From positions 80,108,579 through 80,172,578 of the forward strand of contig OX393556.1 in the NCBI GenBank assembly GCA_947650365.1: a stretch of 64,000 nt of DNA, read 5' to 3'. The notes under the pieces are model-generated. The model did no database searches. It was not told the origin of the DNA and saw only the letters and a program-made list of their open reading frames with translations. The position numbers were made by a program, and so were the translations under genes. Of the stretch, positions 1 through 64,000 are shown piece by piece. Within the stretch, counting starts at the first letter, position 1. Each line of letters opens with the position of its first letter. The DNA is from Chamaelirium japonicum. Taxonomy: Eukaryota > Streptophyta > Magnoliopsida > Liliales > Melanthiaceae.

Positions 1-436
1 CTAATTCATTCGCACGATCCATTCGAATTCATTAATATGATCCAATCTAATTCATTCATACGATCCATTCTAATTCATTCATACAATCCATTCTAATTCT
101 TTCACACGATCCATTCTAATTCATTCATACGATCCATTCTAATTCATTCGTACGATTCATGCTAATTCAATCCATTCTAATTCATTCGTACGATCCATTC
201 TTACTCATTCATACAATCTATTCTAATTCATTCGCACGAATTTATCCATTCTAATTCATTCGTACGATCCATTCTAATTCATTCGCACAATCTATTCTAA
301 TTCATTCGCATGAATGAATCCATTCTAATTCATTCGTACAATCCTTTGTATTTTATTCGTACGATCTATTCTTACTCATTCGTATGATCCATTCTACTTC
401 ATTCGCACGAATGTATCCATTCTAATTCATTCGTAT
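1..436 (-). repeat. 23-bp satellite, minus-oriented block
   Basis: Tandem 23-bp monomers read here as CCATTCTAATTCATTC plus GTACGAT. Several 28-bp forms (ending CGAATGTATCC) are interspersed, and some monomers are cut short, for example near 167-175. The block continues to the left beyond the window. Confidence 0.96.
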
Positions 437-830
437 GGATACATTCGTGCGAATGAATTAGAATAGATCGTATGAATGAGTTAGAATAGATTGTGCGAAT
501 GAATTAGAATGGATCGTACGAATGAATTAGAATGGATACATTCGTGCGAACGAATTAGAATGGGTCGTACGAATGAATTAGAATGGATCGTACAAATGAA
601 ATAGAATGGATTGTACGAATGAATTAGAATGGATAGTACGAATGAATTAGAATGGATCGTGTGAAAGAATTAGAATGGATTGTATGAATGAATTAGAATG
701 GATCGTATGATTGAATTAGAATGGATACATTCGTGCGAATGAATTAGAATGGATCGTGCGAATGAAATAGAATGGATCATACGAATGAATTAGAATGGAT
801 CATACGAATGAATTAGAATAGATTGTGCGA
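437..830 (+). repeat. 23-bp satellite, plus-oriented block
   Basis: The array flips at about 437, where a minus core runs straight into GGATACATTCGTGCGAATG. Monomers then read GAATGAATTAGAATGG plus ATCGTAC. This block starts the segment that is found again near 48670-49800. Confidence 0.96.
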
Positions 831-888
831 CGAATGTATCCATTCTAATTCATTCGTACGATCCATTCTAATTCATTCATACGATCAT
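831..888 (-). repeat. Two-monomer inverted islet in the satellite
   Basis: A short minus-oriented islet (one 28-bp form and two 23-bp forms) is set between plus blocks. It ends in GATC-ATA-GATC, a short-loop fold-back. The same islet with the same ends is at 49090-49147, so it was copied as part of a longer segment and is not an independent event. Confidence 0.93.
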
Positions 889-1709
889 AGATCGTACGAA
901 GGAATTAGAATGGATCATACGAATGAATTAGAATGAATGGATCGTACGAATGAATTAGAATGGATCGTACGAATGAATTAGAATGGATACATTTGTGCGA
1001 ATGAATTAGAATGGATCGTACGAATGAATAAGAATGGATCGTACGAATGAAATAGAATGGATTGTACGAAGGAATTAGAATGAATCATACGAATAAAATA
1101 GAATGGATCGTACGAAGGAATTAGAATGGATCGTACGAATGAATTAGAATGGATCGTACGAATGAATTAGAATGGATCGTACGAATGAAATAGAATGGAT
1201 TGTACGAATGAATTAGAATGGATCATACGAATGAATTAGCATGGATCGTGCTAATGAATTAGAATGGAACATACGAATGAATTAGAATGGATCGTAGAAT
1301 GGATCGTATGAATGAATTAGATTGGATCGTATGAATGAATTAGAATGGATCGTACGAATGAAGTAGAATAGATCGTACGAAGGAATTAGAATGGATCGTA
1401 CGAAGGAATTAGAATGGATACATTCGTGCGAATGAATTAGAATGGATCGTACGAATGAATTAGAATGGATCGTACGAATGAATTAGAATGGATCGTACGA
1501 ATGAAATAGAATGGATTGTACGAATGAATTAGAATGGATCGTACGAATGAATTAGAATGGATACATTCGTCCAAAAGAATTAGAATGGATCGTACGAATG
1601 AATTAGAATGGATCGTACGAATGAATTAGAATGGATCGGATCGTGCGAATGAATTAGAATGGATCGTATGAATGAATTAGAATGGATTGTACGAATGAAT
1701 TAGAATAGT
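889..1709 (+). repeat. 23-bp satellite, plus-oriented block
   Basis: Homogeneous plus-oriented monomers with core variants GAAGGAATTAG and GAATGAAATAG, plus one 28-bp form at about 1416. Much of the block is paralleled at 49148-49800. Confidence 0.96.
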
Positions 1710-2660
1710 TTCGTACGATCCATTCTAATTCATTCCCATGAATGTATACATTGATCGTACGAATGAATTAGAATGCATTCTATTTCATTCATACGATCTA
1801 TTCTAATTCATTCATACAATCCATTCTAATTCATTCCAATTTATTCATAATTCGTACAATCTATTCTAATTCATACAATCTATTCTAATTTATTCATACG
1901 ATCCATTCTAATTCATTCGCACGAATGTATCCATTGTAATTCATTCATACGATCCATTCTAATTTATTCGCACGAATGTATCCATTCTAATTCATTCATA
2001 CGATCCATTCTAATTCATTCGTACGATCCATTCTAATTCACTCATACGATCCATTCTAATTCATTCGCACGAATGTATCCATTCTAATTCCTTCGTACGA
2101 TCTATTCTAATTCATTCGTACGATCTATTCTAATTCATTCATACGATCCAATCTAATTCATTCGTACGATCCATTCTAATTGTACGATCCATTCTTACTC
2201 ATTCGTACGATCCATTCTAATTCATTTGCATGAATGTATCCATTCTACTTCATTCGTACGATCCATTCTAATTCATTCACACGATCCATTCTAATTCATT
2301 CATACGATCCAATCTAATTCATTCATACGATCCATTCTAATTCATTCGTACAATCCATTCTAATTCATTCGCACGATCCATTCGAATTCACTCATACGAT
2401 CCATTCTAATTCATTCGTATGATCCATTCCGAATGAATTAGAATGGATCGTGCTAATGAATTCGAATTGATTGTACGAATGAATTAGAATAGATAGTGCG
2501 AATAAATTAGAATGGATCGTACGAATGAATTAGAATGGATCATACGAATGAATTAGAATGGATATATTCGTGCAAATGAATTAGAATGGATCGTATGAAT
2601 GAATTAGAATGGATCGTACGAATGAATTAGATTGGATACATTCGTGCGAATGAATTAGAA
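1710..2660. repeat. Satellite mosaic with rapid orientation switches
   Basis: The order by eye is minus 1710-1752, plus 1753-1775, minus 1776-2430 and plus 2431-2660. The plus islet at 1753-1775 is a single monomer. Its right edge is a palindromic junction centred on ATGCAT. Confidence 0.94.
1761..1790. repeat. Palindromic orientation junction (ATGCAT)
   Basis: The two core copies meet head-on at AATGCATT. The 30-bp stretch is a palindrome with one mismatched pair. The same breakpoint in the monomer is used at 41764-41793. Confidence 0.9.
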
Positions 2661-3873
2661 CATACGATCCATTCTAATTCATTCATACGATCCATTCTAA
2701 TTCATTCGCACGATCCATTCTAATTCATTCATACGATCCAATCTAATTCATTCATACGATCCATTCTAATTCATTCGCACGAATGTATCCATTCTAATTC
2801 ATTCGCATGATCCATTCTAATTCATTCATAAAATCCATTCTAATTCTTTTGCACGAATCTATCCATTCTAATTCATTCGTACGATCCATTCTAATTCATT
2901 CGTATGATCCATTCTCATTCATTCGTATGATCCATTCTAATTCATTCGCACAATCTATTCTAATTCATTCGTACGATCAATTCTAATTCATTAGCACGAT
3001 CCATTCTAATTCATTCCTACGGTCCATTCTAATTCATTCACACGATCCATTCTAATTCATTCATACAATCCATTCTAATTCTTTTGCATGAATGTATCCA
3101 TTCTAATTCATTCGTACGATCCATTCTCATTCATTCGTACGATCAATTCTAATTCATTCGTACAACATTCTAATTCATTCAAACTATCCATTCTAATTCA
3201 TTCGTACGATCCATTCTAATTCATTCGTACGATCCATTCTAATTCATTCGTACGATCCATTCTAATTCATTCATACGATCCATTCTAATTCATTCACATA
3301 ATCTATTCTAATTCATTCGTACGATCCATTTTAATTCATTCGCACGATTCATTCTAATTCATTCGCACGAATGTATCCACTCTAATTCATTCGTACGATC
3401 CATTCTAATTCCTTCCTACGATCCATTCTAATTCCTTTGTACGATCCATTCTAATTCATTCGTACGATCCATTCTAATTCATTCAAGATCCATTCTAATT
3501 CCTTCGTACGATCCATTCTAATTCATTCGTACGATCCATTCTAATTCATTCGCACGATCCATTCTAATTCATTCATACGATCCAATCTAATTCATTCGTA
3601 CGATCCATTCTAATTCATTCGTACGATCCATTCTAATTCCTTCGTATGATCCATTCTAATTCAATCGTACGATCCATTCTAATTCAATCGTATGAACCAT
3701 TCTAATACATTTGCACGAATATATCCATTCTAATTCATTCGTACGATCCATTCTAATTCATTCATACGATCCATTCTAATTCATTCGTATGATCCATTCT
3801 ATTTCATTCGTACGATCCATTCTAATTTCTTTGTTCTAATTCATTCATACGATCCATTCTAATTCATTCGTAC
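2661..3873 (-). repeat. 23-bp satellite, minus-oriented block
   Basis: About 1.2 kb of minus-oriented monomers, mostly 23 bp, with 28-bp forms near 2780, 2850, 3090, 3370 and 3715. I see nothing else in it. Confidence 0.96.
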
Positions 3874-5195
3874 AAAGGAATTAGAATGGATCATACGAAA
3901 AAAATATAATGGGTCGTACAAAGGAATTAGAATGGATCTAATTCTTTTTTGCGACCTATTATATTTCATTCGTATGATCCATTCTAATTCCATTGTACGA
4001 TCCATTCTAATTCATTCCCATGAATGTATCCATTCTAACTCATACGTATGATCCATTCTAATTCATTCGCACAATCTATTCTAATTCATTCATACGATCC
4101 ATTCTAATTCATTCGCACGAATGTATCCATACGAATGAAATATAATGGGTCGTACAAAGGAATTAGAATGGATCGTCCAAGGAATTAGATTGGATTGTAT
4201 GAATGAATTACAATGAATTCGTACGATCCATTCAAATTCATTCATACGATACATTCTAATTCATTCGTACGATCCATCCTAATTCATTCATACAATCCAT
4301 TATAATTCTTTCACAAGATCCATTCTAATTCATTCGATCGATCCATTCTAATTCATTCGTACAATCCATTCTATTTCATTCGTACGATCCATTCTTACTC
4401 ATTCGTATGATCCATTCTAATTAATTTGCACGAATGTATACATTCTAATTCATTCGCATGATCCATTCTAATTCATTCGTACGATCCATTCTAATTCATT
4501 CGCACAGATCGTATGAATGAATTAGAATGGATCGTGCGACGTACGATCCATTCTAATTCCTTTGTACGACCCATTATATTTCATTCGTATCGTACGATCC
4601 ATTCTAATTCATTCGCACGATCCATTCTAATTCATTCATATGATCCATTCTAATTCATTCATACAATCCATTCTAATTCTTTCGTACGATCCATTCTAAT
4701 TCATTCGTACAATCCAATCTAATTCATTCGTACGATCCATTCTAATTCATTCGTACGATCCATTCCAATTCCTTCGTACGAATGTATAGATTGTACGAAT
4801 GAATTAGAATGAATCGTACGAATGAAATAGAATGGATTGTACGAAGGAATTAGAATGGATCATACGAATGAAATAGAATGGATCGTAATCTAATTCATTC
4901 ATACGATCCATTCTAATTCATTCGCACAATCTATTCTAATTCATTCGTACGATCCATTCTAATTCATTCGTACGATCCATTCTAATTCATTCGCACGAAT
5001 GTATCCATTCTAATTCATTCGTACGATCCATTCTAATTCATTCGCACAATCTATTCTAATTCATTCGTACGATCAATTCTAATTCATTAGCACGTTCTAT
5101 TCTAATTCATTCGTGCGATCAATTCTAATTCATTCTTATGATCCATTCTTACTCATTCGTATGATCCATTCTAATTCATTCGCACGAATGTATCC
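3874..5195. repeat. Satellite mosaic with rapid orientation switches
   Basis: The order by eye is plus 3874-3938, minus to 4129, plus to 4217, minus to 4506, plus to 4538, minus to 4788, plus to 4887 and minus to 5195. Several islets are only one to four monomers long. The stretch from 4885 to about 5100 matches one at 60055-60270. Confidence 0.94.
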
Positions 5196-7811
5196 TACGA
5201 ATGAATTAGAATGGATATATTCCTGCAAATGAATTAGAATGGATCATATGTATGAATTAGAATGGATACATTCATGGGAATGAATAAGAATGGATCGTAC
5301 GAATGAATTTGAATGGATCGTACGAATGAATTAGAATGGATCGTACGAATGAATTAGATTGGATCGTACGAATAAATTAGAATGGATCGTATGAATGAAA
5401 TGGAATGGATCATACGAATGAATTAGAATGGATCGTGCGAATGAATTAGAATGGATCGTGTGAATGAATTAGAATGGATCGAACGAATGAATTAGAATGG
5501 ATCGTATGAATGAATTAGAATAGATTGTGCGAATGAATTAGAATGTATCATACGAATGAATTAGAATGGATCGTATGAATGAATTACAATAGATTGTATG
5601 AATGAATTAGAATGGATCATACGAATGAGTAAGAATGGATCGTACGAATGAAATAGAATGGATTGTACGAATGAATTAGAATGGATCGTATGAATGAATT
5701 AGAATGGATCGTACAAAGGATGGATACATTCGTGCGAATGAATTAGAATGGATCGTACGAATGAATTAGAATGGATCGTATGAATGAATTCGAATGGATC
5801 GTGCGAATGAATTAGAATGGATCGTACGAATGAATTAGAATGGATCGTATGAATGAATTAGAATAGATCGTGCGAATGAATTAGAATGGATCGCACGAAT
5901 GAATTAGAATGGATCGTAGGAATGAATTAGAATGGATCGTGCGAATGAATTAGAATGGATCGTGCGAATGAATTAGAATGGATCGTACGAATGAATTAGA
6001 ATGGATCGTATGAATGAATTAGAATGGATCGTACGAAGGAATTAGAATGGATCATATGAATGAATTAGAATGGATCGTATGAATGAATTAGATTGGATCG
6101 TATGAATGAATTAGAATGGATCGTGCGAATGAATTAGAATGGATCGTGCGAATGAATTAGAATGGATTGTATGAAGGAATTAGAATGGATCGTACGAAGG
6201 AAATAGAATGGATCGTACGAATGAATTAGAATGGATATATTTGTGCAAATGAATAAGAATGGATCGTACGAATAAATTAGAATGGATCGTATGAATGAAT
6301 TAGGATGGATCATGCAAATGAATAAGAATGGATCGTGCGAATGAATTAGAATGGATCGTACGAATGAATTAGAATGGATCGTATGAATGAATAAGAATGG
6401 ATCGTACGAAGGAATTAGAATGGATCATACGAATGAATTAGAATGGATCGTATGAATGAATTAGATTGGATCGTATGAATGAATTAGAATGCATCGTGCG
6501 AATGAATTAGAATGGATCGTGCGAATGAATTAGAATGGATTGTACGAAGGAATTAGAATGGATCGCACGAAGGAATTAGAATGGATCGTACGAATGAATT
6601 AGAATGGATATATTCATGCAAATGAATTAGAATGGATCGTACGAATGAATTAGAATGGATCGTATGAATGAATTAGAATGGATCGTGCGAATGAATCAGA
6701 ATGGATCGTACAAATGAATTAGAATGGATCGTATGAATGAATTAGAATGGATCGTACGAAGGAATTAGAATAGATCATATGAATGAATTAGAATGGATCG
6801 TATGAATGAATTAGATTGGATCATATGAATGAATTAGAATGGATCGTGCGAATGAATTAGAATGGATCGTGCGAATGAATTAGAATGGATCATACGAAGG
6901 AATTAGAATGGATCGTACGAATGAATTAGAATGGATATATTCGTGTAAATGAATTAGAATGGATCGTACGAATGAATTAGATTGGATCGTATGAATGAAT
7001 TAGAATGGATCATGCGAATGAATTAGAATGGATCGTGCGAATTAATTAGAATGGATCGCACGAATGAATTAGAATGGATCATACGAAGGAATTAGAATGG
7101 ATCATACGAATGAATTAGAATGGATCGTATGAATGAATTAGATTGGATCGTATGAATGAATTAGAATGGATCGTGCGAATGAATTAGAATGGATCTTGCG
7201 AACGAATTAGAATGGATTGTACGAAGGAATTAGAATGGATCGTACGAATGAATTAGAATGGATATATTCGTGCAAATGAATTAGAATGGATCGTACGAAT
7301 GAATTAGAATGGATTGTATGAATGAATTAGAATGGATCGTGCGAATGAATTAGAATGGATCGTGCGAATGAATTAGAATGGATCGTACGAATGAATTAGA
7401 ATAGATCGTATGAATGAATTAGAATGGATCGTACGAAGGAATTAGAATGGATCATACGAATGAATTAGAATGGATCGTATGAATGAATTAGAATGGATAC
7501 ATTCGTACGAATGAATTTGAATAGATTGTGCGAATGAATTAGAATGGATCGTACGAATGAATTAGAATAGATCGTGCTAATGAATTAGAATGGATCATAC
7601 TTATGAATTAGAATGGATCGTACGTGCGAATGAATTAGAATGGATTATACAAATGAAATAGAATGGATCATACGAATGAAATAGAATGGATCGTACGAAG
7701 AAATTAGAATGGATCGTATGAATGAATTAGATTGGATCGTATTAATGAATTAGAATGGGTCGTATGAATGAATTAGAATGGATCGTGCTAATGAGTAAGA
7801 ATGGATCGTAT
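5196..7811 (+). repeat. Long homogeneous plus-oriented satellite block
   Basis: About 2.6 kb with no orientation change, unusually long for the left arm. It holds a local higher-order repeat, annotated separately. It ends at about 7811, where ATCGTATC runs into ACGATCCATTC. Confidence 0.97.
5850..7490 (+). repeat. Higher-order repeat of 327/350/373 bp
   Basis: Two rare monomer variants recur in register. The GATTGG variant is at 6091, 6464, 6814 and 7141, spaced 373, 350 and 327 bp. A 28-bp form reading GGATATATTCGTGCAAAT or close to it is at 6233, 6606, 6933 and 7260, spaced 373, 327 and 327 bp. These distances equal 28 + 15x23, 28 + 14x23 and 28 + 13x23. The composite of 14-16 monomers was therefore amplified as one unit, with copies differing by whole monomers. 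Outer limits are approximate. Confidence 0.9.
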
Positions 7812-9230
7812 CACGATCCATTCTAATTCATTCATACGATCCAATCCAATTCATTCATACGATACATTCTTACTCATTCGTATGATCCATTCTAATTCAT
7901 TCGTACGATCCATTCTAATTCATTCGTACGATCCATTCTAATTCATTCGTACAATCCATTCTATTTCATTCGTATGATCCATTCTAATTCATTCGTACAA
8001 TCCATTCTAATTCATTCGTACGATCCATTCTACGATCCATTCTAATTCATTCGTACGTTCCATTCTAATTCATTAGCACGATCCATGCTAATGAATTAGA
8101 ATGGATCGTACGAATGAATTAGAATGGATCGTACGAAGGAATTAGAATGGATCGTACAAAGGAATTAGAATGGATCGTACGAAGGAATTAGAATGGATCG
8201 TATGAATGAATTAGAATGGATCGTACGAATGAATTAGAATGGATACATTCGTTGCACAATCTATTCTAATTCATTCGTACAATCCATTCTAATTTATTCG
8301 TACGATTCATTCTAATTCATTCGCACAATCCATTCTAATTCATTCGCACGAATGTGTCCATTCTAATTCATTCATACGATCCATTCTATTTCATTCATAT
8401 AATCCATTCTAATTCTTTCACACGATCCATTCTAATTCATTCGTACGATCCATTCTAATTCATTCGTACAATTCATTCTATTTCATTCGTACGATCCATT
8501 CTAATTCATTCGTACGATCCATTCTAATTCATTCGCACGAATGTATCCATTATAATCCATTCGCACGATCCATTCTATTTCATTCGTACGATCCATTGTA
8601 ATTCATTCGCACAATCTATTCTAATTCATTCATACGATCCATTCTAATTCATTCGCACGAATGTATCCATACGAATGAATTAGAATGGATACATTCGTGC
8701 GAATGAATTAGAATGGATCATACGAATGAGTAAGAATGGATCGTACGAATGAAATAGAATGGATAGTACGAATGAATTAAATTGGATCGTATGAATGAAT
8801 TAGAATGGATCGTGCGTCGTACGAATGAATTAGAATGGATCGTATGAATGAATTAGAATGGATCGTGCTAATGAATTAGAATAGATTGTGCGAATGAATT
8901 AGAATGGATCGTACGAATGAATTAGATTGGATCATATGAATGAATTAGAATGGATCGTGCGAATGAATTAGAATGGATCGTACGAATGAATTAGAATGGA
9001 TCGTACGAATGAATTAGAATGGATATTACGAAGGAATTAGAATGGATCGTACGAAGGAATTGGAATGGATCGTACGAAGGCATTAGAATGGATCGTATGA
9101 ATGAATTAGAATGGATCGTACGAATGAATTAGAATGGGTACATTCGTCGCACAATCTATTCTAATTCATTCGTATGATCCATTCTATTTCATTCGCACGA
9201 TCCATTCTAATTCATTCGTACGAATGTATC
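7812..9230. repeat. Satellite mosaic up to the retroelement
   Basis: The order by eye is minus 7812-8088, plus to 8252, minus to 8670, plus to 9148 and minus to 9230. The last piece ends in CGAATGTATC, the 28-bp form into which the retroelement inserted. The stretch 8690-9190 resembles 25450-25900. Confidence 0.94.
9226..9230. repeat. Target site duplication, left copy
   Basis: GTATC lies directly before the TGTTTGGGGG end of the element and is repeated directly after its other end. A 5-bp duplication is usual for Ty3/gypsy integrases. Confidence 0.95.
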
Positions 9231-10411
9231 TGTTTGGGGGATTTTTCCTGGTCCTTGCGAGCCACCTGTAAGACCAAGAAAAGAGAAACGTGAGAACGGC
9301 TGGCTCCCTTAGGAGCGCAGACCCTCCGACGCTCAAGTCAGTTATGGTAGCACAACGGAGAGCTGTTGTATACCAAAGTGGTAGTGAAAGGGATTTCGAA
9401 CCTGTACTTTGGAGCCTGGGGGTGTGCATTTATAGACATTGGCGACCTATCGGGGTGTGACGTGTGGCAGCTCTTTCCGGCACCTTCTAGACCCCCACGT
9501 GCTGGCTCGCGTGGGTCTGACAGTCCTTGGTACTTGTGCTCCTGACATTCTTTGTCGTCTAGCTCGCCTGACGAAGTAGTGGGGGACAACTGCTGCTGTT
9601 CTGTTGCCGCCAGGGGAATCTTCTAGAATGTTCAAGTCTGGGAGTTCTCAAACCGACTCTGACGGGCTTCCGTGGACTGCAATCGTCCACGTAGCTTCAG
9701 TGGGTTCTCGACACCTGGCAACCCTTGGAGCGGGCTCCTTGCTTGCTGTGGGGCGAGCTCCTTGCGAGCTGCGGGGCGAGCTCCTTGCGAGCTGCGGGGC
9801 GAGCTCCTTGCGAACTGTTAGGCGAGCTCCTTGAGAGCTGTGGGGCGAGCTCCTTGCGAGTTGTGGGGCGAGCTCCTTGCGAGCTGTGGGGCGAACTCCT
9901 TGCGAGCTGTTTAGGCGAGCTCCTTGCGAGCTGTGGGCGAGCTCCTTGCGAGCTGTGGGGCGAGCTCCTTGCGAGCTGTGGGCGAGCTGCACTCAGATAC
10001 AAGGTGTCCATCCAGCTCCCTGTGGGGGCGAGCTCCTGATGGGCGAGCTCCTATCAATGTGGGGCGAGCTCCTTTTGAGCTGAGGGGGCGAGCTCCTTGC
10101 GAGCTGGAGGGCGAGCTCCTTGCGAGCTGGAAAGGGGGCACACTCGGTCTTCCGAGGGTTTCAACTCCTGGACGGGCTTCTGAGCGAGCTTGGGCGAGCT
10201 CCTGAGCGAGCTTGGGCGAGCTCCTTAGCGAGCTTGGGCGAGCTCCTTAGCGAGCTTTTGGCGAGCATGGGTGAGCTCCTAAGCGAGCTTGGGCGAGCTC
10301 TTTGCCTAGGGCCCCTTCAGCCCAAATTGGATCTTGCTCCCTGTCAAGATGATTTTTAGTGAGCACGGGGGAGAGGGCGAACTCCTGTGCGAGTTTCAGC
10401 GACCCCCAACA
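9231..10411 (-). repeat. 3' LTR of the retroelement
   Basis: A 1181-bp LTR, the same length as its partner at 15698-16878 (constant offset 6467, no length differences). On the minus strand it begins TGTTGGGGG and ends CCCCCAAACA. It contains a GC-rich minisatellite and a minus-strand TATAAATG near 9427-9434. Confidence 0.96.
9731..10305. repeat. GC-rich minisatellite inside the 3' LTR
   Basis: Tandem units close to GGCGAGCTCCTTGCGAGCT, about 23 bp each in the first part and about 22 bp in the later part (unit ending GAGCGAGCTT). A short unique stretch lies near 9989-10025. The units contain the self-complementary GAGCTC. Long open frames on both strands here are repeat-driven and not genes. 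Confidence 0.92.
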
Positions 10412-10423
10412 TTACCCCCTCCT
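10412..10423 (-). other. Polypurine tract
   Basis: On the minus strand AGGAGGGGGTAA lies directly before the 3' LTR, the place and composition expected for the plus-strand primer of reverse transcription. This supports the minus-strand orientation of the element. Confidence 0.8.
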
Positions 10424-10540
10424 GAGGGAGTGATCGAGGAAACTCGACGATTCCTCAGGAGTCTTAGCGAGTTCCTATCCCTCGTAATGTGCCTGATATC
10501 AATGTCTGCTGCAACAGTTTCCTGGCGGGCTAGGGATGGT

Positions 10541-11215
10541 AGCCACGGGCGGTCTGTGTCGAGAGCTTTGACTGTCAGTATTCCAGAAACGCTGGGCGGG
10601 CCGGGAGCATCAGCCACGAGCGATCTCCTTCTGGTGGTCGCTTCATCTTAAATGTGGCGCGAGGCTCAAGGCGGATACAGCGTATCTCATCTTAGTGAGA
10701 CCTCGAGGACCATGCTGTTGCATCAATCATTGGGCGGGCTGCGAGCATCTGCCACGAGCTATCTCTCCTTAGTGAGACCTCGAGAACGATGTTGCTGCAA
10801 CCAGCGCTGGGCGGGCCGGGAGCATCAGCCACGAGCGATCTCCTTCCGGTGCCAGCAGGTCACACGCGGTCAGGGTCTGCGTCGGGCGAGCTGCGGGCAC
10901 CTGCCATGGGCGGTCTGCACCGAGAGTTTTGACTCCCAGTATTGTCACAAACGCTGGGCGGGCCGGGAGCGCCAGCCTCGAGCGATCTCCTTCCGGTGCG
11001 AGCTTGTCACACGAGTCAGGGTCGGCGTCGGCGAGCTGCGGGCACCAGCCGTGGGCGGTCTGCGCCGAGAGTTTTAACTCCCAGTATTTCACAAACGCTG
11101 GGCGGGCCGGAAGCGTCAGCCACGAGCGATCTCCTTCCGATGCGAGCTTGTCACATGCGGACAGGGTCTGCCTTGGGCGAGCTGCGGGCTCCTGCCGCGA
11201 GCGATCTTGTGACTT
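10541..11215. repeat. Tandem repeat of about 145 bp before the 3' LTR
   Basis: The motif GCTGGGCGGGCCGG starts at 10591, 10806, 10953 and 11098, with a diverged copy at 10729. The last three are 147 and 145 bp apart. Each is followed by AGCCACGAGCGATCTCC or a close variant. Amplified tandem repeats in this untranslated region are known from Retand- and Ogre-like elements. The stretch 10424-10540 holds nothing else that I recognise. Confidence 0.85.
10636..10694 (+). repeat. Dispersed direct repeat, copy 1
   Basis: A stretch of roughly 55-60 bp around TTAAATGTGGCGCGAGGC is found again at 11238-11292. The two copies bracket the 145-bp tandem repeat. Confidence 0.8.
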
Positions 11216-11237
11216 GGGTATCGCACCAAATCTCCAA

Positions 11238-11292
11238 CGGTCGCTTCACCTTAAATGTGGCGCGAGGCTCAACGCTGATACGGCGAATCTCA
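11238..11292 (+). repeat. Dispersed direct repeat, copy 2
   Basis: Partner of the copy at 10636, with the same TTAAATGTGGCGCGAGGC core. From 11293 to the TATA box at 11516 I see only unique GC-rich sequence, which could be the upstream promoter of the plus-strand ORF. Confidence 0.8.
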
Positions 11293-11515
11293 TCATGAGA
11301 TCCCGATCGACGCGAGACACGTGTCTCCTTCTCATTCGCTCTCTTCTGTGTCAGTAAAGGACAGTGTCGGCGCCGGCACAGCCTTTTCCACGCGTGGCCC
11401 ACGTGGCGCTTGACGATTGGCAAGAAGCGAGCTGTCGCTTCGTCTGTCGTCACGTCGCCTCGCCGGGTGCGCTCGAGCATTAACTGCGGATCGATTCACC
11501 TGTCTCTCACTCGTC

Positions 11516-11523
11516 TATAAATA
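11516..11523 (+). promoter_or_regulatory. TATA box upstream of the plus-strand extra ORF
   Basis: TATAAATA followed by GGGG lies on the plus strand 124 bp before the ATG at 11647. The sequence between is rich in CTCTC and CTTC, like many plant 5' leaders. It points against the direction of the element's own genome, so it would drive the extra ORF independently of the LTR. The position and match are seen; activity is inferred. Confidence 0.65.
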
Positions 11524-11646
11524 GGGGATGGGGGGCGATTTTTACCGTCGCGTGAAAACAGCTCTCCCTTCTCTCCAGCTCGCTCTCTCTTCCCTGCTTT
11601 CAGCTCGCCTTTGCTGCTTTCAGCTCGCCTTTGCTTTTCTGCTCTG

Positions 11647-12780
11647 ATGGCCTCCGCTTCCGACGTTGCTGCCGCTGTTGCCGCCGCTGCTGCAGCCGCC
11701 CAAGCCTCCGAGCCCGCCGCTGAGAGGGCGGTGGTTTGGCTGCAGAACCCGATCGGGGTGCCCGTCGGGGAGAGTATCCGGGCGGCGATCGATCTCCCTC
11801 AGGAGATCCTCGTCACCGAGATGCCACTCTCGGGGAGGCCGCCCCAGGGCACAGTAGCTTCTGTCGGGCTGCTGTGGTCCGGGCTGTGGTTCCCCCTGAG
11901 TCATCTTGCCGGGGAGCTCTTGGAGTTGACGGGGCTTTGCCCCGCCCAACTCTCAGGAAACTCCTGGGGGATACTCTACGAGTTATCCCAGCTGGAGACC
12001 GCTCTGAAGGCGAGGATCCCACTGAGCTACTTGCTCAAAAAGTGGCTCCTCAAGCCCTCTCCGGTCTTCAGCACCGTGGGCTGCGGCTACTTCTACCTTG
12101 CCGGGCGGCCTGGCGAGGTGCTCCCCTTCTCCACCGTCGAGAGCAAGGACCGCCACTGGAAGGACTATCCCTTCGTGGTGGTCGGCAACTGGCGTGGGCG
12201 GCACAGCGGAGTCCCGGCTCACCCCGGGGTTCCCCCGACGGCGGTCTTCCGGGAGATCTCCTTCTACAAGGCGGGGAAGAAGAAGTGCATCGCTCCCGAT
12301 CGGGAGCGATCTTTGGATGAGGCGTTCCTCCACTACCTCGGTGGGCGGACTCCGGAGAAGATCACCGCTCCCGACTTCGCCTTCCAGCTGAAGGACGGGA
12401 AGACCGGCGCTATTCTGCTGAAGCAGAAAGTCGTCCGGAAGAAGAAAGAGGAGGAGGTCGGCGCTATTCCGCCGATGCAGAACGCCCCTCCTCCCTCCAA
12501 AGGGGCCAGCAAGGGGGCAGGGAGCTTCGGAGGCAACCCCCGCAAAAAGGTGGTCCGAAGGCGGGCTTCGCCCATCCGCCTCAACGACCCCGATACCATG
12601 GAGATGCTCCGCCAGGACGAAGCCCGCCTTCGGATCCACTCGGGGAAGTGCGCCTCGCGTATGAAGCCAGCTCGCTCTAGCTTGTCTATCTCTGCCGCCA
12701 CTGCAATGGATTTCGCAGCAGGTATGTGCCGAGCTTTCTGCTTGACCGGCGGGAACTCCTTCACGGTATGCAGACGATGA
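11647..12780 (+). CDS. Antisense extra ORF, gypsy-type transposon domain protein (Transposase_28-like)
   Basis: This frame runs opposite to gag-pol and stays open to 12780. The start is the first ATG after the TATA box, giving MASASDV followed by a run of alanines (residues 7-19). Residues about 66-185 resemble the plant 'putative gypsy type transposon' domain (Pfam Transposase_28), with hallmarks such as GLWFPLSHLAGELLELTGL, CPAQLSGNSWGIL and a following YFYLAGRPG...WKDYPFVVVGNW stretch. The later part is lysine- and arginine-rich (VVRKKKEEE, RKKVVRRR), which would suit nuclear entry or nucleic-acid binding. Its role is not established for the family. Tat-group elements are known to carry extra ORFs here, some in antisense. 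The last stretch, after roughly 12650, is less convincing as part of this protein. It belongs to the retroelement and is treated as part of that fossil. Confidence 0.65.
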   Translation: MASASDVAAAVAAAAAAAQASEPAAERAVVWLQNPIGVPVGESIRAAIDLPQEILVTEMPLSGRPPQGTVASVGLLWSGLWFPLSHLAGELLELTGLCPAQLSGNSWGILYELSQLETALKARIPLSYLLKKWLLKPSPVFSTVGCGYFYLAGRPGEVLPFSTVESKDRHWKDYPFVVVGNWRGRHSGVPAHPGVPPTAVFREISFYKAGKKKCIAPDRERSLDEAFLHYLGGRTPEKITAPDFAFQLKDGKTGAILLKQKVVRKKKEEEVGAIPPMQNAPPPSKGASKGAGSFGGNPRKKVVRRRASPIRLNDPDTMEMLRQDEARLRIHSGKCASRMKPARSSLSISAATAMDFAAGMCRAFCLTGGNSFTVCRR

Positions 12781-13016
12781 CAGGCGACCTCCGGGTCAAT
12801 CCCTGGCATGTCCGCGAAGCTCCATGCGAATACGTCGCGGTATTTCCTGAGCAAGTCGGTTATGGCCAGGACCTCGCCCTTAGTTAACGAGGTCCCGAGA
12901 CTAACAATTCTCGGCCCTTCTACGCCGCCAATGTCGATCTCTTGCAGTGGTTCGGCAACTGGAAAGCTTCCTTTCCTGGGGGTTGTCAGGCGACCTTCCT
13001 CCAACTTAAGATCCAC
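12660..13016 (-). pseudogene. pol fossil: N-terminal part of reverse transcriptase
   Basis: The translation holds LLRKYRDVFAWSFADMPGID followed by KEFPPVKQKAR and EIDKLERAGFIREAHFPEWI. This is the conserved lead-in to the reverse transcriptase palm of plant Tat/Athila-type elements, where FAWS..DMPGIDP is highly characteristic (12792-12830 here). It lies downstream of the protease in element order. It is part of the broken retroelement; no later pol domain was recognised in the window. Confidence 0.85.
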
Positions 13017-13169
13017 ACCGCTCCCACCCGAGGATGGAGCAGGGGACTTAGGCGAGGAGGTTCCCAGCGGACTCCCCAGGAGCTCGCTCGTAGATGGCGG
13101 TAACTGCTAGGAGGGTGCTGGCCTTTTGGCCTCGGCGACCTCCATGTCCATGAGGTGAGGAGCATCCTG

Positions 13170-13574
13170 CTCGCATCTGGTTGCGGTTACCTGATCACCC
13201 CGAATAACTACGACCCCGCTCGCGGTTGGGAATTTGAGGGCCTGATGGTTGGGTGAAGACACCGCCTTCATCTGCCTTAGCCAAGGCCGCCCAAGAATGG
13301 CGTTAAAGGCCGAACTCCCATCGACTACCGCGAAGCGGACTTGGCGAGCTTCCAGGCCCGCTGTCACGGTGAGGGTTATCTCTCCCGCTACTTTAGCGAC
13401 CTCACCGGTGAATCCGCTGAGGGAGCTCGTCGAGGGAGACAGGTCGGCAAGTCTCAACCCCATTCGCAGGTAGGCCGACAGAAAAAGAATGTCAACGGCG
13501 CTTCCTGAATCTATCAGAGCTCGCCTTACCTCGATGTTTGCCATCATCAGGCGTATGACGAGGGGGTCATTGTG
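13170..13574 (-). pseudogene. pol fossil: retropepsin-like aspartic protease
   Basis: The translation contains ALIDSGSAVDILF, with the catalytic D-S-G at about 13503-13511, and about 70 residues later the ILGRPWL motif that closes the retropepsin fold. Between them lies a beta-rich stretch typical of plant Ty3/gypsy proteases. The family cleaves Gag and Pol as a homodimer. It follows the zinc knuckle in the same open stretch. It belongs to the broken element. Confidence 0.85.
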
Positions 13575-13929
13575 GGGCGTGACGACCCCAGCCATGTCGT
13601 CCTCCGAAAACCAGAGGAAATCGCGGGCTTCTGTCCTTGGTGCTCGAAGTAAAGTAGGAGTTAGCGAGACAGAAAATACCTTTTGCGCCCTCTCCATCTC
13701 TCTTACTCGCCGGCGGGCTTCATTACTTGATCTGGGGCCGCTCAGCCGCCCGCTAATGGTGTGGCAGATCGCCGGTCCTCCCGGGGGCGGAGGAGGTAAG
13801 GCGGGCTCAGCGAGTCCTGGGCGATCTCCCTCCCGAGGAGCTCGTTCTGGAATCACCTCGAACCTCCTCGGGGGCGAGATGAATTGGGTCAAATGCCCCA
13901 GCGTGATCAAGTCCTCCAGGTGGTTTTTC

Positions 13930-15609
13930 AGAGCTCGGCATCTATTAGTGTGATGCCCCGGGATTCGATGAAAAGCGCACCGCCGCGAGTTGTCGGTAGA
14001 GCCGGGCTCTCCGACCTGTAGGGGTGGTGGGTACTGGAAGAAAGGCTCATTCCGTATCTGGTGGAAGATTTGCCCCGGCGAATGAGTCAGTACGGTGAAG
14101 TCCCGCTCCCCAGGTCCCGGAGGCAGGCGCCAGTTTGCCGGCCTTCCAGCGACCGTCGCGGGGGCTTCAGCGGGCTGTACTGTAGGAGCGACGGACTGTC
14201 CGGGCAAAGGTACCGTAAGTGGCACCTCCCTCCTTTCCACGGCCTTAACGACAAGAGGTCGCAGGGTCGGAGGAGGTCGCTGCTCCACTGTCTTTCCCTT
14301 CCGATCTAGCACCGCATCTTCGAGCTTGATGTATTGCTGGACCAGGGCGAATAGCTCGACCATTGTGCGGGGGTCCTTGATCACCAAGGCGTCATGAAGC
14401 TTGCCCCCCTCAGGAAGGGCGCTTCTGAAAGCACTCACCACGGTACGATCCTGGCCCGCCGCGTCTTCCAGAGCGAGATAAGCGCTTCGGAATCGCGTTG
14501 CGAAGCACCGGAGCGTTTCGCGAGCTCCCATGGCTAGGAGTAAACAGGGACTCAATTCTCTTCGGGGGTTGCCTATTGCAGCGATACTGCTCCAGGAATA
14601 GCCTAGAGAGAGTTGGAAAGTTGGGGATCACGCCGGACGGCAACTTGTGGAACCAATTCAATGCCGATCCGGTCAGACTGCTTGGGAACGCTCGACACAG
14701 GACGTGGTCCTGGTCCCGGAAAAATAGAAGTTTCCTGTAGGCCAAGAGATGATCGACGGGATCTTGCGACCCGTCGAACAATACAAACTTCGGGGGGGTC
14801 CAGTGGTGCGGAAAACCCCCTTGGTGGACCTCGCTGGTGAAGGGCGAGCTTCCTCCGTGGGCGGCGAGGTCCTCCAGTAAGTCCACTGGCGCACTAGGTC
14901 GCTGCCAGTGCCCGGGGAGAAATCCCAAAGGCGGCTACGCAGGTCCTAGACGCTCGTGTGCACTCCCTCTAGGGAGGTTCGGATCCACCCCACGGCGATC
15001 CTCGGGAGCCACCGATCGGTGGCCTCCTGGCTGCTCGCGCGCGGATCCCTTCAGCGAGGCGGTTGGTCTGTGGGAGGCCGTCGCCTCTCGAGGTTCGGAA
15101 GGTATAGCCACCGCGGGCTCCTTCCCTCGTCGCCGATGGCGCGGGTCGCGATCCCACTCTTGAGACCTCGCCTCCGACCCATCAGAGTCGACGCTCCGGC
15201 TACGTCGGCGAGGGATGGTCGCGCGCGAGGTTGCCTGGTTGCTGGACCGCTGGGTTACAAGCTTCTGTAACCTTGTGAGCGGGGTCTCCTTCGCTCCACG
15301 TACGGCCGTCCTCTCAACCGGTGGTTCCGGGCGGGAAGTTCGTCGGGGTGGGACGGTCGTGGGGAGACGCGATGAGACGGGAGGCCGTGCGGGGGATGCG
15401 GGCCTCGATGGTCCCGATCGCCGGCTCGCCGCCGGGGCCTGACGCAAGCGCGTCAGCTCCTCCATCATTGCCTGCTGGGTGGCCAACATCTCCAACAGGA
15501 GCTGGTCACTGAGCGGGACAAGGGGCTGGGGAGTCTCAGCGGGGGGTTCGCTGTGTACAGACCCCATACGAGCCCTCGTCCGCCTACGTCCCCTGGTTGC
15601 CGGAGCCAT
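13930..15609 (-). pseudogene. gag fossil: capsid and nucleocapsid region
   Basis: The likely start is the ATG at 15609 (MAPATRGRRRTRARMG). The N-terminal part is rich in arginine, serine and proline. The capsid-like core lies at about 14578-14796, with FVLFDGSQDPVDHLLAYRKL and LTGSALNWFHKLPSGVI, the usual plant retrotransposon gag signature. A second capsid portion has FATRFRSAYLALEDA and ALPEGGKLHDAL. The knuckle CAFHRIPGHHTNRC at 13938-13979, followed by LKNHLEDLITLGHLTQF, is of the Tat-group C-x-F-H...G-H-x-T-x-x-C type. Gag packages element RNA in cytoplasmic particles. This region is broken and is described as a fossil only. Confidence 0.85.
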
Positions 15610-15678
15610 CTTCGGGGTTATGAAAGCCGTCAGCGCACAACCGTATAGTCGTGGGCGTTCTCGCAGGAACCAGTCGGG

Positions 15679-15697
15679 TCCCACAGACGGTGCCAAA
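15679..15697 (-). other. Primer binding site
   Basis: On the minus strand TTTGGCACCGTCTGTGGGA directly follows the 5' LTR. It resembles the TGGCGCCGT-type primer binding sites of plant Tat-group elements. I cannot assign the tRNA with certainty. It fixes the element's direction together with the polypurine tract. Confidence 0.75.
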
Positions 15698-15893
15698 TGT
15701 TTGGGGGATTTTTCCTGGTCCTTGCGAGCCACCTGTAAGACCAAGAAAAGAGAAACGTGAGAACGGTTGGCTCCCTTAGGAGCGCAGACCCTCCGACGCT
15801 CAAGTCAGTTATGGTAGCACAACGGAGAGCTGTTGTATACCAAAGTGGTAGTGAAAGGGATTTCGAACCTGTACTTTGGAGCCTGGGGGTGTG

Positions 15894-15901
15894 CATTTAT
15901 A
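15894..15901 (-). promoter_or_regulatory. LTR TATA box
   Basis: TATAAATG on the minus strand, about 980 bp into the 5' LTR, leaves about 200 bp for R and U5. A CCAAT lies just upstream. Position and match fit a pol II promoter for the element RNA; activity is not known. Confidence 0.6.
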
Positions 15902-16197
15902 GACATTGGCGACCTATCGGGGTGTGACGTGTGGCAGCTCTTTCCGGCACCTTCTAGACCCCCACGTGCTGGCTTGCGTGGGTCTGACAGTCCTTGGTAC
16001 TTGTGCTCCTGACATTCTTTGTCGTCTAGCTCGCCTAACGAAGTAGTGGGGGACAGCTGCTGCTGTTCTGTTGCCGCCAGGGGAATCTTCTAGAATGTTC
16101 AAGTCTGGGAGTTCTCAAACCGACTCTGACGGGCTTCCGTGGACTGCAATCGTCCACGTAGCTTCAGTGGGTTCTCGACACCTGGCAACCCTTGGAG

Positions 16198-16772
16198 CGG
16201 GCTCCTTGCTTGCTGTGGGGCGAGCTCCTTGCGAGCTGCGGGGCGAGCTCCTTGCGAGCTGCGGGGCGAGCTCCTTGCGAACTGTTAGGCGAGCTCCTTG
16301 AGAGCTGTGGGGCGAGCTCCTTGCGAGTTGTGGGGCGAGCTCCTTGCGAGCTGTGGGGCGAACTCCTTGCGAGCTGTTTAGGCGAGCTCCTTGCGAGCTG
16401 TGGGCGAGCTCCTTGCGAGCTGTGGGGCGAGCTCCTTGCGAGCTGTGGGCGAGCTGCACTCAGATACAAGGTGTCCATCCAGCTCCCTGTGGGGGCGAGC
16501 TCCTGATGGGCGAGCTCCTATCAATGTGGGGCGAGCTCCTTTTGAGCTGAGGGGGCGAGCTCCTTGCGAGCTGGAGGGCGAGCTCCTTGCGAGCTGGAAA
16601 GGGGGCACGCTCGGTCTTCCGAGGGTTTCAACTCCTGGACGGGCTTCTGAGCGAGCTTGGGCGAGCTCCTGAGCGAGCTTGGGCGAGCTCCTTAGCGAGC
16701 TTGGGCGAGCTCCTTAGCGAGCTTTGGGCGAGCATGGGCGAGCTCCTAAGCGAGCTTGGGCGAGCTCTTTGC
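16198..16772. repeat. GC-rich minisatellite inside the 5' LTR
   Basis: Counterpart of 9731-10305 with the same number of units, so no unit has been gained or lost in either LTR since insertion. Confidence 0.92.
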
Positions 16773-16878
16773 CTAGGGCCCCTTCAGCCCAAATTGGATC
16801 TTGCTCCCTGTCAAGATGATTTTTAGTGAGCACGGGGGAGAGGGCGAACTCCTGTGCGAGTTTCAGCTACCCCCAACA

Positions 16879-16883
16879 GTATC
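16879..16883. repeat. Target site duplication, right copy
   Basis: GTATC follows the CCCCCAACA end of the element and matches 9226-9230 exactly. Confidence 0.95.
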
Positions 16884-17663
16884 CATTCTAATTCATTCAT
16901 ATGATCCATTCTAATTCATTCATACAATCCATTCTAATTCTTTCACACGATCCATTCTAATTGATTCATACGATCCATTCTAATTCATTCTTACGATCCA
17001 TCCTAATTCATTCGTACAATCCATTCTTACTCATTCGTACGATCCATTCTAATTAATTCATACAATCCATTCAAATTCTTTTGCAAGAATGTATCCATTC
17101 TAATTCATTCGTACGATCCATTCTAATTCATTCGTACGATCCATTCTAATTCCTTCGTACGATCCATTCTAATTCATTCCCATGAATGTATCCATTCTAA
17201 TTGATACGTACGATCCAATCTATTTCATTCATACGATCCATTCTTACTCATTCGTACGATCCATTCTAATTCAATCGCACGAATGTATCCACTCTAATTC
17301 ATTCGTACGATCCATTCTAATTCCTTCGTACGATCCATTCTAATTCGATCCATTCTAATTCATTCATACGTACAAATTCATACGTCCGATCCATTATTAC
17401 GATCCATTCTAATTCATTCGTACGATCCATTCTAATTCCTTCGTACGATCCATTCTAATTCATTCCTATGTATCCATTCTAATTCATTCGCACATTCCTT
17501 TCTAATTCATTAATACGATCCATTCTAATTCATTCGTACGACGCACGATCCATTCTAATTGATTCATACGATCCAATCTAATTCATTCATACGTTCCATT
17601 CTAATTCATTCGTATGCATCCATTATAATTCATTCATACGAACTATTCTAATTCATTCGTACG
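16884..17663 (-). repeat. 23-bp satellite, minus-oriented block
   Basis: Continues the minus block interrupted by the retroelement. Near 17340-17400 it holds the rare variant TACGTACAAATTCATACGT. Confidence 0.96.
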
Positions 17664-18325
17664 ATTAGAATGGATCGTACGAATGAATTAGAATGGATAC
17701 ATTCGTGCGAATGAATTAGAATGAAGGAATTAAAATGGATCGTGCGAATGAATAAGAATGGATCGTACGAAGGAATTAGAATGGATCGTACGAATGAATT
17801 AGAATGGATACATTCGTACGAATGAATTAGAATGGATCGTATGAATGAATTAGAATGGATTGTGCGAATGAATTAGAATGGATCGTACGAATGAATCAGA
17901 ATGGATGCATTCGTGCGAATGAATTAGAATGGATCGTATGAATAAGTAAGAATTGATCTTACATTCGTACGAATGAATTAGAATGGATTGTATGAATGAA
18001 TTAGATTGGATCGTATAAATGAATTAGAATGGATCGTACGTATGAATTAGAATGGATACATTCATGGGAATGAAAAAGAATGGATCGTACGAATGAATTA
18101 GAATGGATCTTAGAATGGATCGTTTTCATACGATCCATTCTAATTCCTTCGTACGATCCATTCTAATTCATTCGTACGATCCATTCTAATTCATTCATAC
18201 GATCCATTCTAATTCATTTGCACGATCCATTCTAATTCATTCATACGATCCATTCTAATTCATTCGTACGATCCATTCTAATTCATTATTATGATCCATT
18301 CTAATTCATTCGCACGAATGTATCC
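17664..18325. repeat. Satellite, plus block then minus block
   Basis: Plus from 17664 to 18124, then minus to 18325. The first junction joins CGTACGAT to TAGAATGG. The second joins a 28-bp form (CGAATGTATCC) to TACGAATG. Confidence 0.94.
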
Positions 18326-19630
18326 TACGAATGAATTACAATGGATATATTCATGCAAATGAATTAGAATGGATCGTATGAATAAATTAGAATGGATCGT
18401 ACGAATGAATTAGAATGGATCGTATGAATGAATTAGATATGGATCGTAGGAATGAAATTAGAATGGATACATTTGTACGAATGAATTAGAATGGATCGTA
18501 CGAATGAGTAAGAATGGATCGTACGAATGAAATAGAATGGATTGTACGAATGAATTAGAATAGATTCATTCATGCGAATGAATTAGAATGGATCGTTCGA
18601 ATGAATTAGAATGGATCGTACGAATGAATTAGAATGGATCGTACGAATGAATTAGAATGGATCGTACGAATGAATTAGAATGGATACATTCGTGCGAATG
18701 AATTAAAATGTATCGTACGAATGAGTAAGAATGGATCGTACGAATGAAATAGAATGGATTGTACGAATGAATTAGAATGGATCATACGAATGAATTAGAA
18801 TGGATCGTGTGAAAGAATTAGAATGGATTGTATGAATGAAATAGAATGGATCGTATGAATGAATTAGAATGGATCGTGCGAATGAATTAGAATGGATCGT
18901 ACGAATGAATTAGAATGGATCGTATGAATGAATTAGAATGGATCGTGCGAATGAATTAGAATGGATCGTACAAATAAATTAGAATGGATCGTATGAATGA
19001 ATTAGATTGGATTGTATGAATGAATTAGATTGGATCATATAAATGAATTAGAATGGATCGTGCAAATGAATTAGAATGGATCGTACGAAAGAATTAGAAT
19101 GGATCGTACTAATGAATTAGAATGGATCGTATGACGTGTGAAAGAATTAGAATGGATTGTATGAATGAATTAGAATCGTACGAATGAATTAGAATGGATA
19201 CATTCGTGCGAATGAATAAGAATGGATCGTATGAATGAATTTGATTGGATCGTATTAATGAATTAGAATGGATCGTGCGAATGAATTAGAATGGATCGTA
19301 CGAATGAATTAAAATGGATACATTCGTGCGAATGAATTAGAATGGATCATATGAATGAATTAGAATGGATCGTATGAGTGAATTCGAATGGATCATACAA
19401 ATGAATTAGAATAGATTGTGCGAATGAGTAAGAATGGATCGTATGAAGGAATTAGATTGGATCTTATGAATGAATTAGAATGGATCGTGTGAATGAATTA
19501 GAATGGATCGTACGAATGAATTAGAATGCATCGTATGAATGAATTAGAATGGATCGTACAAAGGAATTAGAATGGATCGTACGAATGAATTAGAATGGAT
19601 CGTATGAATGAATTAGAATGGATCGTGTAC
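18326..19630 (+). repeat. 23-bp satellite, plus-oriented block
   Basis: About 1.3 kb. It contains the composite 28-bp / GAGTAAG / GAAATAG set at about 18680-18780 and the CGTGTGAAAGAATTAG variant twice. Confidence 0.96.
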
Positions 19631-21243
19631 GTACGATCCATTCTAATTCCTTCGTACGATCCATTCTATTTCATTCATACAATCCATTCTTATTCATTCG
19701 CACAATCTATTCTAATTCATTCGTACGATCCATTCTAATTCATTAGCACGATCCATTCTAATTCATTCGTACGATCCATTCTATTTCATTCGTACGATCC
19801 ATTTCTAATTCATTCGTATGATCCATTCTAATTCATTCGTACGATCCATTCTAATTTATTCGTACGATCCATTCTAATTCATTCATACGATCCATTCTAA
19901 TTCATTCGCACGAGTGTATCCATTCTAATTCATTCATACGATCCATTCTAATTCCTTCGTACGAATGTATCTACTCTAATTCATTCGTACGATCCATTCC
20001 AATTCATTCGCACGATCTATTCTAATTCATTCGTACGATCCATTCTAATTCATTCGCACGATCCATTCTAATTCATTCATACGATCCAATCTAATTCATT
20101 CGTACGATCCATTCTAATTCATTCGCACGATCCATTCTAATTCATTCGTACAATCCATTCTTACTCATTCGTACGATCCATTCTAATTCATTCATTCATA
20201 CGATCCATTCTAATTTATTCGTATGTATCCATTCTAATTCATTCGTACGATCCATTCTAATTCATTCGTACGATCCATTCTAATTCCTTCGCACGATCCA
20301 TTCTAATTCATTCGCACGAATGTATCCATTCTAATTCCTTCGCACGATCCATTGTAATTCATTCATACGATCCAATCTAATTCATTCATACGATCCATTC
20401 TAATTCTTTCGCACGAAAGTATCCATTCTAATTCATTCGTACGATCCATTCTAATTCATTAGCAGGAAAAAACATGATCCACTCTAATTCATTCATACGA
20501 TCCATTCTAATTCATTCATACAATCCATTCTAATTCTTTCACACGATCCATTCTAATTCATTCATACGATCCATTCTAATTCATTCGTATGATCCATTCT
20601 AATTCATTCGTATAATCCATTCTATTTCATTCGTACGATCCATTCTTACTCATTCGTACGATCCATTCTAATTCATTCGCACGAATGTATCCATTCTTAT
20701 TCATTGATACGATCCATTCTAATTCATTCGTACGATCCATTCTAATTCCTTCGTACGATCCATTCTTATTCATTCCCATGAATGTATCCAATCTAATTCA
20801 TACGTACAATCCATTCTAATTAATTTATACGATCCAATCTAATTCATTTATTCAATCCATTCTAATTCATTCGCACGAATGTACAGTCTATTCTAATTCA
20901 TTCATACGATCCATTCTAATTCATTCGCACGATCCATTCTAATTCATTCGCACAAATGTATCCATTCTAATTCATTCGAACGATCCATTCTAATTCATTC
21001 GCATGAATGTATCCATTCTAATTCATTCGTACGATCCATTCTAATTCATTCGCACAATCCATTCTAATTCATTCGTACGATCTATTCTAATTCATTCGTA
21101 CGATCCATTCGAATTCATTCGTACAATCCATTCTATTTCTTTCGTACGATCCATTCTTACTCATTCGTATGATCCAAGCTAATTCATTCGCACGAATGTA
21201 TCCATTCTAATTCATTCGTACAATCCATTTTTACTCATTCGTA
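19631..21243 (-). repeat. 23-bp satellite, minus-oriented block
   Basis: About 1.6 kb. It contains the composite set in reverse order at about 20610-20700, and a small non-monomer patch (AGCAGGAAAAAACATGATCC) near 20461. Confidence 0.96.
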
Positions 21244-22150
21244 ATGAATTAGAATGGATACATTCGTGCAAAAGAATTAGAATGGATTGTATGAATGAAT
21301 TAGAATGGATCGTGCAAATGAATTAGAATGGATCGTGCGAATGAATTAGAATGGATCGTGCTAATGAATTAGAATGGATCATACGAATGAAATAGAATGG
21401 ATTGTACGAATGAATTAGAATGGATCGTACGAAGGAATTAGAATGGATCGTATGAATGAATTAGAATAGATCGTACGAATGAATTAGAATGGATACATTC
21501 GTGCGAATGAATTAGAATGGATCGTGCGAATGAAATAGAATGGATCGTACGAATGAATTAGAATGGATCGTACGAATAAATTAGTATAGATTGTGTGACG
21601 AATTATAATGGATTATATGAATGAATTTGAATAAATCGTATGAATGAATTAGAATGGATCATACGAATGAATTAGAATGGATCGTACGAATGAATTAGAA
21701 TGGATCGTACGAATGAATTAGAATAGATTGTCCGAATGAATTAGAATGGATCGTACTAATGAATTAGAATGGATCGTACGAATGAATTAGAATGGATCAT
21801 ACGAATGAGTAAGAATGGATCGTACGAATGAAATAGAATGGATTGTACGAATGAATTAGAATGGATCGTACGAATGAATTAGAATGGATTGTGCGAATGA
21901 ATTAGAGTGGATCGTTCGAATGAATTAGAATGGATACATTCGTGCGAATGAATTAAAATGGATCGTTCGAATAAGTAAGAATGGATCGTACGAATGAAAT
22001 AGAATGGATTGTACGAATGAATTAGAATAAATTCATTCGAATGAATTAGAATGGATTGTACGAATGAATTAGAATGGATTCAATCGTGCGAATGAATTAG
22101 AATAGATTGTACGGAATGGATCGTACGAATGAATTAGAATGGATCATACG
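21244..22150 (+). repeat. 23-bp satellite, plus-oriented block
   Basis: Begins with AATGAATTAGAATGG and then the variant GTGCAAAAGAATTAG. The same start is found at 51550 and 62887. Confidence 0.96.
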
Positions 22151-23404
22151 TCTAATTCATTCATACGATCCATTCGAATTCCTTCGTACGATCCATTCTA
22201 ATTCGATCCATTCTAATTCATTAATACGTACAAATTCATACGTACGATCCATTTTTAAGATCCATTCTATTTCCTTCGTATGATCCATTCTAATTCATTC
22301 ACACGAAAGTATCTATTCTAATTCATTCGCACAATCTATTCTAATTCATTCGTACGATCCATTCTAATTCCTTCGTACGATCCATTCTAATTCATTCGTA
22401 CAATCCATTCTAATTCATTCGCACAATCTATTCTAATTACTTCGTACATACGATCCATTGTAATTCCTTCGTACGATCCATTCTAATTCATTCATACGAT
22501 CACTTCTAATTCATTAGCACGATCCATTCTAATTCATTCGCACGAATGTATCCATTCTAATTCATTCATATGGTCCATTCTAATTCATTCGTACAATCCA
22601 TTTTATTTCATTCGTACGATCCATTCTTACTCATTCGTATAATCCATTCTAATTCATTCGCACAATCTATTCTAATTCATTCGTACGATCCATTCAAATT
22701 CATTCGCACGAATGTATCCATTCTAATTCATTCGTACGATCCATTCTAATTCATTTATACAATCCAATCTAATTCATTCATACAATCCATTCTAATTCAT
22801 TTGTACGATCCGTTCTAATTCCTTCGTACGATCCATTCTAATTAATTCGTACAATCCATTCTAATTCATTCGTACGATCCATTCTAATTCATTCGCACGA
22901 ATGAATCCATTCTAATTCATTCGTACAATCCATTCTAATTCCTTCGTACGATCCATTCTATTTCATTCGTATGATCCATTCTAATTCATTCGTACGATCC
23001 ATTCTAATTCCTTCGTACGATCCATTCTAATTCATACGATCCATTCTATTTTATTCATACGATTCATTCTAATTCATTCGTACGATCCATTCTAATTCAT
23101 TCATACGATCCATTCTAATTCATTTGCACGAATATATCCAATCTAATTCATTCGTACGATCCATTCTTATTCATTCCCATGAATGTATCCATTCTAAGTC
23201 ATTCATACGATCCATTCTAAATCATTCGCACAATCTATTCTAATTTATTCGCACGAATGTATCCATTCTAATTCATTCGTACGATCCATTCTAATTCATT
23301 CGCACGATCCATTCTAATTCACTCGCACGAATGAATCCATTCTAATTCATTCGTACAATCCATTCTATTTCATTCGTACGATCCATTCTTACTCATTCAT
23401 ACGC
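22151..23404 (-). repeat. 23-bp satellite, minus-oriented block
   Basis: Carries another copy of the rare ACGTACAAATTCATACGT variant near 22227. Otherwise 23-bp monomers with scattered 28-bp forms. Confidence 0.96.
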
Positions 23405-25856
23405 ATACGAATGAATTAGAATAGATTGTGCGAATGAATTAGAATGGATCGTATGAATGAATTAGAATGAATTAGAATGGATCGTATGAATGAATTAGAA
23501 TGGATCGTACGAATGAATTAGAATGGATCGTACGAATGAATTAGAATGGATCGTATGAATGAAATAGAATGGATCGTATGAGTGAATTAGAATGGATCGT
23601 GCGAATGAATTAGAATGGATCATACGAATGAATTAGAATGGATCGTATGAATGAATTAGAATGGATCATACAAAGGATGGATACATTCGTGCGAATGAAT
23701 TAGAATGGATCATACGAATGAATTAGAATGGATCGTACGAATGAATTAGAATGGATTGTGCGAATGAATTAGAATGGATCGTACGTATGAATTAGAATGG
23801 ATACATTCATGGGAATGAATAAGAATGGATCGTACGAAGGAATTAGAATGGATTATATGAATGAATTAGATTGGATCGTATGAATGAATCAGAATGGATC
23901 GTGCGAATGAATTAGATATGGATCGTATTAATGAATTAGAATGGATCGTATGAATGAATTATAATGGATCGTGCGAATGAATTAGAATGGATCGTATGAA
24001 TGAATTAGAATGGATCGTACGAACGAAATAGAATAGATCGTACGAATGAATTAGAATGGATCGTGCTAAAGAATTAGAATTGATCGTATGAATGATTTAG
24101 AATAGATTGTGCGAATGAATTAGAATGGATCGTACGAATGAATTAGAATGGATCATACGAATGAATTAGATTGGATCGTATGAATGAATTAGAATGGATC
24201 GTACGAATGAAATAGATGGGTAAATTCGTGCAAATGAATTAGAATGGATCGTATGAATGAATTAGAATGAATGAATTAGAATGAATTAGAATGGATCGTA
24301 CGAAAGAATTAGAATGGATCGTACGAATGAATTAGAATGGATCATACGAATGAATTAGAATGGATCGTGCGAATAAAATAGAATGGATCGTACGGATGAA
24401 TTAGAATGGATCGTACAAATGAATTAGAATGGATCGTACGAATGAATTAGAATGGATCGTACGAATGAATTAGAATGGATTGCATGAATGAATTAGAATG
24501 GATCGTGCTAATGAATTAGAATGGATCGTATGAATGAATTAGAGTAGATTGTGCGAATGAATTAGAATAGATCGTACGAATGAATTAGAATGGATCGTAC
24601 GAATGAATTAGAATGGATCGTATGAATGAATCAGAATGGATCGTACGAAGGAATTAGAATGGATCATACAAAGTAATTAGAATGGATCGTATGAATGAAT
24701 TAGATTAGATCATATGAATGAATTAGAATGGATAGTGCAAATGAATTAGAATGGATCATACGAATGAATTAGAATGGATCGTACGAATGAATTAGAATAG
24801 ATCATACGAATGAAATAGATGGATACATTCGTGCGAATGAATTAGAATGGATCGTATGAATGAATTAGAATGAATGAATTAGAATGAATTAGAATGGATC
24901 GTATGAATGAATTAGAATGGATCGTGCGAATGAATTAGAATGGATCGTACGAATGAATTACAATGATTCGTACGAATGAGTTAGAATGGATCGTACGAAG
25001 GAATTAGAATGGATCGTACGAAGGAATTAGAATGGATCGTACGAAGGAATTAGAATAGATTATGCGAATGAATTAAAATGGATCGTACGAATGAATTAGA
25101 ATGGATACATTCGTGCGAATGAATTAGAATGGATCGTACGAATGAGTAAGAATGGATCGGACGAATGAAATAGAATGGATTGTACGAATGAATTAGAATG
25201 GATTCATTCGAATGAATTAGAATAGATCGTGTGAAAGAATTAGAATGGATTATATGAATGAATTAGAATGGATCGTATGAATGAATTAGAATGGATCGTA
25301 CGAATGATTTAGAATGGATACATTCGTGCGAATGAATTAGAATGGATCGTATGAATGAATTAGAATGAATTAGAATGGATTGTGCGAATGAATTAGAATG
25401 GATCGTACGAATGAATTAGAATAGATCATACGAATGAATTAGAATAGATCGTATGAATGAATTAGATTGGATCGTATGAATGAGTAAGAATGGATCGTAC
25501 GAATGAAATAGAATGGATTGTACGAATGAATTAGATTGGATCGTATGAATGAATTAGAATGGATCGTGCGTCGTATGAATGAATTAGAATGGATCGTATG
25601 AATGAATTAGAATGGATCGTGCTAATTAATTAGAATAGATTGTGCGAATGAATTAGAATAGATCATACGAATGAATTAGATTGGATCGTATGAATGAATT
25701 AGAATGGATCGTGCGAATGAATTAGAATGGATCGTACGAATGAATTAGAATGGATCGTACAAAGGAATTAGAATGGATCGTACGAAGGAATTAGAATGGA
25801 TCGTATGAATGAATTAGAATGGATCGTACGAATGAATTAGAATGGATACATTCGTC
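23405..25856 (+). repeat. Long plus-oriented satellite block
   Basis: About 2.45 kb. It includes local runs of short GAATGAATTAGAATGAATTAG pieces near 23460, 24265 and 24870. It ends in ATACATTCGTCGCACAATC, the same junction as at about 9148. Confidence 0.96.
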
Positions 25857-28800
25857 GCACAATCTATTCTAATTCATTTGTATGATCCATTCTAATTGAT
25901 ACGTACGATCCATCCTATTTCATTCGTACGATCCATTCTTACTCATTTGTACGATCCATTCTAATTCATTCGTACGAATGTATCCACTCTAATTTATTCG
26001 TACGATCCATTCTAATTCATTCGTATGATCCATTCTAATTCATTCACATGAATGTATCCATTCTAATTCATTCATACGATCCATTCTAATTCATTCGCAC
26101 GATCCATTCGAATTCACTGATACGATCCATTCTAATTCATTCATACGATCCATTCTAATTCATTCGTACGATCCATTCTAATTCGTTCGTACGATCCATT
26201 CTATTTCATTCGCACGAATGTATCCATTCTAATTCATTCATACGATCCATTCTAATTCATAAGTACAATCCATTCCATTCTAATTCATTCGCATCCATTC
26301 TAATTCCTTTATACGATCCATTCTAATTCATTCGCACGAATGTATCCATTCTAATTCATTCGCACGATCCATTCTAATTCATTCGCATGATCCATTCTAA
26401 TTCATTCGCACGAATGAATCCATTCTAATTCATTCATACAATCTATTCTAATTCATTTGTACGATCCATTCTAATTCCTTCGTACTATCCATTCTAATTC
26501 GATCCATTCTAATTCATTCGTACGATCCATTCTATTTCATTCGTATGATCCATTCTTACTCATTCCTACGATCCATTCTAATTCATTTGCAAGAATATAT
26601 CAATTCTAATTCATTCGTACGATCCACTCTAATTCCTTCGTACGATCCATTCTATTTCATTCGCACGAATGTATCCATTCTAATTCATTCGTACGATCCA
26701 TTCTAATTCATTCGTACGATCCATTCTAATTCATTAATACGATCCAATCTAATTCATTCATACGATCCAATCTAATTCATTCGCACGATCCATTCTAATT
26801 CATTCATACGATCCATTCTTATTCATTCGTACGATCCATTCTAATTCATTCATACGATCCATTCTAATTCAATCATACGATCTATTCTAATTCTTTTGCA
26901 CGAATGTATCCATTCAAATTCATTCGTACGATCCATTCTAATTCATTCGCACGATCCATTCTAATTCATTCATACGATCCAATCTAATTCGTTCATACGA
27001 TCCATTCTAATTCATTCATATGATCCATTTTAATTAATTCATACGATCCATTCTAATTCATTCGTATGATCCATTCTAATTCATTTGTACAATCCATTCT
27101 ATTTCATTCGTACGATCCATTCTTATCACATTCGTATGATCCATTCTAATTCATTCGTACGATCCATTCTAATTCATTCGTACGATCCATTCTAATTCAT
27201 TCGTACGATCCATTCTAATTCATTCGTAATATCCATTCTAATTCATTCATACGATCCATTCTAATTCATTCGTACGATCCATTCTATTTCATTCGTATGA
27301 TCCATTCTTACTCATTCGTACGATCCATTCTAATTTATTCGCACGAATGTATCCATTCTAATTCATTCGTACGATCCATTCTAATTCATTCGTGCGATCC
27401 ATTCTAATTCATTCGTATGATCCATTCTAATTCATTCGCACAATCCATTCTAATTCATTCGTACGATCCATTCTAATTCATTGGCACGAATGTATCCATT
27501 CTAATTCATTCGTACGATCCATTCTAATTCATTCGTACAATCAATTCTATTTCATTTGTACGATCCATTCTTACTCATTCGTATAATCCATTCTAATTCA
27601 TTCGCACGAATGTATGCATTGTAATTCATTCGTACGATCCATTCTAATTCCTTCGTAAGATCCATTCTAATTCCTTTGTACGATCCATTCTAATTCCTTC
27701 GTACGATCCATTCTAATTCATTCGTATGAACCATTATAATTCATTCGTACGATCCATTCTAATTCATTCGTACGATCCATTCTAATTCATTCGCACGATC
27801 CATTCTAATTCATTCATACGATCCAATCTAATTCATTCGTACGATCCATTCTAATTCATTCGCACAATCTATTCTAATTCATTAGCACGATCCATTCTAA
27901 TTCATTCATGCGATCCAATCTAATTCATTCGTACGATGCACGATCCATTCTAATTCATTCATACGATCCAATCTAATTCATTCATACGATCCATTCTAAT
28001 TCATTCGTATGATCTATTCTAATTCATTCGTACGATCCATTCTAATTCATTCGCACGATCCATTCTAATTCATTCTAATTCATTCATACGATCCATTCTA
28101 ATTCATTCGCACGAATGTATCCATTCTAATTCATTCGTACGATCCATTCTAATTCATTCATACGATCCATTCTAATTCATTCATACAATCCATTCTAATT
28201 CTTTCACACGATCCATTCTAATTCATTCGAATGAATCCATTCTAATTCATTCGTACAATCCATTCTATTTCATTCGTACGATCCATTCTAACTCATTCGT
28301 ACGATCCATTCTAATTCATTCGTACGAATGTATCCATTCTAATTCATTCGTATGATCCATTCTAATTCATTCGCACAATCTATTCTAATTCATTCGTACG
28401 ATACATTCTAATTCCTTCGTACGATCCGTTCTAATTCCTTCGTACGATCCATTCTAATTCATTCGTACGATCCATTCTAATTCATTCGCACGATCCATTC
28501 TAATTTATTCATACGATCCATTCTAATTCATTCATTCTAATTCATTCATACGATCCATTCTAATTCTTTCGCACGAATGTATCCAACTATTTCATTCGTA
28601 TGATCCATTCTAATTTATTCGTATGATCCATTCTAATTCATTCGTACGATCTATTCTAATTCATTTGCACGATCCATTCTAATTCATTCATACGATCCAA
28701 TGTAATTCATTCAGACGATCCATTCTAATTCATTCGTACGATCCATTCTAATTCCTTCGTACGATCCATTCTAATTCATTCGTACGATCCATTCTAATTC

Positions 28801-29895
28801 ATTCGTACGATCCATTCTAATTCATTCGTACAATCTATTCTAATTCATTCGTACGATCCATTCTAATTCATTAGCACGATCCATTCTAATTCATTCATAC
28901 GATCCATTCTAATTCATTCGTACGATCCATTCTAATTCATTCGTACGATCCATTCTATTTCATTCGCACGATCAATTCTAATTCATTCGTATGATCCATT
29001 CTAATTCATTCGCACGATCTATTCTAATTCCTTCATATGATCCATTCTAATTCATTCTAATTCATTCATACGATCCATTCTAATTCATTCACACGAATGT
29101 ATCCATCTATTTCATTCGTACTATCCATTCTAATTCATTCATACGATCCAACCTAATTCATTCGTACGATCCATTCTAATTCATTCGTACGATCCATTCT
29201 AATTCATTCGCAAAATCTATTCTAAATCATTCGTACGATCAATTCTAATTCATTAGCACGATCCATTCTAATTCATTCGTACGATCTATTCTATTTCATT
29301 CGTACGATCCATTCTAATTCATTCGTACGATCCATTCTAATTCATTCGCACGATCCATTCTAATTCAATCATACGATCCATTCTAATTCATTAATACGAT
29401 CCATATCAAATTCATTCGCACGATCCATTCTAATTCATTCATACGATCCAATCTAATTCATTCATAAGATCCATTCTAATTCCTTCGTACGATCCAATCA
29501 TATTCATTCCCATGAATGTATCCATTCTAATTCATACGTACGATCCATTCTAATTCATTCGCACAATCCATTCTAATTCATTAGTACGATCCATTCTAAT
29601 TCATTCGTATGATCCATTCTAATTCATTCGCACGAATGTATCCATTCTTTGTACGATCCATTCTAATTCATTCGTACGATCCATTCTAATTCATTCGCAC
29701 GATCCATTCTAATTCATTCATACGATCCAATCTAATTCATTCGTACGATCCATTCTATTTCATTCATACGATCTATTTTAATTCATTCGTACGATCCATT
29801 CTAATTCATTCGTACGATCCAATCTAATTCATTCTAATTCATTCGTGCGATCCATTCTAATTCATTCGCACAATCTATTCTAATTCATTCGTATG
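25857..29895 (-). repeat. Longest single-orientation satellite block (minus)
   Basis: About 4 kb without a flip. It follows a 2.45-kb plus block, so the two could pair as a long fold-back. At about 25971-25985 it holds CGTACGAATGTATC, the same local sequence as the retroelement target, uninterrupted. Confidence 0.96.
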
Positions 29896-31283
29896 CGTAC
29901 GAATAAGTAAGAATGGATCGTACGAATGAAATAGAATGGATTGTACGAATGAATTAGAATGGATTAATTCATGCGAATGAATTAGAATGGATCTTGCGAA
30001 TGAATTAGAATAGATCGTACGAATGAATTAGAATGGATCATACGAATGAATTAGAATGGATACATTCGTGCGAATGAATTAGAATAGATTGTGCGAATGA
30101 ATTAGAATGGATCGTACGAATGAATTAGAATGGATACATTCATGGGAATGAATAACAATGGATCGTACGAATGAATTAGAATGGATCGTACGAATGAATT
30201 AGAATGGATATATTCGTGCAAATGAATTAGAATGGATCGTATGAATGAATTAGAATGGATCGTACGAATGAATTAGAATGAATCGTATGAATGAAATAGA
30301 ATGGATCGTATGAATTAGAATGGATCGTACGAAGGAATTAGAATGGATCATACGAATGAATTTGAATGGATCATACGAATGAAATAGAATGGATCATACG
30401 AAGGAATTAGAATGGATTATACGAATGAATTAGAATGGATTCATTCATGCGAATGAATTAGAATGGATCGTGCGAATGAATTAGAATGGATCGTACAAAT
30501 GAATTAGAATGGATCGTACGAAGGAATTAGAATGGATCGTATGAATGAATTAGAATGGATATATTCGTGCAAATGAATTAGAATGGATCGTATGAATGAA
30601 TTAGAATAGATCGTACGAATGAATTGGAATGGATTGTATGAATGAATTAGATTGGATCGTTTAAATGAATTAGAATGGATCGTAGGAATGAATTAGAATG
30701 GATACATTCGTGCGAATGAATTAGAATGGATCGTACGAATGAATTAGAATAGATTGTGTGAATGAATTAGAAGGGATCATACGAATGAGTAAGAATGGAT
30801 TGTACGAATGAAATAAAATGGACTGTACGGATGAATTAGAATGGATCGTAAGAATGAATTAGAATGGATACATTCGTGCGAATAAATTAGAATGGATCAT
30901 GCTAATGAATTAGAATTGATCGTATGAAAGAATTAGAATGGATACATTCGTGCGAATGAATTAGAATGGATCGTACGAAGGAATTAGAATGGATCGTACG
31001 TACGAAGTAATTCGAATAGATGGTGTGAATGAATTAGAATAGATTGTACGAATGAATTAGAATGGATCATACGAAGGAATTAGAATGGATCGTACGAATG
31101 AATTAGAATAGATTGTGCGAATGAATTAGAATGGATACATTCGTGCGAATGAATTAGAATGGATCGTACGAAGGAAATAGAATGGATCGTACGTATGAAT
31201 TTGTACGTATTAATAAATTAGAATGGATCGAATTAGAATGGATCATACGAAGGAATTAGAATGGATCGTATGAATGAATTAGA
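29896..31283 (+). repeat. 23-bp satellite, plus-oriented block
   Basis: About 1.4 kb, with 28-bp forms near 30056, 30555, 30700 and 30950. The rare CGTACGTATGAATTTGTACGT variant is near 31186-31210. Confidence 0.96.
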
Positions 31284-32660
31284 CGTACGATCCATTCTAA
31301 TTCATTCGTACTATCCATTCCGTACAATCTATTCTAATTCATTTGCACGAATTAATCCATTCTAATTCATTCGTACAATCCATTCTAATTCATTCGAATG
31401 AATCCATTCTAATTCATTCATACAATCCATTCTATTTCATTCATACGATCCATTCTTACTCATTCGTACGATCCATTCTAATTCATTCGCACGAATGTAT
31501 CCATTCTAATTCAGTCGTACGATCCACTCTAATTCATTCGCACAATCCATTCTAATTCATTTGTACGATCCATTCTAATTCATTCGTACAATCCATTCTA
31601 TTTCATTCGTACGATCCATTCTTACTCATTCGTATGATCCATTCCAATTCATTCGTACGATCCATTCTAATTCATTCGTACGATCCATTCTAATTCATTC
31701 GCACAATCTATTCTAATTCATTCATACGATCCATTCTAATTCATTCGTACGATCCATTCTTACTCATTCGTATGATCCATTCTAATTCATTCGCACGAAT
31801 GTATCCATTCTAATTTATTCGTACGATCCATTCTAATTCATTCATACGATCCATTCTAATTCATTCATACAATCCATTCTAATTCGTCGCACAATCTATT
31901 CTAATTCATTCGTACGATCCATTCTAATTCATTCGTACGATCCATTCTATTTCATTCGCACGATCCATTCTAGTTCATTCGCACAAATGTATCCATTCTA
32001 ATTCATTCGTACGATCTATTCTAATTCATTCATACGATCCATTCTAATTCCTTCGTACGATCCATTCTATTTCATTCGTACAATCCATTCTATTTCATTC
32101 ATACGATCCATTCTAATTCATTAGCACGATCCATTCTAATTCATTCGTACGATCCATTCTAATTCATTCGCACGATCCATTCTAATTCATTCGTACGATC
32201 CATTCTAATTCATTCGCACAATCTATTCTAATTCATTCGTACGATCCATTCTAATTCATTCGTACGATCCATTCTATTTCATTCGCACGATCCATTCTAA
32301 TTCATTCGCACAAATGTATCCATTCTAATTCATTCGTACGATCTATTCTAATTCATTCATACGATCCATTCTAATTCCTTCGTACGATCCATTCTAATTC
32401 ATTCGTACAATCCATTCTATTTCATTCATACGATCCATTCTAATTCATTAGCACGATCCATTCTAATTCATTTGTACGATCCATTCTAATTCATTCGTAC
32501 GATCCATTCTAATTCATTCGCACAATCTATTCTAATTCAATCGTACGATCTATTCTAATTCATTCACATGATCCATTCTAATTCATTTGCACGATCCATT
32601 CTAATTAATTCATACAATCCATTCTAATTCTTTTGCACGAATGTATCCATTCTAATTCAT
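31284..32660 (-). repeat. 23-bp satellite, minus-oriented block
   Basis: Contains the composite set at 31419-31515. A local direct duplication is visible: 31880-32110 and 32215-32440 carry the same string of variants. Confidence 0.95.
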
Positions 32661-34453
32661 TACGAATGAGTAAGAATGGATTGTACGTATGAATTAGAAT
32701 GGATACATTCGTGCGAATGAATTAGAATGGATCATACGAATGAGTAAGAATGGATCGTACGAATGAAATAGAATGGATTGTACGAATGAATTAGAATGGA
32801 TCGTACGAATGAATTAGCATGGATCGTGCTAATGAATTAGAATGGAACGTACGAATGAATTAGAATGGATCGTAGAATGGATCGTATGAATGAATTAGAA
32901 TGGAACGTACGAATGAATTAGAATAGATCGTACGAATGAATTAGAATGGATTGTGCGAATGACTTAGAATGGATCGTACGAATGAATTAGAATGGATATA
33001 TTCGTGCGAATGAATTAGAATGGATCGTACGAATGAATTAGAATGGATACATTCGTGTGAATGAATTAGAATGGATCGTGCGAATAAATTAGAATGGATC
33101 GTATGAATGAATTAGAATAGATTGTACATTCGTGCGAATGAATTAGAATGGATTGTATGAATGAATTAGATTGGATCGTATAAATGAATTAGAATGGATC
33201 GTACGTATGAATTAGAATGGATACACTCATGGGAATGAATAAGAATGGATCGTACGAAGGAATTAGAATGGATAATACGAATGAAATTAGAATGGATCGT
33301 ACGAAGGAATTACAATGGATCATATGAACGAATTAGAATGGATCGTACGAATGAATTAGAATGGATCGTATGAATGAATAAGAATGGATACATTCGTGCG
33401 AATGAATTAGAATGGATCGTACGAATGAGTAAGAATGGATCGTACGAATGAAATAGAATGGATTGTACGAATGAATTAGAATGGATCATACGAATGAATT
33501 AGAATGGATCGTATGAATGAATTAGAATGGATTGTGTGAAAGAATTAGAATGGATTGTATGAATGAATTAGAATGGATCGTAGGAATGAATTAGAGTGGA
33601 TCGTGATTTTTCGTGCTAATGAATTAGAATGGATCGTACGAATGAATCAGAATGGATACATTCGTGCGAAAGAATTAGAATGGATGGTATGAATGAATTA
33701 GATTGGATCGTATGAATGAATTAGAATGGATCGTGCGAAGGAATTAGAATGGATACATTCGTGCGAATGAATTAGAATGGATCGTGCGAATGAATTAGAA
33801 TGGATCGTACGAATGAATTAGAACGGATCGTACGAATGAATTAGAATGGATACATACGAATGAATTAGAATAGATCGTATGAATGAATGAATTAGAATGG
33901 ATCGTATGAATGAATGAATTAGAATGGATTGTACGAATGAATTAGAATAGATCGTGCGAATGAATTAGAATGGATCGTACGAATTAATTAGATTGAATCG
34001 TATGAATGAATTAGAATGGTTCGTGCGAATGAATTAGAATGGATCGTACGAATGAATTGGAATAGATCGTACGAATGAATTAGAATGGATCGTACGAATG
34101 AATTAGAGTGGATACATTCGTATGAAGGAATTATAATGGATCGTACGAATGAATTAGAATTGATACATTCGTGCGAATGAATTAGAATGGATCGTATGAA
34201 TGAATTAGAATGGATCGTACAAATAAATTAGAATGGATCTTACGAATGAATTAGAATGGATCGTACGAATGAATTAGAAATGGATCGTATGAATGAAATA
34301 GAATGGATCGTACGAATGAATTAGAATAGATCGTGCTAATGAATTAGAATCGATCGTACAATGAATTAGAATAGATTGTGCGAATGAATAAGAATGGATC
34401 GTACGAATAAAATAGAATGGATCGTACGAAGGAATTAGAATGGATCGTACGTA
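32661..34453 (+). repeat. 23-bp satellite, plus-oriented block
   Basis: About 1.8 kb, with the composite set at 32700-32790 and again at 33385-33480. An irregular patch (GATTTTTCGTGC) lies near 33603. Confidence 0.96.
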
Positions 34454-36492
34454 CACTATCCATTCTAATTAATTCATACGATCCATTCTAATTCATTCGT
34501 ACGATCCATTTTAATTCCTTTGTACGATCCATTCTAATTCATTCATACGATCCATTCTAATTCATTCGTACGATCCATTCTAATTCATTCGTACGATCCA
34601 TTCTAATTCATTCATACGATCCAATCTAATTCCTTCGTACGATCCATTCTTACTCATTCGCACAATCTATTCTAATTCCTTCGTACTATCCATTCTAATT
34701 AATTCGCACGAATGTATCCATTCTAATTCATTCGTACGATCCATTCTAATTCATTCGCACGATCCATTCTAATTCATTAATACGATCCAATCTAATTCAT
34801 TCATACGATCCATTCTAATTCATTCATACGATCCATTCTAATTACTTCGTATGATCCATTCTAATTCCTTCGTACGATCCATTCTGATTCATTCATACGA
34901 TCCATTCTAATTCATTCGTACGATCCATTCTAATTCATTCGTACGATCTATTCTAATTCATTCGCACAATCTATTCTAATTCATTCATACGATCCATTCT
35001 AATTCATTAGCACGATCCATTCTAATTCATTCATGCAATCCATTCTAATTCATTCGTACGATCCATTCTAATTCATTCGTACGATCCATTCTAATTCATT
35101 CATACGATCCAATCTAATTCCCTCGTACGATCCATTCTTACTCATTCGCACAATCTATTCTAATTCATTCGTACGATCCATTCGAATTCACTCATACGAT
35201 CCATTCTAATTCATTCATATGATCCATTCTAATTAATTCGCACGAATGTATCCATTCTATTTCATTCGTACGATCCATTCTAATTCATTCGCACGATCCA
35301 TTCTAATTCATTAATACGATCCAATCTAATTCATTCATAAGATCCATTCTAATTCATTCGCACGAATGTATCCATTCTAATTCATTCGTACGATTCTAAT
35401 TCATTCATACAATCCATTCTAATTCTTTCACACGTCATACGATCCATTCTAATTCATTCGTACGATTCATTCTAATTCCTTCATACGGTCCATTCTAATT
35501 CATTTGCATGATCCATTCTAATTTATTTATACGATCCAATCTAATTCAGTCATACAATCTAATCTAATTCATTCATACGATCCATTCTAATTTATTCGTA
35601 CGATCCATTCTAATTCATTCGCACGATCCATTCTAATTCATTCATACAATACATTCTAATTCATTCGTACGATCCATTCTAATTTATTCACACGATCCAT
35701 TCTAATTCATTCATACGATCCATTCTAATTCATTCATACAATCCATTCTAATTCTTTCACACGATCCATTCTAGTTCATTCGTACGATCCATTCTAATTC
35801 ATTCGTACAATCGATTCTATTTCATTCGTACGATCCATTCTTACTCATTCGTACAATCCATTCTAATTCATTCGCACGAATGTATCCATTCTAATTCATT
35901 CGTACGATCCATTCTAATTCATTCGTACGATCCATTCTAATTCATTCGCACGATCCATTCTAATTCATTCGCACGAATGAATCCATTCTAATTCATTCGT
36001 ACAATCCATTCTATTTCTTTCATACGATCCATTCTTACTCATTCGTACGATCCATTCTAATTCATTCGCACAAATGTATCCATTCTAATTCATTCATACG
36101 ATCCATTCTAATTCTAATTCCTTTGTACGATCCATTCTAATTCTAATTCCTTTGTATGATCCATTCTAATTCCTTAGTACGATCCATTCTAATTCCTTTG
36201 TACGATCCATTCCGTACGATCTATTCTATTTTATTCATACGATCCATTCTTACTCAATCGTATGATCCATTCTAATTCATTCGAAAGAATGTATCCATTC
36301 TAATTCGATCGATTCTAATTCATTCGCACGATCCATTCTAATTCATTCGCACGAATGTATCCATTCTAATTCCTTCGCACGATCCATTCTAATTCATTCA
36401 TACGATCCAATCAAATTCATTCATACGATCAATTCTAATTCTTTCGCACGAATGTATCCATTCTAATTCATTCGTACGATCCATTCTAATTC
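34454..36492 (-). repeat. 23-bp satellite, minus-oriented block
   Basis: About 2 kb. The stretch 35090-35600 is found again at 57650-58130. It ends in the 12-bp palindrome ATTCGTACGAAT at 36489-36500. Confidence 0.96.
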
Positions 36493-38457
36493 GTACGAAT
36501 GAATTCGAATGGATACATTTGTGCGAATGAATTAGAATAGATTGGATCGTATGAATGAATTAGAATGGATCGTACGAATGAAATAGAATGGATACAAATG
36601 AATTAGAATAGATCGTGCGAATGAATTAGAATGGATCGTATGAATGAAATAGAATGGATAGTATGAATTAGAATGGATCATGCGAATGAATTAGAATGGA
36701 TCGTACGAATGAGTAAGAATGGATCGTGCGAATGAATTAGAATGGATCATACGAATGAATTAGAATGGATCGTATGAATGAATTAGAATGGATCGTGCGA
36801 ATGAATTAGAATGGATCGTATGAATGAATTAGAATAGATTGTGCGAATGAATTAGAATGGATCGTACGAATGAATTAGAATAGATTGTGCGAATGAATTA
36901 GAATGGATCGTACGAATGAATTAGAATGAATTGTACGAAGGAATTAGAATGGATACATTCGTGCGAATGAATTAGAATGGATCGTACGAATGAGTAAGAA
37001 TGGATCGTACGAATGAAATAGAATGGATTGTACGTGCGAATGAATTAGAATGGATTGTATGAATGAATTAGATTGGATCGTATAAATGAATTAGAATGGA
37101 TCGTACGAATGAATTAGAATGGATCGTGCGTGCGAATGAATTAGAATGGATCGTACGAAGGAATTAGAATGGATCATGCGAATGAATTAGAATGGATCGT
37201 ATGAATGAATTAGAATGGATTGTACGAATGAAATAGAATGGATCATATGAATGAATTAGAATGGATCGTACGAATGAATTAGAATAGATCGTACGAAGGA
37301 ATTAGAATGGATCATACGTCTAATTCATTCGTACGATCCATTCTAATTAGAATGGATACATTCGTGCGAATGAATTAGAATGGTTCATACGATTTAGTAA
37401 GAATGGATCGTACGAATGAAATAGAATGGAATTAGAATAGATCGTGCAAATGAATTAGAATGGATCGTATGAATGAATTAGAATGGATCGTACTTATGAA
37501 TTAGAATGGATCGTGCGAATGAATTAGAACGGATCGTAGGAATGAATTAGAATAGATCGTACGAATGAAATAGAATGGATCGTACAAATGAATTAGAATG
37601 GATACATTCGTGCGAATGAATTAGAATGGATCGTATTAATGAATTAGAATGGATCGTACTTATGAATTAGAATGGATCGTACGAATGAATTAGAATGGAT
37701 CGTACGAATGAATTAGAATGGATAAATTCGTGCGAATGAATTAGAATGGATCATATGAATGAATTAGAATGGATCGTGCGAATGAATTAGAATAGATTGT
37801 GCGAATGAATTAGAATAGTGCGAATGAATTAGAATGGATCGTATGAATGAATTAGAATGGATTGTACGAATGAATGGATACATGATCCATTCTAATTCAT
37901 TCGTATGATCCATTCTAATTCATTTGTACAATCCATTATAATTCATTCGCACGATTGTATCCATCCTTTGTACGATCCATTCTATTTCATTCGCACGATC
38001 CATTCTAATTCATTCATACGATCCATTCTAATTCATTTGCACGATCCATTCTAGTTCATTCGTACGATCCAATCTAATTCATTCGTACGATCCATTCTAA
38101 TTCATTCGTATGACCATTCTAATTCCTTCGTATAATCCATTCTATTTCATTCGTACGATTCATTCTAATTCATTCGTACAATCCATACATTCGTGTGAAG
38201 GAATTAGAATGGATCGTACGAATGAATTGGAATGGATCCTACGAATGAACTAGATTGGATCGTATGAATGAATTAGAAAGGATCGTGCGAATGAATTAGA
38301 ATGGTTCGTACGAATGAATTAGAATGGATCGTATGAATGAATTAGAATGGATCGTACAAAGGATGGATACATTCGTGCGAATGCATTAGAATGGATCGTA
38401 CGAATGAATTAGAATGGATCGTGTGAAAGAATTAGAATGGGTCGTACAAAGGATGGA
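36493..38457. repeat. Satellite mosaic, mostly plus
   Basis: Plus 36493-37317, a minus islet to 37347, plus to 37873, minus to 38186 and plus to 38457. The last switch occurs at GGATGGATCCATTC. Confidence 0.94.
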
Positions 38458-40060
38458 TCCATTCTAATTCCTTCGTACGATCCATTCTAATTCCTTTGTA
38501 CGACCCTTTATATTTCATTCGTACGATCCATTCTAATTCATTCGTACGATCCATTCTAATTCATTCGCATGATCCATTCTAATTCATTCGCACGAATTAA
38601 TCCATTCTAATTCATTCGTACAATCCATTCTATTTCATTCGTACGATCCATTCTTACTCATTCGTACGATCCATTCTAATTCATTCGCACGAATGTATCC
38701 ATTCTAATTCATTCATACGATCCATTCTAATTCCTTCGTATGATCCATTCTAATTCATACGATCCATTCTAATTCATTCATACGATCCATTCTAATTCAT
38801 TCGCACGAATATATCCATTCTAATTCATTCGTACGATCTATTCTAATTCATTCATACGATCCATTCTTACTCATTCGTACGATCCATTCTAATTCATTCG
38901 TACAATCCATTCTTAGCCATTCGTACGATCCATTCTAATTCATTCGTATGATCCATTCTAATTTATTCGTACGATCCATTCAAATTCATTCGCACAATCT
39001 ATTCTAATTCATTTATACAATCCATTCTAATTCATTCGCACGAATGTATCCATTCTAATTCATTCATACGATCTATTCTAATTCATTCGTACGATCCATT
39101 CTAATTCACACATACGATCCATTCTAATTCATTCGTACGAATGTATCCATTCTAATTCCTTTGTACGATCCATTCTAATTCCTTCGTACGATCTATTCTA
39201 ATTCATTCGTACGATCCATTCTAATTCATTCTAATTCTTTTGCACGAATGTATCCATTCTGATTCATTCGTACGATCCATTCTAATTCATTCGTACGATC
39301 CATTCTAATTCATTCGCACGAATGTATCCATTCAAATTCATTCGCACGATCTATTCTAATTCATTCCCATGAATGTATCCATTGCATTCTAATTCATTCG
39401 TATGATCTATTCTAATTCATTCGTACGATCCATTCTAATTCATTCGTATGATCCATTCTAATTCATTCGCACGAATGAGTAAGAATGGATCGTACGAATG
39501 AAATAGAATGGCAATCCATTCTAATTCATTCGCACGATCCATTCTAATTCATTGATACGATCCATTCTAATTCATTCGTATGATCCATTCTAATTCATTC
39601 GCACAATCTTTTCTAATTCATTCGTACAATCCATTCTATTTCATTCGTACGATCCATTCTTACTCAATCGTATGATCCATTCTAATTCATTCGCACGAAT
39701 GTATCCATTCTAATTCATTCGTACGATCCATTTTAATTCCTTCGTACGATCCATTCTAATTCCTTCGTACGATCTATTCTAATTCATTCGTACGATCCAT
39801 TCTAATTCATTCATACGATCCAATCTAATTCATTTGTATGATCCATTCTAATTCCTTCGTACGATCCATTCGATTTCATTTGTACGATCCATTCTTACTC
39901 ATTCGTATGATACATTCTAATTCATTCGCTCGAATGTATCATTCTAATTCATTCGTACGATCCATTCTAATTCATTCGTACGATCCATTCTAATTCATTC
40001 ACACGAATGTATCCATTCTAATTCATTCGTACGATCCATTCTAATTCCTTCGTACTATCC
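38458..40060 (-). repeat. 23-bp satellite, minus block with a plus islet
   Basis: Minus throughout except for a two-monomer plus islet at about 39472-39512 made of the GAGTAAG and GAAATAG variants. Composite sets lie at 38621-38710 and 39625-39715. Confidence 0.95.
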
Positions 40061-41778
40061 AATGAATTTGAATAGATTATGCGAATGAATTAGAATGGAT
40101 CGTACGAATGAATTAGAATGGATACATTCGTGCGAAAGAATTAGAATAGATCGTATGAATGAATTAGAATGGATCTTATGAATGAATTAGAATGGATCGT
40201 GAGAATGAATTAGCATGGATCGTGCTAATGAATTAGAATGGAACGTACGAATGAATTAGAATAGATTGTGCGAATGAATTAGAATGGATCGTGCGAATGA
40301 ATTAGAATGGATCGTACGAATGAATTAGAATGGATCGTACGAATGAATTAGAATGGATCGTATGAATGAATTAGAATGGATCGTACGAATGAATTAGAAT
40401 GGATAAATTCGTGCGAATGAATTAGAATGGATCGTATGAATGAATTAGAATGGATCGTATATGTGAATTCGAATGGATCGTGCGTGAGTAAGAATGGATC
40501 GTACGAATGAAATAGAATGGATTGTACGAATGAATTAGAATGGATACAGAATGAATTAGAATGGATCGTGCGTCGTACGAATGAATTAGAATGGATCGTA
40601 TTAATGAATTAGAATGAATCGAGCAAATGAATTAGAATGGATCGTACGAATGAATTAGAATGGATCATATGAATGAATTAAAATGGATACATGCGAATGA
40701 ATTAGAATGGATTGTATGAATGAATTAGATTGGATCGTATGAATGAATTAGAATGGATCGTGCGTCGTACTTATGAATTAGAATGGATCGTATGAATGAA
40801 TTAGATTGGATCGTATGAATGAATTAGAATGGATCGTACGAATGAATTAGAATGGATCATGCTAATGAATTAGAATGGATCGTACGAATGAATTAGAATG
40901 GTTCGTGCGAATGAATTAGAATGGATCGTGCGAATGAATTAGAATCGATCGTACGAGTGAATTAGAATGGATCGTACGAATGAATTAGAATGGATCGTAC
41001 GAATGAATTAGAATGGATCGTGCGAATGAATTAGAATAGATTGTGTGAATGAAGTAGAATGGATCGTACGAATGAATTAGAATGGATCGTACGAATGAAT
41101 TAGAATAGATTGTGCGAATGAATTAGAATGGATCGTACGAATGAATTAGAATGGATCGTACGAATGAATTAGAATAGATCATATGAATGAATTCGAATGG
41201 ATCGTATGAATTAGAATGGATCGTACGAAGGAATTAGAATGGATCGTATGAATGAATTAGATTGGATCGTATTAATGAATTAGAATGGATCGTACGAATG
41301 AATTAGAATGGATCGAACGAATGAATTAGAATGGATACAAATAGATCGTACGAATGAGTAAGAATGGATCGTACGAATGAATTAGAATGGATCGTACGAA
41401 TGAATTAGAATAGATTTTGCGAATGAATTAGAATGAATCGTACGAATGAATTAGAATGGATACATTCGTGCGAATGAATTAGAATGGATCGTACGAATGA
41501 ATTAGAATGGATCGTATGAGTGAATTAGAATGGATACGAAGGAATTAGAATGGATCGTACGAAGGAATTAGAATGGAGATTGGATCGTGCGAATTAATTA
41601 GAATGGATCGTGCGATAAGAATGGATCGTACGAATGAAATAGAATATATCGTACGAATGAATGAATTTGGATCATGCTAATGAATTAGAATGAATCATAC
41701 GAATTACGAATAAATTAGAATGAATTAGAATGGATTGTATGAATGAATTAGAATGGATCGTATGAATGAATTAGAATG
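40061..41778 (+). repeat. 23-bp satellite, plus-oriented block
   Basis: About 1.7 kb, ending in the perfect palindrome at 41764-41793. Some monomers near 41520-41720 are truncated, giving irregular spacing. Confidence 0.96.
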
Positions 41779-41793
41779 CATTCTAATTCATTC
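41764..41793. repeat. Perfect 30-bp palindrome at an orientation switch
   Basis: Two complementary cores (GAATGAATTAGAATG and its complement) meet without spacer at ATGCAT. The symmetry continues outwards with few mismatches for another monomer on each side. Confidence 0.95.
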
Positions 41794-42474
41794 GTACGAT
41801 CTATTCTAATTCATTTGCACGAATGTATCCATTCTAATTCATTCGTACGATCCATTCTAATTCATTCTAATTCATTCGTAAGATCCATTCTAATTCATTC
41901 GCACGATCTATTCTAATTCATTCGCATGAATGTATCCATTCTAATTCATTCGTACGATCCATTCTAATTCATTCGCACTATCCATTCGTACTCATACGAT
42001 CCATTCTAATTCATTTATACGATCCATTCTAATTCATTCGCACGAATGTATCCATTCTAATTCATTCATATGATCCATTCTAATTCATTCGTACGATCCA
42101 TTCTAATTCCTTCGTATGATCCATTCTAATTCATTTGCACGAATGTATCCATTCTAATTCATTCGTACGATCCATTCTAATTCATTCGTACGATCCATTC
42201 TAATTCATTTGTACGATCCATTCTAATTCCTTCGTATGATCCATTCTAATTCATTCGCACGAATGTATCCATTCTAATTCATTCGTACGATCCATTCTAA
42301 TTCATTCGTACAATCCATACATTGGAGCGAATGAATTAGAATGGATCGTATGAATGAATTAGAATGGATCGTATGAGTGAATTCGAATGGATCATGCGAA
42401 TGAATTAGAATGGATTGTACGAATGAATTAGAATGGATCGTACGAATGAATTAGAAAAGATACTTTCGTGCGAA
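41779..42474. repeat. Satellite, minus block then short plus block
   Basis: Minus from 41779 to 42315, then plus to about 42474. 28-bp forms at 42043, 42140 and 42260 are spaced 97 and 120 bp, the same register as in the higher-order repeat that follows. Confidence 0.94.
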
Positions 42475-44862
42475 TCTATTCTATTTCATTCGCACGATCC
42501 ATTCTAATTCATTTGTACGATCCATTCTAATTCATTTGTACGATCCAATCTAATTCATTCGTACGATCCATTCTAATTCATTCGCACGATCCATTCTAAT
42601 TCATTCATACGATCCATTCTAATTCATTCGTTCGATCCATTCTAATTCATTCGTACGATCCATTCTAATTTCATTGTATAATCCATTCTAATTCATTCGC
42701 ACGAATGTATCCATTCTAATACATTCGTACGATCCATTCTAACCCATTCGTACGATCCATTCTAATTCATTCGTACGATCCATTCTAATTCCTTCGTATG
42801 ATCCATTCTAATTCATTCGCACGAATGTATCCATTCTAATTCATTCGTACGATCCATTCTAATTCATTCGTACGATTCATTCTAATTCCTTCGTATGATC
42901 CATTCTAATTCATTCGCACGAATGTATCCATTCTAATTCATTCGTACGATCCATTCTAATTCATTCGTACGATCCATTCTAATTCATTCGTACGATCCAT
43001 TCTAATTCCTTCGTATGATCCATTCTAATTAATTCACACGAATGTATCCATTCTAATTCATTCGTACGATCCATTCTAATTCATTCGTACGATCCATTCT
43101 AATTCCTTCGCATGATCCATTCTAATTCATTCGCACGAATGTATCCATTCAAATTTATTCGTACGATCCATTCTAATTCATTCGTACGATCCATTCTAAT
43201 TCCTTCGTATGATCCATTCTAATTCATTCCCACGAATGTATCCATTCTAATTCTTTCGTACGATTCATTCTAATTCATTCGTACGATCCATTCTAATTTA
43301 TTCGTACGATCCATTCTAATTCCTTCGTATGATCCATTCTAATTCATTCGCACGAATGTATCCATTCTAATTCATTCGTACGATCCATTCTAATTTATTC
43401 GTACGATCCATTCTAATTCATTCGTACGATCCATTCTAATTCATTCGTACTATCTATTCTAATTCATTCGTACGATCCATTCTAATTCATTCGCACGATC
43501 CGTTCTAATTCATTCGTACGATCCATTCTAATTCATTCGTAGGATCCATTCTTACTCATTCGTACGATCCATTACGATCCATTCTAATTCATTAATACGA
43601 TCCATTCTAATTCATTCGTACGATGCACGATCCATTCTAATTCATTCATATGATCCAATCTAATTTATTCATACGATCCGCACGATCCATTCTAATTCAT
43701 TCATACGATCCAATCTAATTCGTTCGTACGATCCATTCTAATTCATTCATATGTATCCATTCTAATTCATTCATACGATCCATTCTAATTCATTCGTACG
43801 ATCCATTATAATTCATTCGCACGATCCATTCTAATTCATTCGTACGATCCATTCTTATTCATTCGTACGATCCATTCTTATTCATTCCCATGAATGTATC
43901 CATTCTAATTCATACGTACGATCCATTCTTACTCATTCGTATGATCCATTCTAATTCATTCGCACGATCCATTCTAATTCATTCGCACGATCTATTCTAA
44001 TTCATTCGTACGATTCATTCTAATTCCTTTGCACGAATATATCCATTCTAATTAATTTGTACAATCCATTCTTATTCCTTCCCATGAATGTATCCATTCT
44101 AATTCATACGTGACGATCCATTCTAATTCATTCGTACGATCCATTCTAATTCATTCGCACGAATGAATCCATTCTAATTCATTCATACAATCCATTTTAT
44201 TTCATTCGTACGATCCATTCTTACTCATTCGTATGATCCAATCTAATTCATTCGCACGAATGTATCCATTCTAATTCATTCGTACGATCCATTCTAATTC
44301 ATTCGTACGATCCATTCTAATTCATTCGTACAATCCATTCTAATTCATTCGCACGAATTTATCCATTCTAATTCATTCGTACGATCCATTCTAATTCATT
44401 CGCACAATCTATTCTAATTCATTCATACGATCCATTCTAATTCATTTGTACGATCCATTCTAATTCATTCGTACAATCCATTCTATTTCATTCGTACGAT
44501 CCATTCTTACTCATTTGTACTCGTACGATCCATTCTAATTCATTCGTACGATCCTTTCTAATTCATTCGCACGAATGTATCCAGATCCATTCTATTTCAT
44601 TCGCACGATCCATTCTAATTCATTCGCACAATCCATTCTTATTCATTCGTACAATCCATTCTTACTCATTCGTACGATCCATTCTAATTCATTCGCACGA
44701 ATGTATCCATTCTAATTCATTCGTATGATCTATTCTAATTCATTCGTACGATCCATTCTAATTCATTGGTACAATCCATTCTAATTCATAAGTACGATCC
44801 ATTCTATTTCATTCGTACGATCCATTCTAATTCATTCGTACGATCCATTCTAATTCCTTCGT
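42475..44862 (-). repeat. 23-bp satellite, minus-oriented block
   Basis: About 2.4 kb, holding the 97/120-bp higher-order repeat. It ends in the near-perfect palindrome at 44845-44880. Confidence 0.96.
42700..43450 (-). repeat. Higher-order repeat of 97/120 bp
   Basis: The CGAATGTATCC mark of the 28-bp form is at 42702, 42822, 42919, 43039, 43136, 43233 and 43353. Spacings are 120, 97, 120, 97, 97 and 120 bp, that is 28 + 4x23 or 28 + 3x23. A TTCCTTCGTATG-type monomer precedes most marks, so the composite has a fixed internal order. Confidence 0.93.
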
Positions 44863-44880
44863 ACGAATGAATTAGAATGG
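44845..44880. repeat. Near-perfect 36-bp palindrome at an orientation switch
   Basis: Minus and plus cores meet tail to tail at CGTACG, with a single mismatched pair. Confidence 0.92.
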
Positions 44881-45421
44881 ATTGTATGAATGAATTAGAA
44901 TAGATCGTACGAATGAATTAGAATGGATCGTACGAATGATTTAGAATGGATCGTACGAATGAATTAGAATGGATACATTCGTGCGAATGAATTAGAATGG
45001 ATCGTACGAATGAGTAAGAATGGATCGTACGAATGAAATAGAATGGATTGTATGAAGGAATTAGAATGGATCATACAAATGAAAAAGAATGGATCGTATG
45101 AATGAATTAGAATAGATTGTGCGAATGAATTAGAATGGATCGTACGAATGAATTAGAATGGATACATTCATGCGAATGAATTTGAATGGATCGGACGAAT
45201 GAGTAAGAATAGATCGTACGAATGAAATATAATAGATTGTACGAATGAATTAGAATGGATTCATTCGAATGAATTAGAATGGATCGTGTGAATGAATTAG
45301 AATGGATCGTATGAATGAATTTGAATGGATCGTATGAATGAATTAGAATGGATCGTCCGAATGAATTAGAATGTATTGTATGAATGAATTAGAATGGATC
45401 GTACGAATGAATTAGAATGGA
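44863..45421 (+). repeat. 23-bp satellite, plus-oriented block
   Basis: A short plus block bounded on both sides by long palindromes. It contains the composite set at 44970-45055. Confidence 0.95.
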
Positions 45422-45439
45422 TCCATTCTAATTCATTCG
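45404..45439. repeat. Perfect 36-bp palindrome at an orientation switch
   Basis: Plus and minus monomers meet with no spacer at GGATCC. Both arms run 18 bp without a mismatch, from CGAATGAATTAG outwards. Confidence 0.95.
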
Positions 45440-46741
45440 CATCCATTCTATTTCCTTTGTACGATCCATTCTAATTCAATCCCATGAATGTATCCATTCT
45501 AATTCATACGTACGATCCATTCTAATTCATTCATACAATCCAATCTAATTTATTTGCACGAATATTTCAATTCTAATTCATTCGTACGATCCATTCTAAT
45601 TCATTCGCACGATTCATTCTAATTCATTCGTATGATCCATTCTAATTCATTCGCACGATCCATTCTAATTCATTCATACGAATCATTCTAATTCATTTGT
45701 ACGATCCATTCTAATTCCTTCGTACGATCCATTCTAATTTCATTCGTATGATCCATTCTAATTCCTTCGTACAATCCATTCTTATTCATTCACATAAATG
45801 TATCCATTCTAATTCATACGTATGATCCATTCTAATTCATTTATACGATCCAATCTAATTCATTCATATAATCCATTCTAATTCATTCGCACGAATTTAT
45901 CCATTGTAATTCATTCGTACGATCCATTCGAATTTATTCACACGATCCATTCTAATTCATTCATACGATCCATTCTAATTCATTGATACAATCCATTCTA
46001 ATTCATTCGTACGATCCATTCTAATTTATTCGTACGATCCATTCTAATTCATTCATACGATCCAATCTAATTCATTCGTACGATCCATTCTAATTCATTC
46101 GTACGATCCTTTCTAATTCATTCGTACGATCTATTATAATTTATTCGCACAATCAATTCTAATTCATTCGTACGATCAATTCTAATTCATTAGTACGATC
46201 CATTTTAATTCATTCGTACGATCTATTCTATTTCATTCGCACGATCCGTTCTAATTCATTAGTACGATCCATTCTAATTTATTCGCACAATCTATTCTAA
46301 TTCATTCATACGATCCATTCTAATTCATTCGCACAATGCATTCTAATTCATTAATACAATCCATTCTATTTCATTCGTACGATCTATTCTAATTCATTCG
46401 TACGATCCATTCTAATTCATTCGTACGATCTATTCTATTTCATTCGTACGATCTATTCTAATTCATTCATATGATCCATTCTAATTCATTCGCACGAATG
46501 TATCCATTCTAATTCATTCATACGATCCATTCTAATTCATTCATACGATCCATTCTAATTCACTCATACGATCCATTCTAATTCATTCGCACGAATGTAT
46601 CCATTCTAATTCCTTCATTCGATCCATTCTAATTCCTTCGTACGATCTACTCTAATTCATTCGTACGATCCATTCTAATTAATTCATACGATCCATTCTA
46701 ATTCATTTGCACGAATATATCCATTCTAATTCATTCGTAGG
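45422..46741 (-). repeat. 23-bp satellite, minus-oriented block
   Basis: About 1.3 kb of more variable monomers (many single-base variants and TTTATT cores). The block ends at about 46741, where ATTCGTAG runs into GATACATTCGTGCG. Confidence 0.95.
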
Positions 46742-48000
46742 ATACATTCGTGCGAATGAATTAGAATGGATCATACGAATGAGTAAGAATGGATCGTACG
46801 AATGAAATAGAATGGATTGTACGAATGAATTAGAATGGATCGTACGAATGAATTAGAAAGGATCGTGCGAAAGAATTACAATGGATTGTATGAATGAATT
46901 AGAATGGATTGTGCGAATGAATTAGAATGGATCGTACGAATGACTTAGAATGGATCGTATGAATGAATTAGAATGGATCGTGCGAATGAATTAGAACGGA
47001 TCGTACGAATGAATTTTAGAATGGATCGTACAAATAAATTAGATTGGATGGTATTAATGAATTAGAATGGATCGTACGAATGAATTAGAATGGACACATT
47101 CGTGCGAATGAATTAGAATGGATCATATGAATGAATTAGAATGGATCGTACGAATGAATAAGAATGGATCGTACGAATGAATTAGAATGGATTGTATGAA
47201 TGAAATAGAATGGATAATACGAATGAAATAGAATGGATCGTACGAAGGAATTAGAATGGATCGTATGAATGAATTAGAATGGATCGTATGAATGAATTAG
47301 AATAGATTATGCGAATGAATTAGAATGGATCGTCCGAATGAATTAGAATAGATTGTGCAAATAAATTAGAATGGATCGTACGAATGAATTAGAATGGATC
47401 GTGCGAATGAAATAGAATAGATCGTACAAATGAATTAGAATGAATCGTGCTAATCAATTAGAATTGATCGTACGAATGAATTCGAATAGATTGTGCGAAT
47501 GAATTAGAATGGATCGTACGAATGAATTAGAATGGACCGTACGAATGAATTAGATTGGATCGTATGAATGAATTAGAATGGATCGTACGAATGAATTAGA
47601 ATGGATCATACGAATGAATTAGAATGGATTGTATGAATGAATTAGAATGAATCGTATGAATGAATTAGAATGATTGTGCGAATGAATTAGAATGGATCGT
47701 ATGAATGAATTAGAATGGATCGTACAAATGAATTAGAATGGATACATTCGTGCGAATGAATTAGAATGGATCATACGAATGAATTAGAATGGATCGTACG
47801 AATGAATTAGAATGGATCGTGCGAATGAATTAGATTGGATCGTATGAATGAATTAGAATGGATCGTGCGAATGAATTAGAATGGATCGTACGAATGAATT
47901 AGAATGGATCGTATGCATGAATTAGAATGGATCGTACGAATGAATTAGAATGGATCATATAAGTGAATTCGAATGGATCGTCAGAATGAATTAGATCGTA
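46742..48000 (+). repeat. 23-bp satellite, plus-oriented block
   Basis: Opens with the composite set at 46742-46825. It ends in GAATTAGATCGTACGTTCCATTC, a junction seen in similar form near 50203 and 61530. Confidence 0.95.
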
Positions 48001-49147
48001 CGTTCCATTCTAATTCATTCGCACAATCTATTCTAATTCCTTCGTACGTATGATCCATTCTAATTCCTTCGTACGATCCATTCTAATTCATTCGCCTGAA
48101 TGTATCCATTACGAATGAATTAGAATGGATACATTCATGCGAATGAATTAGAATGGATCATACGAATGAGTAAGAATGGATCGTACGATCCATTCTAATT
48201 CATTCGCACGATCCATTCTAATTCATTCGCACGATCCATTCTAATTCATTCATACGATCTATTCTAATTCTTTCGCACGAATGTATCCATTCTAAGTCAT
48301 TCGCACGAATGTATCCATTCTAATTCATTTGTACGATCCATTCTAATTCCTTCGTACGATCCATTCTAATTCCTTTGTTCTAATTCATTCATACGATCCA
48401 TTCCAATTCATTCGTACGATTCATTCTAATTCAATCCATTCTAATTCATTCGTACGATCCATTCTTACTCATTCATACAATCCATTCTAATTCATTCGCA
48501 CAAATTTATCCATTCTAATTCATTCGTACAATCCATTCTAATTCATTCGCACAATCTATTCTAATTCATTCGCACGAATGAATCCATTCTAATTCATTCG
48601 TACAATCCATTCTATTTCATTTGTACGGTCCATTCTTACTCATTCGTATGATCCATTCTAATTCATTCGTATAGATACATTCGTGCGAATGAATTAGATT
48701 GGATCGTATGATTGAATTAGAAAAGATTGTGAGAATGAATTAGAATGGATCGTACGAATGAATTAGAATGGATACATTCGTGCGAATAAATAAGAATGGG
48801 TCGTACGAATGAATTAGAATGGATCGTACGAATGAATTAGAATGGATCGTACGAATGAAATAGAATGGATCGTACGAATGAAATAGAATGGATCGTACGA
48901 ATGAATTAGAATGGATGGTGTGAAAAAATTAGAATGGATTGTATGAATGAATTAGAATGGATTGTATGAATGAATTAGAATGGATACATTCGTGCGAATG
49001 AATTAGAATGGATCGTGCGAATGAAATATAATGGATCGTACGAATGAATTGGAATGGATCGTACGAATGAATTAGAATAGGTTGTGCGACGAATGTATCC
49101 ATTCTAATTCATTCGTACGATCCATTCTAATTCATTCATACGATCAT
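48001..49147. repeat. Satellite mosaic
   Basis: Minus to 48110, plus to about 48184, minus to 48672, plus to 49089 and a minus islet to 49147. The last part parallels 437-888 with an offset of about 48259. Confidence 0.94.
48173..48196. repeat. Perfect 24-bp palindrome at an orientation switch
   Basis: AGAATGGAT and its complement meet around CGTACG. It is the same breakpoint in the monomer as at 59589-59614. Confidence 0.93.
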
Positions 49148-50203
49148 AGATCGTACGAAGGAATTAGAATGGATCATATGAATGAATTAGAATGAATGGA
49201 TCGTACGAATGAATTAGAATGGATCGTACGAATGAATTAGAATGGATACATTCGTGCGAATGAATTAGAATGGATCGTACGAATGAGTAAGAATGGATCG
49301 TACGAATGAAATAGAATGGATTGTACGAAGGAATTAGAATGGATCATACGAATAAAATAGAATGGATCGTACGAAGGAATTAGAATGGATCGTACGAATG
49401 AATTAGAATGGATCGTACGAATGAATTAGAATGGATCGTACGAATGAAATAGAATGGATTGTACGAATGAATTAGAATGGATCGTACGAATGAATTAGCA
49501 TGGATCGTGCTAATGAATTAGAATGGAACGTACGAATGAATTAGAATGGATCATAGAAAGGATCGTATGAATGAATTAGATTGGATCTTATGAATGGATT
49601 AGCATAGATCGTACGAATGAATTAGAATAGATCGTACGAAGGAATTAGGATAGATAGTACGAAGGAATTAGAATGGATACATTCGTGCGAATGAATTAGA
49701 ATGGATCGTACGAATGAATTAGAATGGATCGTACGAATGAAATAGAATGGATTGTACGAATGAATTAGAATGGATCGTATGAATGAATTAGAATGGATCG
49801 TACGAATGAATTCATACATGTACGAATGAATTAGAATGGATACATTCGTGCAAATGAATTAGAATTAGAATGGATCGTGCGAATGAATTAGAATGGATCG
49901 TATGAATGAATTAGAATGGATTGTGCGAATGTATTAGAATGGATACATTCGTGCGAATGAATTAGAATGGATCATACGAATGAATTAGAATGGATCGTAT
50001 GAATGAATTAGATTGGATCGTATGAATGAATTAGAATGGATCGTGCGAATGAATTAGAATGGACCGTACGAATGAACTACAATGGATCGTATGAATGAAT
50101 TAGAATGGATCGTACGAATGAATTAGAATGGATCGTAAGAATAAATTAGAATGTATCGTATGAGTGAATTCGAATTGATCGTGCGAATGAATTAGATCAT
50201 ACG
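49148..50203 (+). repeat. 23-bp satellite, plus-oriented block
   Basis: Its first half parallels 889-1555 and its second half parallels 61035-61530. The block thus joins two different duplicated segments near 49700-49800. Confidence 0.95.
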
Positions 50204-52700
50204 TTCCATTCTAATTCATTCGCACAATCTATTATAATTCCTTCGTACGTACGATCCATTCTAATTCCTTCGTACGATCCATTCTAATTCATTCGCACGA
50301 ATGTATCCATTACGAATGAATTAGAATGGATACATTCGTGCGAATGAATTAGAATGGATCATACGAATAAGTAAGAATGGAACGTACGCATTCTTATTCA
50401 TTCGTACGATCCATTCTAATTCATTCGCACGATCCATTCTAATTCATTCATACGATCTATTCTAATTCTTTCGCACGAATGTATCCATTCTAATTCATTC
50501 GCACGAATTTATCCATTCTAATTCATTCGTACGATCCATTCTAATTCCTTCGTACGATCCATTCTAATTCCTTCATACGATCCATTCTAATTCCTTTGTT
50601 CTAATTCATTCATACGATCCATTCTAATTCATTCGTACGATTCATTCTAATTCAATCCATTCTAATTCATTTGTACGATCTATTCTAATTCCTTCGTACG
50701 ATCCATTCTAATTCGATCCATTCTAATTCATTCAAACGTAAAAATTCATACGTACGATCCATTCTAATTCATTCGTACGATCCATTCTAATTCCTTCGTA
50801 CGATCCATTCTAATTCATTCATACGATCCATTCTAATTCATTGTACGATCCATTCTAAATCCTTCGTACAATCCATTCTAATTCCTTCGTACGATCCATT
50901 CTAATTCATTCGCACGATCCATTCTAATTCCTTCGTACGATCCATTCTAATTCATTCGTACAATCTATTCTAATTCATTCGCATGATCCATTCTAATTCA
51001 TTAATACGATCCAATCTAATTCATTCATACGATCCATTCTAATTCATTCATACAATCCATTCTAATTCTTTCACACGATCCATTCTAATTCATTCGTACG
51101 ATCCATTCTATTTCATTCGTATGATCCATTCTAATTCATTCATACGATCCATTCTAATTCATTCGCACGATCCATTCTAATTCATACGTACGATCGATTC
51201 TATTTCATTCGTACGATCCATTCTAATTCATTCATACGATCCATTTTAATTCATTCATACGATCCAATCTAATTCATTCATATGATCCATTCTAATTCAT
51301 TTGCACGAATATATCCAATCTAATTCATTCGTACGATCCATTCTAATTCCTTCGTACGATCCATTCTAATTCCTTAACACAATCCATGCTAATTCATTCG
51401 TACGATCCATTCTATTTCATTCGTACGATCCATTATTACGATCTATTCTAATTTATTCGTACGATCCATTCTAATTCATTCGCACAATCTATTCTAATTC
51501 ATTCGTATGATCCATTGTAATTCATTAGCACGAATGTATCCATTCTAATTAATGAATTAGAATGGATACATTCGTGCAAAAGAATTAGAATGGATTGTAT
51601 GAATGAATTAGAATGGATCGTGCGAATGAATTAGAATGGATCGTACGAATGAATTAGAATGGATACATTCGTGCGAATGAATTAGAGTACGATCCTTTCT
51701 TACTCCTTCGTATGATCCATTCTAATTCATTCGTACGAATGTATCCACTCTAATTCATTCGTACGATCCATTCTAATTCATTCGCACAATCTATTCTAAT
51801 TCATTCGTATGATCCATTCTATTTCATTTGTACGATCCATTCTTACTCATTCGTACGATCCATTCAAATTCATTCGCACGAATGTATCCATTCTAATTCA
51901 TTTGTACAATGGATACATTCGTGCGAATGAATTAGAATGGATCGTGTGAAAGAATTAGAATGGATCGTGTGAAAGAATTAGAATGGATTGTATGAATGAA
52001 TTAGAATGGATCGTATGAATGAATTAGAATGGATCGTGCGAATGAATTAGAATGGATCGTACGAATAAATTAGAATAGATTGTACGAATGAATTTGAATG
52101 GATCGTGTGAAAGAATTAGAATGGATTGTATGAATGAATTAGTATGAATGAATTAGAATGGATCGTGCTAATGAATTAGAATGGATCGTACGAATGAATT
52201 GGAATGGATATATTTGTGGAAATGAAGTAGAATGGATCGTATGAATGAATTAGAATGGATCGTACGAATGAATTAGAATGGATCGTACGAATGAATTAGA
52301 ATGGATCATACGAATGAGTAAGAATGGATCGTATGAATGAATTAGATTAGATCGTATGAATGAATTAGAATGGATCGTACGAAGGAATTAGAATGGATCG
52401 TACGAATGAATTAGAATGGATACATTCGTGCGAATGAATTAGAATGGATTGTACGAATGAATTAGAATGGATCGTGCGAATGAATTAGAATGGATCGTAC
52501 GAATGAATTAGAATGGATCGTATGAATGAAATTAGAATGGATCGTACGAATGAATTAGAATAGATTGTGCGAATGAATTAGAATGGAACGTACGATCTAA
52601 TTCATTCGCACGATCCATTCGAATTCACTCATACGATCCATTCTAATTCATTCATACGATCCATTCTATTTCATTCGTATGATCCATTCTAATTCTTTTG
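49700..52700. repeat. Long segmental duplication, copy A
   Basis: Colinear with 61035-64000. The odd junction TTCATACATG is at 49811 and 61145 (offset 11334), and CGATCTAATTC is at 52593 and 63901 (offset 11308). Every orientation switch between is shared. The net difference of 26 bp is close to one monomer. Confidence 0.93.
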
Positions 52701-52895
52701 TACGATCCATTCTAATTCATTCGTACGATCCATTCTAATTCCTTCATACAATCCATTCTAATTCATTCGCACAATCTATTCTAATTCATGCATACGATCC
52801 ATTCTAATTCATTCGTACAATCCATTCTAATTCATTCGTATGATCCATTCTAATTCATTTGCACGAATATATCCATTCTAATTCATTTGTAGGAT
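50204..52895. repeat. Satellite mosaic
   Basis: Minus to 50309, plus to 50388, minus to 51549, plus to 51687, minus to 51910, plus to 52595 and minus to 52895. The rare variant AAACGTAAAAATTCATACGT is near 50733. Confidence 0.94.
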
Positions 52896-55598
52896 ACATT
52901 CGTCCGAATGAATTAGAATGGATCGTACGAATGAATTAGAATGGATACATTCGTGCGAATGAATTTGAATGGATCGTATAAATGAATTAGAATTGATCGT
53001 GCGAATGAATTAGAATGGATCGTAGGAATGAATTAGAATGGATCGTGTGAATGAATTAGAATGGATCGTTCGAATGAATTAGAATGGATTGTGTGAATGA
53101 ATTAGAAAGGATCGTACGAATGAATTAGATTAGAATGGATCGTACGAAGGAATTAGAATGGATCGTATGAATGAATTAGAATGGATCGTATGAGTGAATT
53201 CGAATGGATCGTACGAATGAGTAAGAATGGATCGTGCAAATGAATTAGAATGGATCGTACGAATGAATTAGAATGGATCGTATGAATGAATTAGAATGGA
53301 TAGTACAAAGGATGGATACATTCATGCGAATGAATTAGAATGGATCGTACGAATGAATTAGAATGGATCGTATGAATGAATTAGATTGGATCGTATGAAT
53401 GAATTAGAATGGATCGTGCGAATGAATTTGAATGGATCGTACGAATGAATTAGAATGGATCGTACGAATGAAATAGAATGCATCGTATGAATGAACTAGA
53501 ATGGATCGTATGAATGAATTAGATTGGATCGTATTAGTGAATTAGAATGGATCGTGAGAAGGAATTAGAATGGATCGTACGAATAAATTAGAATGGATAC
53601 ATTCGTGCAAATGAATTAGAATGGATCGTGCGAATGAATTAGAATGGATCGTACGAATGAATTAGAATAGATTGTGCGAATGAATTAGAATGGATCGTAC
53701 GAATGAATTAGAATGGATACATTCGTGCGAATGAATTAGAATGGATCGTATGAATGAATTAGAATGGATCGTATGAATGAATTAGAATGGATCGTGCGAA
53801 TGAATTCGAATGGATCGTATGAATGAAATAGAATGGATCGTATGAATTAGAATGGATCATACAAATGAAATAGAATAGATCGTACGAATGAATTAGAATG
53901 GATACATTCGTGCGAATGAATTAGAATGGATCGTGCGAATGAATTAGAATGGATCATACGAATGAATTAGAATGGATCGTATGAATGAATTAGAGTGGAT
54001 ACATTCGTACGAATGAATTAGAATGGATCATACGAATGAATCGTACGAATGAATTAGAATGGATCGTGCGAATGAATTAGAATGGATCGTACGAATGAAT
54101 TAGAATGGATACATTCGTGCGAATGAATTAGAATGGATCATATGAATGAATTAGATTGGATCATATTAATGAATTAGAATAGATCGTGCGAATGAATTAG
54201 AATGGATCGTACGAATGAATTAGAATAGATACATTCGTGCGAATGAATTAGAGTGGATCATACAATTGAATAAGAATGGATCGTACGAATGAAGTAGAAT
54301 GGATTGTACGAATGAATTAGAATGGATCGTACGAATGAATTAGAATGGATACATTCGTGCGAATGTATTAGAATGGATCGTGCTAATGAATTAGAATTAA
54401 TCGTACGAATTAATTAGAATGGATACATTCGTGCGAATGAATTAGAATGGATCGTACGAATGAATTAGAATGGATCGTACGAATGAATTTGAATGGATAC
54501 ATTCGTGCAAAAGAATTAGAATGGATTGTATGAATGAATTAGAATGGATCGTGCGAATGAATTAGAATGGATCGTACGAATGAATTAGAATGGATCATAC
54601 GAATGAGTAAAAATGGATCGTATGAATGAATTAGATTGGATCGTATGAATGAATTAGAATGGATCATGCGAATGAATTAGATTGGATCATACGAATGAAT
54701 TAGAATGGATCGTACGAATGAATTAGAATGGATACATTCGTGCAAAAGAATTAGAATGGATTGTATGAATGAATTAGAATGGATCGTACGAAGGAATTAG
54801 AATGGATCGTACGAAGGAATTAGAATGGATCGTACGAATGAATTAGAATGGATCGTATGAATGAATTAGAATGGATCGTACGAATGAATTAGAATGGATC
54901 GTATGAATAAATTAGAATGGATCGTACAAAGGAATTAGAAGAGATCTTACGAATGAATTAGAATGGATCGTAATAATGTATCGTACGTATGAATTTGTAC
55001 GTATGAATGAATTAGAATGGATCGAATTAGAATGGATCGTACGAAGGAATTAGAATGGATCGTACGAATGAATTAGAGTGGATACATTCATGCGAATGAA
55101 TTAGAATGGATCGTACGAATGAGTAAGAATGGATTGTACGAATGAAATAGAATGGATCGTACGTATCAATTAGAATGGATACATTCATGGGAATGAATTA
55201 GAATGGATCATACGAAGGAATTAGAATGGATCGTACGAATGAATTAGAATGGATACATTCGTGCAAAAGAATTAGAATGGATTGTATGAATGAATTAGAA
55301 TGGATCGTACGAATGAGTAAGAATGGATTGTACGAATGAATTAGAATGGATCGTGCGAATGAATTAGAATGGATCGTGCGAATGAATTAGAATGGATCTG
55401 GATACATTCGTGCGAATGAATTAGAATGGATCGTACGAATGAATTAGAATGGATCGTACGAATGAATTAGAATGGATCTTGTGAAAGAATTAGAATGGAT
55501 TGTATGAATGAATTAGAATGGATCGTATGAATGAATTAGATTGGATCGTATTAATGAATTAGAATGGATCGTGCGAATGAATTAGAATGGATCGTACG
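52896..55598 (+). repeat. Long plus-oriented satellite block
   Basis: About 2.7 kb. The variant ATACATTCGTGCAAAAG starts its 28-bp form at 54495 and 54730, a spacing of 235 bp (28 + 9x23). The rare CGTACGTATGAATTTGTACGT variant is near 54980-55000. Confidence 0.96.
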
Positions 55599-57255
55599 GA
55601 TCCATTCTATTTCATTCGTATGATCCATTCTAATTCCTTCGTACGATCCATTCTTATTCATTCCCATGAATGTATCCATTCTAATTCATACGTACGATCC
55701 ATTCTAATTCATTTATACGATCCAATCTAATTCATTCATACAATCCAATCTAATTCTTTCTAATTCATTCATACAATCTATTCTAATTCATTCGTACGTT
55801 CCATTCTTATTCATTAGCACGATCCAGGCTAATTCATTCGTAGGATCAATTCTATTTCATTCGTACGATCCATTATTACGATCCATTCTAATTCATTCGT
55901 ACGATCCATTCTAATTCATTCGCACAATCTATTCTAATTCATTCGTACGATCCATTCTAATTTATTAGCACGATCAATTCTAATTCATTCATACAATCCA
56001 TTCTAATTCTTTTGCATGAATGTATCCATTCTAATTCATTCGTACGATCCATTCTAATTCATTCGCACGATCCATTCTAATTCATTCGCACGATCCATTC
56101 TAATTCATTCATATGATCCAATTTAATTCATTCATACGATCCATTCTAATTCATTCTCACAATCTATTCTAATTCATTCATACGATCCATTCTAATTCAT
56201 TCGTACGATCCATTCTAATTCATTCGCACGATCCATTCTAATGAATTAGATTGGATCATATGAATGAATTAGATTCGATCGTATTAATGAATTAGAATGG
56301 ATCGTACGAATGAATTAGAATGGATCGTACGAATGAATTTGAATGGATACATTCGTGCGAATGAATTAGAATGGATCGTACGAAGGAATTAGAATGGATC
56401 GTACGAATGAATTAGAATGGATATATTCGTGCAAATGAATTAGAATGGATCGTACGAATAAGTAAGAATGGATCGCACGAATGAAATAGAATGGATCGTA
56501 CGAATGAATTAGAATGGATAAATTCGTGCGAATGAATTATAATGGATCGTATGAATGAATTAGAATGGATCGTGCGAATGAATTAGAATAGATTATGCGA
56601 ATGAATTAGAATGGTTCGAATAAATTAGAATGGATCGTGCGAATGAATTAGAATAGATCGTACGAATGAATTAGAATGGAGCACGTACAATCTATTCTAT
56701 TTCATTCGTACGATCCATTCTTACTCATTAGCACGATCCATTCTAATTCATTCGTACAATCCATTCTAATTCATTCGCACGATCCATTCGAATTCACTCA
56801 GATGATCCATTCTAATTTATTCGTATGATCAATTCTAATTCATTTGTATATATTCTACTTCCTTCGCACGATCCATTCTAATTCATTCACACGATCCATT
56901 CTAATTCATTCGCACGATCCATTCTATTTCATTCGCATGATCCATTCTAATTCATTCGCATGATCCATTCTAATTCATACGTACGATCCATTCTATTTCA
57001 TTCGTACGATCCATTCTAATTCATTCGTACGATCCATTCTAATTCATTCGTACGATTCATTCTAATTCATTCGTACGATCCATTCTTATTCATTCCCATG
57101 AATGTATCCATTCTAATTCATACGTACGATCCATTCTAATTCATTTATACGAGCATAGATCGTATGAATGAATTAGAATGGATCGTACAAAGGAATTAGA
57201 ATGGATCGTACGAATGAATTAGAATGGATCGTATGAGTGAATTAGAATGGATCGT
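55599..57255. repeat. Satellite mosaic
   Basis: Minus to 56240, plus to 56682, minus to 57152 and plus to 57255. The switch near 57150 reads GAGCATAGATCGTATG, close to the short-loop fold-back at 888. Confidence 0.93.
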
Positions 57256-58131
57256 GTATCCATTCTAATTCGTTCGTACGATCCATTATAATTCATTCGC
57301 ACGATCCATTCTAATTCATTCATACGATCCATTCTAATTCATTTGCACGAATGTATCCATTCTAATTCATTCATACGATCCATTCTATTTCATAAGTACG
57401 ATCCATTCTAATTCATTCATACGATCCATTCTAATTCATTTGCACGATCCATTCTAATTCATTCATATGATCCTTTCTAATTCATTCGTACGATCCATTC
57501 TAATTCATTCATACGATCAATTCTAATTCATTCGTACGATCCATTCTTACTCATTCGTACGATCCATTCTAATTCATTCGCACGAATGTATCAACTCTAA
57601 TTCATTCGTACGATCCATTCTAATTCATTCGCACGATCCATTCTAATTCATTCATACGATCCAATCTAATTCCTTCTTACGATCCATTCTTACTCATTCG
57701 CACAGTCTATTCTAATTCATTCGTACGATCCATTCGAATTCACTCATACGATCCATTCTAATTCATTCACACGAATGTATCCATTCTAATTCATTCGTAC
57801 GATCCATTCTAATTCATTCGCACAATCCATTCTAATATATTAATACGATCCAATCTAATTTATTCATACGATCCATTCTAATTTATTCGCACGAATGTAT
57901 CCATTCTAATTCATTCGTACGATTCTAATTCGTTCATACAATCCATTCTAATTCTTTCACAAGTCATATGATCCATTCTAATTCATTCGTACGATCCATT
58001 CTAATTCCTTCGTACGATCCATTCTAATTCATTTGCACGATCCATTCTAATTCATTTATACGATCCAATCTAATTCATTCATACAATCTAATCTAATTCA
58101 TTCATACGATCCATTCTAATTCATTCGTACT
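57256..58131 (-). repeat. 23-bp satellite, minus-oriented block
   Basis: The second half (57650-58130) repeats the order of variants at 35090-35600, including the truncated unit CGTACGATTCTAATTC and the irregular CACAAGTCATATG (CACACGTCATACG at 35431). Confidence 0.95.
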
Positions 58132-59601
58132 ATGAATGAATTAGAATGGATCGTATTAATGAATTAGAATGGATCGTGCGAATGAATTAGAATGGATCGT
58201 ATGAATGAATTAGAATGGATCGTACGAAGGAATTAGAATGGATCGTGCGAATGAATTAGAATGGATCGTACGAATTAGAATGGATCGTACGAAGGAATTA
58301 GAATGGATCGTACGAATGAATTAGAATGGATAGTATGAATGAATTAGAATGGATCGTACGAAGGAATTAGAATGGATCGTACGAATGAATTAGAATGGAT
58401 CGTAACAATGGATCGTACATATGAATTTGTACATATGAATAAATTAGAATGGATCAAATTAGAATGGATCGTACGAAGGAATTAGAGTGGATACATTCGT
58501 ACGAAGGAATTAGAATGGATCGTACGAATGAATTAGAATGGATACATTCGTGCGAATGAATTCGAATGGATCGTACGAATGAATTAGAATAGATAAATTT
58601 GTGCGAATGAATTAGAATGGATTGTATGAATGAATTAGATTGGATCGTATAAATGAATTAGAATGGATCGTACGTATGAATTAGAATGGATACATTCATG
58701 GGAATGAATAAGAATGGATCGTACGTAGGAATTAGAATGGATCATACGAATGAAATAGAATGGATCGTACGAAGGAATTAGAATGGTTCGTACGAAGGAA
58801 TTAGAATGGATCGTACGAAGGAATTAGAATGGATCATACGAATAAAATAGAATGGATCGTACGAATGAATTAGAATGGATCGTGCGAATGAATTAGAATG
58901 GATTGTACGAATGAATTAGAATAGATTGTGCGAATGAATTAGAATGGATCGTACGAATGAATTAGAATGGATTGTACGAATGAATTAGAATGGATCGTAT
59001 GAATGAATTAGAATGGATCATGCGAATGAATTAGAATGGATCGTACGAATGAATTAGCATCGTATGAATGAATTAGAGTGGATACATTCGTACGAATGAA
59101 TTAGAATGCGTATGAATTAGAATAGATCGTACGAATGAATTAGAATGGATCGTACAAATGAATTAGAATGGATCGTACAAAGGAATTAGAATGGATCATA
59201 CGAATGAAATAAAATGGGTCGTACAAAGGAATTAGAATGGATCGTATGAATGAAATAGAATGGATCGTATGAATTAGAATGGATCGTACGAATGAATTAA
59301 AATGGATCGTACGAATGAATTAGAATGGATACATTCGTGCGAATGAATTAGAATGGATCATACGAATGAGTAAGAATTGATTGTACGAATGAATTAGAAT
59401 GGATCATATGAATGAATTAGAATGGATACATTCGTGCCAATAAATTAGAATGGATTGTACGAATGAATTAGAATAGATTGTGCGAATGAATTAGAATGGA
59501 TCGTACGAATGAATTAGAATGGATACATTCGTGCGAATGAATTAGAATGGATCATACGAATGAATTAGAATGGATCGTGCGAATGAATTAGAATGGATCG
59601 T
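58132..59601 (+). repeat. 23-bp satellite, plus-oriented block
   Basis: About 1.5 kb. It holds the rare variant as ACATATGAATTTGTACATATG near 58416-58436. It ends in the palindrome at 59589-59614. Confidence 0.95.
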
Positions 59602-59614
59602 ACGATCCATTCTA
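59589..59614. repeat. Perfect 26-bp palindrome at an orientation switch
   Basis: Two complementary 13-bp arms meet around CGTACG, with symmetry continuing outwards after one mismatch. Confidence 0.95.
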
Positions 59615-60335
59615 TTTCATTCGTATGATCCATTCTAATTCATTCGTACGATCAATTCTAATTCATTAGCACGATCCATTCTAATTCATTCGTACAATCC
59701 ATTCTATTTCATTCGTACGATCCATTCTTACTCATTCGTACGATCCATTCTAATTCATTCACACAAATGTATCCATTCTATTTCATTCGTACGATCTATT
59801 CTAATGCATTTGTACGATCCATTATAATTCACTAGCACGATCGTACGAATTAATTAGAATTGATCGTGCGAATGAATTAGAATGGATCGTGCGAATGAAT
59901 TAGAATGGATCGTACGAATGAATTAGAATGGATACATTCGTGCGAATGAATTAGAATGGATCATACGAATGAGTAAGAATGGATCGTACAAATGAAATAG
60001 AATGGATTGTACGAATGAATTAGAACGGATTGTATGAATGAAATAGAATGGATAGTAATCTAATACATTCATACGATCCATTCTAATTCATTCGCACAAT
60101 CTATTCTAATTCATTCGTACGATCCATTCTAATTCATTCGTACGATCCATTCTAATTCATTCGCACGAATGTATCCATTCTAATTCATTCGTACGATCCA
60201 TTCTAATTCATTCGCACAATCTATTCTAATTCATTCGTACGATCAATTCTAATTCATTAGCACGATCCATTCTAATTCATTCGTACGATCTATTCTAATT
60301 CATTCGTACGATCCATTCTAATTCACTAGCACGAT
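59602..60335. repeat. Satellite mosaic
   Basis: Minus to 59840, plus to 60057 and minus to 60335. Both minus pieces end in CACTAGCACGATCGTACGAA, so the junction itself was duplicated about 495 bp apart. Confidence 0.93.
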
Positions 60336-61530
60336 CGTACGAATGAAATAGAATGGATCGTACGAATGAATTAGAATGGATCATATGAATGAATTAGAAT
60401 AGATCGTGTGAATGAGTAAGAATGGATCGTACGAATGAAATAGAATGGATCGTACGAATAAATTAGAATGGATCGTGTGAAAGAATTAGAATGGATTGTA
60501 TGAATGAATTAGAATGGATCGTATGAATGAATTAGAATGGATCGTGCGAATGAATTAGAATGGATCGTACGATTGAATTAGAATGGATACATTCGAGCGA
60601 ATGAATTAGAATGGATCGTACGAATGAGTAAGAATGGATCGTACGAATGAAATAGAATGGATCATACGAATGAATTAGAATGGATCTTGCGAATAAAATA
60701 GAATGGATCGTATGAATGGATTGGATTGGATCGTATGAATGAATTAGATTGGATCGTATGAGTAAGAATGGATCGTACGAATGAAATAGAATGGATCGTA
60801 CGTATCAATTAGAATGGATATATTCATGGGAATGACATAGAATGGATCGTACGAAGGAATTAGAATGGATCATACGAATGAAATAGAATGGATCATACGA
60901 ATGAATTAGAATGGATCATATGAATGAATTAGAATGGATACATACGAATGAATTAGAATGGATCGTAGATCGTACGGAATGAATTAGAATGGATCGTATG
61001 AATGAATTAGAATGGATCGTGCAAATGAATTAGAATGGATCGTACGAATGAATTAGAATGGATCGTACGAATGAAATAGAATGGATTGTACGAATGAATT
61101 AGAATGGATCGTATGAATGAATTAGAATGGATCGTACGAATGAATTCATACATGTACGAATGAATTAGAATGGATACATTCGTGCAAATGAATTAGAATT
61201 AGAATGGATCGTGCGAATGAATTAGAATGGATCGTATGAATGAATTAGAATGGATTGTGCGAATGTATTAGAATGGATACATTCGTGCGAATGAATTAGA
61301 ATGGATCATACGAATGAATTAGAATGGATCGTATGAATGAATTAGATTGGATCGTATGAATGAATTAGAATGGATCGTGCGAATGAATTAGAATGGATCG
61401 TACGAATGAATTACAATGGATCGTATGAATGAATTAGAATGGATCGTACGAATGAATTAGAATGGATCATAAGAATAAAATAGAATGTATCGTATGAGTG
61501 AATTCGAAAGGATCGTGCGAATGAATTAGA
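60336..61530 (+). repeat. 23-bp satellite, plus-oriented block
   Basis: Contains the composite set at 60585-60665. From about 61035 it follows copy A of the long duplication. Confidence 0.95.
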
Positions 61531-64000
61531 TCATACGTTCCATTCTAATTCATTCGCATAATCTATTCTAATTCCTTCGTACGTACGATCCATTCTAATT
61601 CCTTCGTACGATCCATTCTAATTCATTCGCACGAATGTATCTATTACGAATGAATTAGAATGGATACATTCGTGCGAATGAATTAGAATGGATCATACGA
61701 ATGAGTAAGAATGGAACGTACGCATTCTAATTCATTCGTACGATCCATTCTAATTCATTCGCACGATCCATTCTAATTCAGTCATACGATCTATTCTAAT
61801 TCTTTCGCACGAATGTATCCATTCTAATTCATTCGCACGAATGTATCCATTCTAATTCATTCGTACGATCCATTCTAATTCCTTCGTATGATCCATTCTA
61901 ATTCCTTTGTACGATCCATTCTAATTCCTTTGTTCTAATTCATTTATACAATCCATTCTAATTCATTCGTACGATTCATTCTAATTCAGTCCATTCTAAT
62001 TCATTCGTACGATCTATTCTAATTCCTTCGTACGATCCATTCTAATTCGATCCATTCTAATTCATTCAAACGTAAAAATTCATACGCACGATCCATTCTA
62101 ATTCATTTGTACGATCCATTCTAATTCCTTCGTACGATCCATTCTAATTCATTCATACGATCCATTCTAATTCATTGTACGATCCATTCTAAATCCTTCG
62201 TACGATCCATTCTAATTCCTTCGTACGATCCATTCTAATTCATTCGCACGATCCATTCTAATTCCTTCGTACGATCCATTCTAATTCATTTGTACGATCT
62301 ATTCTATTTCATTCGCATGATCCATTATAATTCATTAATACGATCCAATCTAATTCATTTATATGATCCATTCTAATTCATTCATACAATCCATTCTAAT
62401 TCTTTCACACGATCCATTCTAATTCATTCGTACGATCCATTCTTTTTCATTCGTATGATCCATTCTAATTCATTAATACGATCCATTCTAATTCATTCGC
62501 ACGATCCATTCTAATTCATACGTACGATCCATTCTATTTCATTCGTACGATCTATTCTAATTCATTCATACGATCCATTATAATTCATTCATACGATCCA
62601 ATCTAATTCATTCATACGATCCATTCTAATTCATTTGCACGAATATATCCATTCTAATTCATTCGTACGATCCATTCTAATTCCTTCGTACGATCCATTC
62701 TAATTCCTTAGCACAATCCATGCTAATTCATTCGTACGATCCATTCTATTTCATTCGTACGATCCATTATTACGATCCATTCTAATTTATTCGTACGATC
62801 CATTCTAATTCATTTGCACAATCTATTCTAATTCATTCGTATGATCCATTCTAATTCATTAGCACGAATGTATCTATTCTAATTAATGAATTAGAATGGA
62901 TACATTCGTGCAAAAGAATTAGAATGGATTGTATGAATGAATTAGAATGGATCGTGCGAATGAATTAGAATGGATCGTACGAATGAATTAGAATGGATAC
63001 ATTCGTGCGAATGAATTAGAGTACGATCCATTCTTACTCATTCGTATGATCCATTCTAATTCATTCGTACGAATGTATCCACTCTAATTCATTCGTACGA
63101 TCCATTCTAATTCATTCGCACAATCCATTCTAATTCATTCGTATGATCCATTCTATTTCATTTGTACGATCCATTCTTACTCATTCGTACGATCCATTCA
63201 AATTCATTCGTACGATCCATTCTATTTCGTGTGAAAGAATTAGAATGGATCGTGTGAAAGAATTAGAATGGATTGTATGAATGAATTAGAATGGATCGTA
63301 TGAATGAATTAGAATGGATCGTGCGAATGAATTAGAATGGATCGTACGAATAAATTAGAATAGATTGTACGAATGAATTTGAATGGATCGTGTGAAAGAA
63401 TTAGAATGGATTGTATGAATGAATTAGTCTGAATGAATTAGAATGGATCGTGCTAATGAATTAGAATGGATCGTACGAATGAATTGGAATGGACATATTC
63501 GTGCAAACGAAGTAGAATGGATAGTATGAATGAATTAGAATGGATCGTACGAATGAATTAGAATGGATCGTACGAATGAATTAGAATGGATCATACGAAT
63601 GAGTAAGAATGGATCGTATGAATGAATTAGATTAGATCCTATGAATGAATTAGAATGGATCGTACGAATGAATTAGAATGGATCGTACGAAGGAATTAGA
63701 ATGGATCGTACGAATGAATTAGAATGGATACATTCGTGCGAATGAATTAGAATGGATCGTACGAATGAATTATAATGGATCGTGCGAATGAATTAGAATG
63801 GATCGTACGAATGAATTAGAATGGATCGTATGAATGAAATTAGAATGGATCGTACGAATGAATTAGAATAGATTGTGCGAATGAATTAGAATGGAACGTA
63901 CGATCTAATTCATTCGCACGATCCATTCGAATTCACTCATACGATCCATTCTAATTCATTCATACGATCCATTCTATTTCATTCGAATGATCCATTCTAA
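61035..64000. repeat. Long segmental duplication, copy B
   Basis: Colinear partner of 49700-52700. It probably continues past the end of the window. Within it the satellite is plus to 61530, minus to 61644, plus to 61724, minus to 62886, plus to 63024, minus to 63227, plus to 63902 and minus to 64000. The rare variant AAACGTAAAAATTCATACG is near 62068. Confidence 0.93.

Follow-up and report, generated by a model that had tools for sequence, protein, structure and literature searches.

The window (the whole 64-kb stretch of one assembly that was analysed) consists largely of a satellite whose strand orientation switches repeatedly, and new switches of orientation are rare in it relative to duplication. 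We consider it probable that the mosaic, which lies in what appears to be a Chio1/Chio2 centromere unit, arose in two tiers, namely the rare formation of switches and the subsequent copying of blocks that already contained them. In the first tier, a broken array would occasionally be continued on an inverted stretch, either by joining or by a restart, leaving a lasting switch with a near-random register. In the second, homology-driven repair or recombination would place copies of blocks of ~0.2 to 8 kb elsewhere, in direct or inverted orientation, together with their switches. As plus monomers are homologous to any minus monomer, recombination could shift or invert tracts and yet form no new joint.

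Identity of the satellite

Among 2,297 internal monomers, 1,887 are 23 bp long and 232 are 28 bp long, and the commonest 23-mer and the commonest 28-mer are a 5-bp deletion and a 1-bp substitution apart, as in the published definition of Chio1 and Chio2. The 9-bp motif TTCGTACGA, described in PMC12722358, is present in 376 copies on the plus strand and 357 on the minus strand. With a major 23-bp and a minor 28-bp monomer, this difference between the variants, TTCGTACGA and both orientations, the satellite appears to match the Chio1 (23 bp)/Chio2 (28 bp) type, an assignment made on these features of the published description; six pieces of the monomer were not found in the text of the papers searched. 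Human HSat-like repeats, suggested by a GGAAT-like look, were dropped after the 23/28-bp match. The original prediction of one 23-bp satellite was, consequently, right as to the satellite and needs two monomer lengths instead of one.

Chio1/Chio2, which forms megabase arrays, is the CENH3-bound satellite of Chionographis japonica, a Japanese lily relative with holocentromeres, in which the spindle attaches to chromosomes over their entire length (Kuo et al. 2023, PMC10264360). The window shares with that description the 23/28-bp variants with their 5-bp deletion and 1-bp substitution, the dyad hairpin motif, the intermingling of variants, the forward and reverse arrays and a higher-order-repeat cluster, and is probably part of a centromere unit of C. 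japonica or of a very close relative. PMC10264360 reports 100 centromere units, with mixed orientation in each, and describes the mixture of forward and reverse Chio arrays in its text and the legend of Fig. 3e. Because both the satellite and the mixing have been published (PMC10264360, PMC12722358), alternating orientation is not a new finding; unlike our analysis, these parts of PMC10264360 describe orientation but neither count switches nor group junctions into families or trace the history of duplication. The Chama satellite of Chamaelirium luteum also carries TTCGTACGA but differs in its 60-bp monomer and its consistently oriented arrays (PMC12722358).

Strand map and number of switches

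A strand-aware HMM monomer map with a count of switches had been suggested as a check, and a Viterbi map with states for both the 23-bp and the 28-bp monomers gave 80 switches in 56.35 kb of satellite, with 28,185 bp in plus and 28,167 bp in minus orientation. The satellite occupies positions 1-9,225 (strand HMM and TRF) and 16,881-64,000 (strand HMM), with mixed orientation in both parts. It is divided into 82 blocks, two of which are the halves of one minus tract split by a transposon; block length has a median of 426.5 bp and runs from 23 to 4,040 bp. Since the transposon is the sole background block in the map, only satellite is found at the joints. The number of switches is 82, 80, 80 and 78 at penalties of 11, 14, 18 and 24, respectively, falling to 72 at 32 and rising to 156 at 8, where 46 blocks are shorter than 46 bp. 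No switches were called at penalty 14 when the internal monomers (54,459 bp) were all placed in one orientation. With a 23-bp-only HMM, the map had 87 blocks, including one of background, since it took stretches of the 28-bp variant for tiny flips of 8-12 bp; it was superseded by the two-variant model. Thus, the original prediction of about 80 flips in 56 kb, in blocks from about 23 bp to 4 kb with nothing but satellite at the joints, was borne out.

Copied junctions and large duplications

Eighty switches are not 80 events, as many are copies of one another. A lenient clustering, which tolerates up to 3 mismatches in 32, reduces them to 45 junction families, with 55 switches in 20 multi-member families. 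Under a stricter test (at most 4 of 32 mismatches plus flank similarity above the null), there are 56 distinct junctions and 38 of the 80 switches fall into 14 copied families, within which 18 links are direct and 13 inverted (n = 31); the other 42 are single, and history is thus read for the 38 copied switches only.

Duplications were sought by monomer-string alignment and by an ungapped scan (+1/-8). The former yielded 14 chains, nine direct and five inverted, with scores of 26 to 386; the highest score in 12 shuffles was 16.1. The scan is weak alone, as monomer shuffles reach 218, and lower matches were not used on their own. The largest direct pair is not among the 90 longest of 653 BLAST matches (93% identity).

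The largest structure is an inverted duplication with a left arm of 7.4 kb (18,479-25,855) and a right arm of 8.4 kb (27,660-36,067), separated by a single-copy spacer of ~1.8 kb in minus orientation (25,856-27,659). The arms are 95.9% alike over 5,903 columns and 96.1% alike over 966, the inner 300 bp of the left arm match at 94.4%, and the switches at 19,627, 21,242, 22,150 and 23,403 in the left arm are mirrored by those at 29,895, 31,283, 32,660 and 34,453 in the right. Additionally, two direct copies at 49,690-52,692 and 61,024-64,000, the latter reaching the end of the window, are 98.1% alike over 2,954 columns and contain seven switches each, while 127-1,521 and 48,391-49,757 are 96.1% alike over 1,344 columns and contain three each. 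By comparison, three unrelated pairs are 87.0-88.8% alike.

In these three largest paired spans, each of the 14 switches has its counterpart at the corresponding position of the other copy, over 389 substitutions, and in 13 cases the junction sequence matches too, the exception being 51,907/63,226, where the junction sequence differs between copies. The switch at 25,855, where the left arm ends, has no mirror partner and is excluded from the 14. The retention of 14 of 14 switches across so many substitutions indicates that switches form rarely and are then copied, with the qualification that the copies were picked by similarity, so that regions with new switches may be under-sampled. With 0 unmatched switches, the 95% bound on the rate of new switches is about 3 per 389 substitutions. 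As for the original prediction of a frequent turning round during copying, its claim that unequal crossing-over is not the only process stands, as crossing-over alone cannot yield switches and the inverted duplication is real; "frequent" does not, given the copied and retained switches.

Satellites are hard to assemble, and chimeric or mis-joined contigs might in principle have made the switches. Several observations speak against this explanation, which we regard as very improbable. Between copies, a switch and its flanks have diverged by 2-4% substitution, and of the 23 gap runs separating aligned copies, 14 correspond to a whole monomer or a sum of several, neither of which resembles a chimeric join, so that an artefact at the duplicated switches seems unlikely from the sequence itself. 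If the window comes from the published genome, HiFi reads with mean lengths of 14-26 kb (PMC10264360) would exceed the longest tract of 4,040 bp, and mixed orientation has been reported for each centromere unit (PMC10264360).

Formation of new switches

One proposal is that most switches come directly from fold-back or template-switch replication, in many cases at the TTCGTACGA hairpin, each switch being its own event. One argument for it is the anatomy of the inverted duplication, which resembles the fold-back inverted duplications of the human genome, which likewise have inverted copies, a kilobase single-copy spacer and one new joint (PMC3907307). In 21 sequenced human junctions, the spacers are 766-70,466 bp long (median 3,428), and inverted homology at the joint is 2-8 bp in 13 and ~300 bp in three (PMC3907307). 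In the window, the new joint is the switch at 25,855, at the left edge of the spacer, and no strand switch or register jump was found within 27,540-27,660, at the right edge. This edge lies between 27,605 and 27,659 (27,606 if the inner edge of the right arm is placed via a third copy at 8,673-9,147), so that the spacer is 1.75-1.80 kb long and the mirrored point is placed only to ~55 bp. An exact mirroring of 25,855 onto 27,606, with ~1 bp of overlap, was rejected; direct alignment ends at 25,847/27,660 instead. We infer that the inverted duplication at 18.5-36.1 kb came from fold-back copying, with the spacer as the loop. The human duplications differ in reaching megabases (PMC3907307). A further difference is that the joint sequence here recurs elsewhere, at 830, 8,252, 9,147 and 49,089, and therefore need not date from the formation of the inverted duplication.

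For most switches, an origin by fold-back seems unlikely. Inverted matches flanking the switches have a median score of 103.5, versus 108.0 at control points, and a score of at least 150 was reached by 2 of 80 switches compared with 55 of 400 controls. The highest shuffle score, 218, is exceeded at one of 80 switches and at 24 of 400 controls; of these 24, 20 sit in the right arm or the spacer of the single inverted pair. Consequently, an origin of most switches as local palindrome hinges was rejected, and the fold-back that the original prediction placed at the switches would apply to one inverted pair and not to the switches in general. Neither is there an excess of microhomology, as junction overlap in the 45 families is no greater than expected for random joining (P 0.47 and 0.14), and switches that are copies, 38 of 80, are not events of their own.

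In favour of fold-back, the dimer of Chio2 folds better than its shuffles (z -3.3; Chio1, z -1.2), and breakpoints favour the half-monomer with the dyad, with 49 of 112 at dyad bonds (38.8 expected, P 0.028) and 42 of 90 in another set (P 0.012). Breakpoints are thus non-uniform in the monomer, and joining is not wholly random. Breaks in the dyad itself were, however, discarded as an explanation, as an excess is present there yet the richest 7-bond window (53 of 112 breakpoints) starts at TGGATCG and adjoins the dyad. Symmetry axes show no clustering at the hairpin dyad; the TCGTACGA axis holds 3 of the 41 families (chi-square P 0.37; four families with insert positions left out). In the strict set (51 of 56 junctions), they peak beside the GATC axis, with 8 of 51 at phase 11 and an overall P of 0.08. 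The same test on 75 of all 80 switches gives P 0.0004, with copies counted repeatedly. The axis tests accordingly gave no support to placing the switches on the hairpin dyad's axis.

Alternatively, the mosaic could stem mostly from inversions by homologous recombination between inverted tracts, the inverted duplication being a direct duplication that was later inverted. For one pair of unrelated opposite tracts that was tested, identity is 88.8% over 1,221 columns, ample for recombination; members of junction families are linked in both relative orientations (13 inverted links out of 31), and at its outer ends the inverted duplication stops within tracts that keep one strand. By contrast, a switch at only one edge of the spacer is what fold-back would plainly produce, and homologous inversion moves existing switches and creates none, so that out-of-register joints need another process. 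We consider this explanation somewhat less likely still than fold-back at most switches.

Comparison with other satellites and implications

The macro-dyad satellites of the beetle Tribolium madens, with an ancestral unit of ~110 bp, mostly have two subarrays per array (PMC13081366). Like them, the window contains kilobase inverted subarrays of one satellite. It departs from the two-subarray arrangement, having dozens of short tracts (82 blocks, median 426.5 bp). Conserved sequences at the inversion sites are a further likeness to T. madens (PMC13081366), although joints in the window recur only in part (38 of 80).

Separating the making of switches from their copying is useful, as switches serve as orientation-aware markers where ordinary markers are scarce, and those in the window show array turnover to be driven by the duplication of kilobase segments, direct and inverted. 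More tentatively, switches might be long-lived heritable markers, formed by rare fold-back or illegitimate repair and multiplied by kilobase copying that is blind to orientation, so that an array could be read as a pedigree of repair. Mixed orientation, by letting blocks copy either way, could then help explain why Chio has spread to ~100 units while the Chama array of the sister genus, with its single orientation, stayed in one place. The seeding of units by one another is discussed and left unsettled in PMC10264360 and PMC12722358; a strand map over all 100 reported units could test whether it occurs by copying.

A retrotransposon within the array

Positions 9,226-16,880 are an LTR retrotransposon and not satellite, and were already outside the 56 kb of the original prediction. 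The element (9,231-16,878, minus strand) was inserted in a minus tract and has, on the minus strand, fragments resembling gag and protease, for which the Pfam matches are weak and under curated cut-offs. Its long terminal repeats, the first of them (9,231-10,411) with TG...CA ends and the second at 15,698-16,878, are 99.3% alike (8 mismatches in 1,181), and the flanking sequence shows a 5-bp target-site duplication, GTATC, at 9,226-9,230 and 16,879-16,883.

Satellite identity and strand orientation

The window comprises 56.35 kb of short tandem repeat and a single insert of 7.65 kb. Of the 2,297 internal monomers, 1,887 have a length of 23 bp and 232 one of 28 bp; one substitution and an insertion of 5 bp distinguish the commonest 23-mer from the commonest 28-mer. 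Chio1 and Chio2 form the satellite bound by CENH3 in Chionographis japonica, a holocentric lilioid. Kuo et al. 2023 (PMC10264360) described them as 23- and 28-bp variants, separated by a deletion of 5 bp and a substitution of 1 bp, that are intermingled in mixed forward and reverse arrays and carry a hairpin-forming dyad, and a follow-up paper again noted their often-alternating orientation and described a 9-bp motif, TTCGTACGA, common to Chio and the sister genus (PMC12722358). In the window, this 9-mer has 376 copies on one strand and 357 on the other. Chionographis japonica goes by the name Chamaelirium japonicum at NCBI. As the letters are presented in the paper's figure, the agreement is one of description rather than letter for letter; in our judgement, the satellite of the window is very likely Chio1/Chio2.

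The alternating orientation of the Chio satellite is already published. What is added here is a division of the strand switches (changes of satellite orientation) into founding and copied ones: they are a mixture of rare founding joints and many copies, set within direct and inverted duplications of kilobase size. No account of such a mixture was found in the available parts of PMC10264360 and PMC12722358, and it may be published elsewhere.

The switches were placed with a Viterbi map whose states were the 23-bp monomer and the 28-bp variant, each on both strands. The original count of about 80 flips in 56 kb was borne out, as 80 switches were observed in 56.35 kb, and the frequent change of orientation along the satellite was correctly noticed. 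The two orientations occupy 28,185 and 28,167 bp, in blocks with a median length of 426.5 bp (range 23-4,040 bp). The count remained at 78-82 for switch penalties from 11 to 24, outside which it rose to 156 (penalty 8) or dropped to 72 (penalty 32), and no switches were found in a control in which all internal monomers were set in one orientation.

Copied switches and large duplications

By junction sequence alone (no more than 3 mismatches in 32), the switches form 45 families, 20 of which have several members and together hold 55 switches. A stricter test allowed up to 4 mismatches in 32 and required flanks more alike than those of in-phase random pairs (null scores of 38 at 95% and 57 at 99%); it placed 38 of the 80 switches in 14 families, connected by 18 direct and 13 inverted links, and left 42 single, giving 56 distinct junctions. 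Three families near 5195, 8669 and 50310, with their relatives, have nearly equal end points, 1-2 bp apart, at which TATCC, TATCCA or TATCCAT is joined to TACGAATG; a single joint may have given rise to them through slippage, or they may mark a recurrent site.

Random pairs of 23-bp monomers are 88% alike and three unrelated kilobase pairs were 87.0-88.8% alike. Alignment of monomer strings produced 14 chains (9 direct, 5 inverted) scoring 26 to 386, against a top score of 16.1 in 12 full shuffles. The three largest duplications are a direct pair at 49,690-52,692 and 61,024-64,000 (98.1% alike), a direct pair at 127-1,521 and 48,391-49,757 (96.1%), and an inverted pair at 18,479-25,855 and about 27,660-36,067 (95.9% over 5,903 columns; 96.1% over 966 in its outer part). 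In their four alignments, 14 of 23 gap runs are whole monomers or sums of these. With the edge switch at 25,855 left out, the paired spans have 4 switches in each arm of the inverted pair, 7 in each copy of the first direct pair and 3 in each copy of the second, all 14 matched in place and 13 also in junction sequence; the junctions of the fourteenth (51,907 and 63,226) are unlike, and that alignment has a 44-bp gap. No clear gain or loss of a switch was seen inside these duplications over 389 substitutions (243+38+56+52) and, thus, switching seems rare relative to duplication, a reading to be taken with caution, as similarity served to pick out the duplications and, in the inverted pair, the left arm terminates at a switch with no mirror partner.

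Local direct higher-order repeats (5730-7500, 31887-32520 and 42021-43447), in which a 327-bp offset recurs (e.g., 6339-7498 and 31887-32520), show ordinary head-to-tail expansion.

Formation of switches

Taking one junction for each of the 45 lenient families, template overlap at the joints was as expected from random joining: 26 of the 45 had an overlap of 0 bp, and P was 0.47 for one polarity and 0.14 for the other. Nor did their symmetry axes gather on the hairpin dyad, where 3 of 41 lay once four insert-position families had been excluded (chi-square P 0.37). For 51 of the 56 strict junctions P was 0.08, with a peak of 8 at phase 11, adjoining the GATC axis; across 75 of the 80 switches, a set that counts copies several times, the distribution was uneven (P 0.0004). 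Single breakpoints, with expectations calibrated by 1,200 simulated joins, were also uneven: 42 of 90 fell at dyad bonds, against 31 expected (P 0.012), and a further count gave 49 of 112 against 38.8 (P 0.028). As the richest stretch begins at TGGATCG, this excess is not dyad-specific. The unevenness is consistent with breakage in the GGATCGTACGA half of the monomer and subsequent joining with little homology, and lends weak support to the suggestion in PMC12722358 that breaks are promoted by the hairpin.

In its anatomy, the inverted pair resembles a fold-back inverted duplication. Like those described in humans, for which PMC3907307 gives spacers of 766-70,466 bp, it has arms that flank a single-copy spacer with a switch at one edge. 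This minus-strand spacer of 1.75-1.80 kb extends from the switch at 25,855 (the hinge) to 27,605, as judged from a third copy at 8,673-9,147, or to 27,659 by direct alignment; the strand map is free of switches both at this right-hand edge and at the two outer ends of the pair, and the innermost 300 bp of the arms match less well (94.4%). The hinge joint, however, is found again at 830, 8,252, 9,147 and 49,089. Alternatively, the pair may have arisen by duplication and subsequent homologous inversion. Inverted matches beside switches were no stronger than at control points (median 103.5 vs 108.0), scores of at least 150 being reached by 2 of 80 switches and 55 of 400 controls. The hinge was the sole switch above the shuffle maximum of 218, which 24 of 400 controls exceeded, 20 of them at 25,855-29,895, within the same inverted pair. 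Decay may have brought older hinges down to background level.

The inserted retrotransposon

The insert is an LTR retrotransposon (9231-16878) with 1,181-bp LTRs, a 5-bp target duplication (GTATC) and a GC content of 53-63% per kilobase, compared with 33% in the array. Two 234-bp stretches adjoining the insertion (8090-8323 and 8985-9218), 895 bp apart and 94.4% alike, each span one plus-to-minus switch (8252 and 9147). The LTRs differ at 8 of 1,181 sites (0.7%), below the divergence of all three large duplications (1.9%, 3.9% and 4.1%); the block copying examined would thus predate the insertion, if rates are alike.

Five of the 25 ORFs of at least 100 aa listed over 9100-17000 were scanned against Pfam, giving a gag-like (E 4.8e-4) and an aspartyl-protease-like (E 0.0033) match, both below the Pfam cut-offs, and neither reverse transcriptase nor integrase among these five. 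Antisense ORFs are present in some plant Ty3/gypsy lineages; here, a plus-strand ORF of 389 aa (11611-12780), antisense to the gag/protease frames, had no Pfam match up to E 5. Additionally, the LTRs contain GAGCTC-rich tandem repeats of 22-23 bp (9726-10300 and 16193-16767), a period close to that of the host satellite.
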